Shown here piece after piece: positions 1 through 64,000 of a stretch of DNA of 64,000 bases; the stretch's first letter is position 1; every line of letters starts with the position of its first letter. The translations under genes and the position numbers were made by a program. Source of the DNA: Anabaena sp. PCC 7108 (GTDB taxonomy: Bacteria; Cyanobacteriota; Cyanobacteriia; Cyanobacteriales; Nostocaceae); assembly GCF_000332135.1 (NCBI RefSeq), contig NZ_KB235896.1, forward strand, positions 1,313,403-1,377,402, given 5' to 3'. Under the pieces are notes generated by a model. It ran no database searches and was not told the DNA's origin. It was given only the letters and a program-made list of their open reading frames with translations.

Positions 1-257
1 GACTCAATCGTCAGGGAATACGCCTTAGAGTGCAACTTAATCCCCTCATCCATCGCTTCCTTAGCCTGACGTTCCCCCCTAGAGAGAATCACCCACCGCT
101 TCTTCCTACCCATCGCCTGAGATGCAAAGCAGCTATCAACAACCTCCAAAGTCGTTGTAAAAGTCTTGCCAGTTTGACGGGCAAACATCCCAATTTTGAA
201 TCGGTTCTTATCCTTCAACCACAACTTTTCATAATCGTATAAAGGTATTGCAGTCAT
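1..257 (-). CDS. Mu gp28-like large terminase subunit (partial)
   Basis: The gene enters from the left edge of the window, so only its N-terminal ~85 residues are visible. Reading leftward from an ATG at 257 the protein begins MTAIPLYDYEKLWLKDKNRF and soon has FARQTGKTFTT, a terminase-type Walker A-like loop, then KKRWVILSRGERQAKEAMDE. This is the pattern of Mu-like phage large terminases (gp28 type), the ATPase/nuclease that packages phage DNA. The start lies 2 bp after the stop of the preceding gp27-like gene, so the two are almost certainly cotranscribed. Family assignment rests on the motif plus the neighbour; the nuclease part lies outside the window. Confidence 0.72.
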   Translation of the reverse strand, partial: MTAIPLYDYEKLWLKDKNRFKIGMFARQTGKTFTTTLEVVDSCFASQAMGRKKRWVILSRGERQAKEAMDEGIKLHSKAYSLTIE

Positions 258-259
258 AA

Positions 260-793
260 TTAAAACAGTCCGTAGACTTCCTCACGCACCCGCTTTAAAG
301 TCTTTAAGTGCGGATTCTCATCTCCTTCACCCCCAGCCTTAATCGCTTCAGCCTCCAAAATCTTTAATTTCTCATCAATTTTCTTCCGCACTTCAGCCGA
401 GTATTTCTTCACCGTCACACTAGAGCGGTTCAAATCCGCCACCATTCGCCCTAACTGAGGCAAAGACATCTCCCTGACATCAGACATCTCCATTAATGCC
501 TGATAAGCCTTCATTTGCGTTAAGCGAGTGAGAGCATCCCCCAAGGCATTTTGATCATCTCCACAAGCATCTGCCAACGCTAAAGCCTGTTCGGTAGCTT
601 CCTTCAATTCAGTTAATTGTGCCTCAAACTTTACGCCGTAACGATGGATTGATGATCGACTAATTTCATATCCCTTTTCCGCCAACGCATTAGCCAAATC
701 CTGATATCCCGAAAATGCCTTATTAATCAAGCTGGCATTCAACCAAGCTCGAATATCTTCAGGTAACAGACTGATCGTTGACCTCTGAGGCAT
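260..793 (-). CDS. Mu gp27-like protein (DUF3486 type), probable small terminase subunit
   Basis: A 177-residue protein opening with PQRSTISLLPEDIRAWLNASL, a DNA-binding-type N-terminus characteristic of the DUF3486/Mu gp27 family, followed by a helical body (YEISRSSIHRYG, then long Ala/Leu/Glu-rich helices). In Mu-like phages gp27 sits next to the gp28 large terminase, and here a gp28-like gene starts 2 bp downstream. It probably recognises phage DNA for packaging. The ATG at 793 lies inside the upstream Mor-family gene (35-bp overlap), implying translational coupling. Confidence 0.75.
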   Translation of the reverse strand: MPQRSTISLLPEDIRAWLNASLINKAFSGYQDLANALAEKGYEISRSSIHRYGVKFEAQLTELKEATEQALALADACGDDQNALGDALTRLTQMKAYQALMEMSDVREMSLPQLGRMVADLNRSSVTVKKYSAEVRKKIDEKLKILEAEAIKAGGEGDENPHLKTLKRVREEVYGLF

Positions 794-1154
794 TGTTATC
801 CTTTTCTTTTTTTAATAGATACCAAATATATCTTCGACTCAAATTAAATTCTTTTGCTAAAGCGTCAATAGTTCCAGACTGTCTTTTTTCAGCAATCTTT
901 TGATTTCTGACGCTTTTTTCCATCGCTCTACATAGAGGGATGTATATAAAAGTACCCGCGAATTCTCGCACCAATAGTTCGATATGCTCATAAGCAAGGT
1001 AGGAGAGCTTGTGTCCCTCTTTTATGGATTTAGGGATGTAGAGCGCTGATCCGCCAAATTTCTCTACCAGGGAAAGAGTAGCATCTAGTCCAATTAATTT
1101 ATTTAAATCTTTAAGAGTTTTGGGCAAAACTTCAGAAATATCGCTGTTTTCCAT
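759..1154 (-). CDS. Mor-family transcription activator
   Basis: A 131-residue protein with the Mor/C-type body: KDLNKLIGLDATLSLVEKFGGSALYIPKS, then a basic C-terminal helix-turn-helix (AKEFNLSRRYIWYLLKK). Mor of phage Mu activates the middle promoter by binding as a dimer and contacting RNA polymerase. Its position just upstream of the terminase pair, overlapping the next gene, suggests it belongs to the same Mu-like element. No strong Shine-Dalgarno sequence is visible before the ATG. Mu ends and transposase genes are not visible in this window, so this may be a partial or satellite-like element. Confidence 0.72.
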   Translation of the reverse strand: MENSDISEVLPKTLKDLNKLIGLDATLSLVEKFGGSALYIPKSIKEGHKLSYLAYEHIELLVREFAGTFIYIPLCRAMEKSVRNQKIAEKRQSGTIDALAKEFNLSRRYIWYLLKKEKDNNASEVNDQSVT

Positions 1155-1210
1155 TGTTAAAAAGTCAAATAATATCTATATATTAAAACATTTGTACTAC
1201 TTAATAACAA

Positions 1211-1237
1211 AATCCCTGACAAATAGTGCCAGGGATT
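1211..1237 (-). terminator. Possible intrinsic terminator (leftward)
   Basis: The arms AATCCCTG (1211-1218) and CAGGGATT (1230-1237) form an 8-bp perfect stem. On the minus strand the stem is followed by TTGTTATT, a modest T-rich tail. It would end leftward transcripts from the antirepressor-like gene at 1396-2307, ahead of the Mor gene. Confidence 0.45.
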
Positions 1238-1395
1238 AATTAATAATATCCAAGTTAAAAAAAACAAGTGTAAATCAGGAGAGTGGCGAAATTAAAATTA
1301 CATCACAAAAAGGTATTTTCCGCCCTCCATAATCTAATCGCACATACCCATCCCCGACCTCATAAATCTCTTCTAATCTAAAAAAACTTCGCAGG

Positions 1396-2307
1396 TCAAT
1401 CGCTCTCGTTCAGTCTAGTAAATTCTCCAACAAGACATTCAATACACAAAATATCGCTGTACCAAAGCAACTGTCCATCCACCCTATCGCTAAACCTTAC
1501 GCCTTTCTCCGTAGGCGCATAGGCATTATTAGCAACTCTTTCCTGAAACCCACACTTAACTAGAATCATCTGAACAAGGCCATTGTGCCAGTATGGAAAT
1601 TTGGGATATCGCTGCTTGATAATTTCTGTAAGTTCCGCCACAGTCAGCAAAGCACCACTACGAGCGTAAAGCCTATTAACGGCCGATACTACATGAGTTG
1701 CAACCTGCAATTCTGGGTAGTAATGTGCAACCAACAGCAATTTAATATTCGTCGCCTCATGTTCTGGAGTTTTTGTCAAAAATGCGTCTAACAACTCCGA
1801 AATTTGCTGAATTGAAGGACTAACCGGACTATCGGTATGATAGATTTTCTTAGAAAAAATCTCATTTTCTATAAAATTTGCTAATTCCTGTTTAATTAAA
1901 TTTTTCAGAGTATTAGAATCAGTAGCAGCTTTTTCTCTTGACCGCAATTTTTTCTCGCACTCGATAAAATATTGCCTAGTCTTATGTCCTGTCTCAGTCT
2001 GTGCCAATAAACAAAAATGCTTGAAAGCGTCGCACGTCATTTTGATTAAATCGCTAGAACGCCCGCATAGCTCCGATTCGGTAGATCGGCGGAATATCCC
2101 TTTCTCTATTTGATAATCCTGATCTTGCTTCAAAAAACTCTTTTTAGAGACAAGCTTTCTTTTCCCAGTAGCTTTATCGCAATACCCCGCAATCTTCCAA
2201 GCTACATCAAAATCAACAGGAAACTGCACACCCTCCTCTTCTTGTTTTAGCCACTGCTCAATCAATACCTGCAAATTTTCCTGATATTCAAAACTTAAAC
2301 CTGTCAT
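1396..2307 (-). CDS. Phage antirepressor-like protein with MSV199-type N-terminal domain
   Basis: A 303-residue protein. Residues ~25-125 (FDVAWKIAGYCDKATGKRKL through FKHFCLLAQTETGHKTRQYF) match the MSV199/AntA-like DNA-binding fold found in phage antirepressors and large DNA virus proteins. Residues ~165-300 resemble the C-terminus of the divergent KilA-N/Bro-N protein at 3089-4426: both have a YPEL motif before a helix, then an LL.xxxLxxxI/LxxR module, xGFQExxxN and PTEKG. It is transcribed in the same direction as the XRE repressor gene 45 bp upstream. Its role as an antirepressor or regulator of the local element is inferred from the family; no target is known. Confidence 0.65.
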   Translation of the reverse strand: MTGLSFEYQENLQVLIEQWLKQEEEGVQFPVDFDVAWKIAGYCDKATGKRKLVSKKSFLKQDQDYQIEKGIFRRSTESELCGRSSDLIKMTCDAFKHFCLLAQTETGHKTRQYFIECEKKLRSREKAATDSNTLKNLIKQELANFIENEIFSKKIYHTDSPVSPSIQQISELLDAFLTKTPEHEATNIKLLLVAHYYPELQVATHVVSAVNRLYARSGALLTVAELTEIIKQRYPKFPYWHNGLVQMILVKCGFQERVANNAYAPTEKGVRFSDRVDGQLLWYSDILCIECLVGEFTRLNESD

Positions 2308-2352
2308 TGTTTTTCTATATGTGTAAATTCTTGCTTTAGATTTGCTAATAAA

Positions 2353-2580
2353 TTAATCGTCAAAACTTACGCCAAAATCTACACCTAAAACTTCTTCAAT
2401 CTTGCGAAGCGTTTCTTCTGGGAGGCTTTGTTGTTCCTTCTCAATTCGATACCAATTCATTTGAGATATACCAGCCGCTTCGCAAATCGCTTTTAAAGAC
2501 CGAGGATCGGATTCTCTGGTCAATTTTATTTTTGCGCCTAATCCGGGAGTCTCAATTGACAGCGTTTTCGTTACTTTCAT
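2353..2580 (-). CDS. XRE-family helix-turn-helix repressor
   Basis: A 75-residue single-domain protein with a lambda-repressor-like HTH: KLTRESDPRSLKAICEAAGI then SQMNWYRIEKEQQSLPEETL, ending with the usual LRKIEEVLGVDFG. It is the size of a Cro/C-type phage or plasmid repressor and lacks a peptidase or dimerisation domain. The gene is divergent from the rightward phage-like genes beginning near 2.7-2.8 kb, and a palindromic candidate operator lies in the gap at 2651-2681. Autoregulation plus repression of the rightward transcript is the natural reading. Confidence 0.8.
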   Translation of the reverse strand: MKVTKTLSIETPGLGAKIKLTRESDPRSLKAICEAAGISQMNWYRIEKEQQSLPEETLRKIEEVLGVDFGVSFDD

Positions 2581-2650
2581 TGCTTATACACGCATCATTG
2601 CTTTTTTCTGTTTAGCTTTAGGCTTAACGCAGCAATTTTATATTAAATTA

Positions 2651-2681
2651 TCACGTTATGAGTTGACAACCTATAACGTGA
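2651..2681. promoter_or_regulatory. Candidate operator of the XRE repressor
   Basis: TCACGTTAT (2651-2659) and ATAACGTGA (2673-2681) are perfect inverted repeats separated by 13 bp. Each is followed or overlapped by the direct repeat ATGAGTT (2658-2664 and 2681-2687). TTGACA at 2663-2668 falls between the arms, so a bound repressor could occlude a -35 element. The site lies in the divergent gap between the XRE gene and the rightward genes. Confidence 0.6.
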
Positions 2682-2692
2682 TGAGTTAAGTT

Positions 2693-2803
2693 ATGAACAT
2701 AAAGAAAGCGATCGCACAAGCCTGGAAAACTTCAAGCGATCACTTTCTCTTCAACCCATTCATGAAAAAGGATTTCCTTTATTATGTCACAGCCTTGCGA
2801 TGA
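2693..2803 (+). CDS. Possible 36-residue leader peptide
   Basis: A short ORF begins MNIKKAIAQAWKTSSDHFLF and ends at TGA 2801-2803, overlapping the first 20 bp of the next gene in another frame. It lies immediately downstream of the candidate operator and could be a translated leader or small phage protein. There is no family evidence and no clear ribosome-binding site, so it is tentative. Confidence 0.25.
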   Translation: MNIKKAIAQAWKTSSDHFLFNPFMKKDFLYYVTALR

Positions 2804-3065
2804 ACACGCAATGGCTCAAATTGAGCTATATGCACACCTTGAGCAGCAAGCGTCCGCAATCTCCCCAATTCCCCCAGAAATCGAAATAGATTCCATTGAC
2901 GACCCCGACTTTGGCTCAATGTACCGCGTTTGGCACGGTATGCGCTTGCTCGGTACATTTTATCGCCGACTGGATGGCTTTTACATATCCCAGCCCGTCA
3001 ATTCCAATCAAGTTCAGGAATGGGCAACAGATACGGAAGCTATTGAAGCGATTGTTACTGCCTAG
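2784..3065 (+). CDS. Hypothetical protein of the phage-like region
   Basis: A 93-residue acidic protein of unrecognised family. The body PDFGSMYRVWHGMRLLGTFY followed by RRLDGFYISQP looks like a small beta-rich domain with conserved aromatics, and the C-terminus (EWATDTEAIEAIVTA) is a short helix. AAGGAT lies a little upstream of the ATG. It is the first substantial rightward gene after the divergent operator, followed within 25 bp by the KilA-N/Bro-N gene, so it is probably under XRE control. Function unknown. Confidence 0.6.
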   Translation: MSQPCDEHAMAQIELYAHLEQQASAISPIPPEIEIDSIDDPDFGSMYRVWHGMRLLGTFYRRLDGFYISQPVNSNQVQEWATDTEAIEAIVTA

Positions 3066-3078
3066 AAATTCGTACTTA

Positions 3079-3101
3079 GGGGGTTAAAATGCTAGACCCC
3101 C
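3079..3101 (+). promoter_or_regulatory. Small hairpin over the start of the KilA-N/Bro-N gene
   Basis: GGGGGT (3079-3084) can pair with ACCCCC (3096-3101). The left arm is also the best Shine-Dalgarno-like sequence for the ATG at 3089, which lies in the loop, so the hairpin could hide the ribosome-binding site. No T-tract follows, so it is unlikely to be a terminator. Confidence 0.3.
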
Positions 3102-4426
3102 CAAATTCATATCTCATTAAAACCATGAACAGTATAACAATTCAAACACACTTCTACAACGATCACGTCATAGATCAGTTAGCTCAAGAAGCCAGAATTG
3201 CTAAATTCAACATTCCCGCAGGTTACGTAAATGCCACTCAGATGTGCGATGCAAGCGAGAAACAATTCAATGATTATGCTCGTTTAAAAGGCACAAAGGC
3301 TTACTGGGAGGCGCTTTCGACAGAAACGGGAATTCCCGTTTCTGAACTTGTACTCGTAGTTAGGGGTGGAAACGATGAGCAAAGGCGATCGCAAGGAACA
3401 TGGGTACACCCTGAAATTGCCATTGATTTAGCCCAATGGGTAAGTGTAGAATTCCGCATCTGGGCAAACAGAGAACTAAAGCGCGTTATAGAACAAAAAG
3501 CCCAAGACCAAATAGAAACACCACACAACCCACCCAAACAGATTGAATCAGAAACAATCACAATCACGCCTGAACTGCCAGATACAGCCTTAGAGTTAAA
3601 ACTCAAATTTGAAAACCACGAAATTCGTTTCATGGGTACAGCCGAAGATCCTTGGTGGTCTGCCGCCGATATCTGCGCCATTTTGGAAATCAGCTTCGAC
3701 CACCAAACCAAGAAACTGGATGACTACGAGAAACGGCTACACCCACTGCCCACCACGCGTGGTCGTCAAAAAATGCTTTGCGTCAACAAATCCGGTTTCT
3801 ACTCCCTCATCCTGTCAAGCCGCAGTCCCCAAGCCAAGCGACTCAAAAAGTGGGTAGTGTCAGCTATCCCCTTCATCCGCGAAATCACCAATCGCCAACC
3901 GCACGAAGAAACATTCTCCTTCGTCAACAAAATCGACAAACATCAATCACAGGAAAAGTCCAAATTAACCGAACCACAAACAAGCGGAATCATACTCACC
4001 ACGCCCTCAATCAAAGACATATCCGACTTATTTGATACCACCCTGAACGACATAGACCCCAAAATAGTCGCTCAAATCAAACTCAAAGCCATAGCCAGTT
4101 GTTACCCAGAACTAACAGCTGCAACTGAAATAGCCAACCGCATCCTAGAAGCCCCGGTTGAAAGCCAACTACTTAACCCAACACAGCTTGCACAGATGCT
4201 CAATACCCGCACCCTGTGTAACTCCTGGACAGCACAGAAGGTGAACACACTCCTGATAGAGCAAGGCTTTCAAGAGAAAAATCCTTACGGCAACAATCCC
4301 CCGTACATCCCCACAGAAAAAGGCAAGCCATACAGCCGCATCATCCTCACCACTGCCACCACCAGCAAAACCACAATTCAAAATCTACGCTGGTTTCAAA
4401 ACATTTTAGACGCAACAGAAATCTAA
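3089..4426 (+). CDS. KilA-N plus Bro-N domain phage antirepressor-like protein
   Basis: A 445-residue DNA-binding protein with two antirepressor domains. Residues ~35-130 form a KilA-N domain (AGYVNATQMCDASEKQFNDY, then GTWVHPEIAIDLAQWVS). Residues ~175-265 form a Bro-N domain (IRFMGTAEDPWWSAADICAI through SGFYSLILSSRSPQAKRLKK, WVVSAIPFIREI). Residues ~310-445 share the C-terminal module of the divergent protein at 1396-2307. The ATG at 3089 has GGGGG five bases upstream; an internal ATG at 3125 lacks a Shine-Dalgarno sequence but would begin nearer the KilA-N domain. Such proteins usually counteract phage repressors or regulate late genes; the role here is inferred. Confidence 0.75.
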   Translation: MLDPPNSYLIKTMNSITIQTHFYNDHVIDQLAQEARIAKFNIPAGYVNATQMCDASEKQFNDYARLKGTKAYWEALSTETGIPVSELVLVVRGGNDEQRRSQGTWVHPEIAIDLAQWVSVEFRIWANRELKRVIEQKAQDQIETPHNPPKQIESETITITPELPDTALELKLKFENHEIRFMGTAEDPWWSAADICAILEISFDHQTKKLDDYEKRLHPLPTTRGRQKMLCVNKSGFYSLILSSRSPQAKRLKKWVVSAIPFIREITNRQPHEETFSFVNKIDKHQSQEKSKLTEPQTSGIILTTPSIKDISDLFDTTLNDIDPKIVAQIKLKAIASCYPELTAATEIANRILEAPVESQLLNPTQLAQMLNTRTLCNSWTAQKVNTLLIEQGFQEKNPYGNNPPYIPTEKGKPYSRIILTTATTSKTTIQNLRWFQNILDATEI

Positions 4427-4443
4427 CTCAGGAGTGCATAACA

Positions 4444-5490
4444 ATGAAAAATTTCCCACTGGTCAACTTACCCTTCCGCAAATTTAATGTAGGCGATCGC
4501 GTCCAAAGCCTCATAAAAGATACCAATAGCGACTACTTACTAGAAGGTACAATTTTCGGCTACCAATACCAGCATCAGCTATGGTCTGATTTACTCAACT
4601 CAGGTAACGATTTATTTCTTGATGGAACTGGCTGGATCTATGCAGTCCTCATTACCTACGAAGAACCGGACGATGAAACTGTACAGAACTATCCTCTCTT
4701 AACACACTTTCACGAAAAAGAACTAGAACTAATCCAAGGACTAGGGCATACTGAACTGCTACTAGATAAAACCGAAATCCGTACACTATTCGGCTGTTTC
4801 CCTGTAATTACAGAAGCCTTACTACATTCTTCCGTATTCCTAGTTGGCAAAAGTGAAGACAGTGAAATATTGATAGATTGCGGTAATAACGAAAACATTG
4901 CCAAGCAACTATGGGAAAAGCAGTCAACCATCAAAAACATCCTGCGAGCAATAAACCTATCAACCAAAGTAAACTTAAAACTTGACGGACAAATTCAGGC
5001 ATTTTTGAACACATCCCTTGATTTGAGTTCCATCTCACCCCTCAAAATCCCCGTGATCATGCCAGAAAACCTCGAAATCATCAAACGCGCTCAAAAGCAC
5101 CAGTCCTTACTGCAAGCCATCAGCGCCTCATCCGTAGCCGTCACCCTGCATGGCAGCAACGAAACCAACGGATTCATCTACCTTGACCTCTGCGTAGATA
5201 TCCCAGAAAGATTGAACAAACCCAGAGAAGAACTCATCGGCTACCCATCTAGCATCGTAGACCCGCAAATTTCCGAACCGCGCATACATCACATCAAACG
5301 AGCATTAGCACATGGACAATGTGAAACCTACAGCTACACCTACGAAGATCACAAAAACGATTGCCTGTGGAAATTTAACGTCAGTGTCACCCCAGTATTT
5401 GGGACAGAAGAAGTAATTACCATCGTTCAGGATGCAGAAGCATGGCAAAAAGGCTTCTGGCTTAATAAACTCAACAGAAAAATCCGCTAA
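4444..5490 (+). CDS. Hypothetical protein with PAS-like C-terminal segment
   Basis: A 348-residue protein preceded by AGGAG with good spacing and 17 bp after the antirepressor gene, so it is in the same transcript. The first ~100 residues (FRKFNVGDRVQSLIKDTNSD, then GWIYAVLITYEE) look like a small beta-barrel domain. The C-terminal ~130 residues (from IIKRAQKHQSLLQAISASSV, ending in WKFNVSVTPVFGTEEVITIV) have the order of a PAS sensor fold. A similar PAS-like segment with no output domain suggests ligand or protein binding. The family is not recognised and the function is unknown. Confidence 0.55.
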   Translation: MKNFPLVNLPFRKFNVGDRVQSLIKDTNSDYLLEGTIFGYQYQHQLWSDLLNSGNDLFLDGTGWIYAVLITYEEPDDETVQNYPLLTHFHEKELELIQGLGHTELLLDKTEIRTLFGCFPVITEALLHSSVFLVGKSEDSEILIDCGNNENIAKQLWEKQSTIKNILRAINLSTKVNLKLDGQIQAFLNTSLDLSSISPLKIPVIMPENLEIIKRAQKHQSLLQAISASSVAVTLHGSNETNGFIYLDLCVDIPERLNKPREELIGYPSSIVDPQISEPRIHHIKRALAHGQCETYSYTYEDHKNDCLWKFNVSVTPVFGTEEVITIVQDAEAWQKGFWLNKLNRKIR

Positions 5491-5516
5491 CTTGAACAAC
5501 AAAAACCAATAACTGT

Positions 5517-5547
5517 AAGGGGTTTAGCGGTGCTAAACCCCTTTTTT
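5517..5547 (+). terminator. Strong intrinsic terminator
   Basis: AAGGGGTTTAGC (5517-5528) pairs with GCTAAACCCCTT around a GGT loop and is followed by a run of T to 5547. It ends the rightward antirepressor/PAS transcript 27 bp after the stop at 5490. Confidence 0.9.
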
Positions 5548-5592
5548 CGGTTCCGATTTTAGTTTCGACTTAGCTAATTTGCCCATAAACAT

Positions 5593-5814
5593 CTAAAATC
5601 TCTTCACCAGATATAGAAACAACCTTTTCCATAACTTCCAAGCCTCCTTAAACTCTTCTAAATCCTCAAAATCATGAGGGTCTGGCGGTTCCTCACTACA
5701 ATCAAAAAAGATAGTTAATTGCAACCCATCCCGTAAAAATGGCGGCGGTTCGCCAAAGTGTGCAGGGTTCCACCTATCGGCATCAGTGAGATCAAGAATT
5801 TCCTCATCAGTCAT
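5593..5814 (-). CDS. Small hypothetical protein
   Basis: A 73-residue acidic protein (MTDEEILDLTDADRWNPAHF, then a Pro-rich segment and a C-terminal helix KEAWKLWKRLFLYLVKRF). Its ATG overlaps the stop of the preceding gene by 4 bp (ATGA-type junction), a strong sign that both are translated and form a pair. No family is recognised. A two-gene unit of small proteins beside a phage/plasmid region could be a toxin-antitoxin or accessory pair, but nothing in the sequence shows it. Confidence 0.5.
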   Translation of the reverse strand: MTDEEILDLTDADRWNPAHFGEPPPFLRDGLQLTIFFDCSEEPPDPHDFEDLEEFKEAWKLWKRLFLYLVKRF

Positions 5815-6125
5815 GATGCCAACGCCCTCACTTGCTCCTCAGAGACATCCAAGAACATCAACACACCCTTTCCATCTGGAGTTTTCATGTAATGAAGCAT
5901 CCAAGATTTGTCATCAGCCAGAATCGATTTACCAGCTTTGATTTCCCGCCACAAACGGCAGAAATAATCACCATCACGCACCATTTCCGGTTGTCGTTCA
6001 ATCCGAGCCATAGCCGCGTCAGCTTCAGCCAACTCCTCAGCCGACATCTGCGAATATTTCTTAGGTTGCAAAGCTTGAATCACGTCCGCTGCGGTTTTTA
6101 AAGCATACGTCCAACTTACGTCCAA
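5811..6125 (-). CDS. Small hypothetical protein whose 5' end lies in an 11-bp tandem array
   Basis: A 104-residue protein: a helical N-terminal half (MSAEELAEADAAMARIERQP) and WREIKAGKSILADDKSWMLH towards the C-terminus. No ATG is available. The frame opens with TTG at 6123-6125 inside the 11-bp repeat array, and the array carries a stop in every frame each 33 bp, so translation cannot begin further upstream. A GTG at V15 is an alternative start. It is coupled by a 4-bp overlap to the downstream 73-residue gene. The array upstream probably contains or overlaps its promoter. Function unknown. Confidence 0.5.
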   Translation of the reverse strand: MDVSWTYALKTAADVIQALQPKKYSQMSAEELAEADAAMARIERQPEMVRDGDYFCRLWREIKAGKSILADDKSWMLHYMKTPDGKGVLMFLDVSEEQVRALAS

Positions 6126-6285
6126 CTTACGTCCAACTTACGTCCAACTTACGTCCAACTTACGTCCAACTTACGTCCAACTTACGTCCAACTTACGTCC
6201 AACTTACGTCCAACTTACGTCCAACTTACGTCCAACTTACGTCCAACTTACGTCCAACTTACGTCCAACTTACGTCCAACTTACG
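6107..6285. repeat. Sixteen perfect tandem copies of an 11-bp unit
   Basis: The unit ACGTCCAACTT is repeated 16 times without a single change from 6107 to 6282, with a further ACG stub to 6285. One isolated copy occurs at 6339-6349. The period is close to one helical turn, so identical sites would face one side of the DNA. It lies in the gap between a leftward small-gene pair and a rightward ParA-type gene, as iterons or centromere arrays do. The repeat contains no palindrome, unlike a CRISPR or typical parS. Confidence 0.97.
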
Positions 6286-6431
6286 AATCCTAAATCCCGA
6301 AAACACCTGCCTGTAAACAATTCCAGTGTTTTCTAACAACGTCCAACTTTAAACTTTCACAGTAGCATCCCGACACATAAACCTACTGTCCCGGTCAATT
6401 ACCAGCAAGCATTCTACCCCCCAACCCCAGC

Positions 6432-7790
6432 ATGGCAAACCAAACCCTTGAACAAGCCCTAGCCAGTCTTCCTGACAGCGCACAGGAACCTGTAATTAGC
6501 TCATTATTCATGCCTCACTTGTTCAAGGCACTCGGCTTCACCCCCACAGAAGTATTTCCTGAATACCGCACAGGTCATGGTAACGAAGCAGTAGACTTTG
6601 CCCTACGCCACAACCCAGATGACACAGATATATTTCTTCACACCAAAACCAACCCCAAAATATTAATTGAAATCAAAGGCAAAGATATAAACCTTGCCGA
6701 AAGTACAACCGAATATCACAAAACCGTCAAACAACTAAAAAAATATCTGCTTTCCCCAAACTGCAAAACCGTAGAATGGGGTATCATCACCAACTCATCC
6801 CATTTGCAACTATTCAGAAAACACGGTAAAGTCATTCATCCCGCCACGCAATGTCTAGAAATAGACACTAATAACATCACTAAAATCATCAAACAAATCA
6901 AACAGAAAATACACAGTCCAGCCACAGCCTTAACCGTCACCATCTACAACAACAAAGGTGGCGTAGGCAAAACCACAACCACCGTCAACCTAGCTGCAAT
7001 CCTCACCTTGCAAGGTAAACGAGTATTAGCCGTAGACTTCGACCCCAACCAAAGAGACTTAACATCATCATTAAATATTAAACAAAATAAAGATACTTTA
7101 TATTCACTTTTAGAAGATAAAAAAGACCTTATTTCTATCAAAAATGTACTCCAAACTTACTCAATGGAATTTAAACCTATAAAAAAGACCTTCAGTTTTG
7201 ACGTAATACCTTGTGACACAGAATTAGGCAACAAAAGCGAACAAGAACTCATCAAACAACTCAAAATTCCCAGACTCAAACAAATATTAGACAAAGTAAA
7301 AACCAACTACGACTACATCCTTATAGACTCCTCACCCAACTGGAGATTTTTCAGCATCAGCGCCCTCACCGCCGCAGACGTAATATTAATCCCCACCAAA
7401 CACAACAACATCTTCTCTCTAACCAACGCCGCCACAGCCATCAAACACTACATCCCAAAAATCCAACAACTCAAAAAAGACGGCACACCCATAGCTCTAC
7501 CCATATTTTGGAACGGTGAAAAAACTACCACACCCGCCAAAGAAGCCGCCCATAAAGCCATAGACTACATCATCAAACAGTCCAAAGCAGATTCAGAAAA
7601 CCCCTTTAACCTTCTCCCCTACTTCTACCCACACTACACATCAACCACGCGAAATCGTGAGATATTTGAAATCCCAGGCTACGCAAACATAGCTAACGCC
7701 ACCTTTGCTCAAATACCATCCGTTTACAAAGATAAAACCGCCCACCAATACTATTTAGACCTAGCCAAAGAATATTTTTTAGATCGCTAA
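6432..7790 (+). CDS. ParA/MinD-type ATPase with N-terminal nuclease-like domain
   Basis: A 452-residue fusion. Residues ~1-160 resemble the N-terminal domain of type I restriction HsdR subunits and related PD-(D/E)XK proteins: AVDFALRHN (Asp ~55), then ILIEIKGKD (E-x-K ~80), then WGIITNSSHLQLFRK. Residues ~165-452 are a ParA ATPase with a deviant Walker A (NNKGGVGKTTTTVNLA), VLAVDFDPNQRDLT and DYILIDSSPNW. ParA proteins segregate plasmids or other cargo by ATP-dependent DNA binding. No ParB-like gene is recognised next door, but a 16-copy 11-bp array lies 147 bp upstream. The nuclease-like part may bind DNA rather than cut; this is inference. Confidence 0.8.
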   Translation: MANQTLEQALASLPDSAQEPVISSLFMPHLFKALGFTPTEVFPEYRTGHGNEAVDFALRHNPDDTDIFLHTKTNPKILIEIKGKDINLAESTTEYHKTVKQLKKYLLSPNCKTVEWGIITNSSHLQLFRKHGKVIHPATQCLEIDTNNITKIIKQIKQKIHSPATALTVTIYNNKGGVGKTTTTVNLAAILTLQGKRVLAVDFDPNQRDLTSSLNIKQNKDTLYSLLEDKKDLISIKNVLQTYSMEFKPIKKTFSFDVIPCDTELGNKSEQELIKQLKIPRLKQILDKVKTNYDYILIDSSPNWRFFSISALTAADVILIPTKHNNIFSLTNAATAIKHYIPKIQQLKKDGTPIALPIFWNGEKTTTPAKEAAHKAIDYIIKQSKADSENPFNLLPYFYPHYTSTTRNREIFEIPGYANIANATFAQIPSVYKDKTAHQYYLDLAKEYFLDR

Positions 7791-7845
7791 ACCCCTGCAA
7801 CATCAGCAGTGTAGGTTGGGTAGAGGAACGAAACCCAACACTCAA

Positions 7846-8045
7846 TCCTGTGCATCCTTAAATCCTGGGCATCCTGATTCAGACAAAAGCTCAAAACTTT
7901 TGCACTCATCCTCCCAAAAACCATCATCTTCAGAAGGATGATTGCAAAACTCAATACCCCACCAAAATGAATGATCAAAAAACTTACATTTCCTACACAT
8001 TGTCATCCTGTTAATCCTTAAATCCTGGACATCCTGATTCAGACA
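7846..8045. repeat. Two direct copies of a dispersed ~40-bp repeat
   Basis: The sequence around 7846-7886 (containing ATCCTTAAATCCTGG and CATCCTGATTCAGACA) recurs at 8003-8045 with few changes. Related reverse-oriented copies occur near 37170-37205 and 37958-37990 beside vapBC and the IS4 element. The 7791-8038 gap holds no gene that I can support. Confidence 0.75.
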
Positions 8046-8473
8046 GCAGCATTCACCCCAGGCTGTGACTTCAAAAACTCCAGAAACTCTCTCAATTCAT
8101 GCTCAGATAACATCACCCTTCCACGTTTCCCATAGGTGTTGAGCAAGTAATTCTGTCCCCGTGCAGCCGTCCAACCAAGCCTTTGCATATGAACATCTGT
8201 CTGCGCTATCAAATCAGACAGATCCACAATCCTACCTGGCTGAGTTGGCGAAATAACTGGTTTAGGTATTTCCATAATCCCCAAAACAGCCAATGCCCTA
8301 GCTCTAGCTATATCTTCAGCAACAGTAACTCGAACATCCATAGCCAAACCCGTCGCGCGAGCAACACCATCAACAATTACAGTTACTCGCACCACAAACT
8401 CAGTTTTAAAAATATGCGTAACTTCAGAGGTTAAACACCCGTTGGGGTACACACTTCGGAATTGGTCTAACAT
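8039..8473 (-). CDS. Hypothetical protein of the accessory region
   Basis: A 144-residue protein. The N-terminal half is a beta-rich domain (FVVRVTVIVDGVARATGLAM followed by DVRVTVAEDIARARALAVLGI), reminiscent of the pattern seen in phage single-strand annealing or related recombination accessory proteins. The C-terminal half (YLLNTYGKRGRVMLSEHELR, EFLEFLKSQPG) is helical, as in small DNA-binding domains. The family assignment is only an impression and no function is claimed. Its last bases overlap one copy of a dispersed 40-bp repeat. Confidence 0.55.
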   Translation of the reverse strand: MLDQFRSVYPNGCLTSEVTHIFKTEFVVRVTVIVDGVARATGLAMDVRVTVAEDIARARALAVLGIMEIPKPVISPTQPGRIVDLSDLIAQTDVHMQRLGWTAARGQNYLLNTYGKRGRVMLSEHELREFLEFLKSQPGVNAAV

Positions 8474-8513
8474 AATAATTCTTGCTCAATTAAAGTCACA
8501 TATTTATATAAAT

Positions 8514-8546
8514 CAAGGCATTTCCATAATCTATAAAAATGCCTTG
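8514..8546. terminator. Hairpin upstream of the 144-residue gene
   Basis: CAAGGCATTT (8514-8523) and AAATGCCTTG (8537-8546) form a 10-bp perfect stem. The minus-strand side continues into an A/T-rich stretch rather than a clean T-tract, so it may be a weak leftward terminator or a 5'-leader hairpin. Confidence 0.35.
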
Positions 8547-8610
8547 TCCAACATTTGCAATTACAGCTTAAAACTATAGCAATAATACAAACGTACTAAA
8601 AATTCACATT

Positions 8611-8634
8611 AAAAATGCCCTCTTTAGGAGGGCA
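8611..8634 (-). terminator. Intrinsic terminator (leftward)
   Basis: TGCCCTC (8616-8622) and GAGGGCA (8628-8634) form the stem. On the minus strand the hairpin is followed by TTTTTAATG. It lies 37 bp downstream of the 91-residue gene at 8671-8946 and ends its transcript. Confidence 0.8.
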
Positions 8635-8670
8635 GATAATGTCAAAAGTACATCACCAAATCTACCAGAA

Positions 8671-8946
8671 TTAGCCTAATTCACCGTCTAAAGCAGGCGG
8701 GGGAACTTCTACAGATGGCGAGGTTGCAGCAAGAGCGGTATCAATTAGATTTTGAAGTGCTTCATTACTCACCTCAAGAGCTTGGGCATTAGCCTCATCA
8801 ACCGCCAAAAGTTCAGCAATCTTAGCCTCAGCCTCAGCCCTAAACGCAGAATCATCAGGCTTAGATTTAATCAAGTCAATGAGAACATAAGCTAATGATT
8901 CCAGCAAAGTGCCTAGCTTACTCAAAGCCCCAGAAGTCTTACTCAT
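8671..8946 (-). CDS. Small hypothetical helical protein
   Basis: A 91-residue protein, almost entirely helical and rich in Ala, Leu and Glu (LLESLAYVLIDLIKSKPDDS, then AEAEAKIAELLAVDEANAQA), ending in a Pro-rich tail. It is monocistronic, with its own intrinsic terminator just downstream. No family is recognised; the amphipathic helices suggest a small oligomeric or structural protein. Confidence 0.5.
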   Translation of the reverse strand: MSKTSGALSKLGTLLESLAYVLIDLIKSKPDDSAFRAEAEAKIAELLAVDEANAQALEVSNEALQNLIDTALAATSPSVEVPPPALDGELG

Positions 8947-9103
8947 AGTTATAAATACTTAAAAAACGCAGTCAGAACTAAACAAAATATTTATAGCACA
9001 CCTGTACTATAAATAGAACCCTGCAATTTCACACTATAGACACACATCCCCTTATAGAAATTAGATAGAAATTTAGATCAAATAAAACCTAAATCACCTA
9101 AAA

Positions 9104-9343
9104 ATGATTCTTAACGACCAAAACAAATTGCTGCCATATCTATCTGCTGGACTATCATCAATGGTTTTAGCCGCAATCCTCCATATAGCAACAATCACCC
9201 AGTCCACATCCCAGGGGCAGGTCCGTGTAGAAGAAAATCTACGGCAACTCAATAAACAAGTCGAATCTATTCAAGAAAAAGTCGATTACGCTTTCTTTAC
9301 AACCCAACAGAACAAAGAGTCCCTCGACAAAATGAAAAAGTGA
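9104..9343 (+). CDS. Small membrane-anchored coiled-coil protein
   Basis: A 79-residue protein with one N-terminal transmembrane segment (YLSAGLSSMVLAAILHIATI) and then a coiled coil (VRVEENLRQLNKQVESIQEK). Small proteins of this shape occur in phage lysis and morphogenesis modules, where the membrane helix plus coiled coil can be a spanin- or holin-associated component, but the family is not recognised. The stop overlaps the GTG start of the next gene by 3 bp. Confidence 0.5.
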   Translation: MILNDQNKLLPYLSAGLSSMVLAAILHIATITQSTSQGQVRVEENLRQLNKQVESIQEKVDYAFFTTQQNKESLDKMKK

Positions 9344-9516
9344 GTAACCTACTAGCTCAAATCATCACCACCGAAGATCAAGTTAGAGAGCTAATGAAAA
9401 CCGTTTGCGATCATGGAGACTACGAAAGCTGCCACCTTACCGAAAAAATCTGGGACTTATTAAATCAACTAAAACTACGAGAATTAACCCACCTACAATT
9501 AGACAACCCACACTAA
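9340..9516 (+). CDS. 58-residue protein coupled to the upstream membrane protein
   Basis: A short ORF starts with GTG at 9340 within the GTGA junction that also ends the previous gene. It reads VSNLLAQIITTEDQVRELMK then TVCDHGDYESCHLTEKIWDL and ends at TAA 9514-9516. The junction implies translational coupling, and an inverted repeat 5 bp after the stop fits the end of a two-gene transcript. Family unknown. Confidence 0.45.
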   Translation: MSNLLAQIITTEDQVRELMKTVCDHGDYESCHLTEKIWDLLNQLKLRELTHLQLDNPH

Positions 9517-9520
9517 ACAG

Positions 9521-9552
9521 AAACCCAGCCAAGCAATAGCCTAACTGGGTTT
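9521..9552 (+). terminator. Probable terminator hairpin
   Basis: AAACCCAG (9521-9528) and CTGGGTTT (9545-9552) pair perfectly. The right arm ends in TTT and is followed by CTAG, so the T-tract is short. It is positioned immediately after the 58-residue gene. Confidence 0.5.
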
Positions 9553-9886
9553 CTAGCATAAATGACCTGATAAAAGAGCGATCGCATAGAGCCTTACTAC
9601 GCTTTTTGCTAGAGAAATCGCCACAAGCCTTGCCCTGCAAGAATAAAAACTTACTACAAAATCAAAATCAAACCAAGTGGCGCGTTCACCAAACCATCTG
9701 CCGTTTTAGCGACACCGTCCACCAAACCATCTGTCGCAACCAACCCTAGCGCGGAATCCCTAGAACCCCCTCATCCCAACACTTCCCACCACATCCCAGC
9801 ACTTCTCGCCATTCACCAATCCATCTGTCATCCTACACCGAAATTTTTATCCATGTTAATCGTTTTTGCCCCCTCAACACCTTGAG
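9553..9886. other. Intergenic region between the phage-like block and the lipid operon
   Basis: No gene is supported. The stretch contains a HIP1 octamer and several degenerate copies of CCAAACCATCTG (about 9688-9835). It separates accessory phage-like DNA from the end of the leftward synthase operon. Confidence 0.6.
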
Positions 9887-10795
9887 TTATTCATATCCTA
9901 GTTCTCTCGCTAGATAAAGAACTTCAGGAAGAAATCCTTTTTTATCTTTAGACCAAGGCAATGGACCTGCCAATTTCGATATTTTACTAGTTGATGGACG
10001 AAAAACCGGGGACTTTTGAAATCCTGGATTGTTTCCCCATTCAGTTCCATATGGACCCATGCACGCATAAGGAGATTGCTCGGTACGTAACATAGCTTGA
10101 TAAGCTGACTCATTCCAACTTAAACCTAACCAATGACAAATTTTATCTAGGTATGCCTCAGGATTACTAATGATTTCTTCCCCGCGGATAAACATCTGTT
10201 GATGAGCTGGAATTGTATTCAGAAAGTCTAAAATTCTGGATTGACTTCTATACCAGTCATATTGAGGATCAATCACAGGGGGATAGACAGAATAGTCAAG
10301 AGAGTCAGCGACGGCTAGCTCCGCAACAGCTTGGGGCGCTTTCATCATTGATTTTCCTTGTTCTCGGGGATGACGAGTAATGTAGAGATAATAAGCGTCA
10401 GGGAAAGTTTTATTGATACGTTGTAGTGTTGTAATTTGTTTGGGGTATGCGGGACTTTTATCGATAATTCGTAGAGGAGCAACTTTATTACAGAGATCCC
10501 AATAGATATCTGCTGTGTTGTAATCAAGTCGTTGTCCAATCCAGCGGCGAGCCATTGCCACTGATTCTATAGTCTGCTCACCGCTGTAAAGTTGTGCGAT
10601 TGTCCTCAACAATCCATGAAGTATGAACTGGCGCGCGCCCTGGCTCACATCTACCAGTTCTTGCAAAGTTTCTTTGACAAACAAATTTATTTCTGGTACT
10701 CCATAAGCTTCTGGATGCTGACCCAGCATGGCACAGACTAGTGAAGTAAAAGAGCGCGGAGATGCCAGTATAATTACAGGTTGAGGAAATGACAT
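9887..10795 (-). CDS. Sulfotransferase (PAPS-dependent), last gene of the synthase operon
   Basis: A 302-residue cytosolic sulfotransferase of the Sulfotransfer_3 type. The 5'-phosphosulfate loop is VIILASPRSFTSLVCAMLGQ at residues ~7-26. The 3'-phosphate site is YLYITRHPREQGKSMM, and the C-terminal SPYACMGPYGTEWGNNPGFQ resembles the PAPS-contacting tail. It transfers sulfate from PAPS to a hydroxyl. The enzyme at 43553-44503 is a clear paralogue: the same PRSF.S loop, the LLRTIAQL..G..T.ES segment and the SPYA..GPY...GN.P.F tail. It begins 25 bp after the PqqD/M50/HlyD gene, so it belongs to the operon. The substrate is inferred to be the operon's lipid-like product. Confidence 0.85.
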   Translation of the reverse strand: MSFPQPVIILASPRSFTSLVCAMLGQHPEAYGVPEINLFVKETLQELVDVSQGARQFILHGLLRTIAQLYSGEQTIESVAMARRWIGQRLDYNTADIYWDLCNKVAPLRIIDKSPAYPKQITTLQRINKTFPDAYYLYITRHPREQGKSMMKAPQAVAELAVADSLDYSVYPPVIDPQYDWYRSQSRILDFLNTIPAHQQMFIRGEEIISNPEAYLDKICHWLGLSWNESAYQAMLRTEQSPYACMGPYGTEWGNNPGFQKSPVFRPSTSKISKLAGPLPWSKDKKGFLPEVLYLARELGYE

Positions 10796-10820
10796 GATGT
10801 AACTACAACATATTTGGATA

Positions 10821-13448
10821 TTAAGGCAACCAAGACCATATTTCTATTTGAATGAATCTAACTAATGGCCGAGTCAGTAGTACGAATAATGGTTTTCTAC
10901 CAGCATCAATTTTGGCATAGCCAGACATTCCAGTTTTTAATGTCTGGGGAGAATTAGCTAGATCAATTATAACTTTGAAAACTCGATTAGTTTGGGTAAG
11001 ATTACTTTGAATCGAAGAGTTAGGGTCAGTTTTGGAATCAGTTTCAACTTTAGTCGCAGGTTCTATAGAAACAACTTTCCCGGAGAAAGGATTATTGGGA
11101 TATAACAGTAACTTGACTTCAGCTCGATCTCCAATCTCAATTTCACCGGCATCATATTCAGGAACTCGAATTTCGCCAAATAGCAGATTACTATCTTGGA
11201 CAACGGCAAACTTTTCTCCTTGCTTCAAGTAAGTGCCAATTTTCTGATTGAGATACGAGTCTACTAAGTATCCATTGAAAGGCATCAATAACTGAGTGCT
11301 TTTCTTTTGAGCTTGTTGATATTCCAATTCCTTGCGTAACTGCTTTAATTCTGACTGAGATGCTTTCACTTCTTGGCGAGCTGCTTCAATATCTTCTTTA
11401 CGAGAACCACTAAGTATTAGAGTTAGTTGCGCACGAGCTTGCTTGAGACTATCTTGCTTGGCTGCCAATGTTTGATACATTTCATCCACGTTCTTCTTCT
11501 TGAGTTCTATGGTTTGCCGTGCTTGTTCAATTTGAATTAGATCCACTTCATGTTTTTTCTTAGCATCTTCATAAAGCTCACGGCCTATACCGCCTTCTCG
11601 ATACAATACTTTTAGCCGATCTGCTGAAGCACCACTATATTGAGCTTGGGCATTATCTTTTTGCAAGCCCTTCCTGGCGATTTCAACTTCATCAATGGCT
11701 GCTTTTAACTGAGCATTTACAGCAGAAACTTCATTTTGGATAATGCTTACTTGTGCTTCTACTACAGCAACTTCCTCATTTCTCGCACCTGCTACCAACT
11801 TACTAAGTTCAGCCTGTCGCTTGTCAATATTGGCTTGTTGTTCCTTGACTTTTTCTTGCAAGGTTTGAATTTTATTCTCAATATCCGTGGAAAGCATATT
11901 GGCAACAACTGTTCTCTTACCGATTCGTTGGCCATCACCACCGTTAAAAAAGACTTGAGTAATTTTGCCTTCAACAGGCGCTTGAATTTGTTCCTGGCTT
12001 GGCGGTATTAATTGCAGTTCTCCACCAGGTGAGTAGGAGAAAGGAAGACAAAGAATAATAGCTAAACAAACTAATACTGTTAGCTGAATCCAATTACTAG
12101 ACAGAAAATTACTGACACTTTGGACAGCTTTATCTTTTGTAGATATTAGTTTCTCTGAGTTTGTAGAAGTTGAACTTGTAACCGTTTTTTTTCGGTTGAA
12201 CCTTGTGACTTCTGGAATCACGAAAGCAAGCCAACGTATAAAGGCAACTATAACAAGAAATAAGACTATATAACTAGTCACTCTTCCTAAAATTCCTGGA
12301 AAGATACTTTCGAGTTTAGTTGAGATATCAGGGACAATAGATAAAACCAGATATCCCCAAACTAATATTAGTCCAGAAGCATAGGCTAATAATATCTGCT
12401 GCTTACGTTGAGAAATAGTAGTTGGCAAGGGTCTAAATTTCAACTTAGCTAGCAGAATGTAGAATGCTTCCTGGAATAAATGGGGAGGTAAATTATAATA
12501 GGTTATTACCCATTTGAATACATCAGATTGACGAAGTGGTAAAGCGATTAGCAAAAAGGAAACCAGCCCAACTTGGCCTATCATTGCTGACCAATAAGCC
12601 AACTGAGTACCTGTTCCTCGAAATCCATACCAGGCAATAATTCCTACAATAAATATAAATGCTCTTGCCGCAGGAGCTGAACAGTAAGACCAGAGCTTTA
12701 CAGATCGAGATGTCTTTCTGAGACCGTATCTACTAATAAAAAAGCGAGGAAGGATGCCAAAATGAAGTCGGATACCAAGTTCTTTAACTTGTCCACCAAA
12801 ATGGGCGAATACTGCTCCTGCTACTATGCGGCTAAAAATATTGACGCTAATGAGAGACAACAAAAAGGAACTGATATAATCAAGTTCTTTATCAATACTA
12901 GTAAGGTCATACAAGAATAGAGCTTGTTGCCGGAAGAAGAGTTGGAGTGCAACAAAGAATCCTGGAATCAGCAGCCACGTTAGTGCAACAAATAGGAGAT
13001 TAAATGGCCGAGTGACAGCAGCCAAAAAATTAAAAGTAGGTTCTGGGTTATACAGTACGAAGCGTAGTTCTGTAAATTCATTGTCTTCATCCTCTACAGC
13101 AGCAGAGGATTTTGCTTCAGAGGCACTTTCTGTGATTGCTCCTCCCCGGTCGTTAGTGATAGTAGGAATCCGCTCTAATAAGCCAAGTCCATTAATCTGT
13201 TCAATAAAATTCCGTAGATCTTCTTCTGTAAGAACTTTACTAAAAGACTCACTAAATGAGGAAATAATTTGTTGAGAATCAGAAGAGCCATCCAATAGTC
13301 GACAAATAAAGAGTTCTTCCTCCCTAAGTAAAAAGGTTTCTCCAGATGTAGGGTTTTTAATAAAATAGGATTTTGCTTGATCTCCTACTTTTTGGGTTTC
13401 CGTAATGACAAGATCTGGACGGAAGCGAGTTTGGGTCGTTGTAGACAT
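10821..13448 (-). CDS. PqqD-like / degenerate M50 peptidase-like / HlyD adaptor fusion
   Basis: An 875-residue membrane protein. Residues ~1-95 form a PqqD-like winged domain (FRPDLVITETQKVGDQAKSY, then LLREEELFICRLLDG). Residues ~135-430 hold about 8 membrane segments in the order of M50 site-2-type peptidases, but the HExxH region reads SRIVAGAVFAHFGGQVKELG, without the metal-binding His-Glu-x-x-His. Residues ~465-860 form an HlyD adaptor: a lipoyl half (IQAPVEGKITQVFFNGGDGQ), a long coiled coil and the second half (LLMPFNGYLVDSYLNQKIGT). It sits between KS-AT and sulfotransferase genes. Export or assembly of the operon's product is inferred; no ABC ATPase or TolC-like gene is nearby. Confidence 0.8.
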   Translation of the reverse strand: MSTTTQTRFRPDLVITETQKVGDQAKSYFIKNPTSGETFLLREEELFICRLLDGSSDSQQIISSFSESFSKVLTEEDLRNFIEQINGLGLLERIPTITNDRGGAITESASEAKSSAAVEDEDNEFTELRFVLYNPEPTFNFLAAVTRPFNLLFVALTWLLIPGFFVALQLFFRQQALFLYDLTSIDKELDYISSFLLSLISVNIFSRIVAGAVFAHFGGQVKELGIRLHFGILPRFFISRYGLRKTSRSVKLWSYCSAPAARAFIFIVGIIAWYGFRGTGTQLAYWSAMIGQVGLVSFLLIALPLRQSDVFKWVITYYNLPPHLFQEAFYILLAKLKFRPLPTTISQRKQQILLAYASGLILVWGYLVLSIVPDISTKLESIFPGILGRVTSYIVLFLVIVAFIRWLAFVIPEVTRFNRKKTVTSSTSTNSEKLISTKDKAVQSVSNFLSSNWIQLTVLVCLAIILCLPFSYSPGGELQLIPPSQEQIQAPVEGKITQVFFNGGDGQRIGKRTVVANMLSTDIENKIQTLQEKVKEQQANIDKRQAELSKLVAGARNEEVAVVEAQVSIIQNEVSAVNAQLKAAIDEVEIARKGLQKDNAQAQYSGASADRLKVLYREGGIGRELYEDAKKKHEVDLIQIEQARQTIELKKKNVDEMYQTLAAKQDSLKQARAQLTLILSGSRKEDIEAARQEVKASQSELKQLRKELEYQQAQKKSTQLLMPFNGYLVDSYLNQKIGTYLKQGEKFAVVQDSNLLFGEIRVPEYDAGEIEIGDRAEVKLLLYPNNPFSGKVVSIEPATKVETDSKTDPNSSIQSNLTQTNRVFKVIIDLANSPQTLKTGMSGYAKIDAGRKPLFVLLTRPLVRFIQIEIWSWLP

Positions 13449-13519
13449 TGGTGTTAATAAGATTAAGCCTGGCTACTATGCAAAAAAATTAAGTAAAATA
13501 ACCTGTTTAGGAGCATACC

Positions 13520-16500
13520 TTATCTTTCCTCATTTTCTGTCGAATCAGAATAATTTGAAAAGAAAGCTTCAGAAACTTTTGATTGATTTGCCAAAAATTC
13601 TTGCATTAGTTCAAAGTGGAGATCAACTACTGATAACTGTACATCCGGTGATAATGGTGTTGTTCTACCTGCCACTGATGTAAATGAAGAACCTGGCGAA
13701 ACAATTTCTTCTGCAACTCTCTGGGTCGTGACTCTTGTTTCTGAAACTGGAGAAAAATTGTCTAAAGAGATGCTATTTAGAGCAGGAGAACTCAGAGTCA
13801 TATTATTAGACTCATTTTCTGTTGGTAATTGCAACTGGTTCAATCCAGGTTCATCTAACTTGCTTCTTACCTTCTCAATCAATTCTGAACTCAAACTCAT
13901 TCTAGGCATCAGAAGATCCAGAACAGGAGAACTTTTTGGTTTGACCGTTCCCACATTAGACGCATCCAAATCAACTGGTTCAGCGGTTCGGTATTGATAC
14001 AGAGGTTTCCAGTCAAGTTTAGTGCCTTTAACGAACAGTTGGGCTAGTAACAATAATAATTGCTCAAGTCCTGATTTTCGCTGACTGTTGCTGGCGATCG
14101 CTAAGAATTCTCGCTTACGCAAAATATCTTCTACAAAAGAAGTGAGGTTGTTACTAGGTCCGACTTCGATGAAGGTACGAATTCCTTCTTCATAAAGCCG
14201 CTCAATCATCTCGCAAAATCTCACTCTAGTTGACCACTGTTTCGCTACTAATTCTCTAATTGCATTAGCCTCAGTTGGGAATGGGGCTACGCTGGCACAG
14301 CTATAAAGTGGTGTATGTGCAGTTCCAACGGGCAAATCCTCATAATAGCGCTCTAAAACATTACCCATTTCCAGAAACAGAGGGGTGTGATAGGCTCGGT
14401 CAAAGGGTAGCTCTTGATAAATTCCTCCCCAAGCTTTAACTTGTTGGGCAACTTCTGTAATGACTTCAGGCGCACCAAATAGTATTTTTTGATTAGGGCA
14501 ATTATCCATTGCTAGAAACAGTTTTCCCTCAAATTTTTGCAATAGATTTTCTACAACTTGAGGATCTAGAGCGCCAACTGTTAACAAAACCCCTCGCGGA
14601 ACTGTGTTTGCCGCTTCCAGTTCCTTATATATTTGATTAAGATTACGTTTGATCTTGATTTGGTCATCCAAGTTATCTGCTTGAATAGTCCCGCTGGCTG
14701 ACAGTGCTGCATACTCGCCAGTACTGTGTCCTACCATAACATCAGGTTTGATACCAAATTGACTTAATAAATGGTAGAGAGCAATATCAGCCGTGAAAAC
14801 GGTTTCAGTTGCTACATCAATGTTGTACAACCCCTGAGAAAGCATTTGTTTTTCCTCACCAGTCAGGCAAGTTGGTGGAGGAAATACAAACTGGCTGGGA
14901 AGCGTTTCCCAAAGTCCTGTGAATGTAGCATCTGAAATGTCAAACCAGCTACGAACGCTGGGAAAATACAAGCACAGGTCAGCTAACATATTGACATATT
15001 GAGATCCTTCTCCAGGAAATAGGAAGGCAGTTTTCCCCTCCTTAGAGTTAACAGTAGGTGTAGCGTAATAAACACCATTTCTGGTTTGCAGACGCTCACA
15101 GTCCGGTTTAGCAATCTTCTCTAGCGCCTGTTTGAGTTTTTTCTGTAAATCAGTAGCGTTCTCAGCAACAATTGCCAGTCGGTAAGTTCCAGCTTGTTGA
15201 CTGGCAAGGGTAACAGCCAGACCTACTAGAGAAGGCAGAGGGTTAGCTTGCAAATATTGCTGTACTTGCCGACCCAGCGTCAATATATCTTGTTTATTTT
15301 CACCAGAGAAGATAAACAACTCATGGCTCCATTGTGAATGAAATTGTTTATCAGCAGTATTTGGACCTGTGTACTCCTCTAGAATCGCATGAGCATTGAC
15401 ACCACCAAAGCCAAAGGCACTAATACCTGCTCTCCGAGGCGATTCTTGATTGCCATGAATCCAGGGACGAGTTTGGGTATTGACGTAAAAGGGTGTTTCT
15501 TCTAGTCCCAAATCTGGGTTGACTTCATCACAAAGGGTAGGTGGCAGAATTTTATGGTGAAGAGCCAATGATAGTTTGATAAAGCCAGCAATCCCTGAAG
15601 CTGGAATACAGTGACCAATCATAGATTTTACTGAACCTAGCCCGCATTGAGGAAGCTTTCCTTGGCGCGAGCCAAAGATTTGGGTTAAAGTTTTAATCTC
15701 TGTTTTGTCACCGACAGGAATTCCAGTTCCATGTGCTTCTATTAAGTTAACAGTTGTCGGATCAATGCCTGCCTCAGAATAAGCTCGTTCTAAAGCTAAC
15801 ACTTCCCCTTCTAAACGAGGTGCTAATAAGCCTAATGCTTTACCATCGCTAGAAAGCCCTACTTGTTTCAGAACAGCATAGATTTGGTCTCTATCTCTTT
15901 CGGCATCAGTTAGTCGTTTCAGGACTAAAAATCCGCATCCCTCTCCCAATAACGTTCCAGCCGCCTCTTTATCAAAAGGACGAATTTTGGTACGAGACAG
16001 AGCATTTAGCTTACAGAAAAGCATATATATCTGGGGAGTCATGGATGCTTGAACTCCACCGACCAACATCATGTCAGACCGATTACTACGCAATTCTTTC
16101 ATTGCCAGTTCTACTGCAATTAAAGAAGAGGAGCAAGCAGCATCAATCATGTAGCTGGGGCCTCTTAAATCAAGACGATTAGCAATCCGTCCAACTGCAA
16201 TATTAGAGACCAAACCCGGTCCTGCTTCCGGAGGCAGGTCTGGTATGCTAGCTTTTAACTCCTGACGAATTTCATTGAGGGTTTCTTGATCTAGTGTCGG
16301 CAGCAGTTTTTGTAACAAATCTATAGTTTGATCAAGAATCGCTCCATGCTGCAGACCTGTTAGTGTTCCACGATTTGGAGTAGCCCCCCTCCCAAGAATG
16401 ACCCCAGTTTTTTCTCGACCAAGAGGTTTATCAAGATAACCAGCGTGTTGTAAAGCATCCCTAGCAAGCTTTAGAGCTAAAAAATGGTCTGGTTCACTAC

Positions 16501-16768
16501 CTGGGATGGAGGTTGGTGGTACGCCAAATTCAAGCGGATTGAATTCAGCCAGTCCACCTAGCAATCCAACTTTACGGGTATAAATACGGCTGAGTTCTGT
16601 AGAACTAGGATCGAAGTATGGAACAGCCCATTCGTCTGGCGCATCCTGAACATAATCTGCTTTGTTAAGAATGTTATGCCAGAAAACATCGACGTTTTGA
16701 GAACCAGCGAATAGACCTGACATCCCAATAATCGCAATGTCAGCTTGCTGTTGGTTACTACTGATCAT
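13520..16768 (-). CDS. Type I PKS/PUFA-synthase-like protein, KS-AT
   Basis: A 1082-residue synthase. Residues ~8-440 are a ketosynthase with an intact triad: Cys212 in DAACSSSL, His in EAHGTGIPVGD and His in SMIGHCIPASG, so it is not a chain-length-factor remnant. Residues ~560-880 are an acyltransferase (FLFPGEGSQYVNM; Ser682 in GHSTGEYAAL; RAYHTPLF). The remaining ~200 residues are low-complexity linker, ending in LHFELMQEFLANQSKVSEAF, a motif found after ATs in PUFA-type synthases. It has no ACP of its own, so it must load an ACP in another protein, either the first synthase gene or the ACP-ST at 47.7 kb. It lies 54 bp after the KR-DH gene. Confidence 0.88.
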   Translation of the reverse strand: MISSNQQQADIAIIGMSGLFAGSQNVDVFWHNILNKADYVQDAPDEWAVPYFDPSSTELSRIYTRKVGLLGGLAEFNPLEFGVPPTSIPGSEPDHFLALKLARDALQHAGYLDKPLGREKTGVILGRGATPNRGTLTGLQHGAILDQTIDLLQKLLPTLDQETLNEIRQELKASIPDLPPEAGPGLVSNIAVGRIANRLDLRGPSYMIDAACSSSLIAVELAMKELRSNRSDMMLVGGVQASMTPQIYMLFCKLNALSRTKIRPFDKEAAGTLLGEGCGFLVLKRLTDAERDRDQIYAVLKQVGLSSDGKALGLLAPRLEGEVLALERAYSEAGIDPTTVNLIEAHGTGIPVGDKTEIKTLTQIFGSRQGKLPQCGLGSVKSMIGHCIPASGIAGFIKLSLALHHKILPPTLCDEVNPDLGLEETPFYVNTQTRPWIHGNQESPRRAGISAFGFGGVNAHAILEEYTGPNTADKQFHSQWSHELFIFSGENKQDILTLGRQVQQYLQANPLPSLVGLAVTLASQQAGTYRLAIVAENATDLQKKLKQALEKIAKPDCERLQTRNGVYYATPTVNSKEGKTAFLFPGEGSQYVNMLADLCLYFPSVRSWFDISDATFTGLWETLPSQFVFPPPTCLTGEEKQMLSQGLYNIDVATETVFTADIALYHLLSQFGIKPDVMVGHSTGEYAALSASGTIQADNLDDQIKIKRNLNQIYKELEAANTVPRGVLLTVGALDPQVVENLLQKFEGKLFLAMDNCPNQKILFGAPEVITEVAQQVKAWGGIYQELPFDRAYHTPLFLEMGNVLERYYEDLPVGTAHTPLYSCASVAPFPTEANAIRELVAKQWSTRVRFCEMIERLYEEGIRTFIEVGPSNNLTSFVEDILRKREFLAIASNSQRKSGLEQLLLLLAQLFVKGTKLDWKPLYQYRTAEPVDLDASNVGTVKPKSSPVLDLLMPRMSLSSELIEKVRSKLDEPGLNQLQLPTENESNNMTLSSPALNSISLDNFSPVSETRVTTQRVAEEIVSPGSSFTSVAGRTTPLSPDVQLSVVDLHFELMQEFLANQSKVSEAFFSNYSDSTENEER

Positions 16769-16823
16769 TTCCCTTCCGTTTGGTTGATATGTTATTGATA
16801 GTTTTTCTTCTAAATTTGATACA

Positions 16824-19298
16824 TCACTCTCTAGCTGTTAGGCGGTTGAGCGCTTTACTACAGGTATTTTCCATGTCCTCAAGCCGCAAATAAAGACGGT
16901 TGCTTGAGTCCATAAACATAGCATCAAAGACCATAGTAGTGAGATTAAAAAGCTTGACACGTAATTCTACGCGCAAATTACTCTTTAATGGTATCTCTCC
17001 ATAGCGAATGATACGTTTAAATCGTGCAGGTAATCCCCCCATATCGCCATGGATGCGAGTCCATATTAATGCCATCTGTAAGGAAGCATCAATAAGACCT
17101 GGATCAAACAACCAGCTCTTATTAAGTTGAGAATTATTCAACCAAACAGCAGGTGCGCTTGTGTTAACTTTTGCTTCCATACCTTGTTCATTAAAACGGT
17201 CTATCGATGTCAGAAGTTGAAAAAGCGGTCCATGAAAGCAATAATTTTGGTAAGCAGTAGAAATGTTTAATCCCGTATTGATATTCAAAGAAGGAATCTC
17301 TATTTCCTTAACTTCTTCCAGTTGTGGACGAAGAACAAAAAAGGCACGGTAATGAGCTGCACCATCTGAATCTAAGATTTCTGCAGCTACTTGCAGAGTG
17401 TCTCCATCTGTATGAGTAGAGGCACGCGCTTGCAGTTTAATTTCATGCCCTTTCTCTGATTTAAGGACAATACCTCTTAATACTTTAAGGTCACGGACTT
17501 CGCTGACAATCCAATCTGGCCAAGCTGATTGAACAAATTCGGCCATGAGTTCCATCGCGCAGGCAGCAGCTAGTACTGGCTTACCATCAAGGCAATGGTC
17601 TTGAAGATATGGATGAGATGACAAAGAAATGGTCTGATTGAGACTAACAGTTCCATTAGGTTGAATGGTAGGAATAGTGGGGATAAAAGGAAACAACAAT
17701 TGTGTTTGTGTTGTTTGTCTACTTGAATCCTGCTTTAGCTTGTCATCACCACCAGCCATTGTGCTTTCAGGTGCTTCCCCCTCAAAAAATCCTGTGATTA
17801 ATTCTACTTGGTTATCGTTTCCATAAAGAAGTTCATTGATAAAGAATTGTTTTCCTGCTGCTGGAGGAATAGGAATCACCCCTCGCTCTCTAAATTGACG
17901 GTTTACTTCTTCAGAAGCCATTCCTGTCACGTCCCAAGGACCCCAATTGATTGACAAAACTTTAGTATTCGGCCACTCATAGTGCATCCACCAGGCAAAG
18001 CGATTGATGACCTCGTTAGCAGCTGCATAGTCACATTGCCCTCGATTGCCTGTCCGACCAGCAACTGAGGCAAAAATAACCATTAACTTCAGAGATTCAG
18101 GACAAAGATAACGACTGAGAATAAAGGTGCTATTGACTTTAGTATTGAAAACTTGTTCAAAAGACGCAGTTGTTTTATCAATAATCAGTTTGTCCTGAAT
18201 AATACCAGCACCCTGGACAACAGCATCAATTCGTCCATAGCGCTCATATACTTGATCAATTAGAGCGCCAAACAAGCCAACATCGGTTACATCAACAGAG
18301 TAATATTCAACATTAGCTCCTGCTTCTTTAAAGAGATTTAAGTTATCACGAATAGCGCGATCGCGCTGCAATTGCTTAACCTGTTGTTCAATTTGTGCAG
18401 GTGTTGGTGTTTGACCTTCCTCTCTAGCTTGCTGTATTAGTAATCGGCGCAAAATACCTATATCTTCAATTCCTTGAATCAGAGATGGTTCTTCGATTGG
18501 CTTTGGAGATCGGCCTACCAGAATTAGTGTCATACCAGGAACTAGCATTGCACTAACAATCTCAGATGTAATCCCTCTAGATCCACCAATACAAAGCACA
18601 ATCCAGTCTTGACTAGGAAGAGCTAAAGTGTCTTTTTCTAAGTTGGTTATTAAAGGAGATATTATCGCATCAAAAACTGTGCGTTGCCCTTGAGGATATC
18701 CAATTTCAACATCCTTGTTCTGGCTGATTAATTCTCCTACAAGACTGGTCGCAATATCAGCAGCGCCAGTGTCAGCCGCAAAATCAATTGATTTCGCCTT
18801 GACGGTTGGCCACTCAATCATCATGGTTTTCAGCAGTCCATTGCTACTACCGCTCAGAGGAAGACTTGGACCACAATGACTGCGGCGACCAAAATTTCCT
18901 CCCAACATAGAAGCAGCCAGGACTTGGCCTTGAGATTGTTTTAAGTCATTTGCACACAATTGTAATAAATGAAACAAGCTCTTAGACTGAGTATCTGCCA
19001 ACTCACACCACTCTTGAAAATTTGTTGGCATTGGAATGTTTGTTAAGCCAGCAAGGTGAATGATTCCCACTACTGATCCGTGGGATTCTTTTAGTTGGGA
19101 AACAACTTGAGCTAAATTTTCTTTCTTGCCTAGGGTAGATGTAGTTAGAATTGCTGCTGTAATCCCGTATAACTGGAGTGCTTCTACAAGATGAGCAGCT
19201 ACTCCCAATTGATCCTCGGTGATTAAGTGTAGCCCTGTTAAGGTTTTAGCCTCAGCTATATCAATGAGCGGTAGTGGTTTGTGTGTCGCTTCCATCAC
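16824..19298 (-). CDS. Ketoreductase-dehydratase protein (KR-DH)
   Basis: An 824-residue enzyme. Residues ~1-200 form a degenerate Rossmann-like structural half of a KR. Residues ~230-490 form the catalytic KR with the NAD(P) loop CIGGSRGIT, RYGRIDAVVQGAGI, FASVAGRTGNRGQCDYAAAN (Ser and Tyr) and the NWGPWD motif. Residues ~555-815 form a PfaC/PKS-type hot-dog dehydratase with SSHPYLQDHCLDGKPVL; the usual Pro after GxxxL is Ala, while the second acidic motif is kept (FDPGLIDASLQ). It would reduce the beta-keto group and dehydrate the product. Start: GTG at 19298 is followed directly by an ATG. Its 13-bp distance from the first synthase gene indicates one transcript. Confidence 0.85.
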   Translation of the reverse strand: MMEATHKPLPLIDIAEAKTLTGLHLITEDQLGVAAHLVEALQLYGITAAILTTSTLGKKENLAQVVSQLKESHGSVVGIIHLAGLTNIPMPTNFQEWCELADTQSKSLFHLLQLCANDLKQSQGQVLAASMLGGNFGRRSHCGPSLPLSGSSNGLLKTMMIEWPTVKAKSIDFAADTGAADIATSLVGELISQNKDVEIGYPQGQRTVFDAIISPLITNLEKDTLALPSQDWIVLCIGGSRGITSEIVSAMLVPGMTLILVGRSPKPIEEPSLIQGIEDIGILRRLLIQQAREEGQTPTPAQIEQQVKQLQRDRAIRDNLNLFKEAGANVEYYSVDVTDVGLFGALIDQVYERYGRIDAVVQGAGIIQDKLIIDKTTASFEQVFNTKVNSTFILSRYLCPESLKLMVIFASVAGRTGNRGQCDYAAANEVINRFAWWMHYEWPNTKVLSINWGPWDVTGMASEEVNRQFRERGVIPIPPAAGKQFFINELLYGNDNQVELITGFFEGEAPESTMAGGDDKLKQDSSRQTTQTQLLFPFIPTIPTIQPNGTVSLNQTISLSSHPYLQDHCLDGKPVLAAACAMELMAEFVQSAWPDWIVSEVRDLKVLRGIVLKSEKGHEIKLQARASTHTDGDTLQVAAEILDSDGAAHYRAFFVLRPQLEEVKEIEIPSLNINTGLNISTAYQNYCFHGPLFQLLTSIDRFNEQGMEAKVNTSAPAVWLNNSQLNKSWLFDPGLIDASLQMALIWTRIHGDMGGLPARFKRIIRYGEIPLKSNLRVELRVKLFNLTTMVFDAMFMDSSNRLYLRLEDMENTCSKALNRLTARE

Positions 19299-19312
19299 GT
19301 AGCGCGGGGAAG

Positions 19313-22300
19313 CTACCGCGCTATGGGCTTTCCCAAGCCACTTGTCTCCGGTTCTGGCTGATAACCATTATTGTTGACGTTTTTGAGAACAACATCAACC
19401 ACCCCGTTGAGGCTCTTTGCTTGGGTCAATGTTTCCATCTGATTCTGTACAGTAGCAGCCAAAGGTGCCGGCAAGTGGTTGAGAAGTGTGCCAAAGATTT
19501 CAACTCGTTTAATGGAGTCAATTCCCAGTTCCGCTTCCATGTCTTGATCAAGCCCTAGCATCTCTTGAGGATAACCAGTGCGATCGCTCACTAGGTCTAG
19601 AAGAATTTGGATTAATTGTTCACGACTGGGGATATTAGATTCTGTACTTGTAGGTGCAGGAGCAATAACATTTGGTTTATGCTCTTGAATGATTGGTGCT
19701 TCTACTTGTTTTTGAACAGATTGAACCTGGTGGATAGGATTAGTTTCATTAGGCTTTGCAGTCATGGATGAATTCTGAACAAAGGTATCATTTGTAAATG
19801 ACACTGAAGGCACCGCAGGAGTCGAATTTACTGGTACTTGATGATTTTGAATTTGAGGAACAGAGGGTGGTGCAGCTGTACTGTTAGTAGGTATGGAATT
19901 AACATAAACAAGCTGTCCCGATGTAACGCTGCTCAAAAACTGTTTCATGACTTCTTCTTGAAGCTTCAGAAACTCTCGCATTGTGTGTTGGTAAGCCTGA
20001 TATGCCAAGAGAGAAGCTTCTTTTGAGTCAGGAGTTGGTTGAATGGATTGAATTTGTGACATTTTCGATAGTTTTGCTTGATTGGGTACTACTAAAGATG
20101 TTGAGTTGCCGTTAGCATCTGTTGAAAAACCATTTGTTTGGTTAGATGTCATATTAATAACTTTTTTATCATTGTTATTTCCAGTTTTATCCACAGATAT
20201 TTTTGCTAATTCCTGTACAGTGTCTAAGTTTAAAGGAGATATGTTCCCTGTCACTCCTACTACTTCATTACTCTGCCTAACTGAGCCACCAGTAACAAAC
20301 CAAGTATTTGGAGATAATTCTTTTTGACGACTTGTTTCCTGAAGCTTTGATATCTCAAGCTGTTGGCAATGACGCTGTTCATAGAGAGCCAATAAATTAA
20401 TTTCGATTCCCTGACTAACTAAAATTCCTAAAGCATCTAATAATCCCTTCAATCCTCTACTTTTGCCATCAAGAGAAACAGCAGTATATTCTTTACCTGC
20501 CAAAGTTTGGTTAACAAGTCTAGTTAAAATCTGCTTTGGTCCTACTTCAATGAATGTACGCGCTCCTGCCTCATACATGGCATTGATTTCTGAAACAAAC
20601 TCTACAGGATTGAGTAGATGTTTAGATAATTGTTGACGAATTTTGACTACATCAAATTCATAGGGAATAGCTGTGACATTGGAATATACTGGAATATTTG
20701 GAATGGAGATAGAAGCAGAAGTAATGGCTTCAGTTAGTGGCTTTTGGGCTGTGGCGATTAAGTGAGAATGAAATGCTCCAGATACAGGCAACATCCGCAC
20801 GGTGATGTTATCAGATTTTAGTCGTTCTACAACTGCTTCAACTGATTTTGTTTTTCCTGAAATTACTGCTTGCAAAGGAGCATTGTGATTAGCAATAATA
20901 ACGTCCTCAATTCCTTCCAAATAAGTTAGTAAATCCTCACGGGACAATTGAACAGCAGCCATAGTCCCGTCAGAAATATCACAGGCATTTGCCATCACTT
21001 GTCCACGTATTTCTGAGAGTTTTAGAAACTCTTCACGAGTTAAAACTCCAGCTGCATACAGGGCAGTATACTCTCCATAGCTGTGACCTGCTACTAGATC
21101 AGGTTTCAATCCTAGCTTAGTTATAAGCGCTAGGTAACCTGTTTCTATAGCACCAATAGCTGGCTGGGCAATATGTGTGTTTGTTAACTGATGTTTGGCA
21201 TGAGTTTTCTCTGCTTCAGAGTAAGCACTGGGAGGATAAATATATTGACTAAGCAATTTCGGAAAAACCGACTGCATTTGCCGATCTGCAATTTCAATTG
21301 CTTCTGCCATTTCCGAGAAATAAAGCGCTATTTCTTTTGCCATTCCTGGATATTGGGCAACTTGTCCAGGGAACAGAAAAGCAATTTTGCTCTTATTTGT
21401 TTTTGAGGCTGGTTTAACAAATAAATTCAAATAGATGTTAGGTGGAAGAGAAATAACTTCCTTGTTTGTCAATGAAGCCAGAACTAAATTTAATGAATCA
21501 GTGAGTTGTGAGAAATTTTCCACTACCAAACAGAGACAGGTACTGTAGTTCTTCTGCTCTTGAGCTTGTTTGGTTAGTGTATAAGCTATGTCTCTGAGTT
21601 TTAGTTTTGCGCCATTTAACAAGTTCTGTTGTAGTGTTTTTAGAGCCTGAATCAATGTTTCACGGCTAGACTCTTTCCACACAAGAAGTTCCTGTGGCCA
21701 AGTGTTTGTGCCTCGTGGCAGATTCCTATATTCACCTTGATATTCTTCTAACACAGCATGAAAGTTGGTGCCACCAAAACCAAAGGCACTAATACCTGCT
21801 CGTCGAGGATAATGAGGATGACTTAACCACGGATGAGCTTCCTGTAATAAATAGACAGGACTGGTATCTTGCTGTAAATTCTCTAAAGGTTTTTCGACAT
21901 TATTATGGGGTGGTAATACCTTGTAATGTAGAGATAAAGCGGCTTTGACTAGAGCTACGATGCCAGCGGAGCTTTTCGTATGACCGATCATGGTTTTGAC
22001 AGAACCCAAAACACAAGATTTGGGAGATGCTTGATTGTCCTTCAGGACACTGATAACAGTTTCTAATTCTGTGCGATCGCCTGCAACAGTTCCGGTTCCA
22101 TGAGCTTCATATAAGCCAAGAGTGCTGGGAGAGAACCCTGCTTTACGATAAGAGCGATGAAAGGCTCGTTTTTGTCCAGCACTAGCAGGGGCTGTCATGC
22201 TTAAGCCTTTTCCATCGCTAGAACTGGCTACACTTTTAATAACGGCATAGATTCTGTCACCATCTCTTTCCGCATCGGCCAGACGCTTGAGGATGACAAC

Positions 22301-25150
22301 TGCTACTCCCTCACTAATTACAATGCCATCGGCAGATTGATCGAAACTCCGAGTAACTCCTCGTGGTGAAAGAGCTTGAGTCTTACTAAAGCAAAAATAA
22401 GCAAATGGAGATTGAACTGTATCTACTCCTCCAGCAATTGCGACGTTGCATCGTCCCTGCTCTAATTCTGATACAGCCAAATCTATAGCTGCAAGTGATG
22501 AAGCACAGGCAGCATCTACAGTGTAGTTGGCTCCACCAAAATCAAAGCGATTAGCAATTCGTCCGGCTGTGACATTAAAGAGAATTCCTGGAAATGACTC
22601 CTCAGTCCACTGTGGTAATCGCTCCCAAGCCTGGGCATCTGGTTTGTCAACCATGCGGGGAACTTCAGATCTTGTAGCATACTGCTGCCCTAAATCTGCC
22701 ATCCCACCGCTGGCTCCTAAAATAACTGATGTATTTTCTCGATCAAAGTCAGCGTTCTCATAACCTGCATCTACCAAAGCTAGTCGAACTGTTTCTAAAG
22801 CTAATAGTTGCATTGGTTCAATTGACTTGAGTGATTTAGGCGGAATCCCAAAGCGGATGGGATTGAATGCTACATCATCTAAAAAACCACCCCATTTTGA
22901 GTAAACTTTGTCTTTGGCTCTGCGGTCTGCATCATAGTACAATCTCCAATCCCATCGATGAGAAGGAATTTCGGTAATAGCATTCACTTTGGAGATGATA
23001 TTTTCCCAAAAAGTATCAGGATCTTGAGCCTTGGGAAGCAATGTTCCAATGCCGATGATGGCGATATCAGAAGGCTGAGGCTGAGAATCTTCTGATGTTT
23101 TGACAGATAAAATTTGCGGTGATTTTACTTGTAGCCACTCCACACCACCAGATGAAACTTCTTCATGCAAGTCTTTAACTGTGCAGATATCGTTTCTTAA
23201 GGTTGCGACTTGCCCAATCATGTACATACCATCTTTGAGTTGGGTGGATTCATCAACGTTGGTAATCCCCAACTGAGTTCGCCTCAAACCTTTAGCTGCT
23301 ACACGTAATCTTCCTAGTGTTAAATCTTCCAGAGTATTCTTAATTTCCTCTGAGCTTTTACCAGCTAATAACATACTGAGTCTGGTTTTATAGAACTCCT
23401 CTGCAAAGGGAGTGACAGCGCATCGGGAGGCATGACCTGGACCTGTTTCTAGGTTAATAGTTTCTGTACAAGTTAAGGCTTGATTCTGGTACTCTTTGAC
23501 GATAGCACCACAATCTACAGCTTCTTGCGTAAATAGATATGCACTTCCCATGAGAACGCCAATTTTCATTCCCCGTTCAGCTAAGGGAGCGGCCATAGCA
23601 CTAATCATTGCTGCTGAACAAGCATCATGAATCCCTCCAGCAAACAGAATATGAATTTCCTGCTCTGTACCTGAAGGGACTTTTTCTAACAATACTTCTA
23701 TAGCACTTTCCCATAAAACAAAACTACTCAGGGGACCAACGTGTCCGCCACACTCTCGCCCTTCAAATATTAAACGCTTGGCTCCTTGTGATAGATACAA
23801 ACGTAAAAGGCCTGGGGTGGGAACATGAATATAAGTAGCAATTCCCTCTGCTTCTAACTTGGCTGCTTGATCAGGTCGTCCGCCAGCAATCAAGGCAAAA
23901 GAAGGTTTAACATTTCTCACAACTTCTAGTTGCTCCTCTCGTAAGGCATGAGGTACAAAACCTAAAATTCCTACGCCCCAAGAACGATGACCAAGTAGTA
24001 CTTTAGTTTGTCGTAGCAATTTATCAACTTGCTCTTTTTGCATCAGTGCTAAGGCCAGCATTGGCAATGCACCTGCTTGAGAAACTGCATTAGCAAATTC
24101 ACCAACATCACTCACCCGTGTCATCGGTCCCTGTACAATTGGGTATTGTGTCTGATGGGAAATAGCTAAAGGCGATTCAGGTCGTAAAGGTTGAAGTTTA
24201 TTGCTTGTTTCTATGTGTTTTTCACTCTTCTTTAGTAATGCCTGAATAAATTTACCAATGGTTCGATAACGATCACGAATGCCTTCTGCCAAACCTATGG
24301 TTTGTCCAATTGGCCAAGCATTTACGCTAGGAGATCCCCAACCAATTAACTGGTCAGCTTCTATCTGCCATTCTGAGCTGTCCTTGCCTTCAATCTCGGC
24401 TTTTTCTGCCAGCTTTTTCAAATTTTGAGCAATAGGAAGACTGGGATGGTACAACACTCGAACCGGATTACCTAATCTTTCTCCATAAACAGTCGCTTCT
24501 TGCCCACCCAGGTTATGAAGATATTTCTGCCAGTCTTTCGGTAAAGGAGATTCGGGCATCAACCATAGCTGATCATCTAATACTACACCTGATGCTCCGG
24601 CTGCACGGCAGGCGGCTGCAGTATGAATACTGATACCACCTTGTATATAAATAGGGTTGCATTGTAGCTGCACTAATTTCTGAAGCAGGATAAATGCCGG
24701 GTCATTTCCACCCCATCCCCCGCTTTCGCTACCTTTAGCAATTAATCCATGAATCTGGGAAGATACAGTTTCTAGATCAGAGACTTGATTAACATTAGTT
24801 ACCTCAAGTAATAGCTGACGAGACGGAGTCTGTGGAAGTGCTGCGATCGCTTTTTGTAAGTTATCAGGAGTCCAGCGGCATAAAATTAAGCAGTGAGGCT
24901 GCTGATTTAACAACTCTAGCAAAGGCTGAATCAATGGCAGTTGGTTCACTCTTAGGCGTAACCCCACTGATTTTTGCAAACCTACTGAATTTATCAATTG
25001 ATGAAGAGTTTGAGTTGCTTTCTCTAAATCAAAATCATTACAAAATTCCAGGTCTAGAATACCTACACCACCTGCGCGCACTGTGGCAACAGCTATTCCA
25101 GGATGAGGCATTGTGATCGGGCTAATGGAAAAGCAGGTAAACATATTCAT
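19313..25150 (-). CDS. Bi-NMO/enoylreductase-like - KS - AT - ACP synthase
   Basis: A 1945-residue protein, first gene of the operon. Residues ~5-230 are a TIM-barrel half related to nitronate monooxygenase (SISPITMPHPGIAVATVRAG, PIYIQGGISIHTAAACRAAG). Residues ~335-660 are a second, more complete NMO/PfaD-type barrel (PIVQGPMTRVSDV, GRECGGHVGPLSSF), probably the FMN enoyl reductase. KS spans ~700-1130 with Cys882 (DAACASSL), EAHGTGTVAGD and TMIGHTKSSAG. AT spans ~1260-1560 with Ser1357 in GHSYGEYTAL and a malonyl-like GAFHSHL. One ACP lies at ~1845-1920 with Ser1879 in ELGIDSIKRVEI, the PUFA-synthase-type signature. A single ACP rather than a tandem ACP array sets it apart from EPA/DHA synthases. 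Confidence 0.88.
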   Translation of the reverse strand: MNMFTCFSISPITMPHPGIAVATVRAGGVGILDLEFCNDFDLEKATQTLHQLINSVGLQKSVGLRLRVNQLPLIQPLLELLNQQPHCLILCRWTPDNLQKAIAALPQTPSRQLLLEVTNVNQVSDLETVSSQIHGLIAKGSESGGWGGNDPAFILLQKLVQLQCNPIYIQGGISIHTAAACRAAGASGVVLDDQLWLMPESPLPKDWQKYLHNLGGQEATVYGERLGNPVRVLYHPSLPIAQNLKKLAEKAEIEGKDSSEWQIEADQLIGWGSPSVNAWPIGQTIGLAEGIRDRYRTIGKFIQALLKKSEKHIETSNKLQPLRPESPLAISHQTQYPIVQGPMTRVSDVGEFANAVSQAGALPMLALALMQKEQVDKLLRQTKVLLGHRSWGVGILGFVPHALREEQLEVVRNVKPSFALIAGGRPDQAAKLEAEGIATYIHVPTPGLLRLYLSQGAKRLIFEGRECGGHVGPLSSFVLWESAIEVLLEKVPSGTEQEIHILFAGGIHDACSAAMISAMAAPLAERGMKIGVLMGSAYLFTQEAVDCGAIVKEYQNQALTCTETINLETGPGHASRCAVTPFAEEFYKTRLSMLLAGKSSEEIKNTLEDLTLGRLRVAAKGLRRTQLGITNVDESTQLKDGMYMIGQVATLRNDICTVKDLHEEVSSGGVEWLQVKSPQILSVKTSEDSQPQPSDIAIIGIGTLLPKAQDPDTFWENIISKVNAITEIPSHRWDWRLYYDADRRAKDKVYSKWGGFLDDVAFNPIRFGIPPKSLKSIEPMQLLALETVRLALVDAGYENADFDRENTSVILGASGGMADLGQQYATRSEVPRMVDKPDAQAWERLPQWTEESFPGILFNVTAGRIANRFDFGGANYTVDAACASSLAAIDLAVSELEQGRCNVAIAGGVDTVQSPFAYFCFSKTQALSPRGVTRSFDQSADGIVISEGVAVVILKRLADAERDGDRIYAVIKSVASSSDGKGLSMTAPASAGQKRAFHRSYRKAGFSPSTLGLYEAHGTGTVAGDRTELETVISVLKDNQASPKSCVLGSVKTMIGHTKSSAGIVALVKAALSLHYKVLPPHNNVEKPLENLQQDTSPVYLLQEAHPWLSHPHYPRRAGISAFGFGGTNFHAVLEEYQGEYRNLPRGTNTWPQELLVWKESSRETLIQALKTLQQNLLNGAKLKLRDIAYTLTKQAQEQKNYSTCLCLVVENFSQLTDSLNLVLASLTNKEVISLPPNIYLNLFVKPASKTNKSKIAFLFPGQVAQYPGMAKEIALYFSEMAEAIEIADRQMQSVFPKLLSQYIYPPSAYSEAEKTHAKHQLTNTHIAQPAIGAIETGYLALITKLGLKPDLVAGHSYGEYTALYAAGVLTREEFLKLSEIRGQVMANACDISDGTMAAVQLSREDLLTYLEGIEDVIIANHNAPLQAVISGKTKSVEAVVERLKSDNITVRMLPVSGAFHSHLIATAQKPLTEAITSASISIPNIPVYSNVTAIPYEFDVVKIRQQLSKHLLNPVEFVSEINAMYEAGARTFIEVGPKQILTRLVNQTLAGKEYTAVSLDGKSRGLKGLLDALGILVSQGIEINLLALYEQRHCQQLEISKLQETSRQKELSPNTWFVTGGSVRQSNEVVGVTGNISPLNLDTVQELAKISVDKTGNNNDKKVINMTSNQTNGFSTDANGNSTSLVVPNQAKLSKMSQIQSIQPTPDSKEASLLAYQAYQHTMREFLKLQEEVMKQFLSSVTSGQLVYVNSIPTNSTAAPPSVPQIQNHQVPVNSTPAVPSVSFTNDTFVQNSSMTAKPNETNPIHQVQSVQKQVEAPIIQEHKPNVIAPAPTSTESNIPSREQLIQILLDLVSDRTGYPQEMLGLDQDMEAELGIDSIKRVEIFGTLLNHLPAPLAATVQNQMETLTQAKSLNGVVDVVLKNVNNNGYQPEPETSGLGKPIAR

Positions 25151-25467
25151 GTTGCTCTAGTGTCTAAAATCCTTAACTTCTTTTTGCAAGTAGTTCTCAA
25201 AACTCATTGCTTAACGTCGTGCTAAAGCTATTATCAGGTCTTTCTAGATTTCAGAAGTACTCTAATCTAAAGTTTTTCATGCATCTCATGATTGTGCTAA
25301 TTGCTGATTAATCTACGCATACTCTTTTTTATACATGGTGTGCTATATGATTAACTATACTTCTATGAGACGTATTTCGTCACCATTGAGGTAGGAAATC
25401 TCGTAGAAGAAATTATGGCTATTTAAAGGTTACATTATATCATACAAGTAAAAATTATCACGTTAGC

Positions 25468-25620
25468 ATTGACTCAACTCTACAGGTTTTAGACCCAAAG
25501 CAGGAATTAAAGCCTCGGAATCGTCTTTAATCCCCAGTGAGTTTCATCCTGATACATATATCTAATTTGCTTGCTGAATCCAAATTCATCTTGTATGAGA
25601 TTAGCACGTCTTTATACAGA
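25468..25620 (-). pseudogene. IS630-type transposase fragment
   Basis: On the minus strand a fragment reads RANLIQDEFGFSKQIRYMYQ then DETHWGLKTIPRL. After a one-frame shift it continues LIPALGLKPVELSQC. The DE(T/S).WGLKT.P and KPV pattern is that of IS630-family transposases around the second catalytic region. Both flanks are decayed. Confidence 0.5.
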
Positions 25621-25815
25621 AGAAGGATAAACTATGATAAATTTATAACAATTTTATAACAATTTTATATTAGTGGTTTATGGTAAAAAACACGGCTACT
25701 TACTCAGTAAATGTGTGATTTTAGCTTAAATTTTCCGTATTTGGTGGTAAATCGAAATCCTGAGAGTTAAGAATTTCGTGTTTAACTACATAATTTATAG
25801 CAATCCGATTTGATT

Positions 25816-25897
25816 TATAGCAGGTGACAGTCTCAAAAGTCTTTTGGTGTCTAGGTTTGATCATCAGTTGGTGTCCTAACTGCTCTGTCTTGTTGGT
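25816..25897 (+). repeat. Dispersed TATAGCA-ended element, copy 1
   Basis: The stretch from TATAGCAGGTGACAGTC through GGTGTCCTAACTGCTCTGTC is shared with 58504-58610, 33 kb away, at roughly 85% identity by eye. The copy at 58.5 kb has inverted ends; here the right end has decayed. Confidence 0.7.
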
Positions 25898-26074
25898 ATA
25901 GTTGAGATAGGGAACTCCTTACAGAGAAGAAGGATTTTAGCCAAATTGTATTTGATACAAAGATATTCAATGTTATGGCAAACTTGAGAACAACATCGTC
26001 AAAAGTAGGGATGATGTAGTAGATTTATCCACTAATACCAATTCTATGTAAAGCTGCGCCAAATTTATTTGGTC

Positions 26075-26221
26075 AGGACTTACGCAACTGGCACATTGGT
26101 AGGGTGTGGTTCGGCAAGCTCACCAACCACGTCAGATATCAACAATCTGTTTATTTGCAGGATTTATGCAGTAGTAAAGCACCCTACAACAGATTTTCGG
26201 TGTGACACTTGCGTAAGTCCT
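26075..26221. mobile_element. 147-bp MITE with AGGACTTACGCAA ends
   Basis: AGGACTTACGCAA (26075-26087) and its exact reverse complement TTGCGTAAGTCCT (26209-26221) delimit a non-coding 147-bp element; the inverted ends extend imperfectly to about 20 bp. No ORF is present. This end sequence is familiar as a recurrent repeat of Nostoc/Anabaena genomes. No clear target duplication is visible. Confidence 0.75.
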
Positions 26222-26325
26222 ATTTATAAGGAAACAGTATAAATTGCAGGAGCTACAACAATTCTCAACAGCACTGTATCAATTTCAACCTGATCCAAGT
26301 TGAGAACTGGAGTTTTTCAAAAGGG

Positions 26326-26366
26326 AACAGGGAACTCTTAACAGGGAACTCTTAACAGGGAAGAGT
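26326..26366. repeat. 14-bp tandem repeat
   Basis: ACAGGGAACTCTTA occurs twice in succession and is followed by a partial third copy. Confidence 0.85.
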
Positions 26367-26800
26367 ATAAGATTTGGGAATAAAACCCAATTCTAAAAAA
26401 ACTAAGGATTTCAAAGTAGACGTGGTTTCATTTTAATTAAGATGCTTACTAGACAATAAATATTAATTAAATATAAAAAAATATTTTTTGTAACTTGGGC
26501 TACAGTTTTTCCTATCTGGTAACGCTTCAATACAAAAACAACTTATTCTTATAAAATGAAAAACAACAGCATCTCAAGGATAAAGTAATGGGGATCACTA
26601 CAAAGCTAGAAAATCACAAGTAAATTTATATATCTAAAGTGTGATGACAAACAGTATCAAAGTGACGATGATAAAAGCGAATATCAATTTTTTCTTTGTT
26701 AAAATTTGTTAAAAATCATTAGCCTAAATTAAGACGGAAATATTTCCTGATTAGGATTGCAGTTTTTTTCTAAAAATTTATTAAATCCAGGGGTTTTAAA

Positions 26801-26980
26801 ATGCAAGTTTCACAAAAGATTCACTGCCCAAACTGCGGTAGTTCAGCTGAACGTCACTATATTGCTGAGAGTCAAGTCACGCGGACACAATGCCCAAATT
26901 GTGACTATTTAATGATAACTTGCACTCGCACTGGTAAAGTAATTGAGGCTTATGCCCCTGGTATTTACGCTAAAAGATAG
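26801..26980 (+). CDS. Small zinc-ribbon protein (59 residues)
   Basis: A short gene starting ATG at 26801 and ending TAG at 26978-26980. The protein reads MQVSQKIHCPNCGSSAERHY, then SQVTRTQCPNCDYLMITCTR. Two CPNC knuckles about 22 residues apart form a zinc ribbon. A GGGG stretch precedes the start at moderate spacing. It resembles short zinc-ribbon proteins widespread in cyanobacteria, whose function I do not know. It is a separate transcription unit between the synthase upstream region and rlmN. Confidence 0.75.
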   Translation: MQVSQKIHCPNCGSSAERHYIAESQVTRTQCPNCDYLMITCTRTGKVIEAYAPGIYAKR

Positions 26981-27060
26981 GGGACTGGGGACTGGGAAAA
27001 ATTAAGATATTACCTTCTTGCTTCTTACTCCTATTAGCTGTCACCTGTCACCTGTCACCT
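26979..27060. repeat. Heptanucleotide tandem repeats after the zinc-ribbon gene
   Basis: GGGGACT repeats at about 26980-26996 and TCACCTG repeats at 27041-27060 follow the small gene, ending at the 3' end of rlmN. These 7-bp short tandem repeats are typical of heterocystous cyanobacteria. Confidence 0.8.
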
Positions 27061-28125
27061 TTTCCTTGTTCTCAATTGTCCACAAGCCGCATCGGCTTCT
27101 AAACCGCGAGAATAACGAACACTAACAGCAGTATTTTGCTGCTGGAGAACGTTAACGAATGCTTGAATGCGATCGCGGTTTGGTCTTTTGTAGTCTACTT
27201 CTTGAATGGGATTGTAAGGAATCAAGTTGACATGACTTTGAAAACCTCGCAGACGTTTTGATAGTTCTAAAGCGTGTTCTGGTAAATCGTTCACCCCAGC
27301 TAAAAGAATGTATTCAAAAGTAACTCTGCGTCCAGTAATTTCTACATATTCTCGACATTCATCTAGTAAATCTTCTATGGGGTAGGGTTTAGCACTAGGG
27401 ATAAGTTGTTCACGTAATGCTTGATTTGGTGCGTGGAGACTGACAGCTAAAGTGACTTGAAAATGGTGTTCAGCTAATTGACGAATGCGATCGCGGATGC
27501 CTACAGTAGAAACAGTCAGAAATCGCGCTCCTATACCCACATCTTGATTAATAGATTTGATTGCAGAGATGACATTTTGTGTATTCAGCAAGGGTTCACC
27601 CATGCCCATAAACACCACATTACTTACCCGTTCCTGAAAATCTTCTTGCACAGTCAAAACTTGATCAACGATTTCCGCACAGCTAAGATTACGCTTATAA
27701 CCACCTTTACCAGTAGCGCAGAAATCACAAGCCATCGGACAACCGACTTGAGTAGAAACACAGACTGTTAAACGCTTACCGCTGGGAATACCAACGGTTT
27801 CCACAATTTCCCCATCTGCAAGCTTGAGTAAGTATTTGACTGTGTCATCGGGGGCAACGGAACGGTAATGTAGAGATGAGCGGCCAATGGGGATATCTGC
27901 AACTTGGGTGCGCCAATTTTTAGGAAAGACAGAAATATCAGCGAGCGATCGCACTCCCTGATTATAAATCCAATCATGCAATTGTTTTCCCCGATAAGCA
28001 GGTTGTCCCTGTTGCTGCACCCAAACAGTTAACTCCGCTACCGAAGCACCGAGGAGGGGGGGAATAAATTGAGATTTTGCGGAGTTGGGTGAATCTACCG
28101 GAGATACAAACGATGTAGCAGACAT
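27055..28125 (-). CDS. rlmN: 23S rRNA (adenine2503-C2)-methyltransferase RlmN
   Basis: A 356-residue radical-SAM methyltransferase. The cluster motif is [20 protein letters not shown] (CxxxCxxC). Other conserved blocks are [39 protein letters not shown] and VNLIPYNP, and the C-terminal cysteine in DAACGQLR is the methyl-carrying residue. It methylates A2503 of 23S rRNA, and in the family also A37 of some tRNAs, in the cytosol. Length is normal. The stop codon overlaps a heptamer repeat. It is an ordinary housekeeping gene. Confidence 0.96.
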
Positions 28126-28171
28126 AAAAAATTCAGAATTAATGCTGGATCTCTATCCTACAGCTGCTATC

Positions 28172-31100
28172 TCAACTTGTCGTGGCTTTGAGATTTAAAT
28201 TGATAGGAATTTCAATTAAAAATTCTGTTCCCTGTTCAGGTTCAGAGATACACTCTATCTTACCACCATGCTTGTCTACGACAATTTGATAACTAATTGA
28301 CAATCCTAAACCCGTACCTTCACCAACAGGTTTCGTCGTGAAAAAAGGATCAAATATACGTTGCTTAACTTCAGAACTCATTCCCATACCATTATCTTTA
28401 ATCGTAATTCTTACCCAATTTTTGTTACTGATTTGAGTATGAATAGTAATATGACTAGAATTACTTTTTCGGATTTCTGGTGATAAATTCTGCTCATATG
28501 TATGTAGTGCATCAATAGCATTACTAATAATATTCATAAATACCTGATTTAACTGAGAAGGATAACAAGTCACTAAAGGTAGTTGAGCATAATCTTTAAT
28601 AACTATATTTGGTGAATATCCTAACTTATCTTTAAAACGAGGCTGTAAAAGCATTAATGTACTTTCAATACCTTCATGAATATCTACAGGCTTCATCTCA
28701 GATTCATCAAGTCGGGCAAAATTACGTAAGCCCAGAACAATCTTGCGAATCCGCTCTGATCCTAATTTCATAGAATCTAGAACTTTTGGCAAGTCTTGAA
28801 TCAGAAAATTAAAATCAATATTTTCTTTATTCTCCTGAATACTTTTAGTAGGATTTGGATACTCTTGTTGGTAGATATTGAGTAAATTTATTAAAGCCTG
28901 AATATAGTTACTAGCGTGTTCAACATTTGCATAAATAAAATTTACGGGATTATTAATTTCATGGGCAATACCTGCAACCATTTGCCCCAAGCTAGACATT
29001 TTCTCGGTTTGAATAAGTTGGGATTGTGTTAACTTTAATTTATGCAATGTTTTTTCTAAAAAAAGATTTTTTTCATTTAACTCCTGAGTTCTATAAGCCA
29101 CCTTTTCTTCTAATTTACTATATAATTGAGCATTCTCTAACGAAATAGCTGCTTGGGAAGATAGCAGCTTTAATACTTTTAACCTTTCGGGATTGAATGC
29201 ACCTGTAATTAACTCATTTTCTAAATAAATAATACCGACAATTTTTCCATGACTAAGAATAGGACTACATAATATAGACTTGGGCTGATATTTTATAATA
29301 TAAGGATCAGCAATGAAATTACCTGCCGCACTAGCATTATTAATTAATAAAAATTCTCGTGTATTATAGACATAATTAATAATACTTAAAGGTATATTTT
29401 GACTGTTATTAATAGGAATGGATTGCAACCCAATCCCCTGAGCATCAATAGATTGCGCTACCAGGATTAAATTTCCCTCTTGTTGCAAAATCAAAGTTGC
29501 TTTTTTTGCTCCTACATTTTCTATAATTACTTGCAAGAGAGTATGCAATAATTTATCTATCTCAATTTCCGAAGAAATAGCTAGAGATGCTTTAGTAACA
29601 GTTTCTAAGTCTAAAATAGCTGAAACACTTGTAATATTAGGCTCAGATATAATCTTGCTAATAAAAGCAGGTACTTCACTTTGGTGCAGTATGATTTTTT
29701 TCTGCTTGAGAATGGGATCTAGCAATTGAGGGTAGGATTTTTCTAAATCCTCAATTTTAGCTTTAGCACCCCAATTAACGTAACAGTAATAAGCATCTAT
29801 TAAATATGTTTGAGCAATTTTTTCCTTACCCAAATTTATAAAAAATTGAGCAGCTAATTTATTAGCTAGTGCTTCTTCCTGAATATATCCAGTTTCCTTA
29901 GCTCCTTTAATGGCTTGTTCATAAAGTTCTACAGCTTGCCAATTATTCCCTAAAACTCTAGCTTTTTCAGCTTCCACTAAATCATACTTATGTTTAAAAT
30001 TACAGGGGGCATAATTAGTCCAAATTTGCATCTGTTGCTGATTAGCTAAAACTTGTTGTAAATATTGTTTTTGGTCATTGATTGATTGGTGATGATATTC
30101 AGCTAAAAGAGCCAAAGAGTAGTAGTAAGTATGTTCACAGACAATAATTTGTCCTCTCACAGAGGCTGTATATTGTTTGCCTAAAACAGCACTATTAATA
30201 GCTTGCTTATTTTTTCCAAACAAGTAAAAGAGTATGGTCTCAGCTAGATAGAATGTGAAAAGACAATTATAATTTTTAGTCTCAAGCAATGATAAATATA
30301 ATTGTTCATTGACAAAATCACCATTTAGTTGGTGTTGATTGTCAGTGAGTTCCATAAGATTAAATATCATTTGCTTCCAAATTTTTTGATTACTAATACT
30401 CCATTGTTGTTGAAGATTAATCATTAAAGCAATATGCTGATCTATGGATTGGGATATATCTATTAAATTCTCACCAGCAAGTACTAACTTAAATACATAA
30501 TTAGCAGAACAGTAAGCAACATATTCTATTTCTCCCATTTCCAAACCGTAATAGATATTTTCTTGTAAAGGAAGAAGTAATTCTCGAAAATGCTGCTTCC
30601 AACATTTAATACCTCCATACCAAAAAAGTATGACTCTAAATCTGATATTGCCAGCGTTAAATTTATCAGACAAATTTAATGCTAATTCACCATAACGATA
30701 TCCAGTATCTATCTCTAAAAAAGTACCGCATAGGAGGAAACCATAGAAAACATATCCGTAAGCCGAAGTGGAAGAGTTTCCATATTTAACAGATATATCT
30801 ATCATAGTAAATATAATTGGCAGTAAGAATTCTGAATTCACAAAATAGGCTGCTGCAATCATACTCATTAATATCCGCATGACTGCCAGTTGATCAGGAT
30901 CTGTCATGATTGGTAAATTGATTAAATCCTCAATGTTTATGATTTGTGGAGGTGATTTTTCTAAAATAACTCCAAACATTTGCAGTAAATTTAACCCTGT
31001 ATCAATTGCTAATTGCATCTTTACTTGAGCCATATACATCTGCATTTGAGCTTCATAAACTCTGACTTGATCAAGTAGACTAATTGCATTTTGCTTGACT

Positions 31101-33595
31101 ATTTCTACATAAATGCTAGATTGCTCAAAGTTAACGTTTAAATATTCTGCTTCTACGGCTTCTACATAAAGATTTAATGTCAATTGATATTGATGCTGCC
31201 AACTATCTGTAGGTAAAAATCCTAAACCCATATTCAAATATTTAACAGCAGCATCATAAGCTGTAGAAGATTTGGCTTTAGAACCAGCAATTAAATTAAG
31301 TTGAGCTAATTTATATTTTTCTGAATCAGTTGTAATTAAATCAATTCCAAAATTAAACTGATTTACGATAGTAAATATATGTTCTTCTAGTTCAACAGAA
31401 TTTGTGTGTTGTAAAATGAGTTGACCAATTTTTAAGTGAATTGCTCGTTTATCTCTTTCAGGAATAAGATGATAAGCAGCTTGTTGAACTCTGTCATGTA
31501 GAAATTTGTATTTAATTATTACTTGTTCAGAGTTATTAATTTCTAAATCTGCGGTAGATACAGAAACATTATCTGTAAAGAACTTGTAGACTTGATTTTG
31601 TGGTAGAATAAGCCCTTCTTGTAAAGCTTGCCACAACTCTGCGGCTGTTTCTGCATGGGGTCTTCCATAGACTATAGATAAAGTATGTAAATCAAATTGG
31701 TTGCCAATACAAGCTGCTATTTTTAATATATTCTGTGTATTATTTGGTAATTTTTGTAACTGGATGGCTAAAAATTGCAGTACATCATTATATTGATGTA
31801 AAGCCTTAGCTTCATTAATATCACATTGCCAATAACCGAGATTAAAATTAAAACTAATTAACCCATCTTCATAAAGAGATTTTAGTAATTGGTTACTAAA
31901 AAATGGATTACCTTGTGCTTTTGTTAAAAGTAATTTAGTTAAAGTTATGGCTTCTGCCTGTGAGCAACCTAGAGTATCTGTAATCAAAAGATTAAGGTGA
32001 GATTTATCTAAAGGTCTCAGGGTAATTTGATTAACTACAGCTTGAGTTTTACGAATATTATCTAATGTGATGATGAAAGGATGTCCAGGGTAAACTTCAT
32101 TATCTCGATATGCACCAATTAATAAAAGATATTGTACATCTGTTTCATTCATCAATAATTCTATTAACTTTAAAGAAGTAGCATCTGCCCATTGTAAATC
32201 ATCCAAAAAAATCACCAAAGGATGTTCTTTAGCGGCAAATACTTTAATAAAATTACCAAATAGCAAATTAAAGCGATTTTGAGAAGCAATCCCTATCAGT
32301 TCTGGAACATTAGGTTGCTTACCAATAATATTTTCTAATTTAGGAATCACATCAATTATTACTTTTGCTTGCTCCCCTAAAGCTAATAAAATCTTATCTT
32401 TCCATTGTTGTAGATTGGCTGCGCTTTCAGTTAATATTTGATTTAATAAGCTTTCTAATGATTCCAAAAACCCAGAGAAAGGAATATTACGTTGAAGTTG
32501 GTCATATTTACCAGAAATAAAATAAGCTTTGTTAAGAATAATAGGTTTATGAACTTCATTAATAACAGATGTTTTGCCAATTCCAGAAAAACCCCCAACT
32601 AGCATCAATTCCTTGGTGCCATTGCTAATTCTTTCAAAGGCATTTAATAATGTTGTAATTTCATTTTCTCTACCATAAATTTTTTCGGGAATCAGAAAGC
32701 GTTGTGATATATCACTGGTTCCTAATTGAAAATTAGAAATTTCTCCACTATTTAGTAACATCTGCTGACAAATTTCTAAATCATGTCTAATTCCTTTTGC
32801 AGTTTGATATCTGTTTTCAGGCATTTTTGCCATTAGCTTTGTAATGATATCTGCAATAATCTGAGGAATGTGAGGATTAATTTCTCTAGGATTTTTTGGT
32901 TGTTTTGCTAAATGGCAGTGTAGTAATTCTAAGGGATTATTACTATCAAAAGGTAAGTTGGCTGTGAGTAGTTGATAAAAGGTAACACCTAGAGAGTAAA
33001 AATCGGTACGGTAGTCTATGGCTCGATTCATTCTTCCTGTTTGTTCAGGTGACATATAAGCAAATGTCCCTTCCAATACATTCGGGCTTTTTATTTCGGC
33101 GTTTTCTTTAGGCAATAGACAGGAAATACTGAAATCTATTAGCTTAATTTGTTTATTTTCTGGATTAATAATAATATTTTTAGGCTTGATATCTTTATGA
33201 ATAATATTTTGTTCATAAATAAAATCTAATGCTTTAGTAATTGGAATAGCAATAGTAAAAAAAAGCTCTAGGCTTAATGGTTGAGAATTAGCATATTCAT
33301 GTAGAGATATTCCGCCAATATCTTCTATAATCAACGCATAACTATTAGCATAGGGTTCTAGTTTATAACATTTAATAATATTTGGATGTTCTATTTTTTG
33401 GGCAATGGCAAATTGATTTTTTAGCGAAATCAATTCGCACAATTGAGGATACTGTGCATTCAAGGTTTTGATAATGACAGGAGTCTGTGTCTTCTCTTGC
33501 TCACCACGATAAACAGTAGTTCTGGGACTAACATAAATAACTTCCGTAATCCGATAACCAGGAATAGTAATAGCAGAAATTTTGCTTTTGCTCAT
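28172..33595 (-). CDS. Hybrid Ser/Thr kinase - AAA/TPR - GAF - histidine kinase
   Basis: A 1807-residue signalling protein of the family exemplified by HstK-type kinases of Anabaena. Residues ~8-270 are a protein kinase (IIHKDIKPKNIIINPENK, IDFS in place of DFG, GTFAYMSPEQTGRMN). Residues ~305-600 are an AAA ATPase with Walker A GGFSGIGKTSV. Residues ~650-1270 are helical TPR-like repeats. Residues ~1340-1490 are a GAF domain. The C-terminal ~280 residues are a histidine kinase: H-box AGIAHEINNPVNFIYANVEH, N-box NQVFMNIISNAIDAL, DNGMGMS and GEGTGLGLSISYQI. It carries no receiver domain and probably phosphorelays to a separate regulator. The kinase DFG is DFS, so the Ser/Thr kinase activity may be altered. 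Confidence 0.9.
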   Translation of the reverse strand: MSKSKISAITIPGYRITEVIYVSPRTTVYRGEQEKTQTPVIIKTLNAQYPQLCELISLKNQFAIAQKIEHPNIIKCYKLEPYANSYALIIEDIGGISLHEYANSQPLSLELFFTIAIPITKALDFIYEQNIIHKDIKPKNIIINPENKQIKLIDFSISCLLPKENAEIKSPNVLEGTFAYMSPEQTGRMNRAIDYRTDFYSLGVTFYQLLTANLPFDSNNPLELLHCHLAKQPKNPREINPHIPQIIADIITKLMAKMPENRYQTAKGIRHDLEICQQMLLNSGEISNFQLGTSDISQRFLIPEKIYGRENEITTLLNAFERISNGTKELMLVGGFSGIGKTSVINEVHKPIILNKAYFISGKYDQLQRNIPFSGFLESLESLLNQILTESAANLQQWKDKILLALGEQAKVIIDVIPKLENIIGKQPNVPELIGIASQNRFNLLFGNFIKVFAAKEHPLVIFLDDLQWADATSLKLIELLMNETDVQYLLLIGAYRDNEVYPGHPFIITLDNIRKTQAVVNQITLRPLDKSHLNLLITDTLGCSQAEAITLTKLLLTKAQGNPFFSNQLLKSLYEDGLISFNFNLGYWQCDINEAKALHQYNDVLQFLAIQLQKLPNNTQNILKIAACIGNQFDLHTLSIVYGRPHAETAAELWQALQEGLILPQNQVYKFFTDNVSVSTADLEINNSEQVIIKYKFLHDRVQQAAYHLIPERDKRAIHLKIGQLILQHTNSVELEEHIFTIVNQFNFGIDLITTDSEKYKLAQLNLIAGSKAKSSTAYDAAVKYLNMGLGFLPTDSWQHQYQLTLNLYVEAVEAEYLNVNFEQSSIYVEIVKQNAISLLDQVRVYEAQMQMYMAQVKMQLAIDTGLNLLQMFGVILEKSPPQIINIEDLINLPIMTDPDQLAVMRILMSMIAAAYFVNSEFLLPIIFTMIDISVKYGNSSTSAYGYVFYGFLLCGTFLEIDTGYRYGELALNLSDKFNAGNIRFRVILFWYGGIKCWKQHFRELLLPLQENIYYGLEMGEIEYVAYCSANYVFKLVLAGENLIDISQSIDQHIALMINLQQQWSISNQKIWKQMIFNLMELTDNQHQLNGDFVNEQLYLSLLETKNYNCLFTFYLAETILFYLFGKNKQAINSAVLGKQYTASVRGQIIVCEHTYYYSLALLAEYHHQSINDQKQYLQQVLANQQQMQIWTNYAPCNFKHKYDLVEAEKARVLGNNWQAVELYEQAIKGAKETGYIQEEALANKLAAQFFINLGKEKIAQTYLIDAYYCYVNWGAKAKIEDLEKSYPQLLDPILKQKKIILHQSEVPAFISKIISEPNITSVSAILDLETVTKASLAISSEIEIDKLLHTLLQVIIENVGAKKATLILQQEGNLILVAQSIDAQGIGLQSIPINNSQNIPLSIINYVYNTREFLLINNASAAGNFIADPYIIKYQPKSILCSPILSHGKIVGIIYLENELITGAFNPERLKVLKLLSSQAAISLENAQLYSKLEEKVAYRTQELNEKNLFLEKTLHKLKLTQSQLIQTEKMSSLGQMVAGIAHEINNPVNFIYANVEHASNYIQALINLLNIYQQEYPNPTKSIQENKENIDFNFLIQDLPKVLDSMKLGSERIRKIVLGLRNFARLDESEMKPVDIHEGIESTLMLLQPRFKDKLGYSPNIVIKDYAQLPLVTCYPSQLNQVFMNIISNAIDALHTYEQNLSPEIRKSNSSHITIHTQISNKNWVRITIKDNGMGMSSEVKQRIFDPFFTTKPVGEGTGLGLSISYQIVVDKHGGKIECISEPEQGTEFLIEIPINLNLKATTS

Positions 33596-33683
33596 AAAGC
33601 TGGGTACAAATCAATTCCAAATCAAAAATTGTTAACTTAAACAATGGAAATTATGCTATTAATTTTACCTTCCTCTTGATTAT

Positions 33684-34499
33684 TTAATGATGAGATGAAC
33701 GAAATAAATGATTATGTTCAGGGTGGTATAAACGAGAGCGTCCATTTACTGCTAAGAGTGCAGGACTAATTATATAAAGTGTAGTCCGTAGCAATTGTTC
33801 TTGATGGGTACAGTTAGCCATTTCCGCAAGTGGGACAACCCGGATTTTTTCATCAGGCCAACCAACACGAAAACAAATGGCTACTTGGGTTTGTGGTGGA
33901 TAATGTTCTAGTAGTTTAGCTTGTGCCTCAGCAACATGACGCGCACTTAGATATAAACAGATACTAGCCTGATGTGCTGCTAAAGTGGCTAATTCTTCTG
34001 TAGCGGGAACCTCTGTGCGGCCACTAATGCGGGTAAGGATAATAGTCTGTACCAACCCAGGGATAGTTAGTTCGATTTTCAGTTGAGCGGCTGCGGCTTG
34101 AAAGGCACTGATTCCAGGGATAACTTCAAAGGGGATATGATCTGCTGCTAAAAGCTGCATTTGCTCTTGTATGGCACTGTAGAGACTAGGATCACCAGAA
34201 TGAAGACGAACCACAGATTTATGCGATCGCACCCTTTCAATCATAATCGGTAAAATCTCTTCTAAAGTCTTATTGGCAGTTTGAATGATCTCCGCATCTG
34301 AGCGACAAATATCTAAAATCTGTGCTGGTACTAAGGAATCAGCAAATAAAATTACATCAGCCCTGGCCAAGAGTTTGTGCGCTTTAACCGTTAATAAATC
34401 AGGATCTCCCGGTCCTGCACCCACAATATAGACAGCGGCTGCTAAGGAATTTAACTGAGCTTTATCACTCAAATTACGCATATATTCACTCATACACAA
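33684..34499 (-). CDS. cobM: Precorrin-4 C11-methyltransferase CobM/CbiF
   Basis: A 271-residue SAM-dependent tetrapyrrole methyltransferase. It has the glycine loop VYIVGAGPGDPDLLTVKAHK, the VVRLHSGDPSLYSAI motif and the PGISAFQAAAAQL signature of precorrin methylases. It methylates C11 of precorrin-4 in cobalamin synthesis. There is an N-terminal extension of ~20 residues before the Rossmann strand, so the true start may be the second Met (MRNLSDK). It stands alone here, with no other cob genes adjacent. Confidence 0.92.
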   Translation of the reverse strand: MCMSEYMRNLSDKAQLNSLAAAVYIVGAGPGDPDLLTVKAHKLLARADVILFADSLVPAQILDICRSDAEIIQTANKTLEEILPIMIERVRSHKSVVRLHSGDPSLYSAIQEQMQLLAADHIPFEVIPGISAFQAAAAQLKIELTIPGLVQTIILTRISGRTEVPATEELATLAAHQASICLYLSARHVAEAQAKLLEHYPPQTQVAICFRVGWPDEKIRVVPLAEMANCTHQEQLLRTTLYIISPALLAVNGRSRLYHPEHNHLFRSSHH

Positions 34500-34539
34500 C
34501 TATAAATTAATGTCGCTAAAAAATTCTTTTGGCATTTCT

Positions 34540-34635
34540 GCCGCAGCTTTCCGGATTCACCCCCTTGAGGTTGTAGAAAGAAATGGTAGATGCACCCTGG
34601 TTAAGCCCTAGAGAACACTCTGGGGCATTTTTTAT
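34540..34635 (+). ncRNA. Candidate small RNA with intrinsic terminator
   Basis: A GC-rich terminator stem GCCCTAGAG (34605-34613) / CTCTGGGGC (34618-34626) is followed by ATTTTTTAT on the plus strand. Both neighbours (cobM, lgt) run leftward, so this terminator belongs to neither. The 191-bp gap therefore probably carries a rightward transcript of ~100 nt. The 5' end is a guess; no known sRNA family is recognised with certainty. Confidence 0.5.
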
Positions 34636-34690
34636 GGGGATAGAGGATAGGTAATATCATGTCCCCAGGTCAGTCGTAATAATTAAGTAT

Positions 34691-35563
34691 TCAACCAGAT
34701 ACAATATCACTCTTTGAGGGGGGAACTACATCGGGTAAAGAGCGTTTTAGCAAATAAAGCCAAGCTAAACCAATTATTCCGAAAATAATGCCACTTAAAC
34801 TGACTATTTGGGCAATTCTCAGCGGACCTAGCATCAAGCTATCTGTGCGTAAGCCTTCTATCCAAAAGCGTCCTAAGCTATAAGCCACCCAGTAAACTAG
34901 AAATAGCGTCCCTAGCTTCAGCCGTGGGCGATTAGATAGAGTGCGAAAAAATAAAGTCAGCAGCAGGGCAAACACCATTAAATCCCACAAAGACTCATAG
35001 AGAAAGGTGGGATGGAAATATTCAAAATTAGCCAAGCTGAGGGGACGACGCTCTGGGGGAATATATAATTTCCAAGGTAAACTTGTGGGACCACCAAAAG
35101 CTTCAGAGTTGAAAAAATTTCCCCAACGTCCAATCGCTTGCCCTAAAATCAACGAAGGCGCTACCAAATCGGTTAATTGCCAGAAAGATATGTGTTTAAG
35201 TTTGGCAAAGATTAACGCCGCAGTTACACCACCGATAATCGCACCATGTATGGCAATACCTCCCTGCCAAATAGCAATTATTCGCTCTGGGTGTTGAGAG
35301 TATTCTGACCATTGAAACAAAACATAATATATCCTAGCTGCTGGAATAGCGCCAATTACCAGCCAAATGGACAAATCGCTGAGTAAATCTGGATTAACGT
35401 GACGACGCTTTGCTAAGTATTGGGAAAGACTCACACCAATTAACACAGCCGAGGCAATCAACAAGCCATACCAGCGGATAACTATTGGTCCTATTTTTAC
35501 CAGAATCGGTCCGGGAGAAGTAAATTGAAACGCTAAGGGCAATGCCGAAAAATCCAGTTCCAT
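34691..35563 (-). CDS. lgt: Prolipoprotein diacylglyceryl transferase
   Basis: A 290-residue polytopic membrane enzyme. It has the Lgt signature [20 protein letters not shown] with the catalytic Arg and His-bearing loops ([27 protein letters not shown]). It transfers diacylglyceryl from phosphatidylglycerol to the lipobox cysteine of prolipoproteins at the inner membrane. Start is the ATG at 35563, followed by [17 protein letters not shown]. Essential housekeeping gene, monocistronic here. Confidence 0.95.
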
Positions 35564-35926
35564 GCAAAATTACCTTAAATATTTTGATGACGAGAGGATT
35601 TTAAAATCCTTATTCCCTTTCTAGTGTAGGATTACGTATCTTTTTCCTTTGCATCCTACTCTTTGAGACGTTTCGCTAATACAGTTCATTTAATCGGTAT
35701 TCTTTTGGTGGGAACGAGGTAGGCGCGACCCACCCTAAAAATCATAAGCTGTAGTGATTTGAATTTCTACATTTTGGGAAGATGAAGATCAATCAATTCA
35801 AAATGCCAAAGCACTCCTACCAACTTCATTCTGGTTTTTAGCTTCTACTTGTAATGCTAGATTTAAGTAAGTTAAATTAGATTATGTCGATATAATCACC
35901 TAAAGTACATTGATGCATCTACGATT
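35564..35926. other. Divergent intergenic region lgt / coaD
   Basis: 363 bp between divergent genes must hold both promoters. I see no convincing conserved regulatory motif. A sequence near 35700-35745 (GGTGGGAACGAGGTAGGCGC, then GACCCACC) can form a weak hairpin. Confidence 0.5.
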
Positions 35927-36478
35927 GTGATTGCGATTTATCCTGGTAGTTTTGATCCCATTACCTTGGGACACCTTGACATAATTCGGCGCAGTAGTCG
36001 GCTGTTTGAGCAGGTGATAGTCGCTGTATTGGGAAATCCTAACAAAATGCCACTGTTTACAGTGCAGCAAAGGTTAGCACAGATTCGCCTAACTACAAAA
36101 CATTTACCAAATGTGGAAGTAGATAGCTTTAATGGTTTGACTGTCAACTATGCCAATTTGCGACAAGCACAAGTTTTAATCAGGGGTTTAAGAGCAGTTT
36201 CTGACTTTGAAATCGAGCTACAAATGGCGCACACTAATAAAACACTTTCGACTCAGATAGAGACGGTTTTTCTGGCCACCTCGAATGAGTATAGTTTTTT
36301 AAGTAGTAGTGTGGTAAAAGAGATTGCAAAGTTTGGTGGCTCTGTTGATCATCTTGTTCCTCCACACATTGCCCTGGATATATACCAATGCTACAACCAA
36401 AACTCTCCAGTCCTGAGTCCAATCACAACGGAAACAATCCTCTCCCCCAGGAGCATCCCAATGGACAACCAGGGGTAG
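35927..36478 (+). CDS. coaD: Phosphopantetheine adenylyltransferase
   Basis: A 183-residue nucleotidyltransferase: [20 protein letters not shown] (HIGH-like GHLD) and [20 protein letters not shown], the CoaD SSS-x-V-(K/R)E signature. It adenylates 4'-phosphopantetheine to dephospho-CoA, the precursor of ACP prosthetic groups. The start is GTG at 35927. The last ~22 residues (after YQCYNQ) form a tail beyond the normal CoaD length, produced by a 91-bp overlap with the next gene in another frame. Confidence 0.95.
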
Positions 36479-37056
36479 ATATTCAGCAGGAACTTAACCG
36501 TCTAGAGGATATGGTTCTCTCTAGTTTAAGAATTCCGCTGACGGGACGTACGCTCATAGATGAAGAAAAGCTCTTAGAACAGTTGGATTTTGTCCGTCTT
36601 TCCTTACCATCTGTGTTTCAGGAATCAGCAGAGTTACTCCAACAAAAGGAGGAAATCATGCTGGAAGCTGAGGAATATGGACAGCAGGTTGTGGAAGCTG
36701 CACAAGCTAAAAGAGCGCAAATTTTGGCGGAAAGCGATATTATCAGACAGGCCGAACGGGAGGCTGAACAATTGCGGCGCAAAGTCCAGCAGGAATGTGA
36801 CGCAATGATGCAAGACACTGAGGCAGAAATTGACCGCAAACGGCGTGCTTGTATGCAAGAATTGGAAGAAATGCGCCAAAGTGCGATCGCACAAGCTCAA
36901 GAAATTGAAGATGGTGCTGATCAATATGCTGATAATGTCCTGGAAAATATCGAACAGGATCTTCAAGAAATGTTGCGAATTATTACTAATGGCAGGTTAC
37001 AACTGCGTGGAGATATACCAAAGCAGCGTAATTCACCCAATCCTAAGAAGAGATAA
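36388..37056 (+). CDS. Conserved coiled-coil protein downstream of coaD
   Basis: A 222-residue soluble protein with a Pro/Asn-rich N-terminus and a long coiled coil from ~80 to ~200 ([20 protein letters not shown], then [20 protein letters not shown]). The composition is like DivIVA-type or ATP-synthase b-like proteins. Its ATG at 36388 lies inside the 3' end of coaD, so the two genes are translationally coupled. The early part ([20 protein letters not shown]) looks like a conserved cyanobacterial motif. The molecular role is unknown; a scaffolding or division-related role would be guesswork. Confidence 0.7.
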
Positions 37057-37240
37057 TCATTCGTAATTCATAATTGTGGGAAAGTTGAAAATCATCTTGA
37101 TGCCTTACCTTTTTTGGTATTGCATCCAATTTTGATTACATTGATGATGATATATTTTAAACATTAAAATGTCAGAATCAAGATTTATAGGATTTAAGGA
37201 TTTGCAGGAATTTTATTGTCTAAATCAGATACAGCATCAA

Positions 37241-37633
37241 TTAATAATTTACTTTATTAATATCGGTGTGGGTAAAGTCATTACCTTTGAATAATAAAGG
37301 TTGATTTGTAGATTTTGCCAAAGCATAAGAAAAACAATCTCCCATATTCAGTTTTGCTGGATGACGACCCTTACCAAATTTCAAGAATGCTTCACTTGCT
37401 AATTGTGCCTGTTCTACACTGAAAGGTACGATAATTATAGACAATGCTGCAATTAATAAATTTAAATTTTCTACACCCTGCTGACCATGTTTAGTACCCA
37501 AAACTATTGATGCTTCAACATAACCTGGAGAAGAAAGTAAACAATCTTCGCTTTCGTTAATAAGTTACAGAAAAATCAGTTCTTCAGGTTCAGCATAAAT
37601 AATTGCCATAATAGCAGAAGTATCAATAACCAT
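37241..37633 (-). pseudogene. vapC: VapC-type PIN toxin interrupted by an in-frame stop
   Basis: Reading leftward from the ATG at 37633, one frame runs 131 codons to 37241 with a single internal TAA at 37565-37567 (codon 23). Before it is MVIDTSAIMAIIYAEPEELI, the PIN N-terminus with its first catalytic Asp. After it the same frame continues YVEASIVLGTKHGQQGVENL and HPAKLNMGDCFSYALAKSTN, the rest of a VapC ribonuclease with the DCFSYALAK motif. No frameshift is present, so a single nucleotide change has disabled it. It overlaps the antitoxin stop by 1 bp (TAATG). Confidence 0.85.
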
Positions 37634-37893
37634 TATTCTGGGATTCCAAACTCGTTATAACCAATAATTTCATCAGGAGTTCTGCTATCAAGAACTGGTA
37701 AACTTCTAATTTGATGACAAATACTACGAACAAGATTAATATCTATTTTGTTCTCTTTTCGATTTGGTAAGGAAATAGGATGAGCTTGATATAAAAGTTT
37801 TCCTGTTATTTCCACCCCGGCAAAATTTTGGGGCAGTTTCAGATATAAAAAACCATTTTCATCTACACGAGCATCAAAATTAATTTGTTGCAT
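37633..37893 (-). CDS. vapB: VapB-type antitoxin
   Basis: An 86-residue protein beginning MQQINFDARVDENGFLYLKL, a beta-rich N-terminus of the kind that binds operator DNA, and ending in SRTPDEIIGYNEFGIPE, the C-terminal tail that inserts in the toxin active site. It lies directly upstream of a PIN toxin gene, overlapping by 1 bp. With the toxin interrupted it may be retained only as an operon regulator or to neutralise other VapC homologues. Confidence 0.8.
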   Translation of the reverse strand: MQQINFDARVDENGFLYLKLPQNFAGVEITGKLLYQAHPISLPNRKENKIDINLVRSICHQIRSLPVLDSRTPDEIIGYNEFGIPE

Positions 37894-37991
37894 TGTCTTT
37901 TCTTCTCAATTTAATTACGGAATTTTCGATTTTAGCTCTCTTCAGATTGTAACATATTGTCTGAATCAGGATAACCAGGATTATAGGATTT

Positions 37992-39266
37992 ACCTGAAGG
38001 GGAGACAAACAAGGCTGAAAGCAAGGCAATGTAAAGAATGTGACGATTTATGGTAAAAAAAGATAGGTCAAGTATTGTCAATAAGACCTATCTAATGAAA
38101 ATGATACCAACATTCTATCAAAACCATCTCAGAAGTCAATTAAGTCTAGCAGAATACCTATTGTTAAAAATCCTGCTTCAGATTTTACAGTCAATTAAAC
38201 AGGTAAGTCTAGAAAGTTTAGCGAATGCCTTACCAATACCCATAAAATTTGAAAGTAGACGCAGAAAAATACAAAGATTTTTATCATTGCCAAAATTAAC
38301 AATAAAGAAGATATGGTTACCCATAATTGAAGTCTGGTTAGAGACATACCTTCAAGAGAAAGAAACAATATATCTAGTAATAGACCGGACTAAATGGTCA
38401 TGTATAAATTTATTAATGATCAGCATGGTGTGGGAGAAACGAGCAATACCGATATATTTTGAATTATTGAAGCAAAAAGGAAATAGCAATCTCAAACAAC
38501 AAACAGAAGCGTTGACCGAGATTTTAGCGATAGTAAAAAAATATAAAATATGTGTATTAGGAGATAGAGAATTCTGTTCTGTCAAATTAGCGAACTGGTT
38601 GAAGCAGCAAGGTTTAAGCTTTTGTTTAAGGTTAAGAAAGAATGAATTTGTCAAAAAAGAATCAGATATTTGGTTAGAGTTGAAAGATTTGGGATTAGCA
38701 CCGGGATTATCGTTATTTTTGCCGGGAGTTAAAGTTACGAAACTTAGAGGTTTTGGATATTTTAATTTAGCCTGTAAATGGAAAAGGAAACTCCAGGGTA
38801 TAGCACCAAAAGAAGGATGGTTTATTCTCACAGATTTACCAGAGTTAGGAGCAGCTATTACAGCTTATAAACAACGCTTTGATATTGAGGAAATGTTTAG
38901 AGATTTTAAAACAGGAGGTTATAATTTAGAAGATACGAAAGTCACGGGAGAACGGTTGATTTCACTAATTTTATTAATAGCTATTGCCTACACATCAGCC
39001 ACAATTCAGGGACAACAAATTAAACGCAAGGGAGTACAAGAATATGTCGGAAGAGTTAAAGAAAACAGCCGTAGTACCAGACGACATAGCAGTTTTTATA
39101 TTGGTCTATATGGTTATACTTGGATCAGTTTTATGGATAATTGTCAACCTTTAGTAGCCCAATTAATGAGACTTAATCCTAATAAGCGCAAGTATTATCA
39201 ACAAGGTCTAAGAGCTATGAACCTTATACAGTCAGTCTTTTAGTTGATTTTGTCCCCCCTTCAGGT
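37992..39266 (+). mobile_element. IS4-type insertion sequence
   Basis: Inverted ends ACCTGAAGGGGAGACAAA (from 37992) and, read on the minus strand from 39266, ACCTGAAGGGGGGACAAAA differ at one position over 18 bp and enclose a full transposase gene. Total length is about 1275 bp. No convincing target-site duplication is visible, so the exact boundaries may be off by a base or two. Orientation follows the transposase. Confidence 0.85.
38050..39243 (+). CDS. IS4-family transposase
   Basis: A 397-residue DDE transposase that looks intact. The catalytic residues can be placed in VIDRTKW (first Asp), CVLGDREFCS (second Asp) and KQRFDIEEMFRDFKTGGYNL (Glu in the YREK-like block). It catalyses cut-and-paste transposition of the surrounding element. 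It ends 23 bp from the right inverted repeat. No frameshift is seen, so the copy may be active. Confidence 0.92.
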   Translation: MVKKDRSSIVNKTYLMKMIPTFYQNHLRSQLSLAEYLLLKILLQILQSIKQVSLESLANALPIPIKFESRRRKIQRFLSLPKLTIKKIWLPIIEVWLETYLQEKETIYLVIDRTKWSCINLLMISMVWEKRAIPIYFELLKQKGNSNLKQQTEALTEILAIVKKYKICVLGDREFCSVKLANWLKQQGLSFCLRLRKNEFVKKESDIWLELKDLGLAPGLSLFLPGVKVTKLRGFGYFNLACKWKRKLQGIAPKEGWFILTDLPELGAAITAYKQRFDIEEMFRDFKTGGYNLEDTKVTGERLISLILLIAIAYTSATIQGQQIKRKGVQEYVGRVKENSRSTRRHSSFYIGLYGYTWISFMDNCQPLVAQLMRLNPNKRKYYQQGLRAMNLIQSVF

Positions 39267-39367
39267 TGCAATTTATAAGATAAAATAATTTGTAATCAAT
39301 AATGAGTCTTCACTACTTGTTATACCAAATATAAGTCTATTCACACCGCTTTAGCAACAAATTTTTT

Positions 39368-41713
39368 ATGAAAAAACCATCCCTATTTAGATTTAAAAGT
39401 ATTACCCATCGGTTAATATTTAGTTGTGTTGTCGCAGCAATCGCTATTTATGGAGTTTCCTATTGGCAAGCACGTAAACTGTTGCAAAAAAGTGTAGATG
39501 GTTGGTTGATTGATTTATCTCAGTCCCGGATTGACACTGTTGCAAATGAGATGGAAGGGAAACTGCAAGCCATTGAAAGAAGTATTCTACTGTCGATTTA
39601 TGGTATTGAAAAATCTGCACAAAATGCCAATGCTGTTAATCAAAATGAACTGTTACCATTACTAAAAACCCTAGTCGAAAAACAGCCTCAAATTCAGGCA
39701 ATTGCACTCATCAATGCCAGCAATATTGAAACTGGATGGTACTATGATCGACAGGGAAAATACACCAAACTTAATCCAGAAACAAGCAGAAATTGGCTTA
39801 ACCGTTGCCAAATCAAGGACAATACCCCAACTTCATCGTTTTGGACACAACCCTATCCCCTAAATCATCCATCAGCTATCACTTATTGCGTTCCTTTATC
39901 TGCTAATAGTAATCCAGAAACTAGCCATTGGTTGGCGATTTCAGTGAATTTAGATTGGGTATCTTCTAATATGGCAGAAAAGTTAGCCCAGTCAAATCAA
40001 TCTCATGGTCTAGAATTGGGCAATTATTTTGTGTTTTCACCATCAAATGCACAATGGATTGTCAAACCAGAAAATCTCCCATTGCTTCAGCAGTGGTTAT
40101 CTCAGCAAAATAATACTTTAAATAACCTGCAACAAAATCGGGGATTGATTAATACCAGAACTAATTCCCAAGGCATTTTGGTGACGACAAAGGTGAACTC
40201 TACAAATTGGATTGTCGGCATCATATTTCCCGCTGCAAAGTTAGAGGAGTTTCAGCAGCAATACCTGTGGTTGATAATTATTTCTATGTCGAAAGATATG
40301 TTATTGATATGTGTGGTAATTGCCTTCATTTCTCAACTTACAATCCGTCCACTGCGTCAACTCAACAGCAGCACACAAGAAATGGCTAGAGGCAACTTAG
40401 ATACCATTCTACCAACAGTTACTTCCGACGATGAAGTGGGGCGGTTAACCCAATCTTTTCGCCAAATGCGCGACTCTCTGCAACTCTATATCAGCAATCT
40501 GCAAGAGACAACTGCTGCTAAACAAAAACTAGAAAGCGAACTTTCTATTGCTGCCCAAATTCAGCGCACAATGGTTCCCAAGACTACTGTGGACAGTAGT
40601 TGCAATTCGCCATATCTGATATCTGCTTTATTGAAACCTGCGCGGATTGTGGGTGGTGATCTTTATGACTTTTTTCTTTTAGGAAGCGATCGCTTGTGCA
40701 TAATTATTGGTGATGTCGCTGACAAAGGATTCCCAGCAGCATTACTGATGGCACGCACAGTCACCTTGATTCGCACTCTCACCAAACCCTTCAATACCCC
40801 TAGCGAAATCCTGCACACCGTTAATCAGGAACTATGTGCTGAAAATGAAGAATGTTTATTTGTTACCGTATTTTGTGGTGTGATTGATTTACGCAGTGGT
40901 AATTTTACTTACGCCAGTGGCGGTCATGATGCCCCTTTATTGATACATAATCGACAAGTTCAGTATTTAGATTTGGAAACTAGTTCACCCCTGGGGTTAT
41001 ATGAAGATTCCGTATTTGTAGAAAGTGAGTGTATACTAGCACCTAATGATTTAATCCTACTTTATACTGATGGCATCACAGAAGCGATGAACTGCGAGGG
41101 TGAGATATTTTCTGAGGAACGGTTAATTGAGATTATTACCTCTTATCCACCCACCAATCCAGCCCGTGCAGTACGCACAATTGTACATTTTTGCCAGCAG
41201 TTTGTGGGGGATGCACCGCAATCAGATGATATTACTTTGTTAGCTGTGCAGTATTTACCGTCAAGTCCTTTTTCTCAAGCAGTAAATGTTATGGAATGGA
41301 ACCTGACTCTCAACAGCGAGTTAACCGAGTTGGAGGAAGTGAAACAAAAGTTAAGTGAGATTTTGCAAGCTGCTAGTCTGACTGTGGAATTGATTGAAGA
41401 TGCCCAGTTAATTGTGGAAGAGGTTTTGGTCAATATTATTGAATATGGTTATGAGAATCGCAGCGACGGTTATATCGATTTGCGGATTGAAATCAATAAT
41501 CAACAGTTGATGATGACTTTTAAAGATAGTGGTAAGCCTTTTAATCCTTTAACTGACATTGCCTCACCAGATATAATGATGGATGATGAAGAGCGATCGC
41601 TAGGAGGATTTGGCTTTTTCTTGGTGCAAGAACTAGCAGAGCAAGTAGACTATGTTTATCTCCACGGTAAGAACATTTTGACAGTCCGGCAAGCGATCGC
41701 TCAATTAGCTTAG
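39368..41713 (+). CDS. Sensor with HAMP, SpoIIE-type phosphatase and anti-sigma kinase-like domain
   Basis: A 781-residue membrane protein. A transmembrane segment near residue 20 and a second near 305 bracket an extracellular Cache-like sensor. Residues ~325-375 form a HAMP linker (RPLRQLNSSTQEMARGNLDT). Residues ~395-620 form a PP2C/SpoIIE phosphatase (ARIVGGDLYDFFLLGSDRLC, GDVADKGFPAAL, ASGGHDAPLL, LYTDGITEAM, SDDITLLAVQ). Residues ~640-775 form an RsbW-type HATPase (IVEEVLVNIIEYGYENRSDG, KDSGKPFNPL). Phosphatase and kinase of a partner-switching system are thus fused. The STAS antagonist gene follows 174 bp downstream, its natural substrate. Confidence 0.92.
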   Translation: MKKPSLFRFKSITHRLIFSCVVAAIAIYGVSYWQARKLLQKSVDGWLIDLSQSRIDTVANEMEGKLQAIERSILLSIYGIEKSAQNANAVNQNELLPLLKTLVEKQPQIQAIALINASNIETGWYYDRQGKYTKLNPETSRNWLNRCQIKDNTPTSSFWTQPYPLNHPSAITYCVPLSANSNPETSHWLAISVNLDWVSSNMAEKLAQSNQSHGLELGNYFVFSPSNAQWIVKPENLPLLQQWLSQQNNTLNNLQQNRGLINTRTNSQGILVTTKVNSTNWIVGIIFPAAKLEEFQQQYLWLIIISMSKDMLLICVVIAFISQLTIRPLRQLNSSTQEMARGNLDTILPTVTSDDEVGRLTQSFRQMRDSLQLYISNLQETTAAKQKLESELSIAAQIQRTMVPKTTVDSSCNSPYLISALLKPARIVGGDLYDFFLLGSDRLCIIIGDVADKGFPAALLMARTVTLIRTLTKPFNTPSEILHTVNQELCAENEECLFVTVFCGVIDLRSGNFTYASGGHDAPLLIHNRQVQYLDLETSSPLGLYEDSVFVESECILAPNDLILLYTDGITEAMNCEGEIFSEERLIEIITSYPPTNPARAVRTIVHFCQQFVGDAPQSDDITLLAVQYLPSSPFSQAVNVMEWNLTLNSELTELEEVKQKLSEILQAASLTVELIEDAQLIVEEVLVNIIEYGYENRSDGYIDLRIEINNQQLMMTFKDSGKPFNPLTDIASPDIMMDDEERSLGGFGFFLVQELAEQVDYVYLHGKNILTVRQAIAQLA

Positions 41714-41887
41714 TACAGCTTTACATAACATCATGGCGAATTAACTATGAAAATTTAAACGCAGAGTGGCGCAGAGGTACACGCAGAGATACGCTGATAA
41801 TCTGCTATGAATTAATGAAATATTATACTTAGAATCACCCAATTTTAGCTAAACTACAAATAAATACTTAATTGCAAAATAAAACCT

Positions 41888-42265
41888 ATGGCATTGCAAA
41901 TCTACGTAGAAAATACTGACTCTACCACCTTGTGTTTAGCTTTGGATGGTAAGCTTGATACGCTGACAGCTACTGATTTGGATACATCTATTCAAAAAAG
42001 CTTGACACCGAACATCCAGACTCTGATTTTAAATCTCCAGAACTTGAGTTTTATCTCCAGTGCTGGACTACGTGTGTTGGCCAAGGCGCGAAAAACTATG
42101 ACATCAAGAAAAGGCAAAGTATTTTTCACCCATCCTACCCCTCAAGTTAAGAAAGTATTTGATATTGTCAAAGCTGTTCCTCTCTCTGAAGTGTTTGCCA
42201 ATACTCAGGAGTTAGATGCCTACTTAACAGCTATGCAAGCTGATGTAGATGGGGAAAATGATTAA
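41888..42265 (+). CDS. STAS-domain anti-sigma factor antagonist
   Basis: A 125-residue STAS protein of the SpoIIAA/RsbV type. The phosphoacceptor serine lies in LSFISSAGLRVLAKARKTM. Its phosphorylation state would be set by the kinase and phosphatase domains of the preceding 781-residue protein. It ends 5 bp before the convergent propeller-like gene, so it closes this transcription unit. Confidence 0.92.
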   Translation: MALQIYVENTDSTTLCLALDGKLDTLTATDLDTSIQKSLTPNIQTLILNLQNLSFISSAGLRVLAKARKTMTSRKGKVFFTHPTPQVKKVFDIVKAVPLSEVFANTQELDAYLTAMQADVDGEND

Positions 42266-42270
42266 AAACC

Positions 42271-43539
42271 TCATTGAGCAAGCCAAATCTGTAAATGCTT
42301 TTCGCCACTCAGCTCCATTACTTCGAGAACAAATAGTAAGCCAAAGGCTGTAGACATAGCCTCTTGTATCTTTACTTGGTAATAACTAGTGAGTTCATTT
42401 GGAGGAAATAGAAGCCAATTCTCACCATCCTGACTAGACCAAAGCTGAAATCCATCCTCATTATTGGCTCCAAGATACAGATGTTGAGAATGAGCTACGA
42501 GGCACTGAAAAATAGCACCACTTCCCATGTCGAAACTTGGTCCAGTTCCTGATAGAGGAACTCTCAGACCATCAGGTGTACATCTGGGTATACCAGCAAT
42601 TACATCCCAATCATTATTTGAATAGAGTCGAGTTAATTCAAAAGAATTTAAGTACCAATCTTGAGTAATAGATGCCACACCAGGTACTATGCCACTAACA
42701 AAATACAAATCACTGTTAAAAACAGTCATTGCATAAATTTTTTGATTATGAGCAAATCGATAAGCACCATTAGTAATAGCTAATTCCCAAGTATTTGTCT
42801 TCTCATCATTGTCTCTATATTTCCATATTTGGAACCCCATCTTTTTATTTAAAGTCGCAATAACTAGAGAATTATTGAAATCTATAAAACCATACAAATC
42901 TAGATTGTTTTTATCTTCAAATATTCTCTGAAGATCGATTTCTTGCCAAGTTCCTGAAATGAGAGATTCTCTCGTTAAAATACAAGATTGGCAATTTTTA
43001 TTGGTAAGACCTTTAAAAGCTAAAGCATATAACTTTTGGCTGGTAGTAAGGAAATGATGAACATCAATAGCCTTTGAGGTTAGATCATTATTGTTAGTAA
43101 GAAGCTGATAGTTTTCGCCATCAACTGAATATAAAATTTTTGAACCTAGAGAAGAAATTACACTTAATGTTAGTATAGAATTGCTACCATTCTCTAGGTT
43201 TAAGGTACTCAATTTAACACTTAATTCACTTGAACCTATTTCAGAGTCTTTCTTCTCATCTTCTGCTGGCAATTGGATTACTGATAAATCAGTCTCATCC
43301 CTATTTAAAACCTCATAATATACTTCCGTCCATTTATTTAAATTAGGTTGATAACGCAGGACTTTAATGCACCATTTTTGCCTTTTATCATCGCTATAAC
43401 CCATAGCAAAGTAAAGGCATTTCTGGAAAAGAGATATTGAACAAGAATACTGATTTAGTACACTTGGTAAATCGCTAGGAGTAATTTTAGTTAAGTATTC
43501 TACTCCGAGTGTCTGTATTGTTAATATGCTATTCTGCAT
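42271..43539 (-). CDS. Propeller-like repeat protein of the sulfotransferase locus (copy 1)
   Basis: A 422-residue protein, without a signal peptide, made of repeated beta-rich units with aromatic/Gly patterns: KIYAMTVFNSDLYFVSGI, then HSQHLYLGANNEDGFQLWSS and QDGENWLLFP. The protein at 49982-51463 is a paralogue with the same WDVI.G..R then LSG.GP.F and LW...DGENW blocks. Such proteins resemble kelch-like propellers. It is 13 bp downstream of a sulfotransferase gene, hence the same operon. Its role is unknown; a binding or scaffold role for the product or enzymes is inference. Confidence 0.6.
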   Translation of the reverse strand: MQNSILTIQTLGVEYLTKITPSDLPSVLNQYSCSISLFQKCLYFAMGYSDDKRQKWCIKVLRYQPNLNKWTEVYYEVLNRDETDLSVIQLPAEDEKKDSEIGSSELSVKLSTLNLENGSNSILTLSVISSLGSKILYSVDGENYQLLTNNNDLTSKAIDVHHFLTTSQKLYALAFKGLTNKNCQSCILTRESLISGTWQEIDLQRIFEDKNNLDLYGFIDFNNSLVIATLNKKMGFQIWKYRDNDEKTNTWELAITNGAYRFAHNQKIYAMTVFNSDLYFVSGIVPGVASITQDWYLNSFELTRLYSNNDWDVIAGIPRCTPDGLRVPLSGTGPSFDMGSGAIFQCLVAHSQHLYLGANNEDGFQLWSSQDGENWLLFPPNELTSYYQVKIQEAMSTAFGLLFVLEVMELSGEKHLQIWLAQ

Positions 43540-43552
43540 TATTTGTCAGGAT

Positions 43553-44503
43553 TTAGTGATAGCCCATTAAATTTGCTAGTCTAGTTATCTCTTCGATAAT
43601 TTCTTCATCTGAGGCCAACTGTAATTCGCTTTCCTCCAAAATCTTTTTAAATTCATCTGAAAACCAGTCTAGTTTTTCTTTCTTAAAAAACGCCTCTAAA
43701 GATGGTTCCTTAACTCTACCACTACGCAAACTGGGACTTTGCATAAATTTAGGGTCGTTACCACCTCTAGCTGGATAGGGACCAACATAAGCATATGGAG
43801 AATTTTCCGGATGTTTCATAGCCTCAATTGCCTCTTTATCAGTCCTCAACCCCATCCACTCAGAAATTTGAGGCAAATACACATCTGGCTCTGATAAAAC
43901 GTCTTCCCCTTTAATTCGCATTGTTTGGCCTGCTGGCAACGAATTAGTAAAGTTAATAATATTGCAATGGATCTGATACCAACCAATTAAGGTCTCAATC
44001 CGACTTTCATTTTGATTATCTAGACGAGCTCGCCTATCTTGAGAAAACTCTTGCATTGATTTCCTTGCCGACACTGGATGCCGAGTTAAATGCAGAAAAT
44101 ACGCTTGGGGATAAAAGGCATACGCTCGTTCTATGTATCCCGGTTTTGCCGATGTCGGAGGGCTTTTCTCTACGCCAATTTTGGGTTTTACCCCTTCAAG
44201 TAGATAATCAAGTAGTTGTTTAGTAGTCCAATCTCGTCTTTCATTCAGCCATGCTATAGCCCTAACAATACTTCCTGTTGTTTGTATACCATCATGAAGT
44301 TGTGCTAAGGTTCGCAAAACACCAGGAGAACCAGCATATCGTTTAGCTTTTTTGTACTCTAAATCAATTACTTCCTGAACAGTATCTCCAACAAATAAAT
44401 GCAGTTCTGGAAAGCAATATAACTGAGGATGCTCACCAATAACACTAGAAACAACTGACGAAAATGAGCGAGGAGGAGATAGGATTATTAAGAGATCATG
44501 CAT
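43553..44503 (-). CDS. Sulfotransferase (PAPS-dependent), paralogue of the 10-kb enzyme
   Basis: A 316-residue sulfotransferase. The PAPS loop LLIILSPPRSFSSVVSSVIG opens the protein at residue ~4, FLHLTRHPVSARKSM gives the 3'-phosphate site, and SPYAYVGPYPARGGNDPKFM is the C-terminal tail. Each of these has a close match in the enzyme at 9887-10795, so the two are paralogues that mark both lipid loci. The start ATG at 44503 is followed directly by the loop. It is cotranscribed with the propeller-like gene. The substrate is not known. Confidence 0.85.
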   Translation of the reverse strand: MHDLLIILSPPRSFSSVVSSVIGEHPQLYCFPELHLFVGDTVQEVIDLEYKKAKRYAGSPGVLRTLAQLHDGIQTTGSIVRAIAWLNERRDWTTKQLLDYLLEGVKPKIGVEKSPPTSAKPGYIERAYAFYPQAYFLHLTRHPVSARKSMQEFSQDRRARLDNQNESRIETLIGWYQIHCNIINFTNSLPAGQTMRIKGEDVLSEPDVYLPQISEWMGLRTDKEAIEAMKHPENSPYAYVGPYPARGGNDPKFMQSPSLRSGRVKEPSLEAFFKKEKLDWFSDEFKKILEESELQLASDEEIIEEITRLANLMGYH

Positions 44504-45187
44504 TGCAAAACAACTGGTAAATAAAAAATCTTACTTCTTCTATTCCTTGGTATTATCAAGTCATAGCCTACTTTAATAATAGGAAAATCAGCGCTAATTT
44601 GGAAGTAATTAATAACAAGTTCAAACTGATCAAAAATTCTGGATATAAATCTAGAAACTTGGAAAGTTTCCGAATTTGGTGTTTATTAAATTAGTATTTT
44701 GTTTGCAATTTTAGCATAACAAGTACCGAAGAGTCTTTTTCTGTTAATTCTTTTATTCATTATCCTCGCCAAGTTACAGAAGATAGTTGTGTCCTTATTT
44801 TACTTGATATTCAGTCATTAATTACTATCGCAGCTGGTTGTGGTTTTGACCTATCTATTTTCAGGTGGAAGATATGAGATGAGTAATTCGCGGAATATTT
44901 CCGCGAATTGATTCCCCTGCTCTCTATTTCTCAGACGCTTAACCACTCTTGATTCTTCTAACCCTTATCCTCGTGCCATTCGGCTATGGGGTTTATATAG
45001 CAACCACTTTAACTTCTTTTTCCCCTCCTCCAGCCCTATTTTATGTGGCTTCATCCTAAGATTCGTATAACTCCTGAAAAAATGGGCGAACCGTGAGCTG
45101 TTAATAGGAGATATTGGAGTTTTCAGCAGTCACTCTTGCAGTGCTATTATCAACTTCACTATTTTGCTTGAAAGAAGCAGATTCTAG
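44504..45187. other. 684-bp intergenic region between sulfotransferase 2 and APS kinase
   Basis: No gene is supported. A 25-bp palindrome sits at 44885-44909. The rest is A/T-rich with several weak direct repeats. The sulfotransferase/propeller promoter must lie in the left part. Confidence 0.5.
44885..44909. promoter_or_regulatory. Perfect 25-bp palindrome, possible operator
   Basis: AATTCGCGGAA (44885-44895), TAT, TTCCGCGAATT (44899-44909) is a perfect 11-bp inverted repeat with a 3-bp centre. No T-tract follows, so it looks like a dimeric regulator site rather than a terminator. It lies upstream of the sulfotransferase/propeller operon. Confidence 0.5.
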
Positions 45188-45802
45188 CTAATCAGAACCG
45201 CTTTTTCTTAGATAGCCTAGCTCTTCTAAGGTTGTTATGACTTTTGACACGCTCTCTTCCAAGGTTTCTAAGTCGGTTCTACATTCTACTTCTGGATTTG
45301 TAGGAGGTTCATATGGATCGTCGATACCAGTAAAGTTTTTGATTTCACCTGCTCTTGCTCTTTTGTAAAGCCCTTTAACATCTCGTTTTTCACAAACATT
45401 AAGTGGAGCATTCACATATACTTCAATAAAATTTCCAATACGTTGGCGAACTTCATCACGAATAACTGTGTAAGGTGAAATTGCCGAAACGAGAACGATG
45501 ACATGGTTCCGAGTTAAGAGTTGTGACACGAAGCCGATACGGCGGATATTTTCATCGCGGTCTTCTCTGCTAAATCCCAGTCCTTTTGTTAAATTCTCTC
45601 GTACAATATCCCCGTCTAAAATTTCTACTTTGCAACCACGGGAATGCAGTTCTTGTTCTAATGCCCGAGTAATGGTAGTTTTTCCTGCTCCGCTCAAACC
45701 AGTAAACCACACAGTTACACCAGGTTTCTGCTGCTGTGTAAAGTTAGTACTGATTTCAGATTCTAAACTGGTCATTGACTTAACCTCAAAATGTATTGAC
45801 AT
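45188..45802 (-). CDS. cysC: Adenylylsulfate (APS) kinase
   Basis: A 204-residue kinase with Walker [41 protein letters not shown] and [12 protein letters not shown], followed by [20 protein letters not shown], all diagnostic of CysC. It phosphorylates APS to PAPS, the sulfate donor for sulfotransferases. A leader of ~20 residues precedes the family core; an internal ATG (MTSLESEIS) may be the true start. Its position amid three sulfotransferase genes argues for a dedicated PAPS supply. Confidence 0.93.
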
Positions 45803-46729
45803 TGGACTTCAGATAAAAAGACAATTGCCTCTGGTCTATCACTCTGCGAAAACAAAAATCGCAGGCAACTTTTAAAACTAGTTCGACTGGATTTGTGGCT
45901 TTATTGTCTAATTTTGTTAATTTCGGCGACGCAAAATAAATTTGGTTTTTCGTAACTGCCCAGGTACGAAGGTCAGGATAATTCTTATCAGGGAAGAAAT
46001 ACGGTAGTGTTCAAGCATTAGTCCAGAAGAAAAAGATCAAAAAATCGAGAAGTTAGAGTAAGAGAATCAAGCACTGGGTGAAAGTATAGCTAGAGAGGCG
46101 TTTAGGGTAAGATAGCAAAACAAGTTCCAAACCAGCGACAAGCGACTGACTCAAAGAATCAAGTAAAATACGGACAAAAAGTTTAAGAGAAAAAGGAAAG
46201 CGCCCATCAGGGGGATTAACTGGTCATTCAGGGTAGATATTAGAACAAATTTTACAACCAGATAATATTATAGTCCAACACCATGCTTATGTCATGGATG
46301 TGATATTTCGATTGTATTGACAAAAAAATCATCAACCGAAAAGTATTTGATACGCCAGCCCCAGGAATTATCTCACAGAACACAGAGTAGCAGTCAAATT
46401 CATTCGCCAATATTTGGTTCTTTTCTTTCCACTGCTTCCAAAAGTTAAGTTTTATTTGACTTTTCTCCTTAATCAGGATATGATATTATGTTTTTTAATT
46501 CTAAAATATGGGGGAATTGAGAACGATAGACACTGGATGCTTGATTGTACATTCACTGACTGATCTAGCTAAATTGCTGTATCATTATCACCTTGATTTC
46601 TAGTATTAGACATTGCAACAGTGTTAGGATATTGAGTATCGGTTTTAAGCTGTTGATCTGGAAGACTATAATTCTATTACATCAGCGCTCTTTTCATACC
46701 CCTTTTTTTTGGCGAAGGTATCGACTAAA
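45803..46729. other. Intergenic region with decayed transposase
   Basis: The middle part (46015-46420) is an IS66-type remnant, described separately. The right part (46420-46729) is A/T-rich and must contain the promoter of the rightward TPR/ACP-ST operon. No intact gene is seen. Confidence 0.6.
46015..46420 (+). pseudogene. IS66-type transposase remnant
   Basis: Broken plus-strand frames recall the IS66 N-terminus: a coiled-coil region EEKDQKIEKLE, then RTKSLREKGKRPSGGLTGHS followed after a stop by ILEQILQPDNIIV, and further RKVFDTPAPGIISQNTE. Multiple stops and frame changes show it is dead. Confidence 0.7.
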
Positions 46730-47527
46730 ATGACTCAATTTGTTCCTGGTATTGAGCGAGTATTCACGCCTGATATTAAACGAGTAGAAGTTGATATTTC
46801 TCCGCGAGGAGATATAAAGCAAGGCCAAGAGCTTGCTAAGGCTACTAAATTTGACGAGGCTTTAAAGGAATTTGATGCTGTACTGAAGGAAGATCCTACT
46901 TCCATAAAAGCCCACCTGTCAGCAGGAAATGTAAAGTATAAGCAAAAGCAGTACCAGGATGCAATTGCCCATTTTGAAGCAGCCATTAGGCTAGATCCTA
47001 TTTCCACTAATGCTTACTTAAGAGCAGCCAGAGTTCATTTAGAACAAGGGGGAGTAGAGCAAGCCTTAGAACACTTTCAAAACGCTCTCAAACTTGATCC
47101 AAACTTGGCAATGGCTTATGTAGGTCTGGGACAAGTGTTGCTAAAGCAAGAAAATTTTAATGAAGCTGTACAACAACTTACTAAAGCTTTACGTATTAAT
47201 CCACGATTGTTGGCAGCTCGGAAGAGACTAGCTCAAGCGTATGATCATCAGGAAAAGCATTCCGAGGCTGCTGCTCAATTAAAAGCTGTACTGAGAATCA
47301 AGCCTACTGATGCTAACGCTTATGCAGGAATGGGCAAAATATACTTTATACAGCAAAATTATAATGCAGCAAGGGAAGCTTTTAAGAAAGCAATTGCCTT
47401 AGAACCTGAATCATCATCTAACGCCCAACTGGGGCTAGCAGTATCTCTTATTGAAGAAGAAAAAATTGAAGAAGCTAGTGCAATTTTAGCAAAAGTTGCG
47501 CTTGATTCTTCTAAAAATGAAGAATGA
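46730..47527 (+). CDS. TPR-repeat protein heading the ACP-sulfotransferase operon
   Basis: A 265-residue protein made mostly of five to six tetratricopeptide repeats (AIAHFEAAIRLDPISTNAYL, ALEHFQNALKLDPNLAMAYV, AREAFKKAIALEPESSSNAQ). The ATG at 46730 has GAAGG about 11 bases upstream; a TTG at 46709 would add seven residues but is less likely. TPRs serve as protein-protein docking. Here it probably scaffolds enzymes of the sulfotransferase locus; this is inferred from context only. Confidence 0.75.
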   Translation: MTQFVPGIERVFTPDIKRVEVDISPRGDIKQGQELAKATKFDEALKEFDAVLKEDPTSIKAHLSAGNVKYKQKQYQDAIAHFEAAIRLDPISTNAYLRAARVHLEQGGVEQALEHFQNALKLDPNLAMAYVGLGQVLLKQENFNEAVQQLTKALRINPRLLAARKRLAQAYDHQEKHSEAAAQLKAVLRIKPTDANAYAGMGKIYFIQQNYNAAREAFKKAIALEPESSSNAQLGLAVSLIEEEKIEEASAILAKVALDSSKNEE

Positions 47528-47707
47528 ATAAAAAACATTAAAGATACTAAATGCCATCATCCTACTGGGTAAAAACATTCCCGTAATATTTTAAAGTGGC
47601 AATGGTAAGTAGGACTGAACACCCCTGCTGTATGCAAAGCATCAGCGTCGTCGGGTACTTCAAACAGTGTTTACAATAGCCTAGTGATCAGTGTAAAGGG
47701 AAGTTTC

Positions 47708-49012
47708 ATGCAACTCACAGCAATACAAGTCCAACACGTAGTTGTAGATATTATAGAAACAACTGTCCAGTCTTGGGATGGAGAATTAGATGAACCAATC
47801 AGCCCAGATACCTTATTAATCCAGGATCTTAACTTCGCTTCTATTGATTTCATCCAACTTATTGTGACGATTGAGGAGAAAATTGGCAAGAAGTTAGGCT
47901 TTCACGATCTACTTATGCCTAATGACAAGTACATAGATGAATTAAGCGTTGCTCAGTTGACTACTTTTATCGAAAGCAGGCTCAATTCAGATCAAGTCTT
48001 CGATCAACCAATTAATCTATCACAATCATCTATTGCTGTAGAAAGTAAACCAATTGCTAATGAACGCATTGATAAAACTAAATTAGAGCAGTTTAGACAA
48101 CACATTCCCATACCAAAGAGATGGGAGGGAGAAGATACTCCCAAGAACAAAAAAGCAGTTTTCGTTCTTTCATCTCCTCGCTCTGGTTCAACATTACTTC
48201 GTATTATTTTGGCAGGTCATCCACAACTATTTGCTCCACCAGAATTGCACTTGCTTGATTACAATACACTTGATCAAAGAAAAGCTGCTCTGGCCAATAA
48301 ACTTAATAGTCATTTGCTAGAAGGCACTATCCGAGCAATTATGCAGATCAAAAACTGTAATGCAGAAGAAGCGCGGAAGTTGATGGAAGCTTATGAAGAG
48401 CAGAATCTTCCGAGCAAATCTTTCTACGGAGTACTACAGGAATGGATAGGTGATAGAATACTTGTTGACAAAACTCCAACTTATCCTTTTCATCTGGATT
48501 TTCTAAACCGTGCTGAGAACCAATTTTCTGAGCCACTTTACATTCATCTAGTCAGACATCCCTATGGCATGATTAGATCCTTTGAGGATGCCAAGTTGGA
48601 TCAACTAGTTTTGTTTATGAGGGAAAGCTCTTTCACTAGACAACAACTGGGAGAATTGCTCTGGTTAGTTTCCCAGCAAAATGTCTTAAAGTTTTTAGAA
48701 GGAATTCCTCAGCACCGTCAACTTCGTATTAGGTTTGAAGATTTGGTGGATACACCAGAGATCACAGTCCAACAAATCTGTAATTTCCTCAATATAGATT
48801 TTAATACGGATATGCTAAATCCTTACAAAGAGAAGGAACAGCGAATGACAGATGGAGTGGAGTTGGTATCAAGATTTAGTGGAGATTTAAAATTCCATCT
48901 TCACCAGAGAATTGAGCCTAATGCAGCTTATAGATGGAAACAATTTCATAATATTGACTTCCTTGGAGACATCACTTGGGATATAGCAGCATCATTTGGT
49001 TATAAGGAGTAA
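47708..49012 (+). CDS. ACP-sulfotransferase fusion
   Basis: A 434-residue protein. Residues ~1-95 are an acyl carrier protein; Ser45 in DLNFASIDFIQLIVTIEEKI is the likely phosphopantetheine site. Residues ~150-430 are a sulfotransferase: FVLSSPRSGSTLLRIILAGH (PAPS loop), APPELHLL, VDKTPTYPFHLDF, YIHLVRHPYGMIRSFEDAKL. These blocks are those of the ST domains of CurM and the cyanobacterial olefin synthase, which sulfonate the beta-hydroxyl of an ACP-bound acyl chain. The ATG at 47708 has AAAGGGA six bases upstream, better than the earlier GTG at 47684. The TE-like gene starts 3 bp after its stop. Confidence 0.85.
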   Translation: MQLTAIQVQHVVVDIIETTVQSWDGELDEPISPDTLLIQDLNFASIDFIQLIVTIEEKIGKKLGFHDLLMPNDKYIDELSVAQLTTFIESRLNSDQVFDQPINLSQSSIAVESKPIANERIDKTKLEQFRQHIPIPKRWEGEDTPKNKKAVFVLSSPRSGSTLLRIILAGHPQLFAPPELHLLDYNTLDQRKAALANKLNSHLLEGTIRAIMQIKNCNAEEARKLMEAYEEQNLPSKSFYGVLQEWIGDRILVDKTPTYPFHLDFLNRAENQFSEPLYIHLVRHPYGMIRSFEDAKLDQLVLFMRESSFTRQQLGELLWLVSQQNVLKFLEGIPQHRQLRIRFEDLVDTPEITVQQICNFLNIDFNTDMLNPYKEKEQRMTDGVELVSRFSGDLKFHLHQRIEPNAAYRWKQFHNIDFLGDITWDIAASFGYKE

Positions 49013-49015
49013 CGA

Positions 49016-49924
49016 TTGCCAGTTGCAAATTTGAATGACTTTGATTGTCACTACCTGCAATTAGAACAACAAGGTAGGAGCTTAGAGTTAAATAGCTCTG
49101 AAAACAACCTGATTATGGTGCATGGGTTAGCCACGAATTTAGCATTTTGGTATCACTTAGCCCATGCTTTTACTAACACCCATCGAGTCACTCTATTTGA
49201 TCTGCGCGGGCATGGTAAGAGTTCTATGCCCAAGAGTAACTATACTCCCAAGCAACTAGCAGATGATCTTAAGGACTTGATGGATCATCTCAATATTAAG
49301 ACTGCAAGCTTAGTGGGACATAGCTTTGGCGGCACAGTTCTTCTACACTTTCTGGCAGAGTACCCCAATTATGCAGATCGCATTATTTTGGCAGATGTGC
49401 GATCAAAGTTATTTCAGCCTTTGCAAATGCCTTGTAACTGGCCTCGTTGGTCTATCTTACAACCTGCGTTAAGGGCGGCAGGTATAGATTTGGATGAAAA
49501 TGAACCAGAAGCAGGCTATAGGATTCTAACAGAGATTGCTAAATTACAGTTGCGGACACCTCGTGGACAACATATTCCTGAAAACCAGCTATTATCTAGC
49601 TTATTCCCCTTAGGAAATAGCACGCGCACTGCTTCTCAGTGGTTGAAACTGCTAGAAACTACCACTGCTTGGGAAGACTTGATCAAATCGGAAAGTCTGA
49701 TAATCGATCAATTACAGCTAGTCAAACTACCAACTTTAGCTATCTATGGAGAGAATTCTTCTACCTTACAAACAGCCCATGGACTTCAAAAACTTTGGCC
49801 TCATTTGCACCTGGAAATAGTTGATGAGGCTGGACATTTCTTTCCTGTATCCCATCCTCAAAAATTTATAACATCAGTTCAAAAGTTTTTATCTTTAGGG
49901 ACAGACAAGCCAAGTCAAACCTAG
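49016..49924 (+). CDS. Alpha/beta-hydrolase, thioesterase-like (CurM-TE/OLS-TE type context)
   Basis: A 302-residue alpha/beta-hydrolase starting with TTG at 49016, chosen because AAGGAG lies six bases upstream. It has the oxyanion region IMVHGLATN, DLRGHGKSSMP, the nucleophile Ser103 in VGHSFGG and the catalytic His in DEAGHFFPVS. The CurM TE uses an acid after strand beta-6; here LADVRS offers an Asp there, although GENSS also lies in the classical position. Directly after an ACP-ST gene (3 bp), it would hydrolyse the sulfated acyl-ACP and, by analogy, release CO2 and sulfate to leave a terminal alkene. That chemistry is inferred. Confidence 0.8.
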   Translation: MPVANLNDFDCHYLQLEQQGRSLELNSSENNLIMVHGLATNLAFWYHLAHAFTNTHRVTLFDLRGHGKSSMPKSNYTPKQLADDLKDLMDHLNIKTASLVGHSFGGTVLLHFLAEYPNYADRIILADVRSKLFQPLQMPCNWPRWSILQPALRAAGIDLDENEPEAGYRILTEIAKLQLRTPRGQHIPENQLLSSLFPLGNSTRTASQWLKLLETTTAWEDLIKSESLIIDQLQLVKLPTLAIYGENSSTLQTAHGLQKLWPHLHLEIVDEAGHFFPVSHPQKFITSVQKFLSLGTDKPSQT

Positions 49925-49981
49925 ACGATGAAGGGTTTTCAGCATTCCCTTTATAAAAGTAGAACGCTAAAAGGAGTCACA

Positions 49982-51463
49982 ATGCGTGTTTACAACCCAG
50001 AACCACATCCAGGTCTCCGTAGGAATCACTTCCGTAAAGTTTGTGAGAACGGCTTTGGCGATCGCTACAACGGGTATGCCTATTCAATGGCCTGGTTTAA
50101 TAATCATCTTTATGTTGGTACTTCTCGTGCTAATTTGTGTCTTCTCAAGTTTGCCATGCCATTTGTCACAATGGATCATTGGCCTGTTGAATGCCCTCAC
50201 CTCAACTACACACCAGAATTCGAGCATAAATGTGCGCGGGGTGAGATATGGCGCTTTAACCCTTTATTAGACCAATGGAATCGGGTTTATCAGTCTCCTT
50301 TCATGACAGATGATGAAGGTGTTGAGTTTAGCCGGGACTTAGGTTATCGAGGAATGACAGTATTTCAGGGGAAATCAAATTCCGCGCCAGCTCTCTATGT
50401 ATCAACCTGGTCACGTTCTCGAGGATCAGGTCCTGACATTTTGTGTAGTGAAGATGGTCAGACATTTATAACTACGCCCAAACCTCGTTTTACGACTCAA
50501 GGAAGGGAGATAACAGTAACGGCTATACGTGTACTAGTTTCCTTCAAGGGTAAGCTATATACAGCCCCCGTTGGTGCTGCCAAGGGAAATGTCAATGCTT
50601 CTGGTCTTTCCCTGGTTTATGAGAGCGACGACCCAGCAACGGGAAACTGGCGCTGTGTGAATGAGCCTGGGTTTGGAGAGTTACCAGATGTGATGACCAT
50701 TTATGAAATGGCTGTTTTGGGCGAATATCTGTATGTTGGCACTGCTGGCTTAAGTGGATTTCAAATTTGGCGCACAGATGCAGAAGGAGTTCCACCTTAT
50801 CATTGGGAACAAGTAATTACTAATGGTGCTGAACGTGGTGGCCTAAACCAGGGATCTGCTAGTATGATTTCCTTTAAAGGCGCTCTTTATATTGGAACAG
50901 GAATTCAGAATGGTGGATATGATCATCGTAATAAAATAGGACCAGCTGCCTCGGAAATTATCCGACTGCACCCTGATGGTTCTTGGGATATTATCGTTGG
51001 TAGTGCTAGGAACGGTAAAAAACCCTTAAGTGGGCTGGGTCCTGGGTTTAATAACTACTTCTGCGGCTACCTGTGGAGAATGGGAATTCACCAAGGCTGG
51101 CTTTATGCAGGTACAATGGACTGGAGTCTGATTTTACGATACGTCAAGCTAGAAGAAAAACCAGTAAAGGTTGCTCGAATGATTGCGGCCTTGGGAGTGG
51201 AAGAGTTTATTAAGAATAATGGAGGAGCTTCTCTCTGGCGGACTTATGATGGAGAGAATTGGCTTCCTGTCACTCTCAATGGCTTTAAAAATCCTTATAA
51301 CTATGGGATTCGCAACATTGTTTCTACACCTCATGGTCTTTTTATTGGCACAGCTAACCCATTTGGTCCTCGTGCTGCTATAAAAACGAGCAAAAAAGAG
51401 TGGGAGTGGAGTTATGTTGATAATCCAGATGGCGGACTCGAAGTCTGGCAAGGTATTTCTTAG
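49982..51463 (+). CDS. Propeller-like repeat protein (copy 2)
   Basis: A 493-residue protein beginning MRVYNPEPHPGLRRNHFRKV; the ATG at 49982 has AAGGAG five bases upstream, whereas an in-frame ATG at 49928 does not. It consists of repeated FxxxLYxG units (AWFNNHLYVGTSR, FKGKLYTAPVG, GEYLYVGTAGLSGFQIWRT, GALYIGTGI, GWLYAGTMD, GLFIGTANP), suggesting a six- or seven-bladed propeller without a signal peptide. It is paralogous to the protein at 42271-43539. Both occur next to sulfotransferases. Function unknown. Confidence 0.7.
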   Translation: MRVYNPEPHPGLRRNHFRKVCENGFGDRYNGYAYSMAWFNNHLYVGTSRANLCLLKFAMPFVTMDHWPVECPHLNYTPEFEHKCARGEIWRFNPLLDQWNRVYQSPFMTDDEGVEFSRDLGYRGMTVFQGKSNSAPALYVSTWSRSRGSGPDILCSEDGQTFITTPKPRFTTQGREITVTAIRVLVSFKGKLYTAPVGAAKGNVNASGLSLVYESDDPATGNWRCVNEPGFGELPDVMTIYEMAVLGEYLYVGTAGLSGFQIWRTDAEGVPPYHWEQVITNGAERGGLNQGSASMISFKGALYIGTGIQNGGYDHRNKIGPAASEIIRLHPDGSWDIIVGSARNGKKPLSGLGPGFNNYFCGYLWRMGIHQGWLYAGTMDWSLILRYVKLEEKPVKVARMIAALGVEEFIKNNGGASLWRTYDGENWLPVTLNGFKNPYNYGIRNIVSTPHGLFIGTANPFGPRAAIKTSKKEWEWSYVDNPDGGLEVWQGIS

Positions 51464-51471
51464 AGGTTTTT

Positions 51472-52446
51472 ATGGAACAATTTCCTGGTGGAAGAAAGAA
51501 GCGCTGGCGTGCCATTGTTAATGAGATGTTGGGTTTAGAGAAGGAATCTTCTCCAAATGCGGTTGGAAATCAGTCTATCCAAATGGACGAAGTCCTTCCC
51601 CAAGATACAGATATAGCGATAGATGATTGGTTGGAACCGCATTATGTTGTGCTTGATCAGTCTGTTACTCTTCGCAATAAGCTGGCTGTTTTCTTTCCCG
51701 GTTCTTTTGGGAAAGGAATGCGGCAGCAGCTAATTATTCGGGAATTGGCTCGCCTTGGCTATCACACCATCAATTTGAGCTACCCCAACTCCTGGACAGT
51801 TGGTAGTCTATGTCGGCATCACTCAGATCCAGACTGCTTAGAGAAAGTCCGGTTAGAAATTATCTCTGGTCGAGGTTGTTGTGATGTTCTAGAAGTTGGT
51901 CGGCCTAACTCAATCGAAAATCGGTTAGTTAAGTTGTTGGCATACTTAGACCTCAAATATCCACACCAAAAATGGAGCCAGTATTTACATGGGAATATTC
52001 CTAAGTGGGATCAGATTATCGTCACAGGCCATTCTCAAGGAGGAGGTCATGCAGCGTTACTGGGGAAACAACATTGTGTCGCACGAGTGGTGATGTTAGC
52101 CGCTCCAGCTGATTTTAGTTGGGTGCTAGGCGAATCTGCACCGTGGCTATCGGTTCCTGGACAAACACCATCAGAACGCTATTATGGCTTTGCTCATATA
52201 AAAGATGAAGGGTATGATCGGATTCAAAAGGCGTGGAAGTTATTGGGAATGACAGCCTATGGTTCTATTATAAATGTGGATGAACAGCAGTCACCTTATC
52301 ATCATTCTCATTGCTTAATTACAGACATAAAACCTGATCGACCAGATAAGTATCACGGTAGTGTTGCTACAGACAGACCAACACCCAAATTTTCTGATGG
52401 AACACCTGTATTTAGAGAAGCTTGGCACTATCTCTTTAGCATCTAA
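51472..52446 (+). CDS. Second alpha/beta-hydrolase of the operon
   Basis: A 324-residue hydrolase fold protein. The core contains AVFFPGSFGKGMRQQLIIRE, INLSYPNSWTVGS, the nucleophile elbow VTGHSQGGGHAALLG, VVMLAAPADF, and a His-rich end (QSPYHHSHCLITD). It resembles alpha/beta-hydrolases of uncharacterised function rather than PKS thioesterases. The ATG at 51472 follows AGAGG and lies 8 bp after the propeller gene, so it is the last member of the rightward operon. It ends 15 bp before the left 241-bp repeat. The substrate could be an ester of the pathway product; inference only. Confidence 0.65.
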   Translation: MEQFPGGRKKRWRAIVNEMLGLEKESSPNAVGNQSIQMDEVLPQDTDIAIDDWLEPHYVVLDQSVTLRNKLAVFFPGSFGKGMRQQLIIRELARLGYHTINLSYPNSWTVGSLCRHHSDPDCLEKVRLEIISGRGCCDVLEVGRPNSIENRLVKLLAYLDLKYPHQKWSQYLHGNIPKWDQIIVTGHSQGGGHAALLGKQHCVARVVMLAAPADFSWVLGESAPWLSVPGQTPSERYYGFAHIKDEGYDRIQKAWKLLGMTAYGSIINVDEQQSPYHHSHCLITDIKPDRPDKYHGSVATDRPTPKFSDGTPVFREAWHYLFSI

Positions 52447-52461
52447 AACTCACCAATTCAA

Positions 52462-52702
52462 ATACTGAACTTCAAAAAATTCACAAACAAAAATGGAATG
52501 AAATATTAGGTAGATTAATGATTAATGATTAGAGTAAAAATAAATTTATATTCCTCAATTTGGATGGAAATAATCATAAATCTCCTGTGCTAAACGTGTT
52601 CCAATTCCCGATACTTAAGCGAGTTGTGTAGGTGTCGCTTGACGGATATAATCAACAGAACGAAAATGAGCTAAAAGCAACTTTTGACGATGATTGCCTA
52701 AA
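52462..52702 (+). repeat. 241-bp direct repeat, left copy
   Basis: Near-identical to 54880-55120 (same length, a few substitutions by eye). It contains the 3' end of the restriction-endonuclease gene and the 3' end of uvrC (on the minus strand), here as non-functional fragments. The two copies bracket the methyltransferase and endonuclease genes. Confidence 0.9.
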
Positions 52703-52761
52703 GTTTGCCATAATATAAAACCTCTTGATTTGGTATCAAATAGTATTTTGACTAATTTTTT

Positions 52762-53820
52762 ATGGAAAAATTTAAACTCAAATTTGCTGATCTCTTTGCA
52801 GGTATTGGAGGTTTTAGATTAGGTTTTGAAAAAGCCGGGTATGACTGTGTATATTCATGTGAGATTAATGAAGCTTGCCAAAAAGTCTATTTTAATAATT
52901 TTGGAGAAATACCTGAAGACGATATCAGAAAAATTGATTTTAAAAATTTACCTTATTTCGATGTTTTAACGGCTGGTTTTCCTTGTCAACCTTTTAGTAT
53001 TTGTGGCAGAAAAAAAGGCTTTCATGATACTAGAGGAACTTTATTTTTTCATATATGTGAAATCATTGAATATATCAAACCTCCTGTAATTATACTAGAA
53101 AATGTTAAGCATATATTGCATCATGATCAAGGTAAAACATTAGAAGTAATATTATATTCTTTGGAAGATATAGGTTATGTAGTTAACTACGATATCCTTA
53201 ACTCTAAGGATTTTGGTTTACCACAAAATAGAGAAAGAGTAGTCTTTGTTGCCACAAAAGACAAAAAATTTGATTTTGGGCTTCTGAAGAAAACTTATCC
53301 ATTTCCCAAGCTAAGAGAATTTTTGTGTAGTTCTGGAGAATTTGAATATTTAAACCCTCAAGAATACACAATGATAGATAATCCAAAACAACAACCATCT
53401 GGATTGATTTTTGTAGGATATCGTAATAAAAGTATTTGGAAAACAGGTGTGAGGCCAAATACAGAACATTTATCAAGGGTTCATCACCAGCCTAATAGAA
53501 TCTATTCTATAGAAGGGGTACATCCAACAATACCTTCTCAAGAAACTTCAGGTAGATTTTTTATTTATATACCAGAAGAAAATGCAGTTCGTAAATTAAC
53601 GCTGCGGGAGTGTTATGGAATTATGGGTTTTCCTGATAATTTCAAAACCCACAATAATTTAGCAGAATGTTATAAACAAATAGGTAATTCTGTATCTATA
53701 CCAGTTATGTATGAACTTGCTAATCAAATCAAAGAACAGGTTTTTTCTGATATAAAAATGCAACCTGAAATAATCAATTTCAAGGCTGAATATCATCTAC
53801 AATCACACATTTCATTATAA
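52762..53820 (+). CDS. DNA (cytosine-5) methyltransferase of a type II R-M system
   Basis: A 352-residue C5-MTase with the ordered motifs: I ([20 protein letters not shown]), IV ([12 protein letters not shown], nucleophile Cys75), VI (ILENVKHI), VIII (QNRERV), IX ([16 protein letters not shown]) and X ([10 protein letters not shown]). The target-recognition region lies between VIII and IX (~200-265). It is followed 7 bp later by the endonuclease gene. The A/T-rich composition contrasts with neighbouring genes, as is usual for transferred R-M systems. Confidence 0.95.
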
Positions 53821-53826
53821 AGTCTA

Positions 53827-54950
53827 GTGTTTAACAATATGAATCATAAAGAAAAATTGTTGCAAATTTATAATGAATTACCAGAATTTGATATTACACA
53901 AGTTAAAATTCTACAGGAATATCAAGATTATGTTATTGAAATTGCCAAAAAATGCTTTGCAAGAAAAGCAGTTTATACGGTACTAATCACTCTTTTAGTA
54001 CATAAAATTCTATATCCATCTCAGGATATTAGATATCATCAAGCTGAAATGCCAGGTGGGTTTTCAGGGAGAAATATAGACTATAAATATATAACTCCTA
54101 CATTAACAGAGTTAGGTTTACCTGCAATGGCGGAAAGTGGTTGGTTAACTCGTTCTTTTGAACAACCTTATCCTTATACGTTAGATTATAACGGAAACAT
54201 AAGTCCTAAACCTCTGAAAACGGCATTTTAAACATTATTGATTTTGTACAAACCCATCCTGAACAATCAGAAGATGTATTAAAACTACTCCTAAAATTTA
54301 TCCAATCAGCTAAGGATGCTAACTTAGTTGAAATTATTAAATTAACCAATCCTGAAAAGTTAGATATAAAAAGTTTAGTCGATGCGTTAGAAGATCATTT
54401 TAATGATAACTATAGAACTAAGGGTGGCTCAAAATTACCTGTTATTGCCTTCTATGCTATTTATCAAATTTTAGTGAGAGAAATTTCTAGGTATAATTCA
54501 TGCACACTTGGAAAATTAGGTAGTCATACAGCTTCAGACAGAACTTCTGAGACTGCTGGAGATATTGAAATTTTTGATGAAAATAATCATCTTGTTGAAG
54601 CTGTAGAAATAAAACATGGACAAGAAATAACTCTGCAAATTGTTTATCGTGCTAAAGAGAAAATTCTGAAATATAATCCTGGCAGATATTATATTTTTGC
54701 TTCAAAAGATGTTAAACAATCAGAAGCTGCTCAAATTAATGAAGTTATTAACAAAATCGCATTAGAACATGGATGTCAAGTAATTGTTAATGGAATTATC
54801 CCCACAATTAAATATTATTTAAGGTTAATTATGTCTATTACTGATTTTATTGAGCTTTATTCTAAATTAATTGAATTAGATACTGAACTTCAAAAAATCC
54901 ACAAACAAAAATGGAATGAAATATTAGGTAGATTAATGATTGATGATTAA
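53827..54950 (+). pseudogene. Frameshifted restriction endonuclease, possibly SacI-like
   Basis: The first part (GTG 53827, stop 54229-54231) ends KPLKTAF. The next frame, from about 54231, continues NIIDFVQTHPEQSEDVLKLL through to the stop at 54950. Adding one T to the TTTT at 54226-54229 restores one continuous frame of about 374 codons, so this is a single-base deletion, or a base-call error. HQAEMPGGFSGRNIDYKYIT, then LGLPAMAESGWLTRSFEQPY recalls SacI-family enzymes, and GDIEIFDENNHLVEAVEIKH contains a D...E-x-K nuclease motif. If it is really broken, the methyltransferase is an orphan. Confidence 0.7.
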
Positions 54951-55120
54951 AGTAGAAATAAAGTTAAATTCCTCAATTTGGATGAAAATAATCATAAATC
55001 TCCTGTGCTAAACGTGTTCCAATTCCCGATACTTCAGCGAGTTGTGTAGGTGTCGCTTGACGGATATAATCAACAGAGCGAAAATGGGCTAAAAGCAACT
55101 TTTGACGATGATTTCCTAAA
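54880..55120 (+). repeat. 241-bp direct repeat, right copy
   Basis: The intact copy spans the real 3' end of the endonuclease gene and the last ~145 bp of uvrC. The left copy at 52462-52702 duplicates it. Confidence 0.9.
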
Positions 55121-56850
55121 CCGGGAATTTCATCTAAATGCGATCGCTTTAATTTATCACTTCTTTGCTGACGATGAAAACTCACAGCAAATCTATGGGC
55201 TTCATCTCGCAACCTTCGCAATAACTGTACTCCTGGTTGTTCTGCTTCTGTTTTCAAAGGTAACGATGAGTCTGGTAAAAAGATTTCTTCTCGTTTTTTC
55301 GCCAAACTCACAACTCGCAAATCTGCTAATAAATTCATTTCTTGCAAAATACCAACCACCGCAGATAACTGACCTTTACCGCCATCAATCATAATTAAAT
55401 CAGGCCAGTCAGCATTCCCCACTCGTGATAATTGAGGATTTTCAATATATTTACGAAAACGTCTATTAATAACTTCCGCTAAACTCGCAAAATCATCTGA
55501 ATGTCCGATAGTAATATCGGGATTTTTGATTTTGTAATGACGGTAATATTGTTTAGCCGGTAAACCATCAATAAACACAACTTGAGAAGCTACCGCATTA
55601 GAACCTTGAATATGAGAAATATCATAACCTTCAATACGATGAGGTAAATCTGGTAAATCAAGAATAGCAGCTAAATCTTCTAGAGATTGTTGATTAATTG
55701 CACCCAATTTTTGGCTTCTTTGTAATTCATATTGGGCGTTTTTTTCCACCATCTCTATTAATTCTGCCTTAGTTTGCCGCAAAGGAGCTAAAATTGTCAC
55801 TTTTCTACCTTTGCGTTCAGTCAAAACATCTGCCAAAATTTCCCCATCTGGTAAATCATGTTGTACCAAAATTTCGCTAGGAATTTCTACACTTTCCGCA
55901 GTTTGGTAATGTTCTTCTAAAACTCGTTGTAAAATAGCTCCAGGTTCAGGATGAGCATCAGCCATAAATGCTAAACGTCCAACTAACTGACCTGCACGAA
56001 TTTGGAATAATTGAATATGGGCGTGTTGGTCATCTGTAGCTAACGCCACCGCATCCCGTGATACAGTATCATCTGGTAAAGAAACTTTTTGCTGTGCATT
56101 TAGAGATTTTAAACCAGTAATTTGATCACGAATTCGGGCTGCATTTTCAAAATTCAATTCTTCCGCAGCAGTTTCCATTTGTGCTGTCAAAATATCAATT
56201 AGTTCCTGAGTTCTTCCTTGAAAAACCATCGCCACTTTTTGGACAATTTTTCCATATTCTGCGGGAGAAACTAATTTTTGACAGACACCAGGACAGCGAC
56301 CAATATCATAATTTAAACAAGGACGGTCTTTAAATAGGGGTTGAGGTCTTTGTCTGAGGGGAAATATACGTTTACATAAATGGACAACTTCACGTAATAA
56401 ACCAGAATCTGTATAAGGTCCGTAATATTTATCTTTGGCTTTACCTAATTGACGTTTACGGGTGATGAAAATACGCGGATATTCTTCTGACCAAGTAATG
56501 CAGAGATAGGGATATTTTTTATCATCTTTGAGTAGGACGTTAAAATATGGCTGGTGTTGTTTAATTAAATTTGCTTCCAGTGCTAAAGCTTCCACTTCGG
56601 TGTCGGTGACGATAAATTCAATCTCTGTCACCAGCTTCACCATTGTGTTGATGCGTTCCGTCTTGTTAGTGGAGTCACGGAAATAGGAACGAACACGCGA
56701 TCGCAATTTACGAGATTTACCTATATAGATTATGCGATCGCTCCCATCCCGCATCAAATACACCCCCGGTTCTGGGGGAATTTCCCCAAGACGGTTTTCC
56801 AGTCTTTCGGGATTTTTAACTAATGGTAGTGTTTGAGCAGATAGAGTCAC
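54973..56850 (-). CDS. uvrC: Excinuclease ABC subunit C
   Basis: A 625-residue protein of normal length. The GIY-YIG nuclease opens it ([20 protein letters not shown]), a UvrB-binding (UVR) region is at ~205-240, the RNase H-like second nuclease lies at ~400-540 ([35 protein letters not shown]), and a C-terminal helix-hairpin-helix pair ends it ([30 protein letters not shown]). It makes both incisions in nucleotide excision repair. Its 3' end is duplicated 2.4 kb away as part of the 241-bp repeat. Confidence 0.97.
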
Positions 56851-57175
56851 GGCTAAAGTTAGGTAATTTTACAAATATACCCCAACTCTATTTTAAGAAA
56901 TATTTCTGGGAAATTGGCTAACCCAATGTAGAACGTCAAAGAATTGTTTGTACATAAAATTTGGGCGTTGCATAATTGCGGGATGATTTAAGAATCCGCA
57001 TCAATATATAATCACCGCGTCAGTCTCAATCATCCCCTTATTCAGCAACGCCAAAATTTGTAGGGGTAAAGCGCATTACTCATAAGTATCAACTTAAGCT
57101 CAAACGGCTTTCATGTTAAGTTAACACCAATGAGCATTGCTAAACGCCTACTTGCTGATCAGAAATCAGTCGTAA
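56851..57175. other. Intergenic region upstream of uvrC
   Basis: A 325-bp stretch with no gene. It must contain the uvrC promoter at its left end; nothing else is recognised. Confidence 0.5.
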
Positions 57176-58189
57176 TTAAGCAGATACTTTTTTAAACTTG
57201 CGTTTTGCAACAAAGATACCAGCGACACCAAGAATACCAAAAATAGCAGAAGGTTCTGGTGTGGCTTTATATCCAGGTGTATTCCAGGTATAAATTGCAT
57301 TGTAAGATACGCCGTCATCAGAGGCTGTAATTCCAGATGCAGTCGGGTTAAAACTGTAAGCATAGTGAGTTTGACCACCAGTTACAACCTTAGCAATTTC
57401 ACTCGCTTGCAGTGGTCCTTCATATCCGTTTAAGGTAGTTTGTAAGTTAAATACATCTTTAAACGTCTTCAGTCCATCTAACTGTAATTGCAAGGCAGCT
57501 TTTGTAGCACCTGTAGCTAAATTAACCTGTGTTTGCAGTGATGTAATCTTTGCGTCAATGGCTGTAATGGTTAATGAACTTAAGGTTGTTCCTGTGGGGA
57601 AAAGTGTTTTCACTCCAGCATTCCACGCAGTATTCATTTGACTAGAAACTGTAGTCTTAAGTTTTTCCTTCACATCCAAGTGACCAACTAATTTCAGTTC
57701 CACACCGCCATTTTGACCGAATGCGAAATTACCAATGTTAGGATCTCCCATGCCTAATGTAGGAAAATAACCTGTAACTAATGTTTTGGTATTTGCTGAA
57801 AAACTATTCCATACGGACTGAAATGGTGTATATGTACTTAGTAAATCATTTAGCCATTGAGAACCAAAAGTATTCCAATCAGTAGCTGTAACACTGCTGA
57901 CTGTAGCACTATATGCTCCTTGTGTAGCGGTAAAGCCAACGTTAGCAGTTGGGTTTTCGTCAGAATACCAAAGCTCGACGTTGGAGGTGACATCCCCATC
58001 AGTTAGAGCTTTGGTAGCTTTGTTGGTATCATTGGCAATAAAAACTCCATCTGACCCACCAGTGTAGGTTTTAATTTGACTGGGGTTGTTGTAACTAAAA
58101 GATACAGCTTGTGCTGGGTTAGCTGCAACTGCACCGAAACCAATAGCCATTGACGCACTAACTAACAATTTACCAAAAGTGTTTTTCAT
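57176..58189 (-). CDS. PEP-CTERM sorting-domain exported protein
   Basis: A secreted protein of 337 residues from the ATG at 58189 (MKNTFGKLLVSASMAIGFGA, then a signal-peptide end VAANPAQAVSFSY); a longer start at 58240 would precede the signal peptide and is unlikely. The C-terminus TPEPSAIFGILGVAGIFVAK followed by RKFKK is a PEP-CTERM tail: motif, membrane helix, basic end. Such proteins are sorted and processed by exosortase. The mature domain is Thr/Ser-rich with a long helix near ~215-255. Its function is unknown; family members are often extracellular matrix or surface proteins. Confidence 0.9.
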   Translation of the reverse strand: MKNTFGKLLVSASMAIGFGAVAANPAQAVSFSYNNPSQIKTYTGGSDGVFIANDTNKATKALTDGDVTSNVELWYSDENPTANVGFTATQGAYSATVSSVTATDWNTFGSQWLNDLLSTYTPFQSVWNSFSANTKTLVTGYFPTLGMGDPNIGNFAFGQNGGVELKLVGHLDVKEKLKTTVSSQMNTAWNAGVKTLFPTGTTLSSLTITAIDAKITSLQTQVNLATGATKAALQLQLDGLKTFKDVFNLQTTLNGYEGPLQASEIAKVVTGGQTHYAYSFNPTASGITASDDGVSYNAIYTWNTPGYKATPEPSAIFGILGVAGIFVAKRKFKKVSA

Positions 58190-58503
58190 TTTTTTAGAGT
58201 TGTGTTTAATACTGTATCTAGGTTTGAGCCGAGTTAACAAATCACATTTATCAGTGTTTTATTAATAGGAGCGGAATAAAATATTACTGTTATTCCCGAT
58301 TTAGTGGTTGAACACACAAGTCTATCTTACGAAGATATAGCAGTTTATTTGATAAAGGTAGTGTATTTTTTTAATAAAAAGATGAAGAATATTTCTAGCT
58401 ATTTCTACGTTTAATTACTTAAATGAGCCAATTACGCGGAATGTGGGTTTGTAGAACAGTCGTTAGTAGTAGACTCTATGGTGATCCTATTTGAGTTATG
58501 AAC

Positions 58504-58610
58504 ATATAGCAGGTGACAGGTGACAGGTAACAGGTGACAGTCTGAAAAGTCTTTTCGTGTCTAGGTTTTATAATTAATTGGTGTCCTAACCGCCCTGTCC
58601 GTTGCTATAT
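58504..58610 (+). mobile_element. TATAGCA-ended MITE-like element, copy 2
   Basis: It begins TATAGCAGGTGACAGG and ends CCCTGTCCGTTGCTATA, whose reverse complement is TATAGCAACGGACAGGG: imperfect ~16-bp terminal inverted repeats. The interior is shared with 25816-25897. An extra GGTGACA heptamer expansion near the left end (three copies) distinguishes this copy. Confidence 0.7.
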
Positions 58611-58681
58611 ATTTTAAGTAGGTAAACAGAAAAATTTAAAGGTATTTGAAGAAAAGTAAATAGGGCTGAAACCCTCTTTCC

Positions 58682-58730
58682 CCCTGCTCCCTGCTCCCTG
58701 CTCCCTGCTCCCTGCTCCCTGCTCCCTGCC
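58682..58730. repeat. CCCTGCT heptamer array
   Basis: Six perfect tandem CCCTGCT units followed by CCCTGCC. It is a short tandemly repeated repetitive sequence of the cyanobacterial heptamer class. Confidence 0.95.
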
Positions 58731-58892
58731 TTACCCCAACGACAATTTTTAATGCCCACCTACTTATGTTGAATGTTGGTTTACATCATGTCTGCCTAAT
58801 CACTTATCAAAAAAAATTCTCCGTGTCCCCGCGTCTCACCAAACCTACAAGGTATTCACTGAGTACAAAAGTCAAATTAATTGCACTCAGTA

Positions 58893-60128
58893 CTAAAGCT
58901 GAACCACTGCTGAATTAAGAAATTCAGCCATTCTCTCGACAGCAGTTTCTAACACTTTTGGTTCTTGTACCAACGCAAAGCGAACATAACCTTCACCAGC
59001 TTTCCCAAAACCAGCACCAGGGGAAACCGCAACACCAGTTTTTTCAACTAACTCTGTACAAAATCCAATTGAATTATTACTCCATTGTGTAGGTAATTTT
59101 GCCCAAATGTACATTGTGGCTACGGGTGTGGGGACTTTCCAACCAATGCGGTGTAAGGCATTAATGAAAGCATCTCGACGTTGACGGAATGTATCAACAG
59201 CAGCTTTTACACTTTCTTGATTTCCTGTGAGTGCAGCGATCGCACCATTCAAAATTCCTAAATACTGATTAAAATCAACGGCAGCTTTTACTTGTCTTAA
59301 AGCTTGAATTAGTTCTGCATTACCAATTGCATAACCAATACGGAAACCACCCATATTGTAAGACTTGGATAGGGTAAAAAATTCAATTGAGACACTTTTT
59401 TCTGGGTCAGCTTGCAAAATTGAAGGGACTAGGGATTTTGGATTTTGGATTTTGGATTTTGGATTGGGGGTTTCGTCTTCTGTGAAAACTAAATCCACGT
59501 AGGGAAAATCGTGAACTAGGACGATATTATGTTGTTGACAGAAGGATACAGCTTCTTGGAAAAAAGATAAAGGAGCGATCGCACTGGTAGGATTGTGAGG
59601 ATAACTCAACACCATCAACCGCGACTGAGCCAAAACATGAGGGGGAATCTCGCTAAAAACTGGTAAAAAATTATTTTCTGCTGTTAGTGGCATTGTGTAA
59701 ACTTGACCACTAGCTAAATAAACTCCTCCCATATGAGAAGGATAACCGGGATCTAATAATAGGGCAAAATCGCCAGGATTGAGAATTGCTAAAGGTAAAT
59801 GGGCTGTTCCTTCCTGAGAACCAATCAAGGGTAAAACCTCAGTTTCTGGGTCAACTGGGACACCAAATTTTTGTTCATACCATTGGGCTGCGACTTGGCG
59901 AAATTCTTGAGTACCACGAAACAGCAAATAGCCGTGAGTACTGGGATCATTAAGAGATTTAGCGATCGCTTCAATCACATGATTCTCAGTTGGTAAATCC
60001 GAAGATCCCAAAGACAAATCAATTAATTCTTTTCCAGCAGCCACAGCCACAGCCTTGGCTCTGTCCATATCAGCAAATACATTAGATTGTAAGGGTTGTA
60101 AGCGTTTTGCAAATTTCATTTTAGTCAT
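58893..60128 (-). CDS. PLP-dependent class I/II aminotransferase (LL-DAP/aspartate type)
   Basis: A 411-residue fold-type I aminotransferase: IDLSLGSSDLPTENHVIEAI, LLLDPGYPSHMGGVYLASGQ, LSYPHNPTSAIAP, and the Schiff-base lysine in FFTLSKSYNMGGFRIGYAIG. The likely substrate class is alpha-amino acids such as aspartate or LL-diaminopimelate; the exact one cannot be read from sequence. An insertion of a GGATTTT heptamer array codes for PNPKSKIQNPKS inside the protein (59433-59460). Starts at 60128 and 60119 are both possible; the latter (MKFAKRL) looks natural. Confidence 0.88.
   Translation of the reverse strand: MTKMKFAKRLQPLQSNVFADMDRAKAVAVAAGKELIDLSLGSSDLPTENHVIEAIAKSLNDPSTHGYLLFRGTQEFRQVAAQWYEQKFGVPVDPETEVLPLIGSQEGTAHLPLAILNPGDFALLLDPGYPSHMGGVYLASGQVYTMPLTAENNFLPVFSEIPPHVLAQSRLMVLSYPHNPTSAIAPLSFFQEAVSFCQQHNIVLVHDFPYVDLVFTEDETPNPKSKIQNPKSLVPSILQADPEKSVSIEFFTLSKSYNMGGFRIGYAIGNAELIQALRQVKAAVDFNQYLGILNGAIAALTGNQESVKAAVDTFRQRRDAFINALHRIGWKVPTPVATMYIWAKLPTQWSNNSIGFCTELVEKTGVAVSPGAGFGKAGEGYVRFALVQEPKVLETAVERMAEFLNSAVVQL
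59433..59460. repeat. GGATTTT heptamer array inside the aminotransferase gene
   Basis: Four perfect tandem copies of GGATTTT plus a partial fifth lie in the coding strand's complement. They add a hydrophilic Pro/Lys/Ser loop between DLVFTEDET and LVPSILQ. Confidence 0.95.
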
Positions 60129-60144
60129 TAGTCATTGGTCATTG

Positions 60145-60188
60145 GTCATGAGTCAGTAGTCAAATACTATTCACGACTGACTCATGAC
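60145..60188. repeat. 13-bp inverted repeat in the aminotransferase 5' region
   Basis: GTCATGAGTCAGT (60145-60157) and ACTGACTCATGAC (60176-60188) are perfect inverted repeats with an 18-bp loop. They follow heptamer-like TCATTGG/TCATTAG repeats at 60121-60144. It could be a leader hairpin or a small MITE relic. Confidence 0.8.
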
Positions 60189-60294
60189 TACTACAGCATG
60201 GCAGAATTAAAAATTAAAAATCAAAAATTAAAAAAGCAGATTAAACCAGCTTTTCATTAATTTCTAATGGTTGATTGACTTATGCCGTAGTCTA

Positions 60295-60642
60295 CTAGTT
60301 ACTATTTAAATGCTGATCTAGAAGACTGAGTAATTTCTCTTTACTAATCACTCCCTCAGTTGATTCTAATAGTTGATCTCCTTTCATTAGTCTGAGAGCG
60401 GGGACACCTTCCACCTGGAACTGTTTGACAGTTAGGGGATTAGGGTCGATTTCCATTTTCACGATTTTCAAGCGCTCGCTGTACTTAGTAGCAGCTAAGT
60501 TAATCACTGGTGACATCAATTGACAAGGACCACACCAGGAAGCCCAAAAGTAGACTAATACAGGCTGCTCGGCTTTCAACACTTCGGTTTCAAATTCGGC
60601 ATCAGTGATAGTGATTACACCTTTATTCATAACAGTCTCCAT
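60295..60642 (-). CDS. Thioredoxin-like protein
   Basis: A 115-residue thioredoxin fold protein with the WASWCGPCQLM active site (Cys-Gly-Pro-Cys), then VKMEIDPNPLTVKQFQVEGV followed by the cis-Pro (VPALRLMKGDQLLE). It reduces disulfides in the cytosol. The first ATG (METVMNKG) or the internal MNKG may start translation. The cis-Pro loop reads GVPAL instead of the usual GVPT, so it is not a standard housekeeping thioredoxin but a paralogue. Confidence 0.88.
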   Translation of the reverse strand: METVMNKGVITITDAEFETEVLKAEQPVLVYFWASWCGPCQLMSPVINLAATKYSERLKIVKMEIDPNPLTVKQFQVEGVPALRLMKGDQLLESTEGVISKEKLLSLLDQHLNSN

Positions 60643-60879
60643 TAGGCGGCATTGATCAAAGTTGACACACAGAATACTCTATCCTAAAAAGTGCTGAGTT
60701 CCGAGTGCTAAGTTGTTAGAAATCAGCATCTGGATTGTTGTTTCCTACTAACTAACGTCAGTGATTAGTACACGGCGACGAAATGAAAAATCAAAACTTA
60801 CAACTTAAAAAATTAGATTAAACAAGCTTTTCAGGAATTTTTAATGGGTATTTGACTGCGTTGTGTACTTACAAAAGAA

Positions 60880-60928
60880 GGGAACAGGGAACAGTGAACA
60901 GTGAACAGTGAACAGGGAACAGGGAACA
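60880..60928. repeat. GGGAACA/GTGAACA heptamer array
   Basis: Seven tandem heptamers: two GGGAACA, three GTGAACA, two GGGAACA. Confidence 0.95.
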
Positions 60929-60984
60929 AATAAAAAACTAAAGTTTAAGAGTTTAAAGCTCTGTCAAAAAAAAGGATGTTTTTA

Positions 60985-61051
60985 CAAGGAGAGTGACACG
61001 AAAAAAACAGTGTCATTATTTCAATCTCATGTTTTTAAACATGAGTTTTTT
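60985..61051 (+). ncRNA. Candidate small RNA with strong intrinsic terminator
   Basis: A first small stem (TGACAC 60994-60999 / GTGTCA 61010-61015) is followed by CTCATGTTT (61026-61034) / AAACATGAG (61037-61045) and six T residues, a strong plus-strand terminator. No rightward gene lies upstream; both flanking genes run leftward. The transcript start is a guess and the family is unknown. Confidence 0.5.
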
Positions 61052-61298
61052 CTGTTAAGAGTTGCTTCCTGTTCCCTCTGAAAAATTGGTGGACTCAGAA
61101 CTGCATCAAAATTAGCAGCAAATAGAGCCATCTCAGAGAATAAAATGCTGACTCAGAACGCATAGATAGACTGTCAAATAAAACAAATATCCCATCGCTT
61201 TGAAGATAGGGGAATGATTTTGCCGGGTGAAAAAAAGTCGTTTTGATGCGGTGAAATTGGATAATTTATGTTTTGGATTTATCTAAATACCAATTTGA

Positions 61299-61324
61299 AA
61301 TCCCACAACTAATGGTGTGGGATT
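61299..61324 (-). terminator. Terminator of the Vipp1-like gene
   Basis: AATCCCACA (61299-61307) pairs with TGTGGGATT (61316-61324). The minus-strand side continues TTCAAATT. It lies 26 bp downstream of the stop at 61350. Confidence 0.65.
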
Positions 61325-61349
61325 CACTCAAATGATGTTTCTGCAAAGC

Positions 61350-62141
61350 TTACATATTATCCAATTGTTTCTTAAGTTCTGCCAATTCAGCATCAACTGG
61401 TTCAATAGGTTTAGATTGACTTGTTGGTTGTGTTGGGGATGCCGTACTTGGTTGTTCTGGGGTGAGTAGTTTTGGCTCAGGGGCAGGTGCTAAGGATGCT
61501 TTTAAAGCTGCCAATTCATCATCCACATCACTACCAGATTCTAAACGAGCAAATTGGCTTTCTAAATCTGCACTTGCCAACTCTCCCATAGATTGGGCGC
61601 GGGCTTCCTGAATCATCACTTTTTCTTCCATGCGCTCAAAAGCAGACATGGCACTGCTGGTATTCATCCCACTAACCATGCTTTGAAGCTGCTCTTGGGC
61701 TTTGGCGGTAGTAATCCGGGCTTTGAGCATTTCTTTCTTGGTCTTAGCTTCTGAAATTTTGCTCTCTAGCTGGATTAAATTGCGTTTGAGGGTATCTACT
61801 TGAGTAACTTGTTGATCAAGACTGGTTTTGAGAGCAGTACTAGTTTCTGTATAGGTCTTTTTGCGCTCCAAAGCTTGGCGTGCTAGATTTTCATCACCTT
61901 TTTGGAGAGCTAGTTGGGCGTTGCGTTGCCATTTATTGATTTCATTTAGTCCATCATTATACTGTTTTTCAGTGCGTTTTTGAGCAGCGATCGCTTGAGC
62001 AACGCCCTGACGCAACTGTACCAAGTCTTCCTGCATTTCCAGGAGAGCTTGTTCTAGCATTTTTTCTGGGTCTTCGGCTTTGCTGATCAAATCGTTAACA
62101 TTAGCACCAACTACTCGTTTAAGGCGATCAAATAATCCCAT
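61350..62141 (-). CDS. vipp1: PspA/IM30 family protein, Vipp1-like
   Basis: A 263-residue PspA/IM30 protein: MGLFDRLKRVVGANVNDLIS with the amphipathic N-terminal helix, then long coiled coils (QDLVQLRQGVAQAIAAQKRT-type pattern; EERMEEKV region) and a linker leading to a short C-terminal helix (VDAELAELKKQLDNM). That C-terminal extension after a Pro-rich linker is the feature that separates Vipp1 from PspA. Vipp1 is needed for thylakoid membrane maintenance and membrane stress protection. It forms a tandem with the PspA paralogue at 62299-63033. Confidence 0.88.
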   Translation of the reverse strand: MGLFDRLKRVVGANVNDLISKAEDPEKMLEQALLEMQEDLVQLRQGVAQAIAAQKRTEKQYNDGLNEINKWQRNAQLALQKGDENLARQALERKKTYTETSTALKTSLDQQVTQVDTLKRNLIQLESKISEAKTKKEMLKARITTAKAQEQLQSMVSGMNTSSAMSAFERMEEKVMIQEARAQSMGELASADLESQFARLESGSDVDDELAALKASLAPAPEPKLLTPEQPSTASPTQPTSQSKPIEPVDAELAELKKQLDNM

Positions 62142-62298
62142 AACTTTTTTCCTTTTGAGGTTTACGCGCTTTGTTGGACAATTAGCTTTTTTACTGTTTA
62201 ATAGCTACCTATTTCAATTTAATCTTTTCAGTTTAGCTTGGTATCCTCTCTCCATTCTGAATCATGATGCGGTGGATCAGCCACATTAACTCCCAAAT

Positions 62299-63033
62299 TT
62301 ACAACTCTGAACTTTTGGGTAACTCCTGCTGGTGCTTCAACAGCTGACTGGTTTCTGCTTCCGTATTGTTGACCTCACCTAAAATCTGAGTTTTCATGGC
62401 TGCCAGTTCAGTCTCAATGTTATTCATAGATTTCAACTTAGTAAATCTTGTTTCCAGATCGTCACTACTAAGTTGAGAAATTGCTTGAGATTGCGCTTCC
62501 ATCTGTAAAACTTTTTCTTCCATTCGTTCCCATGCATTCAAACTTGTTGTAGCAGAAACTCCCTGAAGCATTTCCTGTAGTTTATACGATGCTTCGGCAG
62601 AACGAGCGCGAGCAATGTACATATCTTTTTTGGTTTTGATCTCAGCAATTTTCAATTCGAGCGATCGCATTTGCTGTTTTAGCTGCGTCACCACATCTTT
62701 TTGCTGATCTATTTGATTAAAAAGGGCTGTAGCCGTTTCTTGGTAAATTTGGCGTTTGGTGAGAGCTTCCCGTGCTAGATGTTCACTACCTTGTTGCAGT
62801 GCTAGTTGAGCGCGACGATACCATTCTTCGGCTTGGGATTGGGCTGATGTTGCTTGGCGTTCAGTGCGTTTTTGGGTAGCGATCGCACCAGCTACACCTT
62901 GCCTTAACTGCACTAAATTTTCCTGCATCTTTAGAAAGGTTTGCTCCAGAATTTTTTCTGGATCTTCTGCACCGCTGACCAGACTATTGAAATTAGCACG
63001 AATCACCCGCAGGATACGCTTCATCACTTCCAT
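62299..63033 (-). CDS. PspA/IM30 family protein, second paralogue
   Basis: A 244-residue coiled-coil PspA-type protein: MKRILRVIRANFNSLVSGAE then DPEKILEQTFLKMQENLVQL, paralogous over its whole helical body to the neighbouring Vipp1-like protein. It lacks the Vipp1 C-terminal helix and ends LLKHQQELPKSSEL, so it matches the PspA form of the family. It probably binds stressed membranes as an oligomer. The 157-bp gap to the Vipp1 gene suggests separate or loosely linked expression. Confidence 0.88.
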   Translation of the reverse strand: MEVMKRILRVIRANFNSLVSGAEDPEKILEQTFLKMQENLVQLRQGVAGAIATQKRTERQATSAQSQAEEWYRRAQLALQQGSEHLAREALTKRQIYQETATALFNQIDQQKDVVTQLKQQMRSLELKIAEIKTKKDMYIARARSAEASYKLQEMLQGVSATTSLNAWERMEEKVLQMEAQSQAISQLSSDDLETRFTKLKSMNNIETELAAMKTQILGEVNNTEAETSQLLKHQQELPKSSEL

Positions 63034-63172
63034 TTTGGCTTTGCTCCATTCACTTTGTGCCAGCTGCTAGAAAGCTCCCTCCATTGAAGAAGACACGGAG
63101 AAAGAGGGACACGGGGACACGGGGATAATCTCTCCGCGTCACCGCGTCTCCCACTCTCCGCGTCCTCTTTGG

Positions 63173-63967
63173 TCATTGCTGTACGCGGGCTTGAATTCCC
63201 TTGGCCTGTAGCTGCTGTAACCTCAGTTTTACTTCATCTTTGGTTTTCAAAGCACCAAGATAAATATACTTTTGGTTAGGAGATAAATAAGCATCTGGAA
63301 CAACTTGCCGCGCCGTAGCTAAAGCACCAACTCCTTTATTATCAACTACTAGATAATAGAATCCATCGGCTGATGGTTTAATTTCTCCATTTGGAACTGG
63401 TAAGGTTGTCGGTTTCTGAATCTCCGGTGCTGGGGTGACAAGAGGAATTGCACTGAGCGGTGGAACTGGTTTTAGAGATGGTTTGGTAGCAATAGGTTTA
63501 GGTATGATTGCCGGAGTTGATTGCACTTTTGGTTGTAAAGCGACAACATCATTAGGATCTCTCACCTCTGGAAACTCACGAGCAGCTAAATTGGGATATT
63601 TAGGTATAGGAGTGATTTCTGGAACTGCTACGGATTGGTCACTATTAATTTCTTGAGAGTTTTGAGCAGATGGCAATGAACTAGTATGAAAAAATTTACC
63701 TATATTCAACTGTGGCCAAGTTTTGGGATTCAGGACTACATAGCCTAACATCAGACTGGCTAATAATAGCAGCAACATCGAAACAATACCTAAAGGTGAC
63801 AGCAAACTGTCACTCCCAGAACTAGATTTCTTTGGTTCTGGGGGTTTTTCTTTAAGACTCCGCAGCAGTGCTTCACTAGATTCTAAATAGTCATCTGGGT
63901 GAGTGGGAGGATCTTCTGTAGGCAGGATATTTTCGCTTTCAGCAGCCTGAATTTTTGTAGTAACCAT
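63173..63967 (-). CDS. Single-pass membrane protein with SPOR-like C-terminus
   Basis: A 264-residue protein with an acidic cytoplasmic N-terminus (~70 residues), one transmembrane helix (PLGIVSMLLLLLASLMLGYV), a long Pro-rich region and a C-terminal ~70-residue domain (DGFYYLVVDNKGVGALATAR, YLSPNQKYIYLGALKTKDEV, KLRLQQLQAKGIQARV) with the order of a SPOR-like domain. SPOR domains bind denuded peptidoglycan at division sites. The assignment is by pattern only. The gene begins 33 bp from the window end; its promoter is not fully in view. Heptamer-like GGACACG repeats lie just downstream (63095-63125). Confidence 0.7.
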   Translation of the reverse strand: MVTTKIQAAESENILPTEDPPTHPDDYLESSEALLRSLKEKPPEPKKSSSGSDSLLSPLGIVSMLLLLLASLMLGYVVLNPKTWPQLNIGKFFHTSSLPSAQNSQEINSDQSVAVPEITPIPKYPNLAAREFPEVRDPNDVVALQPKVQSTPAIIPKPIATKPSLKPVPPLSAIPLVTPAPEIQKPTTLPVPNGEIKPSADGFYYLVVDNKGVGALATARQVVPDAYLSPNQKYIYLGALKTKDEVKLRLQQLQAKGIQARVQQ

Positions 63968-64000
63968 ACTACTGCTGAGAGATTTTGGTGCGGATGGATT

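Follow-up and report, generated by a model that had tools for sequence, protein, structure and literature searches.

A two-locus PUFA-synthase-like cluster with sulfotransferases in Anabaena sp. PCC 7108 and the replacement of its ACP-sulfotransferase in relatives

The stretch of Anabaena sp. PCC 7108 DNA analysed here (64,000 nucleotides, hereafter the window) carries, in two loci, a real secondary-lipid cluster that is widely distributed and equipped for sulfation, a form of cluster that we did not find described in the open-licence literature. The conclusion that the two loci form one pathway is strongly supported by gene co-occurrence and colocation in other genomes. With moderate confidence we read them as one biosynthetic cluster, rearranged in this genome, for a sulfated long-chain lipid that is probably exported. 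A new point is that in related clusters the fused ACP-sulfotransferase is replaced by an ACP together with an unrelated enzyme of the alkaline phosphatase superfamily, and that the two were never found together in the genomes examined.

Two loci and probably one cluster

All of the open reading frames named in the earlier note are present at about the positions it gave, as judged by the ORF map and by Pfam and NCBIfam scans. Locus A (9887-25150) is a compact minus-strand run of five genes lying 14-71 bases apart in the ORF map: a PAPS-dependent sulfotransferase, ST1 (9887-10795; Sulfotransfer_3, 1.1e-25), an HlyD-type adaptor protein (10821-13448), a KS-AT protein (13520-16768), a KR-DH protein (16824-19298) and an NMO(enoyl reductase)-KS-AT-ACP protein (19313-25150), the last four assigned by Pfam and NCBIfam. 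Locus B (42271-52446) begins with two minus-strand genes, for a 422-aa propeller-like protein (42271-43539) and for the ST1 paralogue ST2 (43553-44503; Pfam 4e-16), followed by an APS kinase (45188-45802, minus strand; Pfam/NCBIfam), a TPR protein (46709-47527, plus strand; Pfam) and a compact plus-strand run with gaps of 3-8 bases. This run encodes an ACP-sulfotransferase didomain, ACP-ST (47684-49012; sulfotransferase 2.7e-30, ACP a weak Pfam match at 0.0098), a thioesterase-like alpha/beta hydrolase (49016-49924; Pfam), a 511-aa beta-propeller (49928-51463; AlphaFold2) and a BPSS1187-family protein (51472-52446; NCBIfam 7.5e-82). Between the loci (27055-42265) lie unrelated genes for RlmN-like, histidine kinase, methylase, Lgt, nucleotidyltransferase, transposase, RsbU-type phosphatase and STAS proteins. 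Elsewhere in the window, a possible mobile island close to locus A (3089-7790) holds genes for a KilA-N/Bro-N protein, a ParA-like ATPase and a protein of unknown kind, and an adjacent pair of PspA/IM30 family genes lies at 61350-63033.

The description of the pathway as PUFA-synthase-like was correct, in that locus A holds the KS/AT/ACP/KR/DH/ER set and its proteins are related to PfaA though below the TIGR02813 cut-off. Among NCBIfam models, the NMO-KS-AT-ACP protein matches TIGR02813 (PfaA) best, and the three PKS proteins score 848.5 (this protein), 629.6 and 294.5 bits against a curated cut-off of 1010.1, so that on sequence scores they are relatives of the PUFA synthase PfaA and not members of its family. 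The features by which secondary lipid synthases are broadly recognized (KS, ACP and KR with AT, ER or DH, and homology to pfa genes) are found in the locus-A set. Inspection of the translations by eye bears out the earlier statement on the KS domains: the Cys-His-His residues are intact in both KS-AT-bearing proteins, as is the AT motif GHSxG. KS1 shares 45-46% identity with the first KS in each of two further PKS clusters of the same genome (at about 2.36 and 3.64 Mb). We take these clusters to be hgl-like; they show two ACP matches and none to NMO.

The earlier note had proposed a single pathway interrupted by housekeeping genes and an IS element, and had named genomes regularly carrying one locus without the other as the outcome that would speak against it. 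No such pattern appeared in three homology searches of the same set of 388 cyanobacterial genomes, sampled evenly across the class. The 511-aa propeller (E 1e-15) was found in 16 genomes and KR-DH (E 1e-60) in 22; the 15 strongest of the latter (E 6.5e-80 or better) are without exception propeller carriers. The remaining seven are matches of 32-35% over about half of the protein, in other PKSs, and in G269, the sixteenth genome with the propeller, a divergent KR-DH (27%) lies nearby. Treating the genomes as unrelated, that is, uncorrected for kinship, this co-occurrence gives a Fisher p of 4e-26. Relatives of ST1/ST2 (E 1e-25) occur in 12 of the 388 genomes, all 12 among the 16 propeller carriers; at that threshold none was found in the other four (G004, G381, G415 and G493), two of which, G415 and G493, have weaker sulfotransferase-like matches elsewhere in the genome, so the sulfations by ST1/ST2 may not be universal.

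The genes are also neighbors. We read 18 genomes, namely the 15 sampled carriers besides the window's own and G023, G011 and G081, and 16 of them have a PKS gene on one stretch with the propeller or the ACP module; the exceptions are a 14-kb contig (G245) and a genome with KR-DH on another contig (G161). In the nearest relative, Sphaerospermopsis aphanizomenoides BCCUSP55 (propeller 88% and ACP-ST 85% identical), ST1, HlyD, KS-AT, NMO-KS-AT-ACP, KR-DH, ST2, the 422-aa propeller, BPSS and ACP-ST all lie within 24 kb, in DNA blocks 84-87% identical to the window. Compared with the window, the NMO/KR-DH block is inverted in this relative, which has the 511-aa propeller on a separate contig and in which the alpha/beta hydrolase was not found. 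Only 377 bases separate its KR-DH from ST2, and the genes that intervene in the window do not lie between them. With this arrangement and the co-occurrence and colocation, a rearrangement of one cluster is the best reading of the split in the window. Two independent pathways that merely adjoin would account for the roughly 15 kb of unrelated genes between the loci, and for ST1 and ST2 relatives lying away from the PKS part in four Gloeobacter-like genomes, yet with co-occurrence near perfect and colocation in most genomes read this reading is very improbable and close to refuted. In these Gloeobacter-like genomes (G160, G179, G192 and G215) the ST1/ST2 relatives (4/4) and the second propeller (3/4) are away from the PKS part, indicating that they too are two-locus.

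The best marker of the cluster is the 511-aa propeller. AlphaFold2 confidently predicts a beta-propeller (pLDDT 86.4, pTM 0.89), a fold that has structural matches, while neither it nor the 422-aa protein has a Pfam match at E 0.01 or an NCBIfam match; the two are paralogues (25% identity, E 3e-25). It is 43-64% identical to the window's protein across 13 cyanobacterial relatives. A scan of named genomes with a 14-sequence propeller alignment gave 94 relatives, the best 80 of which make up 79 loci (43-88% identical to the window's protein), whose neighbors were counted by blastp (E 1e-6) in flanks of up to 10 kb to either side. The taxa of these best 80 of 94 include cyanobacteria, Chromatiaceae, Rhodobacteraceae, Nevskiaceae/Solimonas, Burkholderiales, Planctomycetota, Acidobacteria, a deltaproteobacterium and others, many of them as MAGs, so the propeller serves as a marker of such clusters beyond the cyanobacteria, in Pseudomonadota and further phyla. 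At least one other cluster gene is present in all 79 loci except L094, a Sphaerospermopsis contig. Within these loci (best 80 of 94), relatives of ST1/ST2 and of HlyD occur in 56/79 each, the hydrolase in 45/79, the TPR protein in 14/79, the 422-aa propeller as best match in 7/79 and BPSS in 4/79; PKS genes are seen in 30/79 within the flanks of at most 10 kb, which counts against the one-cluster reading.

Membership of single genes could be judged from the same material. The TPR protein is an additional cluster member that the earlier gene list lacked, with relatives in the clusters of G023, G346, G493 and G381, although the link is weaker for repeat proteins. The APS kinase, earlier counted as a pathway gene, does not keep that place: it is absent from all 19 cluster stretches read and all 79 loci (best 80 of 94), and it is the only copy in the genome. 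It is probably a neighbor and not a cluster gene, which will supply PAPS all the same. The BPSS1187-family protein has a hydrolase-like GHSQGG motif by eye and no Pfam match. In its N-terminal part the HlyD-type protein matches PqqD-like and M50-like models only weakly, below their cut-offs, and no HExxH motif was seen; among the window proteins scanned, neither an exporter partner for it nor TauD or PhyH was seen. Related clusters carry TauD, PhyH, PPTase and SDR genes (TauD/PhyH in 12/79 loci, best 80 of 94), which would fit a hydroxylated chain.

Sulfotransferases and the replacement of ACP-ST

At E 0.001, ACP-ST has just two relatives of solved structure, 4gbm (the CurM sulfotransferase, 2.4e-63) and 4gox (9.3e-58), which we take to be the olefin synthase (OLS) sulfotransferase, and the same two are the best solved relatives of ST1. 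The serine of the ACP in ACP-ST (residue 53 of the ORF) is conserved in 38/38 aligned ACP rows. In a quick tree of 125 rows with SH-aLRT supports, ACP-ST falls within the CurM/olefin-synthase sulfotransferase superfamily (a 38-row clade, support 100), whereas the 22 OLS sulfotransferases form one clade (support 100) that does not include it. Eight of the 10 stand-alone sulfotransferases form a group (support 84) with six that are domains of large proteins, and the subgroup holding the window's sulfotransferase has support 93; the remaining two, G269 and L150, fall outside this group and the OLS clade. These large proteins with an internal sulfotransferase (L005-L010, from genomes G118, G111, G095, G035, G096 and G084; open frames of 2136-2891 aa) are an observation in their own right: their sulfotransferases are 46-55% identical to the window's, and in 6/6 a condensation domain directly follows, which suggests that the sulfate is retained there.

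In place of the window's fused ACP-ST, many clusters carry an orthologous ACP as a stand-alone protein and, after it, a PF01663 protein (the phosphodiesterase) of about 533 aa. Its Asp10, Thr54, Asp217, His224, Asp279, His280 and His432 are invariant in 42/42 aligned rows, the reference row of which repeats G011, and presumably have alkaline-phosphatase-type roles. We searched 25 cluster genomes, chosen as carriers and interrelated, for both modules genome-wide: ACP-ST is present in 10 (E 2.3e-61 or better) and the phosphodiesterase in 15 (E 2.2e-126 or better), with none carrying both and none carrying neither. The phosphodiesterase was sought in all 25 by one search, and ACP-ST by one search in 21 and by another in G000, G023, G011 and G081; given how these genomes were chosen and their kinship, p-values for the pattern serve only for orientation. 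One ACP-ST genome, G346, has a single remote phosphodiesterase relative (30%, E 9.5e-39) on another contig. The 79 loci (best 80 of 94) give the same picture, with a fused ACP-ST (counted as ORFs of 340 aa or more) in 7, the phosphodiesterase in 39 and both in none; 33/35 stand-alone ACPs in them are in loci with the phosphodiesterase.

On a quick tree of the propeller, where 59 of the 85 rows could be labelled (46 phosphodiesterase, 13 sulfotransferase), the sulfotransferase type requires three changes, which well-supported branches force; the replacement was therefore repeated, or came about by transfer. Labels were set by hand from genome searches for L094, G381 and G415 (sulfotransferase) and for L101, L117, L167, G161 and G004 (phosphodiesterase), and the sulfotransferase label of L136, set by hand from a cut 153-aa match alone, is the weakest. 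Nine loci that duplicate contigs already included (L096, L098, L103, L106, L107, L115, L130, L132 and L133) do not enter the trees or the phosphodiesterase and ACP alignments but are part of the counts of the 79 loci, and G154, the second G081 contig, L142, L159 and L162, whose propeller is broken, short or missing, are absent from the propeller tree. In both trees L117, from a MAG titled Tatlockia (Legionellaceae), is sister to L167 from a Chroococcus MAG, which may reflect mis-assignment or transfer.

The neighbors differ with the module. Among the best 80 of 94, the hydrolase accompanies the phosphodiesterase in 32/39 loci and the fused ACP-ST in 2/7, and BPSS is found in 4/7 fused ACP-ST loci compared to 0/39 phosphodiesterase loci; the window carries both. 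Relatives of ST1/ST2 are kept in 25/39 phosphodiesterase loci (best 80 of 94), so the swap does not abolish sulfation overall. We tentatively suggest that ACP-ST and ACP plus phosphodiesterase may stand in for each other in a single lipid pathway found across phyla. Either module would place, or exchange, an anionic group at one and the same hydroxyl of an ACP-bound chain, the group being sulfate (from PAPS) in one case and a phospho group in the other. Swapping one cassette would then turn a sulfo-type amphiphile (or leaving group) into a phospho-type one, and each module would have a hydrolase of its own.

Probable release and sulfation of the chain

The earlier note expected a sulfated or alkene-terminated lipid; the sulfated part stands as likely, and the alkene is weakened by the residues of the hydrolase and by the position of the sulfotransferase outside the OLS clade. 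An olefin-synthase-like ending, in which ACP-ST sulfates a beta-hydroxyl and the hydrolase at 49016-49924 releases and decarboxylates the chain and expels the sulfate to leave a terminal alkene, would draw on the kinship of ACP-ST with the CurM and OLS sulfotransferases, on the hydrolase gene starting 3 bases after ACP-ST, and on the Ser, His and acid after strand 6 that both hydrolase kinds share. That acid is Glu in 10/10 OLS thioesterases and Asp in 11/11 cluster hydrolases, in which Ser103, Asp127 and His274 are invariant (11/11). In the OLS/CurM thioesterase the RTR residues of the lid and the GGHN motif matter for the sulfate. The GGHN Asn, present in 10/10 OLS thioesterases, is Phe in the window hydrolase and occurs in 0/11 cluster hydrolases, and both RTR arginines, found in 8/10 OLS thioesterases (L011 and L013 have one), are replaced at both positions in all 11, so the residues that characterize a decarboxylating thioesterase of the OLS/CurM kind were not found in the window enzyme, for which a generic esterase fold is predicted (pLDDT 87.6). 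The hydrolase is also commonest with the module that is not a sulfotransferase, two Chromatiaceae genomes and the nearest relative carry ACP-ST without it, genome G000 has its own aldehyde deformylating oxygenase, and no FAAL was seen among 15 proteins scanned. The hydrolase was without a match (E 1e-15) in 9/15 cluster genomes, which had been chosen largely because none was seen nearby. Given a hydrolase that lacks the OLS residues and often has no match, and a sulfotransferase that lies outside the OLS clade and has close relatives placed before condensation domains, we regard the alkene as quite unlikely and a sulfated acid or ester as the likelier product of this cluster.

In the pathway that we favor, NMO-KS-AT-ACP, KR-DH and KS-AT would act as an iterative PUFA-synthase-like enzyme and build a long acyl chain in which some hydroxyls are kept. 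The chain, or a late intermediate, would pass to the ACP of ACP-ST, whose sulfotransferase, of a family now established, would move sulfate from PAPS onto a hydroxyl of the ACP-bound chain. The serine hydrolase may then free the sulfated chain, ST1 and ST2 may add sulfate to further hydroxyls, and the HlyD-type protein may help to move the amphiphile to the cell envelope, with the propellers perhaps serving as scaffolds or as enzymes of a further step. Alternatively, ST1, ST2 and ACP-ST could sulfate a head group, polysaccharide or protein that is joined later, with the PKS making the anchor only. Two of the sulfotransferases are indeed separate proteins that were not found in some clusters; however, the third forms one protein with an ACP, and ST1, too, has as its best solved relatives sulfotransferases of the CurM/OLS type, described as chain-sulfating (PMC3903477), and we consider this alternative unlikely compared to sulfation of the chain itself.

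Relation to described synthases and meaning

The claim that no described pathway has this combination needs to be divided. No record of the combination of sulfotransferases, propeller and modules was found in the open-licence literature; the PKS part, on the other hand, has probably been catalogued as an uncharacterised secondary-lipid synthase. The cluster is present in Rhodobacteraceae, in Parvularculaceae and in genomes, G160 among them, that we take to be Gloeobacter, which makes Type O / CF-3 its likely class. The PKS part is thus probably a Type O / CF-3 secondary lipid synthase, an assignment made by taxon overlap. Type O is listed for Gloeobacter violaceus, Dinoroseobacter shibae and Parvularcula bermudensis with an unknown product (Shulse and Allen 2011, PMC3098273), and CF-3, 'PKS PUFA', for Gloeobacter and a marine Synechococcus (Calteau 2014, PMC4247773). 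Both share with locus A the PUFA-synthase-like KS/AT/ACP/KR/DH/ER set, but the parts of their descriptions available include no propellers, ACP-ST or module replacement, and the word sulfotransferase occurs in neither main text.

Other known systems resemble the cluster in part. The heterocyst glycolipid (hgl, Type F) synthase is likewise an iterative PUFA-like PKS, but its domain order is different, the hgl gene set was not found here, and the cluster proteins scanned include no glycosyltransferase, the role of hglT in that set; the accessible text of the paper on hgl evolution, which treats hgl-like islands, has no occurrence of 'sulfo' (PMC11804610). Olefin synthase and the ACP-ST-TE of CurM share the sulfotransferase superfamily and an ACP beside it, and chain sulfation by their sulfotransferases has been described (PMC3903477); according to this source, olefin synthase joins FAAL and KS-AT-KR-ACP-ST-TE in one polypeptide, an architecture not found in the window, where the proteins are stand-alone, the sulfotransferase lies outside the OLS clade, the hydrolase residues differ and FAAL is lacking. 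Hybrids of the zeamine/chitinimine type show that PUFA-like synthases recruit extra enzymes, but loci A and B have no NRPS protein, and the available text has no mention of a sulfotransferase (PMC13291983).

Orphan secondary-lipid synthases have been listed for more than ten years and few of their products are known. One such type now has recurring partner genes and a genomic marker, the 511-aa propeller, whose named carriers among the best 80 of 94 include Fischerella, Roseivivax, Solimonas and Hydrocarboniphaga, so that its product can be hunted. The module replacement offers a paired comparison on the role of an ACP-bound sulfotransferase outside olefin synthase.
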